Of a stretch of 43,378 nucleotides of DNA, positions 1 through 43,378 are shown in pieces (the first letter of the stretch is position 1; each line of letters starts with the position of its first letter). The position numbers and the translations under genes were made by a program. The notes below the pieces were generated by a model. That model searched no databases and was not told the origin of the DNA. It was given only the letters and a program-made list of their open reading frames with translations. Location of the stretch: assembly GCA_015066005.1 (NCBI GenBank), contig SVPF01000022.1, positions 1 to 43,378 of the forward strand, written 5' to 3'. Source of the DNA: Oscillospiraceae bacterium. GTDB lineage: Bacteria; Bacillota; Clostridia; Oscillospirales; Acutalibacteraceae.

Positions 1-318
1 AAAATAATTGATTATATAGGCATTCATATTCATGAAGAAATCACCGTTAACGGTATTGCAAAAGCATTATATATAAGTCAAAGCACTTTAGAAAGAAGAT
101 TTAAAGAAGCTCTTAACACAACACCATTGGAGTATATTAAAAAGAAGAAACTAATGCTTGCCGCAGAACTTCTGCGTGAGGGGAAATCAGTATTAGTCGC
201 CGGATCAAGTGTTGGGTATAATGATAATTCCTATTTTATAGAACTTTTTAAACGGTATTACAAGGTCACACCTTATCAGTACAAGAAGAATTATAATAAA
301 AATAATAAAGCAAGGTGA
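1..318 (+). CDS. AraC-family transcriptional regulator, C-terminal part
   Basis: The frame is open from base 1 and ends in TGA at 316-318, so only the last ~105 residues are present and the start lies outside the window. The visible part is the two-helix-turn-helix AraC/XylS DNA-binding domain: 'ITVNGIAKALYISQSTLERRF' belongs to the first HTH, and 'VAGSSVGYNDNSYFIELFKR' followed by 'VTPYQYKK' is the typical second HTH and family end. The N-terminal effector or sensor domain is missing, so the signal is unknown. The stop overlaps the region just before the next gene (324), suggesting co-transcription. Family assignment is firm; target genes are not known. Confidence 0.85.
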   Translation, partial: KIIDYIGIHIHEEITVNGIAKALYISQSTLERRFKEALNTTPLEYIKKKKLMLAAELLREGKSVLVAGSSVGYNDNSYFIELFKRYYKVTPYQYKKNYNKNNKAR

Positions 319-323
319 AGCAT

Positions 324-839
324 ATGTCATTATTCAAATTCTTTCACACAACAAAAACTTATGATGAAGATATACAAAGAGAAAAAGACTGTATTGCGAG
401 AATAAAACAAGCGGTCAGTAATAAGTGTGGCATTGACAATTTTATAGATTATGATGATTATACGGTCGCTTTTGCAGGATCAAAAGACAATATGGAACTA
501 ATGCTTGAAATTTGCACGCAAAAATATGATGGTAAAAAATATTTGTATGCTTCCGTTGACGATGAGGTGTCGTGGCAGGAATGGGACTTTAATAATCTCG
601 ACGAGTTTGAAAATAACATTATTGAGCATATTGCAAATAGAGTAAATCGCACAATTAAAACAGTAATAAAAAAAGTAAAACATGAAAGTTATCAAGAAAC
701 CGTTTACTATCTTGACAGGGAAACAAACGAATGGGTTTTAATAGAGGATGACCAAACCGATGATAAACTTGTTTGCTTTATTGCCGCAAATAAAACGGAA
801 ACAACCGAAACAATAAAAACATATAAATTGGATAATTAA
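324..839 (+). CDS. Hypothetical protein, acidic, cytosolic
   Basis: A 171-residue protein I do not recognise. I place the start at ATG 324, because AAGGTG at 312-317 lies 6 nt upstream; a GTG at 315 in the same frame overlaps the AraC stop but has no suitable ribosome binding site. The protein is rich in D, E, K and aromatic residues, has no signal peptide or membrane segment, and shows alternating short strands and helices. It lies 5 nt after the AraC-type regulator and is followed by a strong terminator, so it is probably the last gene of that transcript. Function unknown. Confidence 0.7.
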   Translation: MSLFKFFHTTKTYDEDIQREKDCIARIKQAVSNKCGIDNFIDYDDYTVAFAGSKDNMELMLEICTQKYDGKKYLYASVDDEVSWQEWDFNNLDEFENNIIEHIANRVNRTIKTVIKKVKHESYQETVYYLDRETNEWVLIEDDQTDDKLVCFIAANKTETTETIKTYKLDN

Positions 840-843
840 CCAC

Positions 844-872
844 AAAAGCGGAGTGAAATCACTCCGCTTTTT
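844..872. terminator. Bidirectional intrinsic terminator
   Basis: Perfect hairpin with arms at 845-856 and 859-870 (core AGCGGAGTGA / TCACTCCGCT) flanked by A-run and T-run. It follows the 324-839 gene on + and also lies downstream of the nitroreductase gene (-), so it can end both converging transcripts. Confidence 0.9.
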
Positions 873-940
873 GCTATGTAAAGGTCAAAATATTCTGTTT
901 TTGTTGAAATGTTTCTAAACGGAACAAAAACCGTGTTATA

Positions 941-1459
941 TTAAAATTCATCATAAAACACAACTTCATTCATAGGGCGAAATTGGTTGTGCAAATCAAG
1001 CGGCTTCGCATCATCTGCGGGATATCCCATTACAAGCAGGGCAACAGGTTCAACATTATCGGGAATATTGAAACTTTCCCGCATTGCCTTAGGGTCAAAA
1101 TGCATTACCCAACAGGTGCCAACACCTTCATTTTGACACGCCAGCATCATATGTGTAGTAACGATAACGGCATCCACCGGAGAAGAAAGTGCACCGTCGT
1201 ATTTTCTTACCCAGCTTTCATCCTTATTATGACAGACAAGCATTGCCGCCTGTGCATTGAAATGACACTTGGTGCAATTTTTAAGTTTGGCAATAGCCTT
1301 ATCGGTATTAAGGACAAGAATTCTTTGCGGCTGATAATTGCAGCCCGTAGGAGCCTTATGTCCTGCATCAAGAATTTTATCAATGACCGCCTGTGGCAAA
1401 TGCTCAGGCTTAAAATTTCTTACAGAATACCGTTCGGTAATAAGTTTTTCAAAATCCAT
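941..1459 (-). CDS. Nitroreductase family protein
   Basis: 172-residue flavin-dependent nitroreductase. The N-terminus 'ITERYSVRNFKPEHLP' is the usual FMN-binding Arg/Ser start, followed by 'DAGHKAPTGCNYQPQRILV', the family's 'APS..N.QP' segment, and 'VALLVMGYPADD' near the end. Such proteins use NAD(P)H and FMN to reduce nitro-aromatics or quinones; the natural substrate is usually unknown. Start ATG has GAGGTG upstream. It is the last gene of a four-gene minus-strand operon, 39 nt after the dehydrogenase gene, and ends before the shared terminator at 844-872. The Cys residues around 'CTKCHF' are not conserved active-site residues I can assign. Confidence 0.9.
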   Translation of the reverse strand: MDFEKLITERYSVRNFKPEHLPQAVIDKILDAGHKAPTGCNYQPQRILVLNTDKAIAKLKNCTKCHFNAQAAMLVCHNKDESWVRKYDGALSSPVDAVIVTTHMMLACQNEGVGTCWVMHFDPKAMRESFNIPDNVEPVALLVMGYPADDAKPLDLHNQFRPMNEVVFYDEF

Positions 1460-1498
1460 TGTAACACCTCGTATGAAAATTAAGCTGCATTTTTTGAT

Positions 1499-2464
1499 TT
1501 ATGCCATTGTTTTTAACATTTCCAATGTTACTTCAAATGTACAGGGTTTGTTTTGGATAAGCTTTTCATATTCTGCTGTCATATATTTACCCATTCGGCG
1601 CACCTCATTACCTGCGCTGCCTGCAATATGCGGTGTCAGAATGCAGTTGGGCAGAGCGTAAAGCTCGCTTTCACTTTCGGGCGGCTCGGGGAAGGTTACA
1701 TCAAGCAAAGCCGTAATATCAAAGCGTTCCTTTAATACTTTTATTAAGTCGGCTTCCACAACCTGTGCGCCGCGGCCCGTATTGATAAATGTAGCATAGG
1801 GGCGCATTGCTTCAAACAATTTGCCGTCAAGCATTCCTTTGGTTTGCTCATTATCGGCAAGATGATTTGAAACAACCGAGCATTCCTTGAACAGCGCTTC
1901 AAGGTTAACCTTTTTAACACCAAGCTCGCAGGCTTTTTCCTCCGACAAAAAGGGATCAAAAACCAACACTTCAAGGCTGTAGCTTTTAAGCATTTGTATA
2001 ACAAGCTTACCTATCATACCTGCGCCGATAATCCCTATTTTAACACCATAGTTGCCGGGATACGAGCAAAAGCTTTGTGATGCGGCTTTTCTATCGCCTG
2101 TTTTTGCAAGTCGGCTACTACTGAAAAAGCCTTTATTTGCAAGCACAATTTGCGCTACGGTATATTCCGCCACAGGCACGGCATTGGCCGCCCAAGCAGA
2201 AAACACCTTAACACCGCAGTTAAGGAAAGGTCGGGCAAAGGTTTGAACACTGCCCGCACCGTAAAACACCGCTTTAAGCTTTGGTAAATATTTTTTTATT
2301 TCCTCCTCTGTAAAAGCGGGCATACCCCAAGTGGAAAAAACATACTCGGTGTTTTTAAAGGTTTCGGGCGAATTCATTACCTCCGCCTTTGTATAAACCC
2401 GTTCCTCATCGAAGTAAACATTTCTTATGTTTTCTGCCTTTTCACACAAATATATTCTATTCAT
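1499..2464 (-). CDS. D-isomer-specific 2-hydroxyacid dehydrogenase
   Basis: 321-residue NAD(P)-dependent dehydrogenase. The Rossmann motif 'GIIGAGMIG' lies in the middle of the protein, and the catalytic Arg-Glu-His set is visible as 'INTGRGAQ', 'FPEPPE' and 'TPHIAGS'. It should interconvert a 2-keto acid and a D-2-hydroxyacid; sequence alone does not show whether the substrate is glyoxylate, hydroxypyruvate or a sugar-derived acid. Its start overlaps the stop of the upstream TIM-barrel isomerase by 4 nt (ATGA-type), indicating translational coupling, so the two likely act on the same sugar-acid route. Confidence 0.9.
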   Translation of the reverse strand: MNRIYLCEKAENIRNVYFDEERVYTKAEVMNSPETFKNTEYVFSTWGMPAFTEEEIKKYLPKLKAVFYGAGSVQTFARPFLNCGVKVFSAWAANAVPVAEYTVAQIVLANKGFFSSSRLAKTGDRKAASQSFCSYPGNYGVKIGIIGAGMIGKLVIQMLKSYSLEVLVFDPFLSEEKACELGVKKVNLEALFKECSVVSNHLADNEQTKGMLDGKLFEAMRPYATFINTGRGAQVVEADLIKVLKERFDITALLDVTFPEPPESESELYALPNCILTPHIAGSAGNEVRRMGKYMTAEYEKLIQNKPCTFEVTLEMLKTMA

Positions 2465-3195
2465 TTTGCAGTCTCCTTTAATGCTTCCGCTTCGCTTTTT
2501 AAGGATTGAATTTTATTATCAGGCATAAACTCTAAAAGCAAATTTTTATCGTTATCAAAACAACCTAAATAGGTTTTCCAAATATCCGTCGCAGCCTTCA
2601 GAGGATATTTTTCCTCTCCCTTCCAATTAAAAACATGAATGTTAACCGTATAACAGGAAATTTGCCTTGCATATGCGATATTTTCTTCTTCGCTTCTAAA
2701 CTGATTTGGCTGCCAATACATCCGAAAATGTTGAGAATTTACCGCCCGCATCAGCTCCAGGGCGGATTCCTCTGCATTGGTATAGGTGTTGTTGTGGCAC
2801 TCCATACAAAGAGTAATACCCTCGGCCTCAGCAATTTTCGCAACAGCCATACACTCATTAAACAAAAGCTCTTTTTGTTCTGCCGAATAATCTTCACTGT
2901 TTTTATCACCGCACCAAAGCCTTAAAACGTCGGTGCCAAGTATTTTTGCCGCCTTTATATATTCCTTTAATTCGCAAATCGGTGTAACACCCAAACAAAA
3001 ATACGTACCGTAAGAACAGCATTTAATGTTATACCGTTTTTGAAGTTCGGCAATTTTCTTTGCTTTTTCGGGCGGGCAATGCACATCACTTCCCCATTCT
3101 ATAACCGAAAGCCCAACTGCATTCATTGCTTGCAGTATTTCCTCAGGTGTGTTTTTTCTAAAGGATATAGAGCAAAGACCAAAATTAAAACCCAT
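2461..3195 (-). CDS. Sugar phosphate isomerase/epimerase-like TIM barrel
   Basis: 244-residue member of the AP-endonuclease-2/xylose-isomerase-like TIM-barrel superfamily. It begins 'GFNFGLCSISFRKNTPEEIL', and metal-ligand candidates are visible as 'LCMECHNN', 'YTVNIHVFNW' and 'LLLEFMPD' at strand ends. Proteins of this type epimerise or isomerise keto-sugars, inosose or related compounds. AGGTGG lies upstream of ATG. It is coupled by overlap to the 2-hydroxyacid dehydrogenase and follows the membrane protein gene by 41 nt, so a small sugar or sugar-acid utilisation operon is plausible. Specific substrate not inferable. Confidence 0.85.
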   Translation of the reverse strand: MGFNFGLCSISFRKNTPEEILQAMNAVGLSVIEWGSDVHCPPEKAKKIAELQKRYNIKCCSYGTYFCLGVTPICELKEYIKAAKILGTDVLRLWCGDKNSEDYSAEQKELLFNECMAVAKIAEAEGITLCMECHNNTYTNAEESALELMRAVNSQHFRMYWQPNQFRSEEENIAYARQISCYTVNIHVFNWKGEEKYPLKAATDIWKTYLGCFDNDKNLLLEFMPDNKIQSLKSEAEALKETAK

Positions 3196-3236
3196 TTATA
3201 CCACCTGCTTCAACATAAAGTTTCACCTTTTATACC

Positions 3237-3893
3237 CTATTTTTTCTCAAGCAACCGTGTCAATGGCCTGCGCAGGATACGACAAAAAATATTTACAAAC
3301 CCTCCAACCAATATCGCTGAAATGACGGTGCCTTCACCAATGCCAACCAATTTTCCCTTAAAAAACATAACCGATAACAAGGCGGAAAGAATAACCAGAC
3401 ATATATCACACACTATTTTTATGGTGCCAAACTCCTTTTTTACGGTAATTGAAATTGCTTTTATAAACGCCTCCGGTGCGTTAAGTATAACGTCGGCAAT
3501 GCATCCAAGTGCAATGCCAAACCCTAGCACAATGCTGCCCGCAAACACAAAAAACAATTTCATTATATATGTGGTGGGAATAAAAAACTGCGTTATCCAA
3601 ACACCAAAATCCGTAAATATTCCGCACAAAAAGAACAAAGGAATCTGCAAAAACTGAATGGGCTTAAAATTTTTTCGCAAAATCAGTATCTGACCTACTA
3701 AAAAAGCACAGTTAGAAAGGATGGTCCATGTTCCAAAGGAAAGACATGTATAGTAATGGCTGAGAACATTGGCGACCGAAGATACAGGTGAAATACCAAT
3801 CGCACCATTCTTGGTCAGCGCAATTCCAAGGCCAATAAAAAACAAGCTTATTACAAAAAGCAAATAGCGCTTTAACATTTCCGTTCTTTTCAT
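3237..3893 (-). CDS. YczE/YyaS/YitT-like integral membrane protein
   Basis: 218 residues with about five hydrophobic segments, beginning 'LKRYLLFVISLFFIGLGIAL' and containing 'NGAIGISPVSSVANVLS', typical of the YczE/DUF6198 branch of the YitT-like family. The family is widespread in Firmicutes; a transport role is suspected but not established. GGAGGG precedes ATG. It is the first gene of the four-gene operon, with a promoter immediately upstream (3919-3947). The basic C-terminus ('RILRRPLTRLLEKK') is probably cytoplasmic by the positive-inside rule. Confidence 0.8.
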   Translation of the reverse strand: MKRTEMLKRYLLFVISLFFIGLGIALTKNGAIGISPVSSVANVLSHYYTCLSFGTWTILSNCAFLVGQILILRKNFKPIQFLQIPLFFLCGIFTDFGVWITQFFIPTTYIMKLFFVFAGSIVLGFGIALGCIADVILNAPEAFIKAISITVKKEFGTIKIVCDICLVILSALLSVMFFKGKLVGIGEGTVISAILVGGFVNIFCRILRRPLTRLLEKK

Positions 3894-3918
3894 ATAGTCC
3901 CTCCATCGTTACAACAAT

Positions 3919-3947
3919 ATCATAAACCAACAAAAGAATATATGCAA
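3919..3947 (-). promoter_or_regulatory. Sigma-A promoter of the 3893-941 operon
   Basis: Reading the minus strand, -35 TTGCAT (3942-3947) and -10 TATGAT (3919-3924) are separated by 17 bp and end about 25 bp before the first start codon of the four-gene operon. Confidence 0.7.
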
Positions 3948-4099
3948 CACCAATTTTGCTTCTTTTTATGTGAATCTTGCAAAAATTAAGCTGTATATTA
4001 CAATTAAATAATATTGACCGCTATAAAGGTGACTTGCGTCAATTAGCTCGGGTTTAAAATAAAAACAGTTTGGCTTACCATTAAGACAATAACAAAAAC

Positions 4100-4134
4100 A
4101 AGGGGCTGTCTCACCAAAAATGAGGCGGCCCCTT
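4100..4134 (-). terminator. Intrinsic terminator of the GH3 gene
   Basis: Hairpin with arms AAGGGGC (4100-4106) and GCCCCTT (4128-4134) and a second inner pairing TCTCA/TGAG(G). On the minus strand it is followed by TTGTTTTTG. It lies 17 bp after the beta-glucosidase stop. The rest of 3894-4150 holds only the operon promoter at 3919-3947. Confidence 0.85.
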
Positions 4135-4150
4135 ATAAAAGACTTCAAAT

Positions 4151-6307
4151 TTAAATAAGCTCAAATTCCTTTGTAAAAATTAAATGGTCAGCATAGCCCG
4201 TAGAAAGCCAAAACCTACCCTTTTCGGAAACCAATTCATCCTTGTCATTCCAAAAACGAAGCATCGACTCAGTTATATTAAACTTAATTTGCTTTGTCTG
4301 GCCTGCTTTAATTTCCACCTTTTCGAAAGCAATAAGCTGCTGAATGGGGCGTGCGGTTGATGCAACCAAATCACGCATATAAAGCATAACGGTTTCCTTA
4401 CCGTCAAGGCCACTGTCATTTTTAACCGTTATAACGGCTTCAATTGCACCACTGCTTGTCAGCTTGTCGGATGAAAGCTCAAGCCCTTCATAAACAAAAT
4501 TAGCATAGGAAAGACCGTACCCAAAAGAATAAAACGGTAAATTGGGTCCGTCTATATAATTTGAACAATAGCCGTAATAGCGGCTGTCATCACGCTTAGG
4601 GCGCCCCGTATTTAAGTGATTATAATAAATCGGGCATTGACCGACTGAATACGGAAAACTCATTGAAAGCTTACCGCATGGATTAGCAATACCGAAAAGC
4701 AGGCTTGCAGCCGCGTTGCCCCCTTCAGTACCGGGAAACCACATATGTAAAATTGCCTTGACATTATTTGAAAGTCGAGCAAATGACAAGGGTCTGCCAC
4801 TAAAGGTTACTGCAACGGTATTGGGGTTTACTTCGCAAACAGCAGCGGCAAGCTCATCCTGAACACCGGGAAGTACAATATCTAAACGGGAATTACCCTC
4901 TCCGCTATAGTTTTGCGGCTCACCCAAACAAAGTACAACCACATCAGCCGACGCCGCAGCCTTAACCGCTTCATCAAAGCCTGAACGGTCATAATCGTCA
5001 AACAAGTTACCGCAACCCTTAACTACCGTAATTTCAGCGTTAGGAACAAGAGCCGAAACGCCTTCCTTAACGGTTACACATTCATCATCCCTGCCGTGAC
5101 AAGCCCAAAAGCCTTTAATTTGGTTATTATCGGCAAGGGGACCGATAAGCGCAATTTTCCGAACATCCTTAGAAAGCGGTAAAATTCCGTCATTTTTAAG
5201 CAGCACAGCGCATTCCTCAGCCGCTTTGCGAACAAGTGTACGGCTGTCAGGTGTTAAGAAAGCAGTTTGTTCATCCTCTTCGGTTACTCCTCTGTATGGG
5301 TCCTCAAAAAGACCAAGCTCTTCCTTAAGCTCTAACACCCTTAAAACTGCCTCATCAAGTTGCTGTTCAGTGAAAACGCCTTCCTCAATAAGCTCTTTCA
5401 AATGATGCAAATATGTATTTGAAATCATTTCTATATCACATTCGGCAGAGAATGCGGCCTTTGCGGCATCCTTTTCGTTATCAAAAATGCCGTGCTTTAA
5501 AAATTCGCCAATAGCGTTATAGTCGCTTATGGTAACACCGTTAAAGCCCCATTCATCCTTTAAAACCTGCTTCATAAGCCATTTGTTCATCGTGGCGGGA
5601 ATACCGTCAAGCGAATTAAAGGATGGCATAACCATTTTGGCGCCCGCATCAATACAAGCCTTATATGCAGGTAAATAATATTCCCTTAACACATGTCGGG
5701 AAAGTTCAACTGTGTTATAATCCTTACCCGCTTCAGCACCGCCGTAGGCCGCAAAATGCTTAACACAGGTTGCCATTGTTCCCTTTTCACGAAGACTGTT
5801 ACCTTGAAACGCCTTAACCTGAGCCGCCCCCATTATACCGTTTAAAAGGGGATCCTCACCGCAAGTTTCCATTACACGACCCCAGCGGGCATCACGAACA
5901 TAGTCAACCATTGGTGTAAAGGTTATGTGAACACCGCCTGCAGTAGCTTCCTTTGAGGCCATTTTTGTGCACCGGGTGACTAAGTCGGGGTCGAAGGAAC
6001 ATCCCAAAGCCAACGGAATGGGATAAATTGTTCTATAGCCGTGTATAACATCCATCATAAACGACATTGGAATTTTATTACGGTCATTTTTCAAGTGCTC
6101 TTCCTGCAATTGCTTAACTTCGCTAAAGCTTTTAAAATTCAAAACACTGCCAATATTTGAAAGCTCGTCCTGTGTGTAACCATTGTTAAACTGCTTACCC
6201 GTTATTTGCGCGTCGGTTTTAATAAAAACATTTGCGTTTTGCTGCATTAGCTGACCGATTTTTTCCTCAATTGTCATATTTTTAAGTATATTTTTAACAT
6301 CAGCCAC
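4151..6307 (-). CDS. bglX: Glycoside hydrolase family 3 beta-glucosidase/xylosidase
   Basis: 718-residue GH3 enzyme starting at GTG 6305-6307, which has AGGGGTGA about 5 nt upstream; the frame stays open further upstream (to 6403) but without a ribosome binding site. Order of domains: GH3 TIM barrel (substrate-binding 'CVKHFAAYG' near residues 181-189; nucleophile Asp about residue 262 in 'VTISDYNAIG'), alpha/beta sandwich domain, and a C-terminal fibronectin-III-like domain ('DGKETVMLYMRDLVAS'). It removes terminal beta-linked glucose or xylose from oligosaccharides. No signal peptide, so it acts in the cytoplasm on imported sugars. Own promoter and terminator, so monocistronic. Gene symbol by family resemblance only. 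Confidence 0.92.
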   Translation of the reverse strand: MADVKNILKNMTIEEKIGQLMQQNANVFIKTDAQITGKQFNNGYTQDELSNIGSVLNFKSFSEVKQLQEEHLKNDRNKIPMSFMMDVIHGYRTIYPIPLALGCSFDPDLVTRCTKMASKEATAGGVHITFTPMVDYVRDARWGRVMETCGEDPLLNGIMGAAQVKAFQGNSLREKGTMATCVKHFAAYGGAEAGKDYNTVELSRHVLREYYLPAYKACIDAGAKMVMPSFNSLDGIPATMNKWLMKQVLKDEWGFNGVTISDYNAIGEFLKHGIFDNEKDAAKAAFSAECDIEMISNTYLHHLKELIEEGVFTEQQLDEAVLRVLELKEELGLFEDPYRGVTEEDEQTAFLTPDSRTLVRKAAEECAVLLKNDGILPLSKDVRKIALIGPLADNNQIKGFWACHGRDDECVTVKEGVSALVPNAEITVVKGCGNLFDDYDRSGFDEAVKAAASADVVVLCLGEPQNYSGEGNSRLDIVLPGVQDELAAAVCEVNPNTVAVTFSGRPLSFARLSNNVKAILHMWFPGTEGGNAAASLLFGIANPCGKLSMSFPYSVGQCPIYYNHLNTGRPKRDDSRYYGYCSNYIDGPNLPFYSFGYGLSYANFVYEGLELSSDKLTSSGAIEAVITVKNDSGLDGKETVMLYMRDLVASTARPIQQLIAFEKVEIKAGQTKQIKFNITESMLRFWNDKDELVSEKGRFWLSTGYADHLIFTKEFELI

Positions 6308-6337
6308 AAAATCACCCCTTGTTGCGGTTTTGATGTA

Positions 6338-6366
6338 ATTATACGCTATTTTCACTGTGTTTTCAA
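6338..6366 (-). promoter_or_regulatory. Sigma-A promoter of the GH3 gene
   Basis: On the minus strand, -35 TTGAAA (6361-6366) and -10 TATAAT (6338-6343) with exactly 17 bp between them. Transcription would start near 6331, about 24 nt before the GTG start, which itself supports the shorter N-terminus. Confidence 0.85.
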
Positions 6367-6395
6367 CACAATTAAAAAAATTATTATTTTTGCAA

Positions 6396-6427
6396 TAAAA
6401 CACAATTTGTGATATTTTTGTGTTTTA
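6396..6427. promoter_or_regulatory. Possible operator, inverted repeat TAAAACAC-16-GTGTTTTA
   Basis: Perfect 8-bp arms at 6396-6403 and 6420-6427. The repeat lies between the GH3 promoter (-) and a strong + promoter at 6429, touching the latter's -35 region. Position fits a regulator site for GH3 or for the + transcript. Inference from symmetry only, in A+T-rich DNA where chance repeats are common. Confidence 0.35.
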
Positions 6428-6428
6428 C

Positions 6429-6457
6429 TTGACATTTTTTGACATATAATATATAAT
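6429..6457 (+). promoter_or_regulatory. Perfect-consensus sigma-A promoter reading towards the XRE gene
   Basis: -35 TTGACA (6429-6434), 17-bp spacer, -10 TATAAT (6452-6457). Both hexamers match consensus exactly. A transcript from about 6464 would run antisense through the tRNA-Thr gene before reaching the XRE regulator at 6660; I see no nearer + promoter for that gene. Confidence 0.8.
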
Positions 6458-6487
6458 GAAAATGTAAAATTTGACATTTGGGTAAAT

Positions 6488-6517
6488 AAAAAAACCCTTG
6501 AGTAAAACACCCAAGGG
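6488..6517 (-). terminator. Terminator of tRNA-Thr
   Basis: On the minus strand, CCCTTG (6512-6517) pairs with CAAGGG (6495-6500), followed by seven T residues. It lies directly after the tRNA 3' end. Confidence 0.85.
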
Positions 6518-6519
6518 AA

Positions 6520-6595
6520 TGGAGCTGAAGATGGGACTCGAACCCACGACCTGCTGATTACGAATCAGCTGCTCTACCAACTGAGCCACTCCAGC
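6520..6595 (-). tRNA. tRNA-Thr (anticodon CGU)
   Basis: 76-nt cloverleaf on the minus strand: acceptor GCTGGAG pairs with CTTCAGC (one G-T pair), D-arm GGCTCAGTTGGTAGAGC-like, anticodon stem GCTGA/TCAGC with loop TTCGTAA giving CGU (Thr, codon ACG), T-arm GTGGG TTCGAGT CCCAT. The 3' CCA is encoded (6520-6522). It has its own promoter (6605-6633) and terminator (6488-6517). Confidence 0.97.
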
Positions 6596-6604
6596 ATATA
6601 AGCC

Positions 6605-6633
6605 ATTTTACCAATAATAAAGCCCTGTGTCAA
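6605..6633 (-). promoter_or_regulatory. Sigma-A promoter of tRNA-Thr
   Basis: Minus strand: -35 TTGACA (6628-6633), 17-bp spacer, -10 TAAAAT (6605-6610), ending 9 bp before the tRNA 5' end at 6595. Confidence 0.85.
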
Positions 6634-6659
6634 GTAATTTTAAAAAATGGGGGATTATT

Positions 6660-7112
6660 ATGGCAAACGAAATTAACGACCGAATTAAAAAGTACCGCAA
6701 GGAAAGAAAGCTTACCCAAGCAGAGCTTGCAGCAAAAATTGGAGTTAAAACCAGTACCTATTCCCAAATGGAGCGTGAGGGCAATATAAAGGTTGATATG
6801 GCACTTAAAATTGCCGAAGCGCTTAATGTTGACCCAAACCTTATTGTTTACGGTAAGTCTATCACACCTGATGAAGAGTTGATTTTTTCACCCGGTAAAC
6901 CGGATAAATATGTTTTTAAGACCTCAGGCAATATTGCCGAAAAGCTTTACGGCCCCACTTCACAGCCCGAAGAAAAAAATGATGAAATCGACCTTCCCTT
7001 CACCCTTTCCAACACCGAAAAAAATGTAATTACAGCATACCACTACTTAACAAAGCCACAGCAAAAAGAGATTAGGGTATTTATTGATGATGTAAGAAAA
7101 AGAGGCAGATAA
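6660..7112 (+). CDS. XRE-family helix-turn-helix regulator
   Basis: 150 residues. Start ATG 6660 has GGGGG at 6649-6653. Residues about 8-63 form a Cro/CI-type HTH: 'IKKYRKERKLTQAELAAKIG', then 'STYSQMEREG'. The rest is an acidic, probably flexible middle and a C-terminal helix pair ('SNTEKNVITAYHYLTKPQQ') of the kind found in XRE regulators that dimerise without a ligand domain. It has no obvious partner gene: tRNA-Thr and GH3 lie on one side, the convergent salvage operon on the other. Targets unknown; the inverted repeat at 6396-6427 is a candidate. Confidence 0.88.
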   Translation: MANEINDRIKKYRKERKLTQAELAAKIGVKTSTYSQMEREGNIKVDMALKIAEALNVDPNLIVYGKSITPDEELIFSPGKPDKYVFKTSGNIAEKLYGPTSQPEEKNDEIDLPFTLSNTEKNVITAYHYLTKPQQKEIRVFIDDVRKRGR

Positions 7113-7123
7113 CTGCCTCTTTT
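7097..7123. terminator. Bidirectional intrinsic terminator
   Basis: Arms AAAAGAGGCAG (7097-7107) and CTGCCTCTTTT (7113-7123) around a short ATAA-containing loop. It overlaps the stop codons of both converging genes (XRE at 7112 and DUF1287 at 7122) and can end both transcripts. Confidence 0.93.
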
Positions 7124-7823
7124 AATTTTGCCATTTTTCTAAAAAATCATCTGATAAAAGTGAGGCATCAAAGCGATAGTGCGCCACGACCTTTGTTCTT
7201 GGAAGATAATCCTCTTCCCTGTTTGGTTGACCGCCGTTATGTATTATATAAGGCTTTCCGTCGCGGTTTCGCTTATCCGACACAATGCCAATGTGGGTGT
7301 TATTATTAAAAATTACAATGTCGCCCGGCTGCCATTGGTCGATTTTTTCGGTATCGGTTGTTAAAACGGTAGCGTATTTATCAAAAAACACCCTTAAATT
7401 TTTAACACGGCGAAAGTCAATTTTATCATCGGGCTTTTGCACATTTGGGTAATCCTTAGTGTTTTGCGAAATATCCTTTGAAACCATTGCCCTCAAATCA
7501 TACCCGGCCGCTTTAAAGGCGCGCCATACAACATCGGTGCAAACACCTATATTATCGGGCGGGAAGGCATTTGCATAATATTCGCTTTTGTATTTGGGGC
7601 GGTTTTTCGCATCCTGTCGGGCGCCAAGCATTATATCGCGGTAATCATCAACCCCGTCACCGTCATAATCAACTGTGCTTTCGATTGTTTCAATATCAAA
7701 ATCCTCAGCAGTATAGCTCTTTTTGGGGATAAGGTTATAATACTCCAGCAAGAAAACAACTGGCACCGCTAAAATAAGCAGCACCGCCGCCAAAAATAAA
7801 AATAAACGCTTTTTATTTTTCAA
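7122..7823 (-). CDS. DUF1287 (NlpC/P60-like) membrane-anchored protein
   Basis: 233 residues from TTG 7821-7823, which lies 1 nt after the tdk stop and has GAAGG upstream inside the end of tdk; an upstream in-frame ATG at 7895 would overlap tdk by 71 bp and lacks such a site. Residues 7-27 are a hydrophobic anchor. The body is DUF1287, with Cys95 in 'GVCTDVVWRAF', His177 in 'NNTHIGIVSDK' and His195 in 'IIHNGG', consistent with a papain-like Cys-His amidase fold exposed outside the membrane. 'DYDGDGVDDYRD' (residues 52-63) looks like a calcium-binding loop. It ends the nucleoside salvage operon, though its role is probably in cell-wall metabolism; true substrate unknown. Confidence 0.8.
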   Translation of the reverse strand: MKNKKRLFLFLAAVLLILAVPVVFLLEYYNLIPKKSYTAEDFDIETIESTVDYDGDGVDDYRDIMLGARQDAKNRPKYKSEYYANAFPPDNIGVCTDVVWRAFKAAGYDLRAMVSKDISQNTKDYPNVQKPDDKIDFRRVKNLRVFFDKYATVLTTDTEKIDQWQPGDIVIFNNNTHIGIVSDKRNRDGKPYIIHNGGQPNREEDYLPRTKVVAHYRFDASLLSDDFLEKWQN

Positions 7824-7824
7824 A

Positions 7825-8409
7825 TTATTTGCCTTCTTTTTGCTTTTTAATTTGGGCCTGCCAGCAGCTGTGGCACATTGCAACATAAGAATCATTACCG
7901 CCGATTAAAATTTGGTCACCCGCGGTAACGACCCTGCCGTTTTCATCAATTCTTGCATTTATAATTGCTTTTTTTCCGCAGGTGCAAATGGTTTTAATTT
8001 CGCTTATAGAATCGGCCACCTCAAAAAGACGGCGCGAGCCCGGGAAAAGATGCGTTAAAAAGTCGGTACGAAGACCAAAGCACAAAACGGGAATATCAAA
8101 TTCATCAACAATTTTTCTTAACCCGTCAATTTGCTCGGGTGTTAAAAACTGACATTCATCGGCAATAATAACATCAATATCGCTATGCTTTTTATATTCT
8201 TCAACCAAATTTTTATCCGGTGTTACAACATAAGCCTCGGCATAAAGGCCAATGCGTGACTTAACGGCATTTGCGCCGTCGCGGTCATCAATTGAAGGCT
8301 TTATAAGCCAAACCTTCATTCCCCGTTCCTCATAATTAAATTTTGTTATAAGGGCATTTGCGGTTTTTGAAGACCCCATTGCCCCGTATTTAAAATATAA
8401 TTTAGCCAT
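7825..8409 (-). CDS. tdk: Thymidine kinase
   Basis: 194-residue type II thymidine kinase: P-loop 'GAMGSSKT' (residues 9-16), Walker-B-like 'DVIIADECQFL', and zinc ligands 'CTCGKKA' and 'CHSCW' near the C-terminus. It phosphorylates thymidine or deoxyuridine with ATP to the monophosphate. It lies 9 nt after pdp in the salvage operon, so the same transcript codes both for cleaving pyrimidine nucleosides and for re-phosphorylating them; which wins would depend on enzyme levels. Length is typical. Confidence 0.96.
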   Translation of the reverse strand: MAKLYFKYGAMGSSKTANALITKFNYEERGMKVWLIKPSIDDRDGANAVKSRIGLYAEAYVVTPDKNLVEEYKKHSDIDVIIADECQFLTPEQIDGLRKIVDEFDIPVLCFGLRTDFLTHLFPGSRRLFEVADSISEIKTICTCGKKAIINARIDENGRVVTAGDQILIGGNDSYVAMCHSCWQAQIKKQKEGK

Positions 8410-8418
8410 TTTACATTC

Positions 8419-9720
8419 CTATTCTACCACACTTAAAACAAGTGGCATTTCCTGCGGTTTTATATCATCCATAACGGTTGCGGCAATAAGTCTCTTTTCG
8501 GCAGCCTCAAAGGTGTCAGGCTTTTCGGTATAAAGGGTTGCAATAACATCACCCTTATTCACATAATCGCCCGTTTTCTTGTTGAGGTAAATACCTGCGG
8601 CAAAGTCAATAACATCATCCTTAGTGTTACGACCTGCACCAAGTAAAAGACTTGCAATACCGTAGCCTTCGGTGTCAACACGGGTAATATAACCTGATTT
8701 TTCACTAACAACAGCCTTTTCGCACTTGGCTTTCGGGAATTTTTCGGGGTTTAAAATCCAGTCGCTGTTACCGCCCTGAGCTTCAACCATTTTTGCAAAG
8801 GTGTTAAGGGCTGTGCCGTCAGAAATAACCCTTAAAACATTGGCCTTGCATTCTTCATAGGTGCCCTTTTCAGCAAGAGAAAGCATATGAGATGCTAAAG
8901 CAACGCAAAGCTCGGTTAAATCCTCGGGTCCGTTACCTTTAAGGGTTTCAATCGCTTCAATAACCTCAAGCGAATTACCGATGGCATTACCTAACGGTCT
9001 GTCCATATCGGTAATAAGTGCGCGCATTTTTTTGCCTGCACGACGGCCGATATCAACCATAACCTGTGCAAGCTCACGGCTGTCTTCAACCGTTTTCATA
9101 AACGAGCCGCTACCCGTTTTAACATCCAAAACAATGCAGTCGTCATCGGCTGCTAATTTTTTGCCCATAATGCTTGAAACAATAAGGGGAAGACTGTCAA
9201 CCGTTGCGGTAACATCCCTTAAAGCATACAAAAGCTTGTCGGCAGGGGCAAGTGTTGCGTTTTGACCCACAATTGCAATACCAACGTTATTAACAATTTC
9301 CTCAAATTCTTCGGTGGGAATATCGGTTCTAAAACCGGGAATTGCTTCCAGCTTATCAATTGTACCGCCTGTGTGACCAAGACCGCGGCCGCTCATTTTA
9401 GCAACCTTTACACCAAGGGAAGCAACAATTGGGGTAACAACAAGACTTGTTTTGTCACCTACACCGCCTGTTGAGTGCTTATCCACCCTAAGACCGTTAA
9501 TGTTAGAAAAATCAAGCGTATCACCCGAATCACGAATAGCAAAGGTCAAAGCGGTGGTTTCATCAATGGTCATACCCTTATAGTATATAGCCATACAAAG
9601 CGCCGCAGCCTGATAGTCGGGAATTTCGCCCTTTACATAATTTTCAATAAACCAAGTGATTTCCTCACTTGAAAGCTCGCCGCCGTCACGCTTTTTCTTA
9701 ATAATATCAAACATTCTCAT
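8419..9720 (-). CDS. pdp: Pyrimidine-nucleoside (thymidine) phosphorylase
   Basis: 433 residues. Starts 'MRMFDIIKKKRDGGELSSEEI', with the phosphate-binding motif 'VDKHSTGGVGDKTSL' and 'MSGRGLGHTGGTIDKLE', hallmarks of the thymidine/pyrimidine nucleoside phosphorylase family. It splits uridine, deoxyuridine or thymidine with phosphate to the base and (deoxy)ribose-1-phosphate, which DeoB then uses. The start overlaps the cdd stop by 4 nt. C-terminal barrel-sandwich domain ('GDYVNKGDVIATLY') is present, so full length. Confidence 0.95.
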   Translation of the reverse strand: MRMFDIIKKKRDGGELSSEEITWFIENYVKGEIPDYQAAALCMAIYYKGMTIDETTALTFAIRDSGDTLDFSNINGLRVDKHSTGGVGDKTSLVVTPIVASLGVKVAKMSGRGLGHTGGTIDKLEAIPGFRTDIPTEEFEEIVNNVGIAIVGQNATLAPADKLLYALRDVTATVDSLPLIVSSIMGKKLAADDDCIVLDVKTGSGSFMKTVEDSRELAQVMVDIGRRAGKKMRALITDMDRPLGNAIGNSLEVIEAIETLKGNGPEDLTELCVALASHMLSLAEKGTYEECKANVLRVISDGTALNTFAKMVEAQGGNSDWILNPEKFPKAKCEKAVVSEKSGYITRVDTEGYGIASLLLGAGRNTKDDVIDFAAGIYLNKKTGDYVNKGDVIATLYTEKPDTFEAAEKRLIAATVMDDIKPQEMPLVLSVVE

Positions 9721-10124
9721 AGCTTTAAGTCCCCCTTGCCGAAGGAATAGGGTAAAATTTCTCCCATGGTTACAACCTTAATTTCTTTAGGATTACCTAA
9801 TATAAAGCGAAAACTATTATCGCAAAATTCCGAAAGTGCCTGCCTGCAAACACCGCAGGGGGCACAAAGGTCGTTAAGCGTATCGCCGAGACCGCCGACA
9901 ATGGCAATTGCAGTAAATTCATGCTCGCCCTCACTTATTGCCTTAAACAAAGCCGTTCTTTCGGCACAGTTTGTGGGAGTATAGCCTGCATTTTCAACAT
10001 TACAGCCCGTATAAACCTTACCGCTTAGCCCCAAAAGTGCGGCACCAACACGGAAGTTTGAATAGGGTGAATATGACATTTCGCGGGCCTTAACCGCAAT
10101 TTCCATAAGTTCCTTATCAGTCAT
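9717..10124 (-). CDS. cdd: Cytidine deaminase
   Basis: 135 residues, the size of the homotetrameric Bacillus-type enzyme. Zinc site Cys53, Cys90 and Cys93 with proton-shuttle Glu55 in 'NCAERTAL' and 'PCGVCRQAL'. Deaminates cytidine and deoxycytidine to (deoxy)uridine, feeding Pdp and Tdk encoded just downstream. Overlaps deoB by 8 nt and pdp by 4 nt. Confidence 0.96.
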   Translation of the reverse strand: MTDKELMEIAVKAREMSYSPYSNFRVGAALLGLSGKVYTGCNVENAGYTPTNCAERTALFKAISEGEHEFTAIAIVGGLGDTLNDLCAPCGVCRQALSEFCDNSFRFILGNPKEIKVVTMGEILPYSFGKGDLKL

Positions 10125-11280
10125 TTGTAATCTCCTTTAAAAAGCTTTCGCCGAAGAGGTCATTATCCTCAACACCAAGCCACTGCAAAGCTGTTTTGCC
10201 AATATCGGCAAAGCTGTCACGCACACCCAAATTGACCGCTTTAATATTTTTACCGTATGCAAGCATTGGGGTGTATTCACGCGAATGGTCGGTTGAAGGG
10301 GTTTTGGGGTCACAGCCATGGTCGGCAGTAATAATAAGCAAATCATCTTCCCTCAGTTTACCTAAAACCTCGCCTAAGCGGATATCAAATTCGGTCATAG
10401 CTTTAGCATAACCCTCTATATCGTTACGGTGGCCGTAAACCATATCAAAATCAACCAAATTTGTAAAGCAAAGACCGCAAAAATCACGTTCCATTATAGC
10501 CAAGGTTTTATCCATACCGTCGCTGTTGCTTACAGTCGGATTACTTTCGGTGAAGCCCTGACCCGCAAAAATATCAAAAATCTTACCAACCGAAATGGTT
10601 TCAAAGCCGTTAGCCTTTAAAACAGACGGCATTGTTTTTTCGGGCGGTAAAAGTGAATAGTCGTGCCTTTTGGGTGAACGCTTAAAGGGGTGCTTGTCAT
10701 AAAACGGGCGGGCAATAACACGGCCCACACCGTGCTCACCCTGAAGCATTTCACGGGCAATTTCACAATATTTATACAATTCCTCAACGGGAACAATATC
10801 CTCATGGGCGGCAATTTGAAAAACACTGTCAGCCGAGGTGTAAACAATAAGCTTGCCTGTTTTTAGGTGCTCGTCGCCATAATCCCTTATAACGTCAGTA
10901 CCCGAGTAAGGCTTGTTGCAAAGAATTTCACGGCCCGTTCTTTTTGTAAATTCCGATACAATTTCTTCAGGGAATCCATTAGGATATGTCGGGAAGGCTT
11001 TGGGCGAATAAACGCCCGCAATTTCCCAATGACCAATGGTGGTATCCTTACCCTTTGAGGCTTCAAACATACGGGCGTAAGCGCCGATAGGCTCTACCCT
11101 ATTACCCCCCACACCGTCAATTGCAAAAAGGCCAAGCCTTTCAAGGTTTGGGCAGTTAAAGGCTTCGTGCTGTCTGATAGAAGCTAAGGTATTGCTGCCT
11201 TCGTCCTTCCATTCGCCAGCGTCGGGCATTTCACCTATACCCATACTGTCAAGCACTATTAAAAACACTCTTTTTGACAT
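10117..11280 (-). CDS. deoB: Phosphopentomutase
   Basis: 387 residues of the alkaline-phosphatase superfamily. Metal-binding 'LIVLDSMGIGEMPDA' at the N-terminus, phosphorylated Thr in 'KGKDTTIGHWE', and 'IITADHGCDP' near the end. It converts (deoxy)ribose-1-phosphate, made by DeoD and Pdp, to the 5-phosphate, which DeoC cleaves. 17 nt downstream of deoD, overlaps cdd. Confidence 0.97.
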   Translation of the reverse strand: MSKRVFLIVLDSMGIGEMPDAGEWKDEGSNTLASIRQHEAFNCPNLERLGLFAIDGVGGNRVEPIGAYARMFEASKGKDTTIGHWEIAGVYSPKAFPTYPNGFPEEIVSEFTKRTGREILCNKPYSGTDVIRDYGDEHLKTGKLIVYTSADSVFQIAAHEDIVPVEELYKYCEIAREMLQGEHGVGRVIARPFYDKHPFKRSPKRHDYSLLPPEKTMPSVLKANGFETISVGKIFDIFAGQGFTESNPTVSNSDGMDKTLAIMERDFCGLCFTNLVDFDMVYGHRNDIEGYAKAMTEFDIRLGEVLGKLREDDLLIITADHGCDPKTPSTDHSREYTPMLAYGKNIKAVNLGVRDSFADIGKTALQWLGVEDNDLFGESFLKEITND

Positions 11281-11297
11281 AAAAAACTTTCCTCTTT

Positions 11298-12005
11298 TTA
11301 TGCTAATTCAAGGGCAATTTCCATCATTTTTGTGAAGGAATTTTGTCTTTCCTCAGCAGTGGTATTTTCTTCGGGATAAATAAAGGAATCGCTTACAGTG
11401 CAGATGCAAAGCGCCTTTTTACCCGCGCGTGCAGCGTTGCAGTAAAGGGCGGCCGATTCCATTTCAACCCCCAAAACGCCCATTTTTGCCCACTGCATAC
11501 CCGAATTTGCATCGTCATAGAACATATCCGATGAAAAAATGTTACCAACACGGTAGTTAACGCCTGCTTTTTCACATTCCTCAGCAGCACGGCGAACTAA
11601 ATCAAAGTCGGCAATGGGGCAAAATGTACCGGGAAGGTTATACTGTGAAGCATAGTTGCCGTTGGTGCAAGCACCCATAGCAACAATAATGTCGCGTGCG
11701 TGAAGGTCAGGCGAGAAGGAGCCGCAGGAGCCGACACGGATAATTGTTTCAACATCGTAAAAATTATAAAGCTCGTAGGAATAGATGCCGATTGCAGGCT
11801 GACCCATACCTGAAGCCATTACTGAAACACGCTTGCCTTTGTAAAAACCGGTATAACCCTGAACACCGCGAACGTTGTTTACAAGGACAGCATCCTCCAA
11901 AAAATTTTCGGCAATATACTTAGCGCGGAGCGGGTCGCCAGGCATTAAAACGGTTTTGGCGAAATCGCCCGGTTTTGATGATATATGAGGAGTAGGTGTA
12001 GACAT
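11298..12005 (-). CDS. deoD: Purine nucleoside phosphorylase, DeoD type
   Basis: 235 residues of the hexameric DeoD class: 'AKTVLMPGDPLRAKYIAENF' (phosphate-binding Gly and Arg), 'IIRVGSCGSF', 'GVEMESAALY' (ribose-binding Glu-Met-Glu) and 'ICTVSDS' (the catalytic Asp). It phosphorolyses (deoxy)inosine, guanosine and adenosine to the base plus pentose-1-phosphate. 21 nt after deoC. Confidence 0.97.
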   Translation of the reverse strand: MSTPTPHISSKPGDFAKTVLMPGDPLRAKYIAENFLEDAVLVNNVRGVQGYTGFYKGKRVSVMASGMGQPAIGIYSYELYNFYDVETIIRVGSCGSFSPDLHARDIIVAMGACTNGNYASQYNLPGTFCPIADFDLVRRAAEECEKAGVNYRVGNIFSSDMFYDDANSGMQWAKMGVLGVEMESAALYCNAARAGKKALCICTVSDSFIYPEENTTAEERQNSFTKMMEIALELA

Positions 12006-12026
12006 TATATTTTTCTTCCTTTCAAA

Positions 12027-12692
12027 TTAATAGCCCGAGCCCTCAAGACCCTGAACAGCTTTAACAACACGGCTTGTACCCAAACGGTCAGCCCCTAGGT
12101 TTATAAAATCCTCAGCATCCTGAATACCCGAAATTCCGCCTGCAGCTTTAACAAGAATACCCTTGCCAACGTTTTCCACCATAAGCTTAACATCCTCGCG
12201 GGTAGCGCCTGCAGTGGAAAAGCCTGTAGAGGTTTTAATATAATCCGCACCGGCGGTGGTTACATTTTTACACATACGGATTTTTTCTTCTTCATTCAAA
12301 AGACAGGTTTCAATAATAACCTTTAAAATTTTGTCGCCGCAAGCAGCCTTTATTTCCTTAATTTCATCAACAATAAAATCATCCATTCCTGCTTTAAGCG
12401 CGCCAATGTTTATAACCATATCAATTTCATCAGCACCCGAGGCAATGGCATCCTTGGTTTCAAAAACCTTAACGGCTGTAGTATTGTAGCCGTTCGGAAA
12501 ACCGATAACGGTGCAAATTGCCAATTTTTCACCGACATATTCCTTTGCCTGCTTTACGAAATAAGGCGGAATACAAACAGAAGCAGTGTTGTATTTCATA
12601 CCGTCATCACAAATCTTTTTAATGTCATCCCAAGTAGCTGTTTGGGTTAATAAGGTGTGGTCGCATTTGGCTAAAATATTCTTAACATCCAT
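12027..12692 (-). CDS. deoC: Deoxyribose-phosphate aldolase
   Basis: 221-residue class I aldolase. Schiff-base Lys153 in '[14 protein letters not shown]', with Asp91 ('[11 protein letters not shown]') and Lys182 ('ILVKAAGGI') as the partner residues. It cleaves 2-deoxyribose-5-phosphate to glyceraldehyde-3-phosphate and acetaldehyde. I start at ATG 12692, which has GGAAGGA 9 nt before it; a TTG at 12710 would consume that site. First gene of the salvage operon deoC-deoD-deoB-cdd-pdp-tdk-DUF1287. No DeoR-type regulator gene is seen in the window. Confidence 0.96.
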
Positions 12693-12730
12693 AATTTTGC
12701 ATCCTTCCAAATTGGGTTATATATTTTTAT

Positions 12731-12758
12731 TTTATATTAGACTTGTGCTATATGTCAA
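12731..12758 (-). promoter_or_regulatory. Sigma-A promoter of the deo operon
   Basis: Minus strand: -35 TTGACA (12753-12758), 16-bp spacer, -10 TATAAA (12731-12736), about 39 bp before the deoC start. The 12760-12830 stretch upstream is almost pure A+T. Confidence 0.7.
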
Positions 12759-12827
12759 GAAAAAATCGCTTGAATATATATATAATATATAAAAATATAT
12801 TTTTTTAATTTTATACCTTAAAAAAGG

Positions 12828-12856
12828 TTGTTTTTTGCCGAAAAATGTGTTATGAT
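12828..12856 (+). promoter_or_regulatory. Probable promoter of the RDD/ABC operon
   Basis: -35-like TTGTTT (12828-12833), 17-bp spacer, -10 TATGAT (12851-12856) preceded by TGT, an extended -10. The predicted start is about 70 bp before the RDD gene. It is back to back with the deo promoter, leaving about 70 bp of A+T-rich DNA between them. Confidence 0.6.
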
Positions 12857-12931
12857 TTATAGTGCTTTCATAGCGCCCATATATGTATATTTATTATATA
12901 TATTATAGTTACCTTGAAAGGTTATTTTAAA

Positions 12932-13693
12932 ATGATTTATGATTTACAAAAACCAACCGTTTGGAAAAGGTTTTCGGCTTATCTTTTTGATATTATTCTT
13001 ATAATCACACTGGCTGCAGGCTTCGCGGCTATTGTTTCGGGTATAGTTAGCTTTGACAAAAAGGTTGACAATCTTCAGGCTCTTGAAACAAAGTATTATG
13101 AGGAATACGGTATTGCCGATATATCACTTGAAGATTTTGAAAAGCTTTCTGAAGAAGAAAAAGCAGTTTACGCCAAAGCCGATGAAGCCTTTAAAAAGGA
13201 CCCCGAGGTTTTAAAAGCCTACTCCTTGGTGTACAATCTCATAATAACAATTACAGCCTTAGGCATTTTCTTTGCCGTGCTTTTGTGGGAATTTATTATT
13301 CCCCTATTTCTTAAAAACGGACAGACGTTAGGTAAAAAGATTTTTGGAATTGCCGTTATGCGCACCAACGGTGTTAAAATTACCCCCGTTCAGCTTTTTG
13401 TGCGTTCGGTTTTAGGTAAATACACCTTTGAAATTATGCTTCCGGTTTTCTCGGTTATTCTTGTTGTTTTTGCAAATGCGGGTATTTTCGGCGTAGCAAT
13501 GCTTTTGATTGTTACCGTTGCGCAAATTGCTTCGCTTGTTGCAACAAAAAATACTCGTCAGGCCCTGCACGATTTATTATCAGACACGGTAACGGTTGAC
13601 CTTGCAAGCCAGCTTATTTTTGAAACTGAGGCTGACTTAATTAAATACAAGGAAGAACAGCACGCAAAAATGGTGGAGCGTGCCACCTATTAA
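12932..13693 (+). CDS. RDD family membrane protein
   Basis: 253 residues. Start ATG 12932 with GAAAGG upstream. The RDD signature is visible as 'VWKRFSAYLFDIILIITL' at the first membrane segment and 'NTRQALHDLLSDTVTVD' near the end; 'GQTLGKKIFGIAVMRTNG' is the typical central loop. About four membrane segments, with a charged ~65-residue insertion between the first two ('VDNLQALETKYYEEYG...'). RDD proteins have no agreed function; some are linked to ion exchange. First gene of the ABC-transporter operon, 57 nt before the ATPase gene. Confidence 0.85.
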   Translation: MIYDLQKPTVWKRFSAYLFDIILIITLAAGFAAIVSGIVSFDKKVDNLQALETKYYEEYGIADISLEDFEKLSEEEKAVYAKADEAFKKDPEVLKAYSLVYNLIITITALGIFFAVLLWEFIIPLFLKNGQTLGKKIFGIAVMRTNGVKITPVQLFVRSVLGKYTFEIMLPVFSVILVVFANAGIFGVAMLLIVTVAQIASLVATKNTRQALHDLLSDTVTVDLASQLIFETEADLIKYKEEQHAKMVERATY

Positions 13694-13750
13694 TTTTGGG
13701 TTTAATTTGTTAAAAATTTTAATCATAAATATTTAAGGAGGTTCGGTTAT

Positions 13751-14851
13751 ATGAAAGTCGAATTGCAAAATTTAACCAAAATCTTTCCCAGCCGAAACAA
13801 AAAATCCAATGAAGAAGTAATCGCTGTAAACGATTTTACACTTACCATTCCCGACGGTAAGCTTGTTGGACTTTTAGGCCCTTCAGGCTGCGGAAAAAGT
13901 ACAACCCTTTACATGATAAGCGGTTTGCAAAAATCCTCATCAGGTAAAATCTTCTTCGGTGAAGAGGACGTTACAAATGTTTCTCCCGAAAACAGAGGTG
14001 TTGGTCTTGTTTTCCAGAACTATGCGCTTTATCCGCATATGACTGTTAAGCAAAACATTCTTTTCCCTCTTCAAAACCTTACAGGTAAGGACAAGCTTCC
14101 CAAAAACGAAATGATTGAACGCGCTTACGAGGTTGCACGTCTTGTTCAGATTGACGACCTTATGGAAAGAAAGCCTAACGAGTTATCAGGCGGTCAGCAG
14201 CAGCGTGTTGCAATTGCCCGTGCGCTTGTTAAAATGCCAAGAATTCTTCTTTTGGACGAACCGCTTTCAAACCTTGATGCCCGTCTTCGTCTTCAAACCC
14301 GTGAAGAAATCCGCCGCATCCAGAAGGAAACCGGCATTACCACCATTTTCGTAACACACGACCAGGAAGAAGCAATGAGCATTTCTGATATGATTATTGT
14401 TATGAAGCTTGGCGTTGTTCAGCAGGTTGGCAAACCTCAGGATATTTATGATGACCCCACAAACCTTTTCGTTGCCAAGTTCCTTGGTACTCCTCCCATC
14501 AACGTGTTTGAAGGTAAGGTACAGGGCGGCAAGCTTTACATAGGCGAGGATGCTGTTTTAGATGTTAACGGCATTGACGACCGTGACGTTTACGTTGGCA
14601 TTCGTCCCGAAGGCTTTATTCCTTCTGACAAGGGCGAGCTTCACTGCCACCTTAACAACGTTGAAGTTATGGGCCGTGACGTAAGCATTGTTTCAACAAA
14701 TGCAGCTTCCTTAAACCCTGTTATCCGTTCAATAGTAAGCTCTGAATATGTTAAAACTATTGCCGAAGGTCAGGAAACCGTTTCATACTCACTCGTACCC
14801 CATAAGGTATTCATTTTCGATAAAGAAACTGAAGAAAGAATTTATTTTTAA
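13751..14851 (+). CDS. ABC transporter ATPase, MsmK/UgpC/MalK type
   Basis: 366 residues. Walker A 'GPSGCGKST' (43-51), Q-loop 'VFQNYALYPHM', signature 'LSGGQQQRVAIARAL', Walker B 'ILLLDEPLSNLD', switch His in 'IFVTHDQEEA'; then a C-terminal TOBE/OB regulatory domain ('VYVGIRPEGF'). It energises CUT1-type sugar importers. AAGGAGG precedes ATG. The next two genes code for matching permeases, so this importer has a dedicated ATPase, whereas many Firmicutes share one MsmK among several importers. No conspicuous rearrangement. Confidence 0.96.
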   Translation: MKVELQNLTKIFPSRNKKSNEEVIAVNDFTLTIPDGKLVGLLGPSGCGKSTTLYMISGLQKSSSGKIFFGEEDVTNVSPENRGVGLVFQNYALYPHMTVKQNILFPLQNLTGKDKLPKNEMIERAYEVARLVQIDDLMERKPNELSGGQQQRVAIARALVKMPRILLLDEPLSNLDARLRLQTREEIRRIQKETGITTIFVTHDQEEAMSISDMIIVMKLGVVQQVGKPQDIYDDPTNLFVAKFLGTPPINVFEGKVQGGKLYIGEDAVLDVNGIDDRDVYVGIRPEGFIPSDKGELHCHLNNVEVMGRDVSIVSTNAASLNPVIRSIVSSEYVKTIAEGQETVSYSLVPHKVFIFDKETEERIYF

Positions 14852-14865
14852 GGAGAGTATGAAAT

Positions 14866-15804
14866 ATGGTTGAAAATAAACATCAATGGAAAGCGTGGAT
14901 TTATCTTTCCCCCGCTATCGTATTGCTGTTAGTTTTCACCGTTTGGCCCATTATTAACACACTTATAATGGCTTTCAGTGAAAATTACAGCTCTCTCGCA
15001 GGTATTGGTGGTCAAACCTTCCAATTTGGTATTGGTAACTTCGAAAAGGTTATTCAGTACAAGGGCTTTGTTACCTGCCTTAAGAACACTATGCTTCTTT
15101 GCGTTCTTACTGTTCCGCTTTCAACAATTTTAGCACTTCTCATATCGGTTTGTCTTAACGCAATTAAGCCCTTCCAAAAATTACTTCAAACGATTTACTT
15201 TTTGCCCTATGTTACAAACTCAATTGCTATCGGTATGGTATTTGCCGCAATGTTTAACATTGTAGGTAACATTTCTTCCGAAGAGCAAATCATCACCACC
15301 GCAGGTATTATAAACAACTTCCTCGGCATTTTCGGTGTTGAACCTATCAACTGGATAAATGCAGGCTCGAGCTATTGGGCAAATATAACCGTTATGGTTG
15401 TTTACATTGTTTGGAATGCGTTACCCTTCAAGATTTTGATTTTACTTGGCGGTCTTCAAAGCGTTAATAAGCAATATTATGACGCTGCTAAGATTGACAG
15501 CACACCGAAATGGCGTGTATTAACCAAAATTACCGTTCCGCTTCTTTCCCCGATGATTGCTTACGTTGTTATTACAGGCTTTATCGGCGGCTTTAAGGAA
15601 TATTCAAGCATTGTAGGTATATTTGACGTTACCATGGGCCCTGCAGGTGATGCGGGTCGCCTTAATACAATGGTTGGTTACATTTACGATTCAATTAAAA
15701 ATCAGCAAGGTCGTGCATCGGCTGCGGCTCTCATCTTGTTCGGCATAATTTTCATTGTTACAATGATCAACCTTTATGTCAGCAAGAAGAAGACCCATTT
15801 CTAA
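14866..15804 (+). CDS. ABC transporter permease, CUT1 family (MalF/MsmF type)
   Basis: 312 residues with six hydrophobic segments. N-terminal 'WIYLSPAIVLLLVFTVWPIINTL' is characteristic of MsmF/UgpA-type permeases. The EAA-loop that contacts the ATPase is 'YDAAKIDSTPKWRVLTKITVPLL'-like near residues 204-226. Imports a solute together with the next permease. Follows the ATPase gene by 14 nt. Confidence 0.95.
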   Translation: MVENKHQWKAWIYLSPAIVLLLVFTVWPIINTLIMAFSENYSSLAGIGGQTFQFGIGNFEKVIQYKGFVTCLKNTMLLCVLTVPLSTILALLISVCLNAIKPFQKLLQTIYFLPYVTNSIAIGMVFAAMFNIVGNISSEEQIITTAGIINNFLGIFGVEPINWINAGSSYWANITVMVVYIVWNALPFKILILLGGLQSVNKQYYDAAKIDSTPKWRVLTKITVPLLSPMIAYVVITGFIGGFKEYSSIVGIFDVTMGPAGDAGRLNTMVGYIYDSIKNQQGRASAAALILFGIIFIVTMINLYVSKKKTHF

Positions 15805-15819
15805 GGAGGTGCCTTTTGA

Positions 15820-16731
15820 ATGTCTAATAACTCAACTTTGCAGGTTATGCAGGAAAGGGACATGCATAAGGTAGTCGTTGGCCAGAAGATTATGAAGGTC
15901 GTAAGCCAATTTTTCCTTTATTTGTTCCTTTTTGCAGTTGCTTTCGTTATTCTTTTCCCTTTTTATTGGATGCTTATTTCATCCGTTAAAACCTTGGATG
16001 AATATATGTTAGCAATTCCCACCCTTTTTCCAAAGAATTTTGACTTTGTAAACTACGTCGAAGCCTTCAACACCGCAAACCTTGGTCGCCTTTTCGGTAA
16101 CACCGTTTTTGTTGGTGTGGTTTCCACCATTTTATCACTTGTTATCACCGTGCTTTCGGCATTTGCCTTTGCCCGTCTTGAATTCAAGGGCAAAAACGCA
16201 ATGTTTGCCGCACTTTTAGCAACAATGATGATTCCCGGTGAATTGTTCACAATCACAAACTACAAAACAGTTAACGATTTCGGCTGGTTAAATCTTGAGC
16301 AGTACGGCTTCACTGTTTTGATTGTTCCCTTCCTTGTAAGTGTGTTCTACATTTACCTTCTTAAGCAAAACTTTATGCAAATTCCTAACGAGCTATATTT
16401 AGCCGCTAAGGTTGACGGCACAAGCGACCTTAAGTATTTATGGAAGGTTATGATTCCGTTAGCACTGCCCACCCTTATCTCAATTACAATTCTTAAGATG
16501 ATGGGCTCATGGAACACTTATATGTGGCCTAACCTTGTTGCAGACAGTGAAAAATACTGGCTGGTTACCAACGGCTTGAGAAAATTCAGCGCCGTTGACG
16601 AAGGCGGTCAGGTCGATATTCCTGTTCAGATGGCTGCAGTTGCTATCGTATCAGCCCCCTTGTTTATGGTATTCCTCTTCTTACGTAAGTACATTATGAA
16701 GGGCGTTTCCCGTAGCGGTATTAAGGGCTAA
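15820..16731 (+). CDS. ABC transporter permease, CUT1 family (MalG/MsmG type)
   Basis: 303 residues, six membrane segments. 'LFPFYWMLISSVKTLDEYM' is typical of MsmG/UgpE, and the EAA-loop reads 'LAAKVDGTSDLKYLWKVMIP'. It ends with 'KGVSRSGIKG', a common terminus of this class ('GVTAGAVKG'-like). Partner of the preceding permease, 15 nt downstream with AAGGAGG ribosome binding site. Confidence 0.95.
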   Translation: MSNNSTLQVMQERDMHKVVVGQKIMKVVSQFFLYLFLFAVAFVILFPFYWMLISSVKTLDEYMLAIPTLFPKNFDFVNYVEAFNTANLGRLFGNTVFVGVVSTILSLVITVLSAFAFARLEFKGKNAMFAALLATMMIPGELFTITNYKTVNDFGWLNLEQYGFTVLIVPFLVSVFYIYLLKQNFMQIPNELYLAAKVDGTSDLKYLWKVMIPLALPTLISITILKMMGSWNTYMWPNLVADSEKYWLVTNGLRKFSAVDEGGQVDIPVQMAAVAIVSAPLFMVFLFLRKYIMKGVSRSGIKG

Positions 16732-16751
16732 TTAAAGGTTATAAGCGTTTC

Positions 16752-16789
16752 AAGCAGGAAAGGTGATATTGGGTAAGCTAATCCTGCTT
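16752..16789 (+). promoter_or_regulatory. Intercistronic stem-loop before the binding-protein gene
   Basis: Perfect 8-bp arms AAGCAGGA (16752-16759) and TCCTGCTT (16782-16789) with a 22-nt loop and only a short T-run. It sits in the 105-bp gap between the permease and the binding-protein gene. In other importers such hairpins act as partial terminators or protect processed mRNA so that the binding protein is made in excess; that role here is inference. Confidence 0.55.
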
Positions 16790-16836
16790 TTAACCATAAC
16801 AACATAAAAATATTTTTTCGAAAGGACAGAAACCAA

Positions 16837-18258
16837 ATGAAAAAAATTCTTGTAGCACTCCTTTTGGTTGCAACCCTTCTTCTCGGCTGTGTTAGCATGG
16901 CTGGCTGCGGTGATAACAACCAAGAAAAATTTGAACTTGGCGAAGGTGCTACCTATGACGGCAGCGAAGTAGAGCTTACTTTCTACCACACCATGGGTGC
17001 AAACCTCCGCACTGTACTTGATAAGTACATCACAAAGTTCAACGAACTTTACCCCAACATCAAAATCACACACTCACAGGTAGGTAGCTATGACGACGTT
17101 CGCGACAAGATCGCAACCGAGCTTACCGTTGGCAATCAGCCTAACATTGCTTACTGCTACCCCGACCACGTTGCACTTTACAACCTTGCAGGTGCTGTTG
17201 TAACTCTTGATGAGCTTATCTCCAGCAAAGCAGAAGTAAAGCGCGCAGACGGCACAACCGAAACCCTTGGCTTCACTGATGCTCAGATCGATGACTTTAT
17301 CGATGCTTACTATCAGGAAGGTAAGGAATTTGAAGGCGGCAAGATGCATACTCTTCCTCTTTCAAAGTCTACCGAAGTTCTTTACTACAACAAGACCTTC
17401 TTTGACAAGCACGGCTTAAAGGTTCCTACCACTTGGGACGAAATGGAAGCTGTTTGCAAGAAGATTCTTGAAATCGATCCCGACTGCATCCCCTTAGGTT
17501 ATGACTCTGAAGCTAACTGGTTCATCACCATGACCGAACAGTTAAAGACCCCCTACACCTCAGCAACAGGCGACCGCTTCCTCTTTGACACCAAGGAAAA
17601 CCAGGCTTTCGTTAAGCGTTTTGCTGAATGGCACAAGAAGGGCTATGTAACCACCGAAGAAATCTACGGTTCTTACACTTCAGGTCTCTTCACCAACCAG
17701 AAGGCAGGCGAAGCTCGTTCTTACATGTGTATCGGTTCATCTGCAGGTGCTTCTTATCAGCGTCCTACCAAGGATGCTAACGGCAAATATCCTTTTGATG
17801 TAGGCATCACCACCATTCCTCAGGCTGACGCTTCTAACAAGAAGGTTATTTCTCAGGGTCCTTCACTCTGCATCTTCAACGGCACCGAGCAGGAAGTTCT
17901 TGCTTCCTTCCTCTTCGTTAAGTACCTCACCACTAACATTGAATTCCAGGCTGAATTCTCAATGACTTCAGGTTACGTTCCTGTAATCGAATCTGTTGCA
18001 GATCATCCTGTATATTCACAGTTCATCAAGAACGCAAACGGTGGCGACAACATTACTGCTCTTTCTGCTAAGACCTGTCTTGAACAGAAGGATGCATACT
18101 TCGTATCTCCCGCATTCAACGGTTCTTCTGAAGCTCGTGACCAGGTTGGTCAGCTTCTCCAGTACTGCATGGTTCAGTACAAGACCGCTAAGGACGTTGA
18201 CGCTATGATCGACAAGGCATTCAAGGATGCTGTTGCTGAATGCGAATATATGTCTTAA
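16837..18258 (+). CDS. ABC transporter substrate-binding lipoprotein, CUT1 family
   Basis: 473 residues. Lipoprotein signal peptide with lipid-modified Cys24 in 'VSMAGC'. The mature part is an extracellular solute-binding protein of the MalE/UgpB class: 'VELTFYHTMGANLRTVLDKY', 'FNELYPNIKITHSQVGSYDD', 'LYYNKTFFDKHGLKVPTTWDEM'. It captures the solute outside the membrane for the two upstream permeases. The gene uses many C-ending codons (AAC, ATC, CTC, TTC), unlike salvage genes nearby, which suggests strong expression. Substrate not inferable; UgpB-like proteins bind glycerophosphodiesters, others oligosaccharides. Confidence 0.94.
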   Translation: MKKILVALLLVATLLLGCVSMAGCGDNNQEKFELGEGATYDGSEVELTFYHTMGANLRTVLDKYITKFNELYPNIKITHSQVGSYDDVRDKIATELTVGNQPNIAYCYPDHVALYNLAGAVVTLDELISSKAEVKRADGTTETLGFTDAQIDDFIDAYYQEGKEFEGGKMHTLPLSKSTEVLYYNKTFFDKHGLKVPTTWDEMEAVCKKILEIDPDCIPLGYDSEANWFITMTEQLKTPYTSATGDRFLFDTKENQAFVKRFAEWHKKGYVTTEEIYGSYTSGLFTNQKAGEARSYMCIGSSAGASYQRPTKDANGKYPFDVGITTIPQADASNKKVISQGPSLCIFNGTEQEVLASFLFVKYLTTNIEFQAEFSMTSGYVPVIESVADHPVYSQFIKNANGGDNITALSAKTCLEQKDAYFVSPAFNGSSEARDQVGQLLQYCMVQYKTAKDVDAMIDKAFKDAVAECEYMS

Positions 18259-18284
18259 TAAATTTTTAAGGTTGATTAAAAATT

Positions 18285-19622
18285 ATGAACAACATTAAAA
18301 AAATCAGTGCGATAGTTTTGTTGATATGTGTTGTTTTAACCTCTCTCGTTGCCTGCGGCGAAAAGCCCGCAGGTAACGGTGACAAGGGCGACTTTATCGA
18401 TTATGCTTCACAAGTGAAGCTTGATTTAAACGGCGCCAACAAAACCGTTGAGGTTAAGGTAAAACAGCTCATTGACGGTGACACTACCCACTTCTACATT
18501 GACGATGCATCGTTCGACGGTGACGTTATTAAGGCCCGTTACATTGCGGTTAATACACCCGAATCTACAGGCCAAATTGAAGAATGGGGCAAAACTGCTT
18601 CCAACTTCACAAAGGAAAAGCTTTCAAATGCAAAAAGCATTGTAATTGAAAGCGAGGACAGCGGCTGGAACGCTGACTCGACAGGCGAAAGGTATCTTCT
18701 TTGGGTTTGGTATCAAGACGAAGAAGGCGGCGAATACCGCAACCTTAACCTGGAGCTTTTGCAGGAAGGCTTAGCAATTGCTTCGGCTACCTCTTCATCA
18801 AAATACGGTGAGTTGGGCATAAAAGCAATTGATCAGGCAAAAGCCCACAAAAAACATATTTATTCCGGTGAGAAAGACCCCAATTTCTACTATGGCGGTT
18901 GTATTGAGCTTACTTTAAAGGAGCTTCGCGCAAACCCCGAAAAATACCAGAATAAAACCGTTGCCTTTACAGGCGTAATTACAAAGAACAAGGGCCAGCA
19001 GGTTTATGTTGAGGCTTACGATGAAGAAACCAATATGTACCACGGCATTGCTGTGTACTACGGCTTTAGCGTTAAATACGGCCTTGCTGACATTTTGCAG
19101 CCCGGCAACAAGGTAAGAATTGTTGGTTCTATGCAGTATTACGAAGCAGGCGATTCATATCAGATAGCCGACCTTGACTATGATATGATGAACCCCACCG
19201 ATCAAAGTAAGGTTATGCTTATTGAGAAAGGCGCAAAGGCAGCCTTCGTTGAAACAAGTGCCGAAAAGTTTGCCAAGGGCAAGGTTGAGGTAACTGTTGT
19301 TGAAGGCGAAGAAGAAAAAATTAAAGAATATGATTACGCAGACCTTGCGATTGGTTCTACCATTTCAATGAAGAACCTTACCGTAAAGAGCGTTTATACC
19401 ACCAATAACGGCGGTGACCACGATGGTGCTATGACCATTACCTGCCGTTCAGGTAATACACAAATTACCGTTCGCACCGAGGTTTTGACCGACAAAAACG
19501 GCAATGTTATTAAGGCTGACCGCTTTGAAGGTAAGACCATTGACGTTAAGGGTGTAGTTGACACCTACGACGGTGACTGTCAAATCATATTACTTACAAT
19601 GGATGATGTTAAATTCCATTGA
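18285..19622 (+). CDS. Surface lipoprotein with staphylococcal-nuclease-like and OB-fold domains
   Basis: 445 residues. Lipobox 'LVAC' puts the lipid anchor at Cys24. Residues about 56-195 form an SNase/thermonuclease domain: 'LIDGDT' (Asp64, Asp66), 'RYIAVNTPES' (Arg85, Thr91, Glu93) and 'GERYLLWV' (Arg136) correspond to nuclease D21, R35, T41, E43 and R87. The residue matching calcium ligand D40 is Asn90. Residues about 205-325 look like an OB-fold ('NKTVAFTGVITKNKGQQVYV' to 'GNKVRIVGSMQYYEAGDSYQ'), and a second OB-like stretch follows. It should be held on the outer face of the membrane and may cut DNA or RNA. It lies 26 nt after the binding-protein gene in the same operon. Confidence 0.85.
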   Translation: MNNIKKISAIVLLICVVLTSLVACGEKPAGNGDKGDFIDYASQVKLDLNGANKTVEVKVKQLIDGDTTHFYIDDASFDGDVIKARYIAVNTPESTGQIEEWGKTASNFTKEKLSNAKSIVIESEDSGWNADSTGERYLLWVWYQDEEGGEYRNLNLELLQEGLAIASATSSSKYGELGIKAIDQAKAHKKHIYSGEKDPNFYYGGCIELTLKELRANPEKYQNKTVAFTGVITKNKGQQVYVEAYDEETNMYHGIAVYYGFSVKYGLADILQPGNKVRIVGSMQYYEAGDSYQIADLDYDMMNPTDQSKVMLIEKGAKAAFVETSAEKFAKGKVEVTVVEGEEEKIKEYDYADLAIGSTISMKNLTVKSVYTTNNGGDHDGAMTITCRSGNTQITVRTEVLTDKNGNVIKADRFEGKTIDVKGVVDTYDGDCQIILLTMDDVKFH

Positions 19623-19648
19623 TAAAATTTAAAAAGGAGGAGTTTCAA

Positions 19649-22600
19649 ATGAAAAAACTTTTAGCATTCATTGTTGCGGCTATTCTTTGTTTGACTTGCT
19701 TTGCTGCTTGCGGCAATAACGACAAGACCCCCGTTAATAATGAATCAACCCCTACACAAGTTGTATATGACGTTGAAGATGCTACGGCATATCTCAAAAA
19801 CATGTACAAAAAGTACCTCACCGAAACCGAAACCGCTGCTGACTACACATTGGTTTCTCAAGTAATGAAGGGTGGCGTTGTTTACAAGGTTACCTGGACC
19901 ACCGACCGTGAAGACATCAAGGTTATCGCTGATGAGGCAAACAAGCAGGTTACTATTGACCTTAACGAAAAAACCAAGGTAGACATTGCTTACAAGCTTA
20001 CCGCTACCATTACCGACCCCGACGGCAAGACCTCTACCCTCACCTTCGAGCTTAAGGTTCCTAAGTATGTTCTTTCCAGCTGGGATGAATATATGGCTAT
20101 GGAAGCAGGCAAGGCTGTTGTTGTAGAAGGCTACATCGCTGCTGTTCACGCTCCCTCTGAAGGTAACAAGTACAACACTCTTTACCTCCACGACGTTAAC
20201 AACAAGGGTGGTTACTACATCTACTCTATGGCTGACAGCAAGGACCTTGTTAAAGACTTAGGTCTTAAAAAGGGTATGTTAGTATCTGTTACAGGTACTA
20301 AGGATATCTACTCAGGCACACACGAAATCAAGGACGCTTCTGTAAATGTTCTTGATACAAATGTTGTTGACCTTACACCTCTTGACATTACTGCTACCTA
20401 TAAGGCAGCTACCTCTCTTAAGGATAAGGCATTAACCGATAAGCTCGGTATGCTCGTTACCATTAAGGGCGTTGAAATTACCGACCAAGACCTTGCTGAA
20501 AAGTCAATGTATATGAACTTCAGACTTGCAGGTCTTACCTCTTACCTCCGTGTATATGCTACTGACTGCCCCGCAAGCGTTACTGACAAGGGTCAGCAAA
20601 GCATTATTACCGAACACGGCAAGAAGAAGGGCTACTCTGCTGATGTTACAGGTGTTGTTGTAATGTACAGCGGCGCTATCTATCTTAACCCTGTTTCTGA
20701 TACCCCCTTCAAGTATGGCAAGAAGATTGAAAGAACCCCCGCTCAGATGGTTGAGCTTGAAATGGACGAAGTTAAGTTCGATAAGGATATTGCTCTTAAC
20801 AAGACCATTGAGCTTCCTTCAAAGGGTAATACCTATGAAGATGTTGTAATTACTTGGGCTTCTAACAGCGATGCTATCGTAATTGAAGATGGCAAGGCTA
20901 AGATTACACTTCAGTCTGAAGCTACCAAGGCTTCCATTACAGGTACCTTCACCTTAGGCACTGTTGTAAAGACAAAGACTATCGAATTCAACCTTGCTAA
21001 GAAGTCAAGTGTTGTTCCCCAGAACGCAGCTAACCCTGTTCCCGGTGTGGCTTATAAATTCTTCTATACTCATACCGGCAACGGTGAATACCGTTACTTT
21101 GATGGTACCGCAGGAAGCTATTACATCAACACTTCAAACGATTTAAATTCTGCTGTTGACGTTTATCTTGAAGCTGCTAATGCTCAAGGCTATTATTACC
21201 TATACTTCATGGATGGCAACACCAAAAAGTATATTGAAGCTTATGTATCTGATACCGGATACTGCAACTCAAAGATTTCAACAGCCAAGCCCGCTGTTGC
21301 ATTTAAGCTTGATGCTTCTCTTGAAAATGCTCCCATCATCAACCTTACTAAGAACGCTCAAACTGGCCCGTTAGATTATTTCTTAGGTACTTATGGCACT
21401 AACACTGATATGCGTCCTAGCGAATATAAGTACGCTGCACAGGGCAACTATGTTGCACACCTCGGTACTGTTGTAGATGCAAACTCTATTAAGCCTGCTG
21501 ACAAGGTTGCTGCTGAAAAAGAAGGTCTTTCAATTGAATCTGACGAATTCTTTGTTGACGCAGAAATTGACCTTACTACAAAGGGTACCATTTATGATGA
21601 TGTAACAATTACTTGGGCATCTAATAACGCTGCTGTTGTTGTAAATGGTAGCAAGCTTACAATTACAATGCCTACCGCTTCTGCTACCGCAACACTTACT
21701 GCAACACTTAAGTGCGGCACTGTTACCGAAACCAAGACATTCAATATTACCCTTACTGTTGTAAGCACCGAAGCTTTTGCTCCTGTAATTGCAGGCAACA
21801 GACCGGAAGCCGGCAAAGCTTATAAGCTTGCTATGTATCAAGCCAAGAAAGGTGCTTGGTATTATGCAGACGGCACTGATGATGGTAGATATCTTAAAAC
21901 AACACTTAACTATGATGAAGGTGTAGACTACTATGCTGAACTCGTAGGCACTGATGTTTACAAGTTCTACATTCTTGATGGCACAACTAAGAAGTACCTC
22001 ACAGTATATACCAACTCAAGCAACAAGGATGCTCTTAAATTTGATGCTGCAGGTACTTCAACCTTCACATATGACGCTACCAAGAACGCTTGGATCAGCA
22101 ACCTCAACGGTACTGACAAATACATCGGTACCTACAGCACCTACACAACCTTTGGTGCTTCAAACGCTTCTTATATTAATGGCACAAACACCGGCGTAGA
22201 ACAATTCCCCGGACATCCTGTTGAACTTAAAATCACTGAAACCTCTCTTGAGACTAATAAGGCATATAAATTTGCTTTGTTCCAGGCTAATTCCTCTGTA
22301 AACAAGATGTACTATATGACCGGTGCGGATGATGGCAGATACCTCAGTTCAACCGATAAACCCAACGAGGCGGCTGATATTTATGTTGAAGAAGTAACCG
22401 GCGGCTTCAAGTTCTATATTCTTGATGGTACCACCAAAAAGTATCTCACCGCTTACAAGAACTCAAATAGCAAGGATGCTCTTAAGTTTGATGCAGCATC
22501 TTCTAGTGTGTTCTACTTCAACGGTACTGTAAATGCTTGGGTAACCAACCTTAACAGCGCTGAAGTTTATATGGGCACCTACAGCACATATAAAACTGCT

Positions 22601-23188
22601 GGTCTTTCTGCTATTTCTTATATCAAAGAAGATAACACCGGCGTTTCTCAGTTCCCCTTAAATCTCGTTGATGCTACCTTCTCGGTTGCTTCAACTGGTG
22701 ATGACAACCAAGGCGGCGGTTCTGTACCTGCTGGTTCAGTAGCCGCAACCTTCAAGTTTGGTACTGATAATGCTGCAAAAACCGATGAGAGTGACCAAAC
22801 ACAAGACGGTACCGATGCAGGCACATCTTACAGCGAAAGCAATAATGGTTACACCTTATCCTTAACTGGTATGAGCAAGGTTTATAAAGATGCTTATGAC
22901 GGTAAAGGTAATGCTTGCTTAAAAATGGGTTCAAGCTCAGTAGTTGGTACATTTACCTTTACCGTTCCTGCAGATATTACTTCGGTAAAGATTTATGTTA
23001 CAGGTTACAAGGCTAAGACCAGTAAGGTTTCTGTTAACAGCGGTACTGCACAAACTCTTACCAAGAGCTCTGCGAATGGCGAATATGATGTAATTACAAT
23101 TGATACATCTTCAAATAAGACCATCACTTTCGCTACTGTTTCAGGCGCTACTCGCGTTAAGTTAAATACTATTGAATTCTGCAAATAA
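19649..23188 (+). CDS. Large repeat lipoprotein: Ig-like, OB-fold-like and tandem 145-residue repeats
   Basis: 1179 residues from ATG 19649 (AGGAGG upstream); an in-frame upstream start at 19619 overlaps the previous gene but has no such site. Lipobox 'CFAAC', Cys21. Layout: Ig-like 40-140 ('VTWTTDREDIKVI'); OB-fold-like region 143-360; Ig-like 367-452 ('VITWASNSDAIVI'); repeat R1 461-609; Ig-like 626-708 ('VTITWASNNAAVV'); repeats R2 715-860 and R3 865-1011, sharing 'FYILDGTTKKYLT' and 'NKDALKFDA'-like stretches; Gly-rich linker; C-terminal beta-rich domain 1030-1179. No catalytic motif recognised, so binding or adhesion is likeliest. It shares C-ending codon use with the binding-protein gene. 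Last gene of the operon. Confidence 0.85.
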   Translation: MKKLLAFIVAAILCLTCFAACGNNDKTPVNNESTPTQVVYDVEDATAYLKNMYKKYLTETETAADYTLVSQVMKGGVVYKVTWTTDREDIKVIADEANKQVTIDLNEKTKVDIAYKLTATITDPDGKTSTLTFELKVPKYVLSSWDEYMAMEAGKAVVVEGYIAAVHAPSEGNKYNTLYLHDVNNKGGYYIYSMADSKDLVKDLGLKKGMLVSVTGTKDIYSGTHEIKDASVNVLDTNVVDLTPLDITATYKAATSLKDKALTDKLGMLVTIKGVEITDQDLAEKSMYMNFRLAGLTSYLRVYATDCPASVTDKGQQSIITEHGKKKGYSADVTGVVVMYSGAIYLNPVSDTPFKYGKKIERTPAQMVELEMDEVKFDKDIALNKTIELPSKGNTYEDVVITWASNSDAIVIEDGKAKITLQSEATKASITGTFTLGTVVKTKTIEFNLAKKSSVVPQNAANPVPGVAYKFFYTHTGNGEYRYFDGTAGSYYINTSNDLNSAVDVYLEAANAQGYYYLYFMDGNTKKYIEAYVSDTGYCNSKISTAKPAVAFKLDASLENAPIINLTKNAQTGPLDYFLGTYGTNTDMRPSEYKYAAQGNYVAHLGTVVDANSIKPADKVAAEKEGLSIESDEFFVDAEIDLTTKGTIYDDVTITWASNNAAVVVNGSKLTITMPTASATATLTATLKCGTVTETKTFNITLTVVSTEAFAPVIAGNRPEAGKAYKLAMYQAKKGAWYYADGTDDGRYLKTTLNYDEGVDYYAELVGTDVYKFYILDGTTKKYLTVYTNSSNKDALKFDAAGTSTFTYDATKNAWISNLNGTDKYIGTYSTYTTFGASNASYINGTNTGVEQFPGHPVELKITETSLETNKAYKFALFQANSSVNKMYYMTGADDGRYLSSTDKPNEAADIYVEEVTGGFKFYILDGTTKKYLTAYKNSNSKDALKFDAASSSVFYFNGTVNAWVTNLNSAEVYMGTYSTYKTAGLSAISYIKEDNTGVSQFPLNLVDATFSVASTGDDNQGGGSVPAGSVAATFKFGTDNAAKTDESDQTQDGTDAGTSYSESNNGYTLSLTGMSKVYKDAYDGKGNACLKMGSSSVVGTFTFTVPADITSVKIYVTGYKAKTSKVSVNSGTAQTLTKSSANGEYDVITIDTSSNKTITFATVSGATRVKLNTIEFCK

Positions 23189-23220
23189 TCAATTGGTTTC
23201 TGTTTAATTGATTTCTAAAT

Positions 23221-23256
23221 AAAAATAACCGTACCCGTAAGGGTGCGGTTATTTTT
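23221..23256 (+). terminator. Terminator of the ABC/nuclease operon
   Basis: Long hairpin with arms 23221-23236 and 23241-23256 (AAAAATAACCG paired to CGGTTATTTTT, plus TACCC/GGGTG with one wobble), followed by T-run. It lies 33 bp after the last gene of the operon. Confidence 0.95.
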
Positions 23257-23279
23257 TTGTACTTACTTTTATTGTAATT

Positions 23280-23423
23280 GGCTCCCTCCGAGAGGGAGCT
23301 GTCAACGAAGTTGACTGAAGGAGAGTTGCGATGACTATAATCAAATACCGATTATTGTTAATTTCCGTATACTCCTTCCGTCTTTTTGCTTTGCAAAAAT
23401 CCACCTCCCTCTCGGAGGGAGGC
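23280..23423. repeat. Gene-less inverted-repeat (MITE-like) element A
   Basis: Left arm 23280-23325 and right arm 23372-23423 are imperfect inverted copies. Both begin with a hairpin of the type GGCTCCCTCCGAGAGGGAG, carry a second inner hairpin (GTCAAC..GTTGAC on the left; TTTTTGC..GCAAAAA on the right) and end in purine-rich GAAGGAG. Only 46 bp lie between them, with no gene. The arms match those of element C (37974-38420), so this looks like a deletion derivative. It lies 15 bp from the terminator of DUF559 gene A. Confidence 0.85.
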
Positions 23424-23437
23424 ATATGAAAACAAAA

Positions 23438-23458
23438 ACCCTCCTTAATCAAAGGAGG
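23438..23458 (-). terminator. Terminator overlapping the end of DUF559 gene A
   Basis: Minus strand: CCTCCTT pairs with AAGGAGG, followed by GTTTTTGTTTT. The stop codon of the gene (23445-23447) lies inside the hairpin. Confidence 0.8.
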
Positions 23459-23804
23459 ATTTTACAATCATATCAATATACTCGCAAACACCACGAAAAT
23501 TTGTATTTACTTGATTATTAGAAAATCTTATAACCCTTAAATCAAACTCTTCCAAAATTTCAGTGCGAAATTCATCATTTCTGATTCCATCCTCAGAAAA
23601 ATGCTGTGAACCATCTACTTCAATAACAAGCTTGGCTTTATGACAATAAAAATCAACAATATAATTCCCAATTGACTTTTGCCGTTGAAATCTAATTGGA
23701 TATTTTGCCAAAAAATCATACCATAAATGGTTTTCTTGCGGTGTTGCATTTTTTCTTAATTGTTGTGCTAATGATATATTTTTCTTATTGTATTCGATTG
23801 ACAT
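23445..23804 (-). CDS. DUF559 endonuclease-like protein (copy A)
   Basis: 119 residues of the DUF559 family, related to Vsr/PD-(D/E)XK nucleases. Conserved core: 'LRKNATPQENHLWYDFL' (helical lead), 'RFQRQKSIGNYIVDFYC' with the Asp of strand 2, 'LVIEVDGSQH' with Glu and Asp, then 'RTEILEEFDLRVIRFSNNQV'. Copies B (23902) and C (37971) share nearly all of these positions. Unlike B and C it has no inverted-repeat arm or good ribosome binding site before ATG; instead 2 nt upstream begins a 32-bp copy of the surE 3' end (23807-23838). Family nuclease activity is expected but unproven. Confidence 0.85.
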   Translation of the reverse strand: MSIEYNKKNISLAQQLRKNATPQENHLWYDFLAKYPIRFQRQKSIGNYIVDFYCHKAKLVIEVDGSQHFSEDGIRNDEFRTEILEEFDLRVIRFSNNQVNTNFRGVCEYIDMIVKSSFD

Positions 23805-23806
23805 TT

Positions 23807-23838
23807 TTTAATCTCTTTTATACTTTTCAAAAACTGCC
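23807..23838. repeat. 32-bp direct repeat, copy 1 (surE 3'-end duplicate)
   Basis: Identical over 32 bp to 24327-24358, which is the authentic last ten codons and stop of surE. The two copies bracket the 488-bp stretch holding inverted-repeat element B. Not a gene: the copy has no reading frame of its own and ends just before the ATG of DUF559 gene A. Confidence 0.93.
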
Positions 23839-23843
23839 TTAAA

Positions 23844-24323
23844 GCCTTCTCCGGTGGGAAAAGGTGTCGCTGTAGGTGACGGATGAGGCGTTATTTAACG
23901 ATCATTTTAGATCAAAAAATGTTAATTCCAAATTATTCAATATATCTTGTGCTACACCGGAAAAATTACATTTGATTTCGTTGTTATAATAACGCAAAAC
24001 TTTAATACCTAATTTTGAGAGTTCCCGGTCTCGATGTGCGTCTTTTAACATACCCAAATTTTCAGTATGTTGCGAACCATCCACCTCGATAACAATCTTT
24101 TTCGAAGCAATATAAAAATCCACAATATAATCCCCTATATTGTGCTGGCGGTGAACGGTAACAGGCAATTTCTTTAAAAAGTCATACCACAAGTGTTTTT
24201 CTTCAGGAGTCATATTTTTTCGCAAACTTTTAGCATTATATACCAAACTCTTATTATAGGAAAACATTTTTCACCTCATCCACCAACCATTCGGTTGGTC
24301 CCCCTTCTCCTACTGGAGAAGGC
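23844..24323 (-). mobile_element. Inverted-repeat element B carrying a DUF559 gene
   Basis: 480-bp element. Left arm 23844-23890 starts GCCTTCTCCGGTGGGAAAAG and ends GGATGAGGCG; right arm 24272-24323, read on the minus strand, starts GCCTTCTCCAGTAGGAGAAG and ends GGATGAGGTG. Each arm folds into an outer hairpin (CTTCTCC..GG) and an inner hairpin (e.g. ACCAACC..GGTTGGT). Between them is DUF559 gene B. The right arm places GAGGTG 5 nt before the gene's ATG. A 32-bp direct repeat of host sequence (23807-23838 and 24327-24358) borders the element. No transposase is encoded. Confidence 0.8.
23902..24267 (-). CDS. DUF559 endonuclease-like protein (copy B)
   Basis: 121 residues, paralogue of the copies at 23445 and 37971: 'SLRKNMTPEEKHLWYDFL', 'VHRQHNIGDYIVDFYIASKKIVIEVDGSQH', 'LGIKVLRYYNNEI'. 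Candidate active-site residues are Asp of 'IVDFY' and Glu/Asp of 'IEVDG', as in Vsr-like PD-(D/E)XK nucleases. Start ATG 24267 with GAGGTG supplied by the inverted-repeat arm of element B. It lies 60 bp after surE on the same strand, so it may also be transcribed from the surE operon. Confidence 0.88.
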   Translation of the reverse strand: MFSYNKSLVYNAKSLRKNMTPEEKHLWYDFLKKLPVTVHRQHNIGDYIVDFYIASKKIVIEVDGSQHTENLGMLKDAHRDRELSKLGIKVLRYYNNEIKCNFSGVAQDILNNLELTFFDLK

Positions 24324-24326
24324 ATA

Positions 24327-24358
24327 TTTAATCTCTTTTATACTTTTCAAAAACTGCC
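24327..24358. repeat. 32-bp direct repeat, copy 2 (in surE 3' end)
   Basis: Original copy of the 32-bp repeat; covers the last codons and stop of surE and 1 bp beyond. Partner of 23807-23838. Confidence 0.93.
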
Positions 24359-25047
24359 ATGTCGGTGCGGGTAGCAATAAGAGGTGTAACCGAAATTGTT
24401 TGGTTTAAAATTGCAACGGTGTCACGGTTTAAATCATTGGGGCAAACGTCGGGTACAGGCTCGCCTTCCTGATGGTACATATCTCCTTCGTCATGCACAA
24501 AGCCGTCCGAAAAATAATGCGAGCCCTGACGTGTAATTCTGATATCGCTTACCTTATCGGGAATATTTACGTTATAAATTAAGGTTTCATCAAAAAGGTT
24601 TTGGCTTACAATAAAATCATACGCCATATCAAAATACTGCGCGGCTTCTTTTTGACTGTGTGGGAAGGTTGAAAAGGCAATACCCTTTATACCTAAACGG
24701 GCGGCCTCGAAAACGGCGGCAACGGTACCCGAATAAACAATATCCTGCCCAACGTTTACGCCGTAATTTATGCCCGAAAGCACGAGGTCAAATTTATCCT
24801 GAAGACCTAAAACGCCAAAGCGCACACAGTCAGCAGGGGTCGAGCTCATTGAATAGGCGGTAACACCGTCAATAAATTCCACCCTTTTAATTTCCTGCGG
24901 GTTTACAAAATCGATAGCGTGGCTCATTGCGCTTTGCTCAACCTTAGGGGCAACAACCGTAACCTCGCCCAATTTTTTAGCCCAATCTGCCAAAAGGCGA
25001 ATACCCGGTGCGTTAATGCCGTCGTCATTGGTTATTAAAATTTTCAT
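24328..25047 (-). CDS. surE: 5'/3'-nucleotidase SurE
   Basis: 239 residues. N-terminal metal motif 'MKILITNDDGINAPGIRLLA' (Asp-Asp), then 'PKVEQSAMSHAID', 'SSTPADCVRFG' and 'VLSGINYGVNVGQDIVYSGTV', all SurE hallmarks. It dephosphorylates nucleoside monophosphates and may act on short polyphosphate. Start overlaps the stop of the DHH gene by one base. Last housekeeping gene of the dGTPase-DHH-DHH-surE operon; element B is inserted 4 bp after its stop without altering the protein. Confidence 0.96.
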   Translation of the reverse strand: MKILITNDDGINAPGIRLLADWAKKLGEVTVVAPKVEQSAMSHAIDFVNPQEIKRVEFIDGVTAYSMSSTPADCVRFGVLGLQDKFDLVLSGINYGVNVGQDIVYSGTVAAVFEAARLGIKGIAFSTFPHSQKEAAQYFDMAYDFIVSQNLFDETLIYNVNIPDKVSDIRITRQGSHYFSDGFVHDEGDMYHQEGEPVPDVCPNDLNRDTVAILNQTISVTPLIATRTDMAVFEKYKRD

Positions 25048-26021
25048 TACAGCCAGCCCTCGTTATTTTCTTTATAATTCTTAAGAAGCGTGTCGGCATC
25101 CTTTAAAACCTGCTTCATTTCTTTTTTTGAATATACCGTACCGCCTGCGGCACAAGCGTGACCGCCGCCACGGTACTGTTCGGCCAATTCGCTAACCGTT
25201 ACAAAACGTGAACGGAAGCGAATGCGAATAGCATCATCACCTTCAATAAAAGCAATCCAAATTAAAGAATCGCGAATGGTGTCAAGATAACCTACCGAAG
25301 CGGCGGCATCTTCATTTGAAAGACCAAACCTTTTCTTCATACGCTTAGTTACAAAAATGTATGCTACGCCGTTTTCGGTAAGCTTAATATTATTTTGAAC
25401 ATACGCTTCAAATTTAATGTTTTTAATGTCCTTAAGGTACAAATGCGCATAAAGGGTGTCGGTGTCAATGCCTTGGTTCAGCATCACACCTGCTAATCGC
25501 ATTGTTTCACCGTCAACCTCGCGGTAACGGAAGCGACCCGAATCTGTCACCATTCCTGCATAAATATAGGTTGCGGCTTCGGTATTAATTTTAAGCTCAT
25601 CCTTAAAGGTGTCGTAAAAATCGGCAATCATTTCACAAGCGGAGGAACGGTTTTCCTCAACCCATTCCAAATCACCATAAGATTCAAGCGGAATATGGTG
25701 GTCAATTTTTATAACCTCTTTACACAAAGCAAAATCCTGATTAGAGGCTCGCTTCGCGGTGCCTGTATCAATCACAATGCCAAGAGCGTCCTTATATTCT
25801 TCCCCGCTTAAAAGCTCGTCCTCGGCCCCCAGAAAGCTCATATAATCCGAAAAATCCTTATTTTGAAGCAAAACGGTTTTTTCGGGGAAATTAAGCTTTA
25901 TTAGCGCCTGAAGCCCCTTGGTTGAGCCAACGGCATCACCGTCGGGACGGAAGTGGCGGAAAATTAAAATTTTGTCGTATTCCTTAATTTTATCTAAAAT
26001 TGCCTGCTTTGTTTTTAACAT
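25047..26021 (-). CDS. DHH/DHHA1 phosphoesterase, NrnA-like (copy 2)
   Basis: 324 residues. DHH domain motifs 'IFRHFRPDGDAVGS', 'GIVIDTG' and 'IKIDHHIPLES', and DHHA1 motif 'EQYRGGGHACAAGG'. Relatives of this size (NrnA) degrade 2-5-nt RNA and pAp in the cytoplasm. Start overlaps the previous DHH gene by 7 bp, with AGGAGA upstream. The protein is a clear paralogue of the adjacent copy, sharing layout throughout, yet differing enough to suggest separate substrates. Confidence 0.9.
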   Translation of the reverse strand: MLKTKQAILDKIKEYDKILIFRHFRPDGDAVGSTKGLQALIKLNFPEKTVLLQNKDFSDYMSFLGAEDELLSGEEYKDALGIVIDTGTAKRASNQDFALCKEVIKIDHHIPLESYGDLEWVEENRSSACEMIADFYDTFKDELKINTEAATYIYAGMVTDSGRFRYREVDGETMRLAGVMLNQGIDTDTLYAHLYLKDIKNIKFEAYVQNNIKLTENGVAYIFVTKRMKKRFGLSNEDAAASVGYLDTIRDSLIWIAFIEGDDAIRIRFRSRFVTVSELAEQYRGGGHACAAGGTVYSKKEMKQVLKDADTLLKNYKENNEGWL

Positions 26022-26956
26022 TCAAAATCTCCTAATTCGTTTAAATCGTTAAGCATTTGCATTGCTTCATCACGGTTTTTAAGGGTGGCGCCGCTTGCCT
26101 TTGCGTGACCGCCGCCGCCGTATTTAACGGCAATTGGGTTAATATTATATTTATTTGAGCGAAGCTCAGCCAGAACGCCGTTTTCGGTTTCGGTAAAGTT
26201 TACCCAAACGTTAACCCCTTTAATGTCACCCATTGTGCCAACCATTGCGCGCGAAATTGTAAAGGTGTCGGCTTCATAGCTCTCAGCCTCTTCCTTAGTG
26301 GTATAAATATAAGCCACGTTTTTGTCAGTAAACTGAATTTTCAGCACAAACTGCGCACGAAGGCGAATAAACGAAAAATCGTCCGCATAAAGCTGAGCGT
26401 AGATTTCGTTTGTGTCAAATTCGGCTTTCATAAGGTGGGATGCTAAACGGAAGGTGTTTGCGTTTGTGCTGTCATACCTAAAGCGGCCTGAATCGGTTAC
26501 CATACCTGTGTAAAGCGACTTTGCCGCCAATTTAGAAAGCCTAAGACCACTTTCAATTGCAAATTCGGTCACTAAACCACAACAACTTTCGTAACTTGTG
26601 TCGGTAACCTCAATATCGCAAATTTCTTCACAAAAAATGTGGTGGTCAATTCTAACGGTTTTTTGGGCCTTTTTATAGCGGTCATCACTTATAAGAGCAG
26701 CGGCCGAGGTATCAAGCACGATGGCAAGCGCATTTTCGTAAACGCTGTCATCAATTTCATCCATTACACTGCCTTCCATAAAGCCGTAACGCTTTGAGCC
26801 ATCACCCACGGTATAAACAGTTTTAGTGGGGAAATTTTCTTGAATAATTTCCCTCATACCAATTTGGCTGCCCAAAGCATCGCCATCGGGGTTATTGTGG
26901 CGGTGAATAATTATAGTATCAAATTCTTTAATAGCATCTAAAATTTTTTCAAACAT
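26015..26956 (-). CDS. DHH/DHHA1 phosphoesterase, NrnA-like (copy 1)
   Basis: 313 residues from ATG 26956 (GAGAAAAG upstream); a GTG at 26968, directly after the dGTPase-like stop, is an alternative start that would add four residues. Motifs: 'IIHRHNNPDGDALGSQIG', 'AIVLDTSAAA', 'VRIDHHIFCEE' (the DHH), and 'VKYGGGGHAKASGA' (DHHA1). Expected to hydrolyse short oligoribonucleotides or pAp. Tandem with a second copy just downstream. Confidence 0.9.
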   Translation of the reverse strand: MFEKILDAIKEFDTIIIHRHNNPDGDALGSQIGMREIIQENFPTKTVYTVGDGSKRYGFMEGSVMDEIDDSVYENALAIVLDTSAAALISDDRYKKAQKTVRIDHHIFCEEICDIEVTDTSYESCCGLVTEFAIESGLRLSKLAAKSLYTGMVTDSGRFRYDSTNANTFRLASHLMKAEFDTNEIYAQLYADDFSFIRLRAQFVLKIQFTDKNVAYIYTTKEEAESYEADTFTISRAMVGTMGDIKGVNVWVNFTETENGVLAELRSNKYNINPIAVKYGGGGHAKASGATLKNRDEAMQMLNDLNELGDFEC

Positions 26957-26968
26957 GGCTTTTCTCAC

Positions 26969-28165
26969 TTAATCGTCAAAATATCCCCTGTAAACCACGG
27001 GGTAATCAGCATTCGGGAACATATATTTATGCAGCTCAATAAAATAATCGTCGGTCATACTTGCAATAAAGTCAACAACTATCTGATTAGGCTCGTTCTT
27101 TTCATATGGTGTTTTAGGCGGGTTGCGAAGCGCCTTAACATAATTTATATGCTTGGTGAAAATGGGCGAATAGGTTTTTTGAAGCCTTAAATCCTCCAAA
27201 AGCTGACCGTAAATGTCAGCCATCATAGGCTTTACGGTAACATCAAGCCGTGCATCATTAGCGGCGTGGTTGTAAATTTTTTCATAATTATCCTTTTTAG
27301 ATTCCTTAAGCGCCGCAAAATGCTTTTTATCCATTTTAATATATGGCTTGCCGTAGCTGTTTTCAATGATGTTAACCATTAAATTGTTTATAATTTCAGA
27401 ATTTAACGAGCCAATATCTTCATTATAAAAATCATTAGCGGTAACGGTTTTAGAAATTATGGCATCCTGACGGTCACGGCCGAGGTATGCAATAATATCC
27501 GAAATTTTAACCACCGCGCCTTCAAGGGTTGAAGGCGCTATTTTATTGGCAAAATTCCTATCCTGCGCGCATTTTTCCATAATGTCGTCAAATTCCTCAA
27601 AGCCTGATAATTTCGCAGGATAATATTCCTCAAGCTCAATTTCGCCGTTGTGGGCGGCAATACCGTCAAGGGTTTGAAGGGTAAGGTTGCAGGAATAAAT
27701 TTTATCAAGCACCCGAACAGAATGAATATTATGAAGAAAACGGCGGCCTGTGTGGGCGCGGTATAATTCGTCAAGATATTTTTCGCCCGAATGTGCAAAT
27801 GCAGGGTGGCCAATGTCGTGACCAAGCGCTATGGATTCGATAAGCTCCTGATTCAAATGCAATGCGCCGCCTATGGTACGTGCAATGCGCGAAACAAACT
27901 GCACGTGTAAAAAACGGCGGGTAATGTCGTCATTTTTCCAAAGTGAATACACCTGTGTTTTATCGGCATAACGGCTGTAAAAAGGGCAATGCAAAATTTT
28001 ATCACTGTCACGCACAAAGGGTGTGCGCCAAATGTTAGACTTATCCACCGTGGTATCCCTGCGGTAAGCATCCTTATCATCAATGCCAAACTTTTTAAAG
28101 GTTGACGTTTGCTTTTCATATTCCATTTGTTTTACCAAAGCATCGGTTAACTGTTCCTTGCGCAA
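26969..28165 (-). CDS. HD-domain dGTP triphosphohydrolase-like protein
   Basis: 398 residues from TTG 28165, which has GGGTGGG 7 nt upstream; the in-frame GTG at 28177 lies inside that site. HD metal motif 'GHDIGHPAFAHSGEKYLDEL' with upstream His in 'RFLHVQFVSRIARTIGGALHL', diagnostic of dGTPase/Dgt-like proteins. 'KISDIIAYLGRDRQDA' carries the last Asp of the HD site. It would split dNTPs to the nucleoside and triphosphate, or act on other nucleotides. First gene of a four-gene nucleotide-turnover operon, with a promoter at 28207-28234. Confidence 0.9.
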   Translation of the reverse strand: MRKEQLTDALVKQMEYEKQTSTFKKFGIDDKDAYRRDTTVDKSNIWRTPFVRDSDKILHCPFYSRYADKTQVYSLWKNDDITRRFLHVQFVSRIARTIGGALHLNQELIESIALGHDIGHPAFAHSGEKYLDELYRAHTGRRFLHNIHSVRVLDKIYSCNLTLQTLDGIAAHNGEIELEEYYPAKLSGFEEFDDIMEKCAQDRNFANKIAPSTLEGAVVKISDIIAYLGRDRQDAIISKTVTANDFYNEDIGSLNSEIINNLMVNIIENSYGKPYIKMDKKHFAALKESKKDNYEKIYNHAANDARLDVTVKPMMADIYGQLLEDLRLQKTYSPIFTKHINYVKALRNPPKTPYEKNEPNQIVVDFIASMTDDYFIELHKYMFPNADYPVVYRGYFDD

Positions 28166-28206
28166 GAAAAATCCCACCCTTTTAAATAGTTAGTTTAATC
28201 ATAAAT

Positions 28207-28234
28207 ATTATACCATAAAATACTTTTATTGTAA
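28207..28234 (-). promoter_or_regulatory. Promoter of the dGTPase-surE operon
   Basis: Minus strand: -35 TTACAA (28229-28234), 16-bp spacer, -10 TATAAT (28207-28212), about 42 bp before the start codon. Confidence 0.75.
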
Positions 28235-28257
28235 ATGTAATTATTTTATTGTATAAT
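28229..28257 (+). promoter_or_regulatory. Promoter of the radical SAM gene
   Basis: -35 TTGTAA (28229-28234), 17-bp spacer, -10 TATAAT (28252-28257). Its -35 hexamer occupies exactly the same six base pairs as that of the divergent promoter. Confidence 0.8.
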
Positions 28258-28276
28258 ACTAAAGCGAGGTGAAAAA

Positions 28277-29107
28277 ATGAAACGGTTTAAAAAGGCTTAT
28301 ATTGAAATTTCAAATATTTGTAACCTTAGCTGCAGCTTTTGTCCCGGCACGAAAAGACTGCCGAAAATAATGACAACTAAAGATTTTACAGCGGTTATTA
28401 AAAAGGTTGCCCCTTTTACCGATTATGTTTATTTTCACCTTTTGGGTGAACCGCTTTTACACCCAAATTTAGAAGAATTTTTAAAAATTGCCGAAAATTA
28501 CGGCTTAAAGGTAATTATTACCACTAACGGCACACTTTTAAAAGAAAAAAGTGAAGTTTTGCTTAATTCAAATTCGCATTATAAAACGGTTATTTCACTT
28601 CACAGCTTTGAAGCAAACCAAGGCCAAAATTTTAGTGATTATATTAACGACTGCCTTGATTATGCAAAGGCGGCCGAGGGCAAAAAAATTGTGGTGCTAA
28701 GGCTTTGGAACAGCGGCGGCGAGGATAAGCTTAACAGTGAAATTTTAGAAAAAATTGAAGACCGCTTCCCTTCCCCATGGCGTGATACCCGCGGCGGCAA
28801 GCAAATTGGCGATAACCTTTACATTCAGTTTGGCGATAAATTCGACTGGCCCGATATTGACAGCCCCACCGAAAGTGAAACCGCCTTTTGCTACGGACTT
28901 CGTGACCAAATTGGTGTTTTATGCGATGGCACGGTTGTGCCCTGCTGTTTAGATAATAACGGCCAAATAAACCTTGGAAACATTTTTGAAAGCAATTTGG
29001 GTGAAATTATAAATTCACCCCGCGCATTAAACATTTATAACGGCTTTTCAAACCGAAAAGCCTGTGAAGAGCTTTGCAAAAAATGCACCTTTGCAAGAAA
29101 ATTTTAA
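28277..29107 (+). CDS. Radical SAM/SPASM-type protein
   Basis: 276 residues. Cluster motif 'CNLSCSFCPG' (Cys15, Cys19, Cys22; CxxxCxxC) at the start, 'FHLLGEPLLHPNLEEFL' and 'ITTNGTLL' as in the SAM-binding barrel, then a Cys-rich SPASM-like tail: 'AFCYGLRDQIGVLCDGTVVPCC' and 'CEELCKKC'. Such proteins use an iron-sulfur cluster and S-adenosylmethionine for radical chemistry, often on peptides or as maturases. No peptide precursor gene is next to it, so the substrate is unknown. AGCGAGGTG before ATG. Confidence 0.88.
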   Translation: MKRFKKAYIEISNICNLSCSFCPGTKRLPKIMTTKDFTAVIKKVAPFTDYVYFHLLGEPLLHPNLEEFLKIAENYGLKVIITTNGTLLKEKSEVLLNSNSHYKTVISLHSFEANQGQNFSDYINDCLDYAKAAEGKKIVVLRLWNSGGEDKLNSEILEKIEDRFPSPWRDTRGGKQIGDNLYIQFGDKFDWPDIDSPTESETAFCYGLRDQIGVLCDGTVVPCCLDNNGQINLGNIFESNLGEIINSPRALNIYNGFSNRKACEELCKKCTFARKF

Positions 29108-29137
29108 AACGGATAGCCCATGCGGGTTATCCGTTTT
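29106..29137. terminator. Bidirectional terminator
   Basis: Arms AAAACGGATA (29106-29115) and TATCCGTTTT (29128-29137) with inner CCC/GGG pairing, lying between the converging radical SAM and FAD oxidoreductase genes. Confidence 0.92.
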
Positions 29138-30425
29138 TCTTTCTATTCGCAGGGCCGTCTAAAATATTGCCACCATTGTCAAATCTTGACCCGTGACAGC
29201 TGCAGTCCCAAGAATGCTCTGCTTTGTTCCACTTAAGCTTGCAACCCAAATGCGTACAACGTTTTTTAGAAAAACCCACAAGACCGTTTACCGCTTCAGC
29301 GCTATTAACCAAAAGCTGTTTTCTAAAAATTGAACGTGAGGGCGAAAACACTTCACAATATTTATTTTCACACCCCAAAACCATATCACAAAGCATTTCG
29401 GCCGCCACTATTGACGAGGTCATACCCCATTTGTTAAAACCTGTTGCAACCAGTAAATTGTTTTTAAATCGCGAATAATAGCCAATGTAGGGTATATCAT
29501 CAAGGGTTTTGCAGTCCTGTGTGGCCCAATAAATTTTTTCCTGTGCGTCAGGGATTTTTTCATTCACAAAAGCACGAAGCCTGTTAAAACCGCACTCACC
29601 CTTGCCTGTTCTGTGTCCGTAACCGCCCAACAGCAATAACCCGTTATAATTTCGAAAGGATAACCTATTATCACATTCATCAACATACATTCCTTTATAA
29701 TCGGGAGCATTTTCAAGCGCCAAAACATAGCTTCGGCTTTGATACATTTTTAAAAAATATAACCCATATTTATCAATAAACGGAAAATGGGTTGTAACAA
29801 TTATTTTTTTAGCCCTTACACTGCCGTTTTCACAAATTGCGGTACTATTTTCAATTTTTAAAACACGACTGTTTTCATAAACGTTAAGCCCCTTGCTTAT
29901 TGCGCTTAAAAACATTATTGGGTTAAACTGCGCTTGGTTTTTAAACTCTACTGCACCAACCGTTTTAAGCGGCAAGGGTAAATCCTTTACAAAATTGCTT
30001 CCAAAGCCCAAAGAATCTAACGCAATAAACTCTTTTTCAAGCTTTTCTGAATTATTGAGCGAATAAACAAACGAACTGCTTTTTTCAAAATTACAGTCAA
30101 ATTCACGGCTTAAGGCTTCAAAACGGCTAATTGCGTTTTGGTTGGCTTCAAGGTAAAGCTGTGTTTTTTCTTTACCAAAGCGTTTAATCATTTCGGCAAA
30201 TATAAGCCCATGCTGTGAGGTGATTTTTGCCGTAGTGTTCATTGTTGTAGCATTTGCAATTTTATTAGCTTCCAAAAGGATATAATTTACACCCTTTTGA
30301 TGTAAAAAATAAGCAGTCAAAATGCCGCACATTCCACCGCCGATTATTAAAACGTCAGTATTGCGACTGCCTTTTAAAGCTTCATAATGCTGAAAATCGG
30401 CGCTTTCCTGCCAAAGTGATTTCAT
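29127..30425 (-). CDS. FAD-dependent oxidoreductase with C-terminal Rieske domain
   Basis: 432 residues. N-terminal dinucleotide motif 'DVLIIGGGMCGILTAYFL' and DAO-type fold; near the end 'TGFNKWGMTSSIVAAEML' completes FAD binding. The C-terminal Rieske [2Fe-2S] site is 'CTHLGC' plus 'CSCHGSRF' (Cys-X-His and Cys-X2-His). Such fusions are usual in Bacillus and Clostridia (YhfW-like); physiological substrate unknown. The protein ends only about 16 residues after the last His ('ILDGPANRKKNG'), with the stop inside the terminator hairpin, shorter than relatives I know of, so the tail may be trimmed. Confidence 0.9.
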   Translation of the reverse strand: MKSLWQESADFQHYEALKGSRNTDVLIIGGGMCGILTAYFLHQKGVNYILLEANKIANATTMNTTAKITSQHGLIFAEMIKRFGKEKTQLYLEANQNAISRFEALSREFDCNFEKSSSFVYSLNNSEKLEKEFIALDSLGFGSNFVKDLPLPLKTVGAVEFKNQAQFNPIMFLSAISKGLNVYENSRVLKIENSTAICENGSVRAKKIIVTTHFPFIDKYGLYFLKMYQSRSYVLALENAPDYKGMYVDECDNRLSFRNYNGLLLLGGYGHRTGKGECGFNRLRAFVNEKIPDAQEKIYWATQDCKTLDDIPYIGYYSRFKNNLLVATGFNKWGMTSSIVAAEMLCDMVLGCENKYCEVFSPSRSIFRKQLLVNSAEAVNGLVGFSKKRCTHLGCKLKWNKAEHSWDCSCHGSRFDNGGNILDGPANRKKNG

Positions 30426-30480
30426 AAAAACAACCCACCTTTAAGAACTATTTTTTCTCAAAAGCGGGTTGTTATTCTTT

Positions 30481-31323
30481 TTACTTAAGGCCAATTCCTA
30501 TTAGCACTTCGTTTGTGGTTGTACCGTTGTATGTATATTGTAATTCTTCTAAACAAAATGGCAAATCGGCACAGTCACAAAGCTTTATAAGCTTATAGTT
30601 TAAGCGTATTCTTTCGGTGTTTTCAATTACCGATGCCTTAATTGAAGGCCTGGTAATTTTTTCAGCATTAGCAATTATATTTTCCACACCGCCAAACTGA
30701 TTAACAAGCACGGCCGCGGTTTTGGGACCTATTTTGTCAGCACCCTTTATATTATCCGCTGTATCCCCTGTAAGTGATTTATAATCGGCATAAAAATCGG
30801 GCAAAATACCAAATTTATTAAAGAAAAATTCAGTATCATAAATTTGGGTGTTATCCCCACGGTAACGCAAAACCTTTACGTTGTTTGTTATAAGCTGAAA
30901 AAAGTCACTGTCGAATGAGGAAATAACAATTTCGTTATTCTTACCGTATTTTAAGGCATACGCCGCTATAACATCATCGGTTTCACAAACGGTGGTTTCG
31001 CAGTGCTTAATGCCCAAAAAATCAAGCGCATTATAAATATCGTTCAGCTGTGTAAAGGGGTTTTCCTCTTCGGACACGGTGTCATAATCAATACGGTTGG
31101 CTTTATAGCTTTCATCCAAATCATTTCGTGGGTTATGCCGTTCGCCGTCAAACAGCACCGCAACGTGCGTGGGCTTTACCATTTTTATTATTTTTAAAAG
31201 CGCACCCGTAAAGCCAAGTGTTCCCTGAATTGCCTTACCGTCTTTATTTACAATTCTGGCAGGCATACCGAAAAACATTTGAAAAAGCAGGTTATGCCCG
31301 TCAACAATTAAAAGCTTATTCAT
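30481..31323 (-). CDS. Stand-alone 5'-3' exonuclease (flap/PIN-type)
   Basis: 280 residues resembling the N-terminal 5'-nuclease domain of DNA polymerase I but without polymerase. Acidic metal-binding residues are in 'LLIVDGHNLLFQMFF', 'AVLFDGERHNPR', 'ETDDVIAAYA' and 'ISSFDSDFFQL'; 'GDTADNIKGADKIGPKTAAVLV' is the helix-hairpin-helix with its Asp. Bacillus YpcP-like proteins of this type remove RNA primers or flaps. Overlaps the GNAT gene by 4 nt. Last gene of the 32699-30481 operon. Confidence 0.92.
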   Translation of the reverse strand: MNKLLIVDGHNLLFQMFFGMPARIVNKDGKAIQGTLGFTGALLKIIKMVKPTHVAVLFDGERHNPRNDLDESYKANRIDYDTVSEEENPFTQLNDIYNALDFLGIKHCETTVCETDDVIAAYALKYGKNNEIVISSFDSDFFQLITNNVKVLRYRGDNTQIYDTEFFFNKFGILPDFYADYKSLTGDTADNIKGADKIGPKTAAVLVNQFGGVENIIANAEKITRPSIKASVIENTERIRLNYKLIKLCDCADLPFCLEELQYTYNGTTTNEVLIGIGLK

Positions 31324-31751
31324 AGGCTTTTTACCATTTTAATGTGGGGTATTCCCGCTTCAATAAATTCCTCCCCAACGGCAATAAAACCAAGCTTTTC
31401 ATAAAAACCTACAGCCGTTTTTTGCGAATTTAAAACAATGCTTTTCACACCGTTTTGTTTGAAATACGAAACGGCATTGTTCATAAGGGAAGCGCCAAGC
31501 CCTTTGTTATGCTCAACCGAAAGCACACGGCCAATATGTATAACTTCGCTATTCTCTTCCAAAAAAGCGCGAAGATATGCCAAAACCTCACCATTTTCTT
31601 CTAAGAAAAGGTGCTGCGACCTATAATCGATATTATCCATATCAAGATACCAGATTTTTTGTTCAAACATAAAAACCTTGGCACGTGCTTTTAAGATTTC
31701 ATAAACCTCACAGCCTGAAAGCTCGCTAAAGCTTTTTGCAACAAATTTCAT
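31320..31751 (-). CDS. GNAT acetyltransferase, ElaA-like
   Basis: 143 residues. 'ILKARAKVFMFEQKIWYLDMDNID' is the ElaA subgroup start; 'IGRVLSVEHNKGLGASLMNNAV' is the acetyl-CoA pyrophosphate loop; 'GFYEKLGFIAVGEEFIEAGIPHIKM' is the C-terminal ElaA signature. Acceptor substrate unknown. Overlaps the exonuclease start by 4 nt and follows the HAD gene by 3 nt. Confidence 0.9.
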   Translation of the reverse strand: MKFVAKSFSELSGCEVYEILKARAKVFMFEQKIWYLDMDNIDYRSQHLFLEENGEVLAYLRAFLEENSEVIHIGRVLSVEHNKGLGASLMNNAVSYFKQNGVKSIVLNSQKTAVGFYEKLGFIAVGEEFIEAGIPHIKMVKSL

Positions 31752-31754
31752 AGC

Positions 31755-32393
31755 TTACAAATATTCCTTCATAATCGGGATAGCTTCATCAAGCGAATTT
31801 AATTCCCTAAACATAATCGCCTTTGCCTCATCGGTAAAGGGGGCAACATCGGCAACACCAATGCACCTCATACCTGCGGCATACCCTGCCTTAATTCCAA
31901 GCGAAGAATCCTCAAATACAAAGCAGTCCTTAGGATCGGCGCCCAAACGCTCGGCCGCAAGTAAAAAAACATCGGGTGCGGGCTTACAGTGCTCTACATC
32001 ATCGCCGCCTGCAAATGCTTCAAAATAATGTAGTATTCCCGTTTCGCCAAGCTTCCAATCGATTTCATACTTAGCCGAGCCTGAAGCCACCGCCATTCTG
32101 ACACCGTTTTGCTTTAAAAAATCCAAAAGCTCTACTGCGCCCTTTTTAAGCTCGGGTGTACCGCTTTTTATTATATATTCACGCATTGCCTTGTCAAAGG
32201 CCAAAAGGTCGATTCCCTTATAATGCGCGGCAAGATAGGCTTCCCAGCCGTCCTTATTCATACCCAAAACATGCGGTATGCTTTCGCCTGCATTTTTAAA
32301 GCCCTGAAGCTCACCCGCATAATCCCACGCGCGAATACAAACGCTTTGGGTATCGGTCAAGGTGCCGTCCATATCAAAAATAACGCTAAACAT
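31755..32393 (-). CDS. HAD-superfamily phosphatase/phosphomutase (beta-PGM-like)
   Basis: 212 residues. Nucleophile motif 'VIFDMDGTLTDTQS', 'MAVASGSAKYEI' (motif II), and 'KPAPDVFLLAAERLGADPKDCFVFEDSSLGIKAG' (motifs III-IV), typical of the beta-phosphoglucomutase-like HAD group. It acts on a small phosphorylated metabolite; which one cannot be said. 9 nt downstream of the Dabb gene in the same operon. Confidence 0.9.
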   Translation of the reverse strand: MFSVIFDMDGTLTDTQSVCIRAWDYAGELQGFKNAGESIPHVLGMNKDGWEAYLAAHYKGIDLLAFDKAMREYIIKSGTPELKKGAVELLDFLKQNGVRMAVASGSAKYEIDWKLGETGILHYFEAFAGGDDVEHCKPAPDVFLLAAERLGADPKDCFVFEDSSLGIKAGYAAGMRCIGVADVAPFTDEAKAIMFRELNSLDEAIPIMKEYL

Positions 32394-32402
32394 AATTTCT
32401 CC

Positions 32403-32699
32403 TTAATTTTCGCAATAATCTATACAGGAACGTGATTCGGTAAAGGGGCGTACAAAATTGTCGGCCACAAAAACGTGCTTTTCGTGTGTAGCGTAATTTT
32501 TAAGCGCCGCTTCATCTGTAAAAACGGAATAAAGCATAACATCCACATTAGAACTTTCAAGCTTTTCGGTTTGCACCTTAATTTCTAAAAGACCGTCAAT
32601 CTGACCGTAAAGACCTTCAAGCTTTTCCTTCATTTGTTTTTTTATTTCATCATTGTTAAATTCGGCCTTTAATTTCCACAAAATGATATGCTTTACCAT
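32403..32699 (-). CDS. Dabb (stress-responsive alpha/beta barrel) domain protein
   Basis: 98 residues from ATG 32699, with AAAGGA upstream; further upstream starts lack a site. 'MVKHIILWKLKAEFNNDEIKKQM' and 'DVMLYSVFTDEAALKNYATHEKH' are hallmarks of the Dabb dimeric ferredoxin-like fold. Members range from plant stress proteins to polyketide cyclases; role here unknown. First gene of the operon Dabb-HAD-GNAT-exonuclease. Confidence 0.88.
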   Translation of the reverse strand: MVKHIILWKLKAEFNNDEIKKQMKEKLEGLYGQIDGLLEIKVQTEKLESSNVDVMLYSVFTDEAALKNYATHEKHVFVADNFVRPFTESRSCIDYCEN

Positions 32700-32728
32700 A
32701 AAACCAATTCCTTTCACATAACAAAAGT

Positions 32729-32757
32729 ATCTTATCATATTTTGCCAATAAATTCAA
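32729..32757 (-). promoter_or_regulatory. Promoter of the Dabb-HAD-GNAT-exonuclease operon
   Basis: Minus strand: -35 TTGAAT (32752-32757), 17-bp spacer, -10 TAAGAT (32729-32734), about 30 bp before the first start codon. Confidence 0.8.
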
Positions 32758-32774
32758 CAAAATAAGCCCTAAAA

Positions 32775-32813
32775 GCAAAAATAATACGGCAAGAAAAACC
32801 TTACCGTATTATT
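32775..32813 (-). terminator. Intrinsic terminator downstream of the HAD-IIA gene
   Basis: Hairpin with arms AATAATACGG (32780-32789) and CCGTATTATT (32804-32813) and inner AAG/CTT; on the minus strand followed by TTTTTG. It would end transcripts from 33051-33851. Confidence 0.8.
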
Positions 32814-32862
32814 ATAATTGATTTCAAATTATAGTTTATCGCTTAGTTAAATTGGCGGCACA

Positions 32863-32937
32863 TCGTAGGGACAATTCACGAATTGTCCGTAAATTACAGC
32901 TATGTACAGGCGGGCGATTCGTGAATCGCCCCTACGA
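32863..32937. repeat. 75-bp nested palindromic (MITE-like) repeat
   Basis: Two 27-bp arms, 32863-32889 and 32911-32937, are inverted copies with four differences. Each arm is itself a palindrome: GGACAATTC-AC-GAATTGTCC on the left and GGGCGATTC-GT-GAATCGCCC on the right. It belongs to the 'GTAGGGGCGATTC' palindromes common in many bacterial genomes. It lies in a 351-bp gap (32700-33050) that otherwise holds one promoter, one terminator, and after 32940 a degenerate repeat-like tract with GTCGCGAAGCGAC; no gene seen there. Confidence 0.85.
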
Positions 32938-33050
32938 ATATACAATTAAATTAATAAAATCAACAATTTTAATCCGTCGCGAAGCGACACCGAACCTCTT
33001 CACTATTACTTCTTACTTATTACCTCGCGTAAGCGATAAACCCCAATTTA

Positions 33051-33851
33051 TCACTCTTTAATCATTGGTATCATAAGACCTGCATTTTTAAGCACAAAAT
33101 CGGGCTTGTCTTCCGATTTTTCCAGCACCTCATAAGTGGTTTCACCGCTCATAACCAAAACGGTTACGGTTCCTGCATTTATACCGCTTTTAATATCGGT
33201 ATAAATACGGTCGCCTATAACAGCGGTTTGTTCCTTGGAATAGCCTGTCATAGCCATTGCAAGTTCGGGCATCAACGCTTCGGGCTTGCCAATAAACACG
33301 GGGCGCTTGCCTGTCGCATTAAAAATCATATCGCAAAAGCTGCCGCAGTCGGGTACAAAGCCAAATTCGGTGGGGCAAACATAATCAATATTTGTTGCAA
33401 CATAAGGCATATCGGGATTAACCGTTAAAAGATACGAAACATCCCACAGCTTTTTAAAGGTAAGCTCGGTATCGTTTCCCATAACAATGCAGTTAACCTC
33501 ATCGATATTTTCGCTAACCTTAAAGCCCTCACTTATAAATTCATCCTTAAGCGACTGGGTACCGCAAACGTAAAGTGTGGCATTTTTATGGTGATTTTTA
33601 AGGTAATACGCGGTTGCCTGTGAGGAGGTTATAAAATCATCCTTATCGGCTTTAATACCAAGCTTTTCAAGCTTTTCAATGTAGGCATTAACACTTTTTG
33701 AGGAATTATTTGTCATAAACAAATATCTTGAACCCGTTTCTCTAATGGTATTCAGAAGCTCAATTGTAAAATCATAAAGAATATTGCCAAGGTAAAGTGT
33801 ACCGTCCATATCAAATAAAAACAGCTTTACATTTTTTAGTGATTTATCCAT
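33051..33851 (-). CDS. HAD-IIA phosphatase, NagD-like
   Basis: 266 residues from ATG 33851 with AAAAGGAA upstream. 'VKLFLFDMDGTLYLGN' (nucleophile Asp), 'YLFMTNNSSKS' (motif II), 'FIGKPEALMPELAMA' and 'AVIGDRIYTDIKSGINAGT' (motifs III-IV), with the C2-type cap between, place it in the NagD/4-nitrophenylphosphatase group. It dephosphorylates small phospho-compounds such as sugar phosphates or nucleotides in the cytoplasm. It lies 65 nt after malic enzyme. Confidence 0.93.
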   Translation of the reverse strand: MDKSLKNVKLFLFDMDGTLYLGNILYDFTIELLNTIRETGSRYLFMTNNSSKSVNAYIEKLEKLGIKADKDDFITSSQATAYYLKNHHKNATLYVCGTQSLKDEFISEGFKVSENIDEVNCIVMGNDTELTFKKLWDVSYLLTVNPDMPYVATNIDYVCPTEFGFVPDCGSFCDMIFNATGKRPVFIGKPEALMPELAMAMTGYSKEQTAVIGDRIYTDIKSGINAGTVTVLVMSGETTYEVLEKSEDKPDFVLKNAGLMIPMIKE

Positions 33852-33916
33852 AACAAATTCCTTTTCTAAAAATTCACAACGCGATTTTACCATAAGCGTG
33901 CTGTGGAAAATTTAAC

Positions 33917-35089
33917 TTAAATTCTTGCAACTCCTGTTTCTTTGGCAACCTTAGCAACAGCTTCGGCTACAACCTGTGCTACACGCTTATCTAAAGCCGA
34001 TGCTATAATATTTTCTTCGGTAATTTCATCATCGGGGATGAGAGAAGCCAAAGCGTAAGAGGTGGCAACCTTCATTTCCTCATTAATGCAGGTTGCACGG
34101 CAGTCAAGCGCACCACGGAAAATGCCGGGGAATGCAAGCACGTTGTTAATTTGGTTCGGGAAGTCGGAACGGCCTGTACCTACAACCCTTGCGCCTGCCT
34201 TTTTTGCAATATCGGGCATAATTTCGGGGGTGGGGTTAGCCATTGGGAACATAATGGCATCCTGCGCCATAGACTTAACCATTTCCTCATTAACAAGATT
34301 GGGAGCTGATACACCGATAAATACATCAGCGCCGCAAAGAGCATCGGCAAGGGTGCCTTTTTTATGCTCAAGGTTAGTAACCTTAGAAATTTCTTCCTGA
34401 GCAACGTTGTTGTTTTCATCACCCTCGCAAATAATGCCAAAGCGGTCGCAGAAGGTAAGGTTTTTCACACCCATATTCATAAGGTGCTTACCAATGGCAA
34501 TACCCGCCGAGCCCGCACCGTTAATAACAACCTTTACTTCGCCAATTTCCTTTTTAACAAGCTTTAAGGCATTAATTAAAGCGGCGGCAACAACAATTGC
34601 GGTGCCGTGCTGGTCGTCGTGAAAAATCGGAATATCGCAAATTTCCTTTAGCTTTCTTTCAATTTCAAAGCAACGGGGTGCTGAAATATCCTCAAGGTTA
34701 ATACCGCCGAAGGAGCCTGAAAGTAAGTAAATTGTGCGAACAATTTCGTCAACATCCTTTGACCTAATGCAAAGGGGAAATGCGTCAACGTCAGCAAATG
34801 CCTTAAAGAGTGCGCACTTGCCTTCCATAACAGGCATACCTGCTTCGGGACCGATGTCACCAAGGCCCAGAATTGCGGTACCGTCGGTAATAACGGCAAC
34901 CAAATTTGAACGGCGGGTAAGCTCGTAAGACTTATTTATATCCTTATTGATTTCAAGGCAAGGCTCGGCTACACCGGGGGTATATGCTAAGGAAAGGTCC
35001 TCTCGTGTGTTTATGGGCGCGCGGGAAATAACCTCAATTTTACCCTGCCATTCGTAATGCTTTTTTAAAGATTCCTGTCTGATATCCAT
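33917..35089 (-). CDS. NAD(P)-dependent malic enzyme
   Basis: 390 residues, the short bacterial type without the phosphotransacetylase-like domain. 'SLAYTPGVAEPCLEI', 'VAVITDGTAILGLGDIGPEAGMPVMEGK', 'IFHDDQHGTAIV' and the dinucleotide site 'VVINGAGSAGIAIGKHL' are diagnostic. It oxidatively decarboxylates malate to pyruvate and CO2. It lies 119 nt after the Ldh2-type dehydrogenase on the same strand, with no clear promoter between, so the pair may be co-transcribed and link oxaloacetate, malate and pyruvate. Confidence 0.95.
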   Translation of the reverse strand: MDIRQESLKKHYEWQGKIEVISRAPINTREDLSLAYTPGVAEPCLEINKDINKSYELTRRSNLVAVITDGTAILGLGDIGPEAGMPVMEGKCALFKAFADVDAFPLCIRSKDVDEIVRTIYLLSGSFGGINLEDISAPRCFEIERKLKEICDIPIFHDDQHGTAIVVAAALINALKLVKKEIGEVKVVINGAGSAGIAIGKHLMNMGVKNLTFCDRFGIICEGDENNNVAQEEISKVTNLEHKKGTLADALCGADVFIGVSAPNLVNEEMVKSMAQDAIMFPMANPTPEIMPDIAKKAGARVVGTGRSDFPNQINNVLAFPGIFRGALDCRATCINEEMKVATSYALASLIPDDEITEENIIASALDKRVAQVVAEAVAKVAKETGVARI

Positions 35090-35208
35090 TAAACGTCATT
35101 CCTTCCTATACTAAAACTCAACCAGAAAATCATTCATATCATTGTTTTAAGCGAGCGGAGCTGTACAAAGGTACTGCTATGATCGCAAAAACGACGATAT
35201 GGGTGATT

Positions 35209-36321
35209 TTATGCCTCCCAAGGAAACTTGTACTGAGTGAGACCTAACTCGTCACGAATTTCTATAATTTCCTTCTGAACAGATTCGTTAATAGGCACAC
35301 CGCTTTCACGCGCAATGCCGATTTCATATTCCTTTTCACCCGCGGTATAAATGCGTTCGGCACCGGGGGCCTTCTTGGAAGCACGCATACTGCGGCAAAT
35401 GTCACCTGCTTTATGACGGGCAACATCTTCACCCATAAAGTGATTAGTGTCAATTGCAATAAACCAGTGACCCAACTGATAAGGGCGGATATTACCGTTT
35501 TCATCCTTACCGTCAAGCGCCTTACCGTAAGCGCCATCCTGCAAAATGGATGAGAAAAATTCAACAGCTAAAGCAAAGCCGTAGCCCTTATAGCCTGCAA
35601 GGTCTTCACCTATACCGCCAAGGGTTGTAAGGGCAGCTGTGCCGCCGCGAATCTTTTTAAGAGCAACGCCTGCATCACCCTCAACAGCGTTACCTTCAAG
35701 GTCAATAATGGTGCCGGGGTGAACCTCTTCACCAATTCTTTCATAATATTCTACCTTGCCGTTTTGAGTAATAGAGGTAGCGCAGTCAAAGTTAAAATCA
35801 AATGCTTCATCGGTAGGAACACCAATGGTAAATGGGTTGGTACCGAACATACCCTCAACACCGTGGGTTGGCGCAACCGAGGGGCGTGCGTTTGTACCTG
35901 TCATACCGATACAGCCTGCCTTTGTGGCCATAGTGGTGTAATAACCTGCAATACCGTAGTGGCAAGAATTGCGAACAACAACCATACCCATACCGTACTT
36001 TTTGGCCTTTTCAATAGCCATGCTCATAGCCTTGTGACCAATAACCTGACCCATACCGTGATGGCCGTCAATAACAGCGGTGGTTTCGGTTTCTTTAATA
36101 ATTTCCATTTGGGTAACAGCCTGCTGAATGCCTGCCTTAATTCTGTCAAGATAAACAGGCTTAAAGCGGTTTACACCGTGTGATTCAATACCGCGCTTGT
36201 CAGATTCCAAAAGTACATCAGCACAGATTTCAGCATCTGCACGGGGGATTCCGTAACCCACGAAAGCGTCAATTACGAAATCGGTTATTGTTTTCCAGTC
36301 AACTATGTTTGTTTTTGCCAT
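35209..36321 (-). CDS. Malate/L-lactate/ureidoglycolate dehydrogenase, Ldh2 family
   Basis: 370 residues from ATG 36321 with GGAGG upstream. 'ESDKRGIESHGVNRF', 'VIDGHHGMGQVIGHKAM', 'VVVRNSCHYGIAGYY' and 'MFGTNPFTIGVPT' are hallmarks of this non-Rossmann NAD(P) dehydrogenase family (His in 'ESHG' and 'NSCHYG'). Members reduce oxaloacetate, pyruvate or related 2-keto acids; adjacency to malic enzyme favours malate. A promoter at 36405-36432 and a terminator hairpin (36350-36389) both lie before the start codon, so a leader-attenuation mechanism is possible. Confidence 0.9.
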   Translation of the reverse strand: MAKTNIVDWKTITDFVIDAFVGYGIPRADAEICADVLLESDKRGIESHGVNRFKPVYLDRIKAGIQQAVTQMEIIKETETTAVIDGHHGMGQVIGHKAMSMAIEKAKKYGMGMVVVRNSCHYGIAGYYTTMATKAGCIGMTGTNARPSVAPTHGVEGMFGTNPFTIGVPTDEAFDFNFDCATSITQNGKVEYYERIGEEVHPGTIIDLEGNAVEGDAGVALKKIRGGTAALTTLGGIGEDLAGYKGYGFALAVEFFSSILQDGAYGKALDGKDENGNIRPYQLGHWFIAIDTNHFMGEDVARHKAGDICRSMRASKKAPGAERIYTAGEKEYEIGIARESGVPINESVQKEIIEIRDELGLTQYKFPWEA

Positions 36322-36349
36322 TTTGCATTCCTCCGAAAAAATTTTTAAC

Positions 36350-36389
36350 AAAAAAAGAGTGCACTAATCCCCAAGAATTAATGCACTCT
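36350..36389 (-). terminator. Terminator hairpin between glpP-like gene and Ldh2-type gene
   Basis: Minus strand: AGAGTGCATTAAT pairs with ATTAGTGCACTCT (36356-36368 with 36377-36389; one mismatch), followed by seven T. It is downstream of the GlpP-like gene but also inside the predicted leader of the dehydrogenase gene, so it may be an ordinary terminator or an attenuator. Confidence 0.9.
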
Positions 36390-36404
36390 AAATCTCTAAA
36401 AAAT

Positions 36405-36432
36405 ATTATAACATATTTTCGGGGTTTTGCAA
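36405..36432 (-). promoter_or_regulatory. Probable promoter of the Ldh2-type dehydrogenase gene
   Basis: Minus strand: -35 TTGCAA (36427-36432), 16-bp spacer, -10 TATAAT (36405-36410) preceded by TGT (extended -10). Transcription would begin near 36398, about 9 nt before the terminator hairpin. Confidence 0.7.
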
Positions 36433-36457
36433 TACTTTTTTTACGTATTATTAAAAA

Positions 36458-37018
36458 TCAAATATACCAAAGCTCTTTTTTACCTGTAGAAATTGCTAAC
36501 GCACCGCTTGATAAAGCGGCTGTAACCTCAGCCTTGGTTTCTAAAAGACCCCCTGCAATTACAGGTATTTCGGAGCTTGCAAACTTTTTAATAACCTTTT
36601 CAATAACGCCGGGCATAATTTCAACAAAGTCGGGTCTGGTGCTGTCAATCATTTCTGCAATGCTTTCAAGGCCTTGACTGTCCAGCGCAAAATAACGCTG
36701 AACGGTAAGCATACCAATTTCCTTAGCAGCTTTAATTAAAGGCGCGCGGGTGGAAATTATACCGTCTGCACCGCATTTGGCCAAAAATTCAACACCGCAT
36801 TTATCCTTGCCAATGCCCTTCATTAAATCAATATGCACCAAAACCGCCTTGCCGTGCTCATGCGCGAGGGCAATTTTTTCGTTAACTGTTATAACGTCAC
36901 CCTCCAATAAGAAGATAATATCCACAGGGGCGTTCAACGCATCACTAAACTGTTTTTCGTGCACAGCCGAAATTATTGGGCAGGCTTCAAGTCTTTCTAT
37001 CGCCGATAATGAATCCAT
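36458..37018 (-). CDS. glpP: GlpP-type glycerol-3-phosphate-responsive antiterminator
   Basis: 186 residues, the full length of the family. 'CPIISAVHEKQFSDALNAP', 'IIFLLEGDVITVNEKIALAHEHGKAVLVHIDLMKGIG', 'GADGIISTRAPLIKAAKE', 'VQRYFALDSQGL', 'VEIMPGVIEKVI' and 'PVIAGGLLETKAEV' are GlpP hallmarks (TIM-barrel fold). In Bacillus the protein with glycerol-3-phosphate binds leader mRNA and prevents termination before glp genes. No glycerol gene is present in this window; the nearest leader terminator is the one before the adjacent dehydrogenase. RNA-binding role here is inferred from the family. Confidence 0.9.
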   Translation of the reverse strand: MDSLSAIERLEACPIISAVHEKQFSDALNAPVDIIFLLEGDVITVNEKIALAHEHGKAVLVHIDLMKGIGKDKCGVEFLAKCGADGIISTRAPLIKAAKEIGMLTVQRYFALDSQGLESIAEMIDSTRPDFVEIMPGVIEKVIKKFASSEIPVIAGGLLETKAEVTAALSSGALAISTGKKELWYI

Positions 37019-37057
37019 AAAAACATCACATCCGTTGTAAGTTTAACATATATGCCG

Positions 37058-37951
37058 CTACCGTGTCAAGAAATCCAACACCTTACCATAGCATTCCTCA
37101 GCGGTTTCAAACACCAAATCGGCCTCGGCCTTATCAAAGGTTTTTAGCTTCTTCTTACTTGGTAGACCCCAAATGTCAAGAAGCCTTGGGCCTATCCAAA
37201 AACCGTATTCCGTTTTTTCAAAAATCCCCCGCAAAATACAAAGCGCGGCTTTCTTTGGCTTCATAAAAATAATTTTCATTGGGTGTTTAATTATTGCAAA
37301 AATCACCTTAGGGTAATGGGCGGTAATGTTTGTAAATGTAATGCCGGGGTGAACTACCGAAAGGCTGACACCCTTTTCATTTTCAAAAAGCCTATAAAAC
37401 GACAGCATTAAATGGCGTTTTGCATTACCGTAGGCCTTGCTTGCGGCTTTAACGGTGCGAAAATCAATATTTTTGGGGTTGGTTTTAGAATAGTTGTGCG
37501 CAATACTGCCAACCGCTACCACCCTGCCGCCTTTTTGCTCTAGATACGGTAAAAGCGTTTTGGTAATATAGTACGGTGATAAAAAGTTTATCATAAAAAC
37601 GTTATCAAAACCGCAGTCGGTAATATAACGGGGTATGCTGTAAGCACCCGCATTATGTATTAAATAATCAGGGCAATTTTTAATTAAAGCATCTGTTGCG
37701 GCTTTAACCGATTTTATATCACTTAAATCACAAGGTATAAATTCGGCTTTAATATTGGGGAATTCTGTCTTTAGTTTTAAAATTTGTTCGTCAGTTTTTT
37801 CTTTACTTCGGTTAAGCAAAACAAGGTCAGCGCCAAGGGCAGCTAAATGCCTGCAAAGCCACACACCAATACCGCCCGTGCTGCCCGAAACGGCAACAGT
37901 TTTACCCTTTAAGCCTTCTGTATTCTTTAAAAACCATTTTTTACAATTCAC
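37058..37951 (-). CDS. Short-chain dehydrogenase/reductase
   Basis: 297 residues from GTG 37951 with AGGAG upstream. Cofactor motif 'VAVSGSTGGIG' (residues 19-29), 'LIHNAGAYSIP' (NAG), Ser in 'VAVGSIAHNYS', and catalytic 'AYGNAKRH' (YxxxK). The C-terminal third resembles the retinol-dehydrogenase-like SDR group. NAD(P)-dependent oxidoreductase of unknown substrate. Inverted-repeat element C lies right before it (37974-38420), so its native promoter may have been displaced. Confidence 0.9.
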   Translation of the reverse strand: MNCKKWFLKNTEGLKGKTVAVSGSTGGIGVWLCRHLAALGADLVLLNRSKEKTDEQILKLKTEFPNIKAEFIPCDLSDIKSVKAATDALIKNCPDYLIHNAGAYSIPRYITDCGFDNVFMINFLSPYYITKTLLPYLEQKGGRVVAVGSIAHNYSKTNPKNIDFRTVKAASKAYGNAKRHLMLSFYRLFENEKGVSLSVVHPGITFTNITAHYPKVIFAIIKHPMKIIFMKPKKAALCILRGIFEKTEYGFWIGPRLLDIWGLPSKKKLKTFDKAEADLVFETAEECYGKVLDFLTR

Positions 37952-37970
37952 GTTATTCTCCTAATTCACC

Positions 37971-38366
37971 CTAGGCTCCCTCTGACGAGGGAGCTGTCAG
38001 CAACGCTGACTGAGGGAGAGATTCTTTAACAGCCAAATCTATAGATTCACATACACCGCTAAAATTACGATCTATATCTAAATTACAAATTCTCAATACT
38101 GATAAATTCATACCCTTTAACTCTTTTGTACGGTATTCATCTTTTTTTATTTGTTCGTCGGTATAATGACCCCCACCATCAATTTCAATAACCAATTTTG
38201 CTTTTGCACAATAAAAATCAACTATATAATTTCCAATCGTTTTTTGCCTTTGAAATCTTATTGGATAGTTTCTCAAAAAATTATACCAAAGTTTTCGTTC
38301 CCAAGGAGTCATATTTTTTCTCAAAGCCTTTGCTAAAGGGATATTTGATTTATTATATTCTTTCAT
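37971..38366 (-). CDS. DUF559 endonuclease-like protein (copy C), TIR-encoded C-terminus
   Basis: 131 residues. Core as in copies A and B: 'LRKNMTPWERKLWYNFL', 'RFQRQKTIGNYIVDFYCAKAKLVIEIDGGGH', 'RTKELKGMNLSVLRICN'. ATG 38366 is preceded by GGAGGGAGAGAAA, which is the inner end of the right inverted-repeat arm. The last 16 residues ('SLPQSALLTAPSSEGA') are read from the left arm and the TAG stop (37971-37973) lies just outside it. So the repeat provides both the ribosome binding site and the tail. Vsr-like PD-(D/E)XK nuclease activity is likely from family. Confidence 0.88.
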   Translation of the reverse strand: MKEYNKSNIPLAKALRKNMTPWERKLWYNFLRNYPIRFQRQKTIGNYIVDFYCAKAKLVIEIDGGGHYTDEQIKKDEYRTKELKGMNLSVLRICNLDIDRNFSGVCESIDLAVKESLPQSALLTAPSSEGA

Positions 38367-38420
38367 TTTCTCTCCCTCCGTCAAAACTTTGTTTTGACAC
38401 CTCCCTCGTCAGAGGGAGGC
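37974..38420 (-). mobile_element. Inverted-repeat element C carrying a DUF559 gene
   Basis: 447 bp. Left arm 37974-38021 and right arm 38369-38420 (read on minus) are imperfect inverted copies: both start G(G/C)CTCCCTCTGACGAGGGAG, then an inner hairpin (TGTCAGC..GCTGAC left; TGTCAAAA..TTTTGAC right) and end GAGGGAGAGA. The DUF559 gene fills the middle. No transposase; no clear target-site duplication found by eye. Arms are the same family as gene-less element A at 23280-23423. Confidence 0.85.
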
Positions 38421-38439
38421 ATTTATTCAAATAATTTTT

Positions 38440-38964
38440 TTACACCACTTCAATTTGACACATTTGCATTGTAGTTAAGGCGGCGTTGTGGCTGTCTACT
38501 GTTACACCCGCACAGCAATTTTTGTCCACAATAATATTTTTATCGTAAAAATTTGCCTTTAAAATAAGGGCGTTTGAAACGACACAAATGTCGGTACAAA
38601 GACCAATAATAGTGATATCAAAATCCTCTTCCCCTGCCGCTTCTTTTATAAGTTCAGGCAATTCAACCGAACCAAAGGTCAGCTTTTCAACAGCGGTGTA
38701 GTTTTTATCCTTTAGCGCATTTTGAATGTCACCGTTTAACTGCCAACCGTCAGTACCCTTAATACAATGTGTAACAGGAAGCTTTACACCCTCGGCAGTG
38801 GTTAAATAATCATCAAAATGGGTGTCATAGGTTACAAAAATCTCGCCGTCAAAGTTTTTAATTTTTCGACAAGCAGGGGCAATTATTCCCTCTGCCTCTT
38901 TAGTGCCTAAAGTACCATCCACAAAATCATTTTGAATATCAACAACAATTAAAAAATGCTTCAT
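38440..38964 (-). CDS. Isochorismatase-like cysteine hydrolase (nicotinamidase-related)
   Basis: 174 residues from ATG 38964 with GAGGTG upstream. Catalytic triad Asp9 ('VDIQNDF'), Lys94 ('AVEKLTFGS') and Cys127 ('GLCTDICVVSNA'). 'DTHFDDYLTTAEGVKLPVTHC' resembles the Asp/His metal site of nicotinamidases, though the usual DWH-P-H pattern is only partly kept. It hydrolyses an amide or ester of a small molecule, possibly nicotinamide. Confidence 0.88.
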   Translation of the reverse strand: MKHFLIVVDIQNDFVDGTLGTKEAEGIIAPACRKIKNFDGEIFVTYDTHFDDYLTTAEGVKLPVTHCIKGTDGWQLNGDIQNALKDKNYTAVEKLTFGSVELPELIKEAAGEEDFDITIIGLCTDICVVSNALILKANFYDKNIIVDKNCCAGVTVDSHNAALTTMQMCQIEVV

Positions 38965-39059
38965 ATAAATCACCTCATATGATAATTTTAACACAATTAT
39001 TCTTGCAATTCAATACACAGCGCACCACAAAAGCTTTAAATTAAAAACGAATATCATAC

Positions 39060-39099
39060 AAAACAAAAATCCGCCTCTTACGAGAACGGATTTTGTTTT
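39060..39099 (-). terminator. Terminator of the SipW-type surface protein gene
   Basis: Arms AAAACAAAAATCCG (39060-39073) and CGGATTTTGTTTT (39087-39099), with inner CTC/GAG; flanked by T-runs in both directions. Lies about 54 bp after the stop at 39153. Confidence 0.8.
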
Positions 39100-39152
39100 A
39101 ACAGTTGCGAACCACTCTAACCCAACGAGGTGTAGTGGACTTTATGAAATAA

Positions 39153-41243
39153 TTACAGTGTAACGGTTACACCGTCAACGATAACAGTGAGATTATCACG
39201 ATTCTGTAAACCAAACGAGCCATTATTGAAAACGAAGTGATCTTTAATGTTTTCTGCAGTAATTGCAACACCGTTATAAGTACAGTTATTAAAGGTCAAG
39301 GTTACATTCTTGTTCGCATAGTTTGCACTCTGGAAATCAAGGTCAGCCTTGAACTCACAGTTTGTAAAGGTATTGGTTGCTCCACCAGCAGTAAAACGAA
39401 TCGCATCTTCACTCCAAGTGTTATCAAACGTAACGGTATCAAAGGTTGATGCCTTAACGGTAGAAATATAAACACTTGTACTGTCGAAGGTCGAGTTGCT
39501 GACATTTACATAGCCTCTGACCGTGCTGTTGCTCGGTCCGAACGAAACGGCGGAACCTTTGACCTTGATAGTGGAATCGGTGATGTTCGTAGTGCCGTTC
39601 ATGTTCTTGAATACAAAACCGGAGCTTAAACCCCAAAGACTGTCGGCCTCGGTAATGGTAAGACCGGAAACATTAGTCACGGAAGCGGTGGTATCGGAAC
39701 CGCTGGCGATCAGCAGCAATCCCTGAGTTGCCATTGCACCCTCAACGGTTGTATTCTTGATAGTCGTATCGGATCCGGAAACGGTAAGACCGTAGTCAGT
39801 GCCGGCAGACTGATACACAACGTTCTCAATAGTGGTATTGTTACCCTTAATGGTCGTAGTACCTACAGACTGAATGGTCATATCCTTTACTGTCAAGGCA
39901 TCTGCGGTAACAGTAGCACCGTTGGAAGCAACGGTAGTATTGTCGGCACCGTTACCAACAAGAATGATGTTAGAGGAACCGTTAAGCGCATCAGCAATGT
40001 TATTTACGGATACCGTATTGCCTGCGGTAGAGTTAATAGTAACGCTGTCACCTGCAGTCAGGTTTTCAAGAACTTCGTTGAGCTGCTTTTCAGCTTCGCT
40101 GAGCTTGGTGTAAACAACGGTAATGTTGCTCTTCTTTGCCTGAGAGAAAGGCGTAAAGTAATCAGTGCTGAAGGTTACAACACCGGTAGCGGAATCATAG
40201 CTTGCCCAAGTGGTAGAAGGCATCATACCATCCTTATATACCTTTACATCGTTCCTGCCCGCACCGATAGGAAGTTCTACCTTAATATCGTTATAATTGT
40301 AAATTTTGTGACCGGAAGCATTTACAAAAGGATTGATATAGTCGGCAACACCATCTACATAAATTTCATAACCGTTTGCAACCTGATTTGCAGTGAGCTG
40401 ACCGCCATAGCCGTTTGCAGCATTCTTTACGGTGAGCTTCAAAGAAGAAATGTCGGCAGAAGACAACTGTGCCCCCGCGGGAACGGTTACTTTAATAGTA
40501 CCGTAAGGCATCTTAGCGGTGAAAACAACCGCTTCACCTAATATACCGTTGTTATTAACAATAGCAGCACTATCGTTAACCGACAGGAATTCAGCGTTTA
40601 CATCATATTGATCATCAAAGCTGTCCTTTTCACTTGTCAGCTGAGTTGCAAGGATTTGAATGGTGAAATCAGAACCGATTGACTTGTTCTGATATTCGTT
40701 GCCTGCGCTTTCACGCATCTTAAGCGCAAGAGTGACAGTATCGGCTTCGTCTGCCAAAAGATCACCGCTTGCGTTACCGGGCATACCTGCAAGAACCTCG
40801 GTAAGAGTACCTACGGGCTCAACACCGGCGAGCGCGGTGCGGTCTGCAACCTGAACAGCGGGATCTACAAAATAAACATCAATCACATCTGCAAGATTGG
40901 AAACGTCACCGTTTGCAAAAATGTTGAACTGATACTTAAGTGCAAGTGTGCCAACGTTGCTGATCTTAATGTGGCGAACCTCGGTATAGCCGGGTTCCCA
41001 TTTATCGTTGTTAAAGATTGCCCCTGTTGATGCATCAGCCCAAACAGTATCTTCAGCGTTAGGATCCAACTTGCCTTCAGCCCAGTGCATTTCCACGTCA
41101 AGCGTACCCGATTGAATAATGTTTACGCCTGCGGTTACAGAGTCCGTAAACCAAGCGAATGTTGTTCCGATAAGCATTGATACGCAAAGCAATAATGACA
41201 GGGCGCTTGCAATCAACGCTTTTTTTGTTGATTTTTTTGACAT
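39153..41243 (-). CDS. SipW-dependent-type secreted surface protein with beta-helix
   Basis: 696 residues from ATG 41243 with AAGGAGG upstream. Signal peptide 1-31 carries the TasA/CalY-like 'TTFAWFTDSV' cut region (27-36), so export by a SipW-class signal peptidase is expected. Residues 40-205 resemble the camelysin/TasA beta-sandwich ('GTLDVEMHWAEG', 'WEPGYTEVRHIKISNVGTLALKY'). Residues about 220-375 form a second beta-rich domain; about 410-695 is a run of N/T/S/V-rich turns of a right-handed beta-helix ('TTIENVVYQS', 'TTIKNTTV'). No SipW gene lies in the window. Codon choice (TCC, CCG, CTG) differs from most neighbours, a possible sign of transfer. Likely fibre-like or binding function; control by the divergent XRE regulator is likely. 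Confidence 0.85.
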   Translation of the reverse strand: MSKKSTKKALIASALSLLLCVSMLIGTTFAWFTDSVTAGVNIIQSGTLDVEMHWAEGKLDPNAEDTVWADASTGAIFNNDKWEPGYTEVRHIKISNVGTLALKYQFNIFANGDVSNLADVIDVYFVDPAVQVADRTALAGVEPVGTLTEVLAGMPGNASGDLLADEADTVTLALKMRESAGNEYQNKSIGSDFTIQILATQLTSEKDSFDDQYDVNAEFLSVNDSAAIVNNNGILGEAVVFTAKMPYGTIKVTVPAGAQLSSADISSLKLTVKNAANGYGGQLTANQVANGYEIYVDGVADYINPFVNASGHKIYNYNDIKVELPIGAGRNDVKVYKDGMMPSTTWASYDSATGVVTFSTDYFTPFSQAKKSNITVVYTKLSEAEKQLNEVLENLTAGDSVTINSTAGNTVSVNNIADALNGSSNIILVGNGADNTTVASNGATVTADALTVKDMTIQSVGTTTIKGNNTTIENVVYQSAGTDYGLTVSGSDTTIKNTTVEGAMATQGLLLIASGSDTTASVTNVSGLTITEADSLWGLSSGFVFKNMNGTTNITDSTIKVKGSAVSFGPSNSTVRGYVNVSNSTFDSTSVYISTVKASTFDTVTFDNTWSEDAIRFTAGGATNTFTNCEFKADLDFQSANYANKNVTLTFNNCTYNGVAITAENIKDHFVFNNGSFGLQNRDNLTVIVDGVTVTL

Positions 41244-41313
41244 TTGTTTTTCCTCCTTAATTCTTTGCTTAAAACTGCGTGTGCCACAAAAAATAAGCAA
41301 TTATTCATTTTAC

Positions 41314-41342
41314 ATTCTACTCAATTCTTGAGTAAATGTCAA
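41314..41342 (-). promoter_or_regulatory. Sigma-A promoter of the SipW-type gene with operator in the spacer
   Basis: Minus strand: -35 TTGACA (41337-41342), 17-bp spacer, -10 TAGAAT (41314-41319). The 17-bp palindrome at 41318-41334 fills the spacer, so a bound repressor would block RNA polymerase. Confidence 0.85.
41318..41334. promoter_or_regulatory. Operator palindrome 1, TACTCAA-TTC-TTGAGTA
   Basis: Perfect 7-bp arms about a 3-bp centre, between the -35 and -10 of the surface-protein promoter. Confidence 0.75.
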
Positions 41343-41360
41343 TACTCAATTTATGAGTAT
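41342..41360. promoter_or_regulatory. Operator palindrome 2, ATACTCA-ATTTA-TGAGTAT
   Basis: Perfect 7-bp arms about a 5-bp centre, 24 to 25 bp (centre to centre) from palindrome 1 with the same TACTCA/TGAGTA half-sites. It lies upstream of the divergent XRE gene and may also control it. Confidence 0.75.
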
Positions 41361-41388
41361 GGTATTTATATTATGTGAGGCGATGAAT

Positions 41389-41592
41389 GTGAATTATAGG
41401 GAACGTATGCGTGCTTTGAGAGAGGATAATGATTTAACTCAAGCGCAGGTTGCGAAAATTATTAACAAATCCCAACAAGGCTATAATCATATAGAAATAG
41501 GCCGAGCAGAGCTCAAAATAGAAGATTTAATAAAGCTTTGTGACTTTTATAAGGTGTCGGCTGATTATTTCATAGGGAGAAAAGATAAATAG
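41389..41592 (+). CDS. Small XRE-family repressor
   Basis: 67 residues from GTG 41389, which has GAGG 8 nt upstream; ATG 41383 in the same frame is too close to that site. Almost only the helix-turn-helix: 'MRALREDNDLTQAQVAKIIN', 'QQGYNHIEIGRAELKIEDLI', 'KVSADYFIGR'. Such one-domain XRE proteins bind twin palindromes as dimers. The two TACTCA/TGAGTA palindromes in the shared promoter region are the obvious binding sites, making this the likely repressor of the surface-protein gene and of itself. Confidence 0.88.
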   Translation: MNYRERMRALREDNDLTQAQVAKIINKSQQGYNHIEIGRAELKIEDLIKLCDFYKVSADYFIGRKDK

Positions 41593-41630
41593 CACCCGAT
41601 TCTATTTTGGAATCAGGTGCTATTCTTTAT
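41588..41630 (+). terminator. Terminator of the small XRE gene
   Basis: Arms 41588-41602 (AATAGCACC.GATTC) and 41610-41624 (GAATC.GGTGCTATT), one mismatch, followed by CTTTATTT. It starts inside the last codons of the gene. Confidence 0.88.
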
Positions 41631-41715
41631 TTGTAGGGTCAGGCATCCTCGACTGACTGTTCCGACGGTTCAAATCTATATTGTTCTAAATTTCAGGATA
41701 TTGCCCGTAGAAAAT

Positions 41716-41760
41716 CACGGCAAAGCCGTGTATATCATCAATTGCTTTCGCAATGGATGA
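41716..41760. repeat. Two adjacent hairpins, remnant of a clostridial repeat
   Basis: CACGGC-AAA-GCCGTG (41716-41730) and TCATCAATTGC-TTTC-GCAATGGATGA (41736-41760, with one mismatch). The TCATC/GGATGA palindromes resemble short repeats scattered in gut clostridial genomes. Nothing else is seen in 41631-41758 apart from these. Confidence 0.5.
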
Positions 41761-41761
41761 A

Positions 41762-41798
41762 ACAAAAAAACTTGCCGTAGCAAGTCTTTTTTGTTTGG
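41762..41798. terminator. Bidirectional terminator next to the TetR gene
   Basis: Stem ACTTGC (41770-41775) / GCAAGT (41780-41785), A-run before and T-run after, so it works on both strands; it would end the TetR transcript. Confidence 0.85.
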
Positions 41799-41836
41799 TT
41801 TTTACAAACCATTATGATGCCGCTTTGTTTTGACAC

Positions 41837-42355
41837 TTATCTTCCCCTATATTCTGATTTTAACACCTCTGCCATTTCTTCGGGGGATTCCTGACATCCG
41901 CCCGCAAGCCACAACTTGATAATAGCATTAAGCCCATTTCTAAAAAATTCAATATGATACTTAATGTTGCTATCAATATGTTCTTGTTCAGCTCGCCTTG
42001 TATCATATATCGAAATAAGGTGTTTGTCATCATAACACAGCTTGAAATAGGTTTTATAGAAAATTTGGTTTTCTTTAATATGCTTGAACATCTTTAGCGC
42101 ACCCGTGTGCTCATTAAAATAATCGTAATCAGCAAACAAATTGCTGAAATCATTTTCGAGCTTTTCTCGCGTTTTATCGGCAAGGTCAAATATGTCAATA
42201 TAATTTGCATAGAAGGTGCTGCGGTTCAACTCTGTCATTTTAATAAGGTCCGAAACGGTAATGTCCTTAATTTCACGGGTTTGCAGCAGTTCTATAAACG
42301 CCCGTTCGATTTTCTCTTGTGACTCCTTGCGCCGCTTATTGTTTTTTACATTCAT
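41837..42355 (-). CDS. TetR/AcrR-family regulator
   Basis: 172 residues. N-terminal HTH 'KIERAFIELLQTREIKDITVSDLIKMTELNRSTFYANY' is TetR-type. The C-terminal part is an all-helical ligand/dimer domain of the kind in small Firmicute TetR proteins ('HIKENQIFYKTYFKLCYDD'). GGAGAA precedes ATG. Divergent from two membrane-protein genes; a pair of inverted 16-bp sites in the gap (42415-42430 and 42482-42497) are probable operators, so it likely represses them. Confidence 0.9.
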   Translation of the reverse strand: MNVKNNKRRKESQEKIERAFIELLQTREIKDITVSDLIKMTELNRSTFYANYIDIFDLADKTREKLENDFSNLFADYDYFNEHTGALKMFKHIKENQIFYKTYFKLCYDDKHLISIYDTRRAEQEHIDSNIKYHIEFFRNGLNAIIKLWLAGGCQESPEEMAEVLKSEYRGR

Positions 42356-42414
42356 AATAATTCTCCATTATCCCAACATTTTTAACCAAACTGATGGTCG
42401 CTTTTTCTTTTATT

Positions 42415-42430
42415 CCAACACTTGTTGTTT
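42415..42430. promoter_or_regulatory. Candidate TetR operator 1
   Basis: CCAACACTTGTTGTTT; contains a 5-bp dyad CAACA-CT-TGTTG. It matches the site at 42482-42497 on the opposite strand in 14 of 16 positions or better. Confidence 0.55.
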
Positions 42431-42439
42431 AATTGGTGA

Positions 42440-42469
42440 TTGTTTTGTTTTAGCAAAAAATATTATACT
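42440..42469 (+). promoter_or_regulatory. Candidate promoter of the membrane-protein pair
   Basis: -35-like TTGTTT (42440-42445), 18-bp spacer, -10 TATACT (42464-42469). It lies between the two operator-like sites. The start would be near 42476. Confidence 0.55.
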
Positions 42470-42481
42470 AAAAATGCAATA

Positions 42482-42497
42482 AAAACACAAGTGTTGG
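42482..42497. promoter_or_regulatory. Candidate TetR operator 2
   Basis: On minus: CCAACACTTGTGTTTT, an inverted copy of operator 1, with its own dyad ACAC-AA-GTGT. It sits between the -10 region and the ribosome binding site of the 42520 gene. Confidence 0.55.
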
Positions 42498-42519
42498 TTT
42501 AATGAAAGGAGATTTCAAA

Positions 42520-42888
42520 ATGAAAAAGAGTAGTTTTATTGCATTGATATTAGGAACTGTAAGCGGAGTGCTTTTCGCGCTCGGTATGTGTATGGCACTT
42601 TTGCCCGAATGGAACGCCTTCACAGAGGGTGTAATTTTCGGAGCCATCGGCATCGTGCTTAGCATTGTTACTGCACTTATTTGGTGCAAAATGGAAAACA
42701 AAAAGCTGCCAAAGCTGAATGGAAAAAATATATTCCGCATCATATATGCCATTGTTTCCGCTTTAGTTTTGGGCGTAGGTATGTGTATGTGCCTTGTGTG
42801 GAATCAAATCGTTTGGGGCACACTTATAGGACTTCTCGGTATCATTATGCTGATTGCTCTCATTCCTATGATCAAAGGCATCAAATGA
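42520..42888 (+). CDS. Small four-segment membrane protein
   Basis: 122 residues from ATG 42520 with AAAGGAGA upstream; an in-frame ATG at 42502 overlaps that site. Four hydrophobic segments ('FIALILGTVSGVLFALGMCMAL', 'GVIFGAIGIVLSIVTALIW', 'IIYAIVSALVLGVGMCMCLVW', 'GTLIGLLGIIMLIALIPMI'). The segment 'LGMCMALLPEW' and later 'GVGMCMCLVWNQ' look like an internal duplication of a two-segment unit. I do not recognise a named function. Followed by another membrane gene with a 4-bp ATGA overlap. Confidence 0.85.
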   Translation: MKKSSFIALILGTVSGVLFALGMCMALLPEWNAFTEGVIFGAIGIVLSIVTALIWCKMENKKLPKLNGKNIFRIIYAIVSALVLGVGMCMCLVWNQIVWGTLIGLLGIIMLIALIPMIKGIK

Positions 42889-43378
42889 AAGCATTAAATC
42901 TTGTAAAAAGTCCTTATACAAGTCTTGCATTTAATATTGCATATGCAATTTGCAACTGTATTATAGGTTTTCTTAACCCTTCGTGGTGGTTTATTACGGT
43001 AGGTGCGTATTATACCGTACTTGCAATTACAAGGTTTTCTGTGTTGCAGGTTAAACGAAAAGCAAATGGCGATTATGATACCGAGCTTTTTGCACGGCGC
43101 ATTACGGGAATTTTATTGGTGTTGCTTTCTTTTTGCATAATAGGTGTAAACATAATGTCTGCCGTTAAGGATAGAGGTACCGCCTTTCACGAAATTGTAA
43201 TGATCGCCATTGCCACATATACATTTACTAAAATCACCGTTTCAATTATCGGTATTTGTGTTGATAATATAATCTATCATTTTGCCCTTTATGTAAAACC
43301 ATATGTAATCGCGAGAATTATCGCTGTCATCGTGAACAGCGACAGGAAGCGCTTGAATCAATTGAATGTTTTCCAAAA
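42885..43378 (+). CDS. Integral membrane protein, partial at window end
   Basis: Starts at ATG 42885, overlapping the previous stop (ATGA), and stays open to the end of the window (164 codons seen). Hydrophobic segments include 'FNIAYAICNCIIGFLNPSWWFITVG', 'ITGILLVLLSFCIIGVNIM' and 'HEIVMIAIATYTFTKITVSIIG'. Function unknown; co-transcribed with the 42520 gene and probably controlled by the divergent TetR regulator. From about 43257 the sequence becomes less typical ('VDNIIYHFALYVKPYVIARI'), and another frame opens into a Cys-rich stretch, so a frameshift or junction is possible. Confidence 0.75.
   Translation, partial: MKALNLVKSPYTSLAFNIAYAICNCIIGFLNPSWWFITVGAYYTVLAITRFSVLQVKRKANGDYDTELFARRITGILLVLLSFCIIGVNIMSAVKDRGTAFHEIVMIAIATYTFTKITVSIIGICVDNIIYHFALYVKPYVIARIIAVIVNSDRKRLNQLNVFQ

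Follow-up and report, generated by a model that had tools for sequence, protein, structure and literature searches.

Within the window, by which we mean the whole 43,378-nucleotide stretch of DNA that was analysed, three open reading frames on the minus strand code for DUF559 proteins: gene A (23445-23804, 119 aa; PF04480 100.4 bits, E 6.8e-29), gene B (23902-24267, 121 aa; 98.4 bits, E 2.7e-28) and ORF C (37971-38384; 93.8 bits, E 7.4e-27). All three exceed the curated PF04480 cut-off of 20.6 bits, as expected from an earlier note on this DNA that had placed DUF559 genes at 23445, 23902 and 37971. The same note had described the three as having almost the same protein core, a statement that proved too strong and leaves its observation partly confirmed: the cores are only about 45-60% identical, with B at 47% and C at 60% identity to A, and C at 50% identity to B over 109 residues. 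A further copy elsewhere in the same genome, D, is 64% identical to A. To judge from the letters, the likely start of ORF C is the ATG at 38366, which follows the purine tail of its 5' arm, and its final residues are encoded by its 3' arm, as the alignment tail and the sequence agree. The protein is a putative PD-(D/E)XK (Vsr-like) nuclease: it matches structure 3hrl by sequence (E 6.5e-22), and residues E23, D50, E61, D63 and H67 are invariant in 50 sequences. With median dN/dS values of 0.115, 0.06 and 0.077, the nuclease is conserved and under purifying selection. According to PMC1189080, Vsr is detected by a profile of YcjD. Weak matches to toxin B subunits (E 0.03 to 0.34) were taken as chance.

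The window also holds three pairs of inverted palindromic arms, all built on a common plan of outer hairpin, inner hairpin and purine tail. Element B (23843-24324, 482 bp) consists of arms at 23843-23888 (plus) and 24274-24324 (minus) around its DUF559 gene and belongs to the CTTCYCC arm class, while element C (37973-38421, 449 bp; inverted repeat I3), of the TGAYGA class, has arms at 37973-38015 (plus) and 38375-38421 (minus) around its own. In both, the gene sits inside the arm doublet, a layout that we call type I. Gene A, which the earlier note had likewise taken to be carried by arms, is not: the arm pair beside it is a separate gene-free doublet of 146 bp (23279-23424; left arm 23279-23320, plus; right arm 23375-23424, minus; inverted repeat I11) that lies 20 bp past the gene's 3' end. 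This type II layout, with no 5' arm and a doublet just past the 3' end, recurs at loci L092, L093, L094 and L096. By our own reading, the ATG of gene A would lie a few bases past the stop of the upstream ORF in a relative that lacks element B (locus L037).

A covariance-model search for the arm, one of the checks that the earlier note had proposed, was run with a model (R1) built from arms beside DUF559 genes. In the window, six of its full-length matches were strong, with E values of about 6e-11 or better (35.1 and 36.2 bits for the arms of the doublet by gene A, 33.7 and 45.7 for element B, 54.1 and 58.5 for element C); another full-length match, at 17558, was weak (E 0.15), and three matches covered the outer hairpin only. 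At gathering score, Rfam recognised no family in the window besides one tRNA. Among the eight arms that were folded (six in the window and two at copy D), seven were more stable than all 200 of their shuffles (z -4.2 to -5.8), the exception being the left arm of B (z -0.9). The outer helix is paired in 99.3% of alignment cells, and 5 of its 8 pairs show changes on both sides but none a change on one side only, a pattern that suggests selection on the structure of the arm. It was accurately noted before that the arms of B have the same architecture as those of A and C but another sequence, and that the purine tail is located where a ribosome binding site would be; on the 5' side it could serve the gene in that way. 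The grouping of A and C as one carrier family does not hold, because genes A and C belong to different DUF559 clades.

Elements B and C are insertion-polymorphic. Element B is flanked by a 32-bp direct repeat (D11), of which the right copy (24327-24358) is the original end of the ORF at 24328-25047 and the left copy (23807-23838) is a duplicate of that ORF's 3' end; at the orthologous site L037 of relative G044 the element is missing and the repeat is present once. Element C is missing from the orthologous sites in G044, G045, G017 and G066. Eleven copies of the TGAYGA class were compared pairwise. Leaving aside one nested group of six, 40 pairs remain, and in 38 of them similarity stopped no more than 16 bases from both arms; the gene moves together with its arms as a single unit. 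DUF559 elements are inserted at many unrelated flanks, with no single allelic site. Target duplication as a rule was rejected, since no consistent duplication was found across 37 elements, the 32 bp of element B notwithstanding.

In the genome from which the window comes, 150 of 436 first-look candidates were scored and gave 117 matches to R1, of which 98 entered the pair search (18 matches to the outer hairpin only and one at E 0.95 were left out) and formed at least 43 inverted pairs. Forty of the 43 listed pairs span 121-188 bp, too short for a gene, and the remaining three (447, 449 and 482 bp) correspond exactly to DUF559 elements D, C and B. In the other arm scans at most 89, respectively at most 20, candidates were scored per genome; arm counts are lower bounds because only part of the candidates were scored.

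Arms and DUF559 are linked genome-wide. Arms flank 39 of 84 DUF559 genes (those of 91 with enough flank, at loci that include eight from viral contigs) vs 1 of 987 control windows. Among family genomes, 74 of the 80 that have a strong DUF559 match contain arms, vs 47 of the 220 others, counted as lower bounds (odds ratio 45, p 2e-30, 300 genomes; by genus 29, p 1e-14). In the cultured carrier Flavonifractor plautii ATCC 29863, for instance, the gene has R1 arms to either side. The construction of R1 from arms beside DUF559 favours this result. The earlier note had named the absence of a genome-wide association as what would refute its reading, and that refutation clearly fails. When two arms were subtracted for every DUF559 gene, at least three remained in 57 of 80 vs 23 of 220 genomes; the same subtraction left a modest link inside the genus (p 0.023). 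At least five arms accompany no strong DUF559 in 16 of the 300 genomes, and 6 of the 80 strong-DUF559 genomes have no arm match. Within the genus, DUF559 is patchy, being present in 37 of 70 species genomes; the genus set took in 61 of 62 matches (G065:C172 was left out) and comprised 59 distinct genes that score 100 bits or more. Loci from the named scan lie partly on the same contigs as genus loci (e.g., L147 and L016), and element counts are slightly too high because such loci were treated as one only if the stretches compared were identical.

The earlier note had offered two readings, that DUF559 genes colonise a class of palindromes or that arms and gene co-evolve, and had proposed mapping arm families onto a protein tree. 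Left and right arms are of identical class in all 66 classifiable elements, and the exact loop is identical at both ends in 22 of 31, against a mean of 8.6 and a maximum of 15 in 5000 permutations. On a tree of 135 of the 139 DUF559 genes, those below 95 aa having been dropped, the five type-I arm classes require 5 changes where 4 is the minimum, and all 10 labels require 29 (minimum 9; shuffles 85.9); the window's own genome has four copies, no two of which share a clade or an arm class. Class agreement at both ends and the match to the protein tree thus argue for co-divergence and not for one gene having been captured repeatedly by different palindromes, a reading that the tree rejects. Accordingly, the first reading is not favoured, and the second stands in the sense of a single unit whose parts diverged together, arm classes lying almost perfectly on clades; the interpretation was, in all, partly supported. 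Tree congruence also follows from physical linkage alone.

The pairing extends beyond the family. DUF559 genes with arms of other stem sequences were found in Alphaproteobacteria, Deinococcus and a cyanobacterium, at 7 of 15 loci, of which 14 were hand-picked for diversity from 37 PLSDB records, four of them viewed earlier; a gut phage locus outside these 15 (L231) had no matching arm pair. Spread by plasmids was rejected, as the 37 matching PLSDB records are all below 60% identity.

That a gene and its arms travel as one compact unit and have diverged together suggests a type of mobile DNA in which the place of the usual transposase is taken by a repair-type nuclease. On balance we lean towards reading elements B and C as a REPIN/RAYT-like system in which a Vsr-like nuclease stands in for the Y1 transposase and drives copying. 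The autonomous form would be a compact mobile element of about 440-480 bp, a Vsr-like DUF559 gene between two inverted arms, and the gene-free doublets of two arms, of about 120-190 bp, its non-autonomous form. The nuclease would recognise the outer hairpin by its stem and loop class and nick or cut there; the cut would drive copying of the element into new sites, and doublets with a fitting hairpin may be copied in trans into new sites as well. An unrelated nuclease would thereby fill a role like that thought to be played by RAYT/TnpA-REP with REPINs. As described in PMC3116915 and PMC8266576, REPIN/RAYT systems likewise have inverted doublets of short palindromes with a gene adjoining palindromes, gene copies within one genome that each have their own palindrome class, and a hairpin architecture in single strands. 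They differ in that their gene is a Y1 HUH transposase and not a DUF559 (Vsr-like) nuclease, whereas here each arm has two hairpins and the type I gene lies inside the doublet; by inspection, the aligned arms have no GTAG-type tetranucleotide beside their hairpins. MITEs of insertion sequences are similarly short, with inverted ends and gene-free beside gene-bearing copies, but the present elements have neither a transposase nor a consistent target duplication, and their ends are themselves hairpins.

It is unlikely, if still a serious contender, that the arms are REP- or MITE-type repeats moved by another transposase and that DUF559 was once captured and has been carried along. All 21 own-genome doublets that were aligned, out of 40, are part of a larger MITE-like repeat whose termini are separate, six DUF559 elements have a common outer flank (roughly 160-290 and 40-80 bp), arms occur in 47 of the 220 genomes that lack a strong DUF559, and RAYT-like genes occur in the window's own genome. 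Moreover, the link in trans between genes and hairpins was class-specific in part only. In favour of the nuclease-driven reading, genomes with a TGAYGA-clade gene have extra TGAYGA hairpins (p 1.3e-5 in 70 genomes; 0.001 in the 37 with DUF559), and TTGTGTAAA genes go with hairpins of their own class (p 0.0098, and 0.024 among DUF559-bearing genomes); TTGCCTAAA genes had no such link to their own class (p 0.37 and 0.78). Links also cross classes, between TTGTGTAAA genes and TGAYGA hairpins (p 0.0015 and 0.026) and between TGAYGA genes and TTGCCTAAA hairpins (p 0.0047 in 70 genomes, 0.33 in those with DUF559). A passenger role keeps some weight because of this partial specificity and because the examined doublets lie in another MITE. 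Against it, Y1 presence has no significant further predictive value when DUF559 is taken into account, and Y1/RAYT transposases were rejected as the main driver: alone, Y1 is linked to arms with odds ratios of 1.9 (any arm) and 2.6 (at least five), but not significantly within DUF559-bearing or DUF559-lacking genomes separately (p 0.12, 0.52), and at least three arms occur in 18 of 25 genomes with DUF559 and without Y1 vs 9 of 99 with the reverse. Five Y1 genes of the window's own genome exceed the family cut-off, and none has an R1 arm (E 0.05) within about 1.5 kb. Further, the long arm pairs found contain DUF559 alone, the nuclease is under purifying selection, and in other phyla DUF559 is again paired with arms, of other stem sequence.

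We regard as improbable a homing-type gene whose nuclease would cleave particular sites in the chromosome and propagate through their repair, with arms that are RNA modules only (ribosome binding site, terminator, stop codon) and make insertion into operons harmless. Such a gene would accord with the remote profile match to 3r3p (E 0.0013), a "Mobile intron protein" that we take to belong to the EDxHD (Vsr-like) homing endonuclease family, with the position of the purine tail, with a gene direction that mostly follows the upstream neighbour (45 vs 16, p 0.0003) and with insertions inside operons, between transhydrogenase genes and between paaD and paaZ. The likeness to EDxHD enzymes is one of remote sequence relation and of a small nuclease tied to mobile DNA; the elements described here, however, have palindromic ends and occupy many unrelated, non-allelic sites, gene-free doublets with the same hairpins are numerous, and homing leaves the class matching of both ends unexplained. 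No intron or intein was found at the elements (introns by the Rfam scan of the window). A stable host or defence nuclease, beside which arms gather by chance or as regulatory elements, is very improbable, for the promoter-like region that we read upstream of some type II copies and the constancy of E. coli ycjD between sapF and fabI (at least 80% of the stretch in 3362 of 5426 genomes) have to be set against patchy presence in the genus, the empty sites of B and C, and the near absence of arms from control windows. The ycjD locus itself was rejected as a clean presence/absence site: in the two ycjD-less strains examined, an efflux operon follows sapF, so that neither offers an empty site.

Reading B and C as a nuclease-driven system invites a wider proposal, to which we give slightly less than even credence: that DUF559/YcjD proteins serve as mobility enzymes for a distinct, pan-bacterial REP-like class, as repair-type nucleases that recognise hairpins and, independently of DDE, HUH, serine or tyrosine transposases, spread both themselves and gene-free doublets, with a hairpin class that co-evolves with the nuclease. 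In the open-access PMC literature we found no report of DUF559 paired with inverted repeats and mobility, which fits the earlier suggestion of an undescribed family. Resemblances to CGTC-tagged REPs, which are said in PMC3733652 to lack a dedicated transposase, include palindromes in inverted dimers and occurrence in several phyla and, by our own reading, an inner hairpin that in several arms, when read from inside, carries a CGTC-like tag and a CCA-like tail. As partners of DUF559, dRS3/CGTC REPs find no support, since none lies beside the gene at the loci scanned in Neisseria, E. coli, Azospirillum and Sinorhizobium, four in all. Some bacterial families of palindromic repeats have no known mobility enzyme, CGTC REPs being an example according to the same source. 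If our reading is true, DUF559 would be a candidate enzyme for such repeats, whose movement would become testable, and a large, functionally uncharacterised family, which spans several phyla and includes ycjD of E. coli, would gain a suggested function.

The window carries three DUF559 genes, all clear members of PF04480 on the minus strand: A (23445-23804), B (23902-24267) and C (37971-38384). A fourth, D, lies on contig 52 of the same genome (G000; 1.97 Mb in 53 contigs). The copies are not near-copies, although the earlier note had taken the protein cores of A, B and C to be almost the same: identity to A is 47% for B, 60% for C and 64% for D. Covariance model matches identify six strong, full-length palindromic arms in the window, each combining outer and inner hairpins with a purine tail (GGAGGGA; in arms of the B type, GGATGAGG). 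Genes B and C are each enclosed by an inverted arm pair, and gene A lies 20 bp outside its own pair, which forms a 146-bp doublet without a gene. Seven of the eight folded arms (window and D) beat all 200 shuffles; the left arm of B did not. Across 72 arms, in an alignment fitted to the structure, 99.3% of outer-helix cells and 68.8% of inner-helix cells are paired, and the outer helix shows both-side changes at five of eight pairs and one-side-only changes at none; shifting the partner by one base reduces pairing across both helices from 86% to 55-58%. The arm model (R1) yields at least 117 matches in G000 (150 of 436 candidates scored), and the 98 used for pairing resolve into 12 singles and 43 inverted pairs, 40 of them spanning 121-188 bp. 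The other three pairs, at 447, 449 and 482 bp, are the DUF559 elements D, C and B, respectively. Because contigs C1, C24, C33 and C37 end within arms, near base 1-120, the repeats probably break this draft assembly, and true copy numbers are probably higher. The window also holds a 91-nt direct repeat (21961-22498; 81% identical) within a large ORF (19619-23188).

In the genus, 37 of 70 species genomes carry DUF559, with 62 copies in all, many of them in units of about 440-450 bp that have matching arms. Pairwise comparison of the 11 copies sharing the outer-hairpin class of C (TGAYGA) shows similarity ending at most 16 bases from both arms in 38 of 40 pairs outside one group of six; the 15 pairs within that group share outer flank (roughly 160-290 and 40-80 bp), and its copies probably lie inside a larger repeat. 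In type I layouts the gene sits within the arm pair; in type II (window A; loci L092, L093, L094 and L096) the 5' arm is absent and a complete doublet stands at the 3' end. One clade takes 15 of the 19 genes labelled type II, along with five unlabelled genes. Chains of arm-bounded stretches with nearly identical spacers were read in L112 (a Schwartzia MAG; 2310-4055, spacers of about 18 bp) and L113 (2200-2942, 5-7 bp), one stretch bearing a putative hsdS-like frame.

The genome-wide association of DUF559 with the palindromes, on which the earlier note staked its proposal, is present. Within Acutalibacteraceae (300 genomes, 135 genera; at most 20 candidates scored per genome, arm counts being minima), 74 of 80 genomes with a strong DUF559 match contain arms, vs. 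47 of 220 without one (odds ratio 45); counted by genus, the figures are 45 of 50 vs. 20 of 85. Since R1 was built from arms adjoining DUF559, two arms per gene were subtracted, after which at least three arms remain in 57/80 vs. 23/220 genomes; this corrected link is weaker inside the genus (median 7 vs. 1 arms, p 0.023). Locally, in loci found by scanning named genomes and viral contigs, 39 of the 84 DUF559 genes whose flanks were long enough are bordered by self-palindromic inverted arms, compared with 1 of 987 equal-sized windows from the same loci. Y1 transposases (PF01797), sought as a control enzyme in the same 300 genomes, are alone also linked to arms (odds ratio 1.9 to 2.6). At least three arms are nevertheless found in 18/25 genomes with DUF559 only and 48/55 with both, vs. 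9/99 with Y1 only and 15/121 with neither, and Y1 makes no significant difference within DUF559-positive or DUF559-negative genomes. G000 itself has weak Y1_Tnp matches at L183 (contig C5), L184 (C4) and L182 (C14); the ORFs of L183 and L184 (169 and 170 aa), which look RAYT-like from their motifs, have no R1 arm within about 1.5 kb.

Gene and arms descend together, as class agreement and tree congruence indicate. Left and right outer-hairpin classes are equal in all 66 elements with both arms assignable, among 139 DUF559 genes (in 38, neither side was assignable by the patterns used, and several of these visibly bear other variants). Exact loops agree in 22 of 31 genus elements (permuted mean 8.6, maximum 15); inner parts of the two arms of one element are no more alike (0.63) than same-side arms of different elements (0.67-0.71). 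On a quick 135-protein tree (118 columns, many open forks), the five type I classes can be placed with 5 changes, one above the minimum of 4, and the full set of ten labels with 29 (minimum 9; shuffles 85.9); the four G000 copies belong to four different clades, with a long branch leading to B. Of the two histories proposed earlier, co-descent is supported and repeated capture is not favoured. Physical linkage alone would yield the same congruence, and the test in trans goes beyond it: extra TGAYGA hairpins are commoner in genomes with a TGAYGA-clade gene (median 5 vs. 0, p 1.3e-5; restricted to the 37 DUF559-positive genomes, p 0.001), likewise for TTGTGTAAA (p 0.0098; 0.024), with no link for TTGCCTAAA (p 0.37; 0.78). 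Reversed patterns, run as a control, gave zero matches across the 70 genomes. Class specificity in trans is partial because some links cross classes, TTGTGTAAA genes with TGAYGA hairpins being the strongest case (p 0.0015; 0.026).

G044 lacks element B at the orthologous site and has there a single copy of the 32-bp sequence that flanks B on both sides. C is likewise absent from its orthologous site in G044, G045, G066 and G017, the last read at a contig end that lies 36 bases past the site. Since G000 and G037 have an element at this place and their relatives do not, the C site may have seen repeated gain or loss; in G029 an element lies about 75 bp upstream of the same gene. About 19 and 18 extra bases adjoin the arms of C with no clean duplication, and no target duplication rule is evident among 37 elements. 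Forty-five elements are co-directional with the upstream neighbour vs. 16. At 37930-37975, C appears on reading to give the downstream gene an AGGAGA-like ribosome binding site that empty sites lack. On our reading, other palindromic insertions lie inside the outer hairpins of arms, often directly after GGG (L037:1246-1326; 3' arms of L016, L038 and L039), as if arms were themselves insertion targets. Purifying selection acts on the nuclease (median dN/dS 0.06-0.115), and certain of its acidic and histidine residues do not vary across 50 sequences.

Outside Clostridia, a criterion of the same kind detects arms at 7 of 15 DUF559 loci (14 chosen among 37 PLSDB records, and E. coli ycjD as read in a chromosome) vs. 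2 of 239 control windows: Sphingomonas, Sphingobium, Qipengyuania, Sinorhizobium, two Deinococcus and Pseudanabaena. It detects none at Synechocystis, N. gonorrhoeae, ycjD, Picosynechococcus, Photobacterium, a second Sphingomonas locus or two Azospirillum loci, one with a 24-nt inverted repeat insufficiently self-palindromic. Some loci are operon-internal, e.g., between transhydrogenase genes or between paaD and paaZ. The DUF559 gene ycjD lies in sapF-ycjD-fabI (L233, L237), part of which has several matching positions per chromosome (median 4); the two ycjD-less E. coli strains examined carry an efflux operon after sapF.

Our chief caution is that doublet copy number is no proof of the nuclease's work, since the 21 aligned G000 doublets have one or both ends inside a larger MITE-like repeat (e.g., L063-L068, L074-L082; termini like AAATTGGGGTTTATC and GATAAACTATAATTT). 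This keeps a passenger role for DUF559, which we consider rather unlikely, in contention. Two solved structures are related in sequence, namely 3hrl (Endonuclease-Like Protein; E 6.5e-22) and 3r3p (Mobile intron protein; E 0.0013). The system is best read as a partnership like that of REPINs and RAYTs, in which a Vsr-like DUF559 nuclease takes the place of the Y1 transposase and would recognise and cut the arm hairpins.
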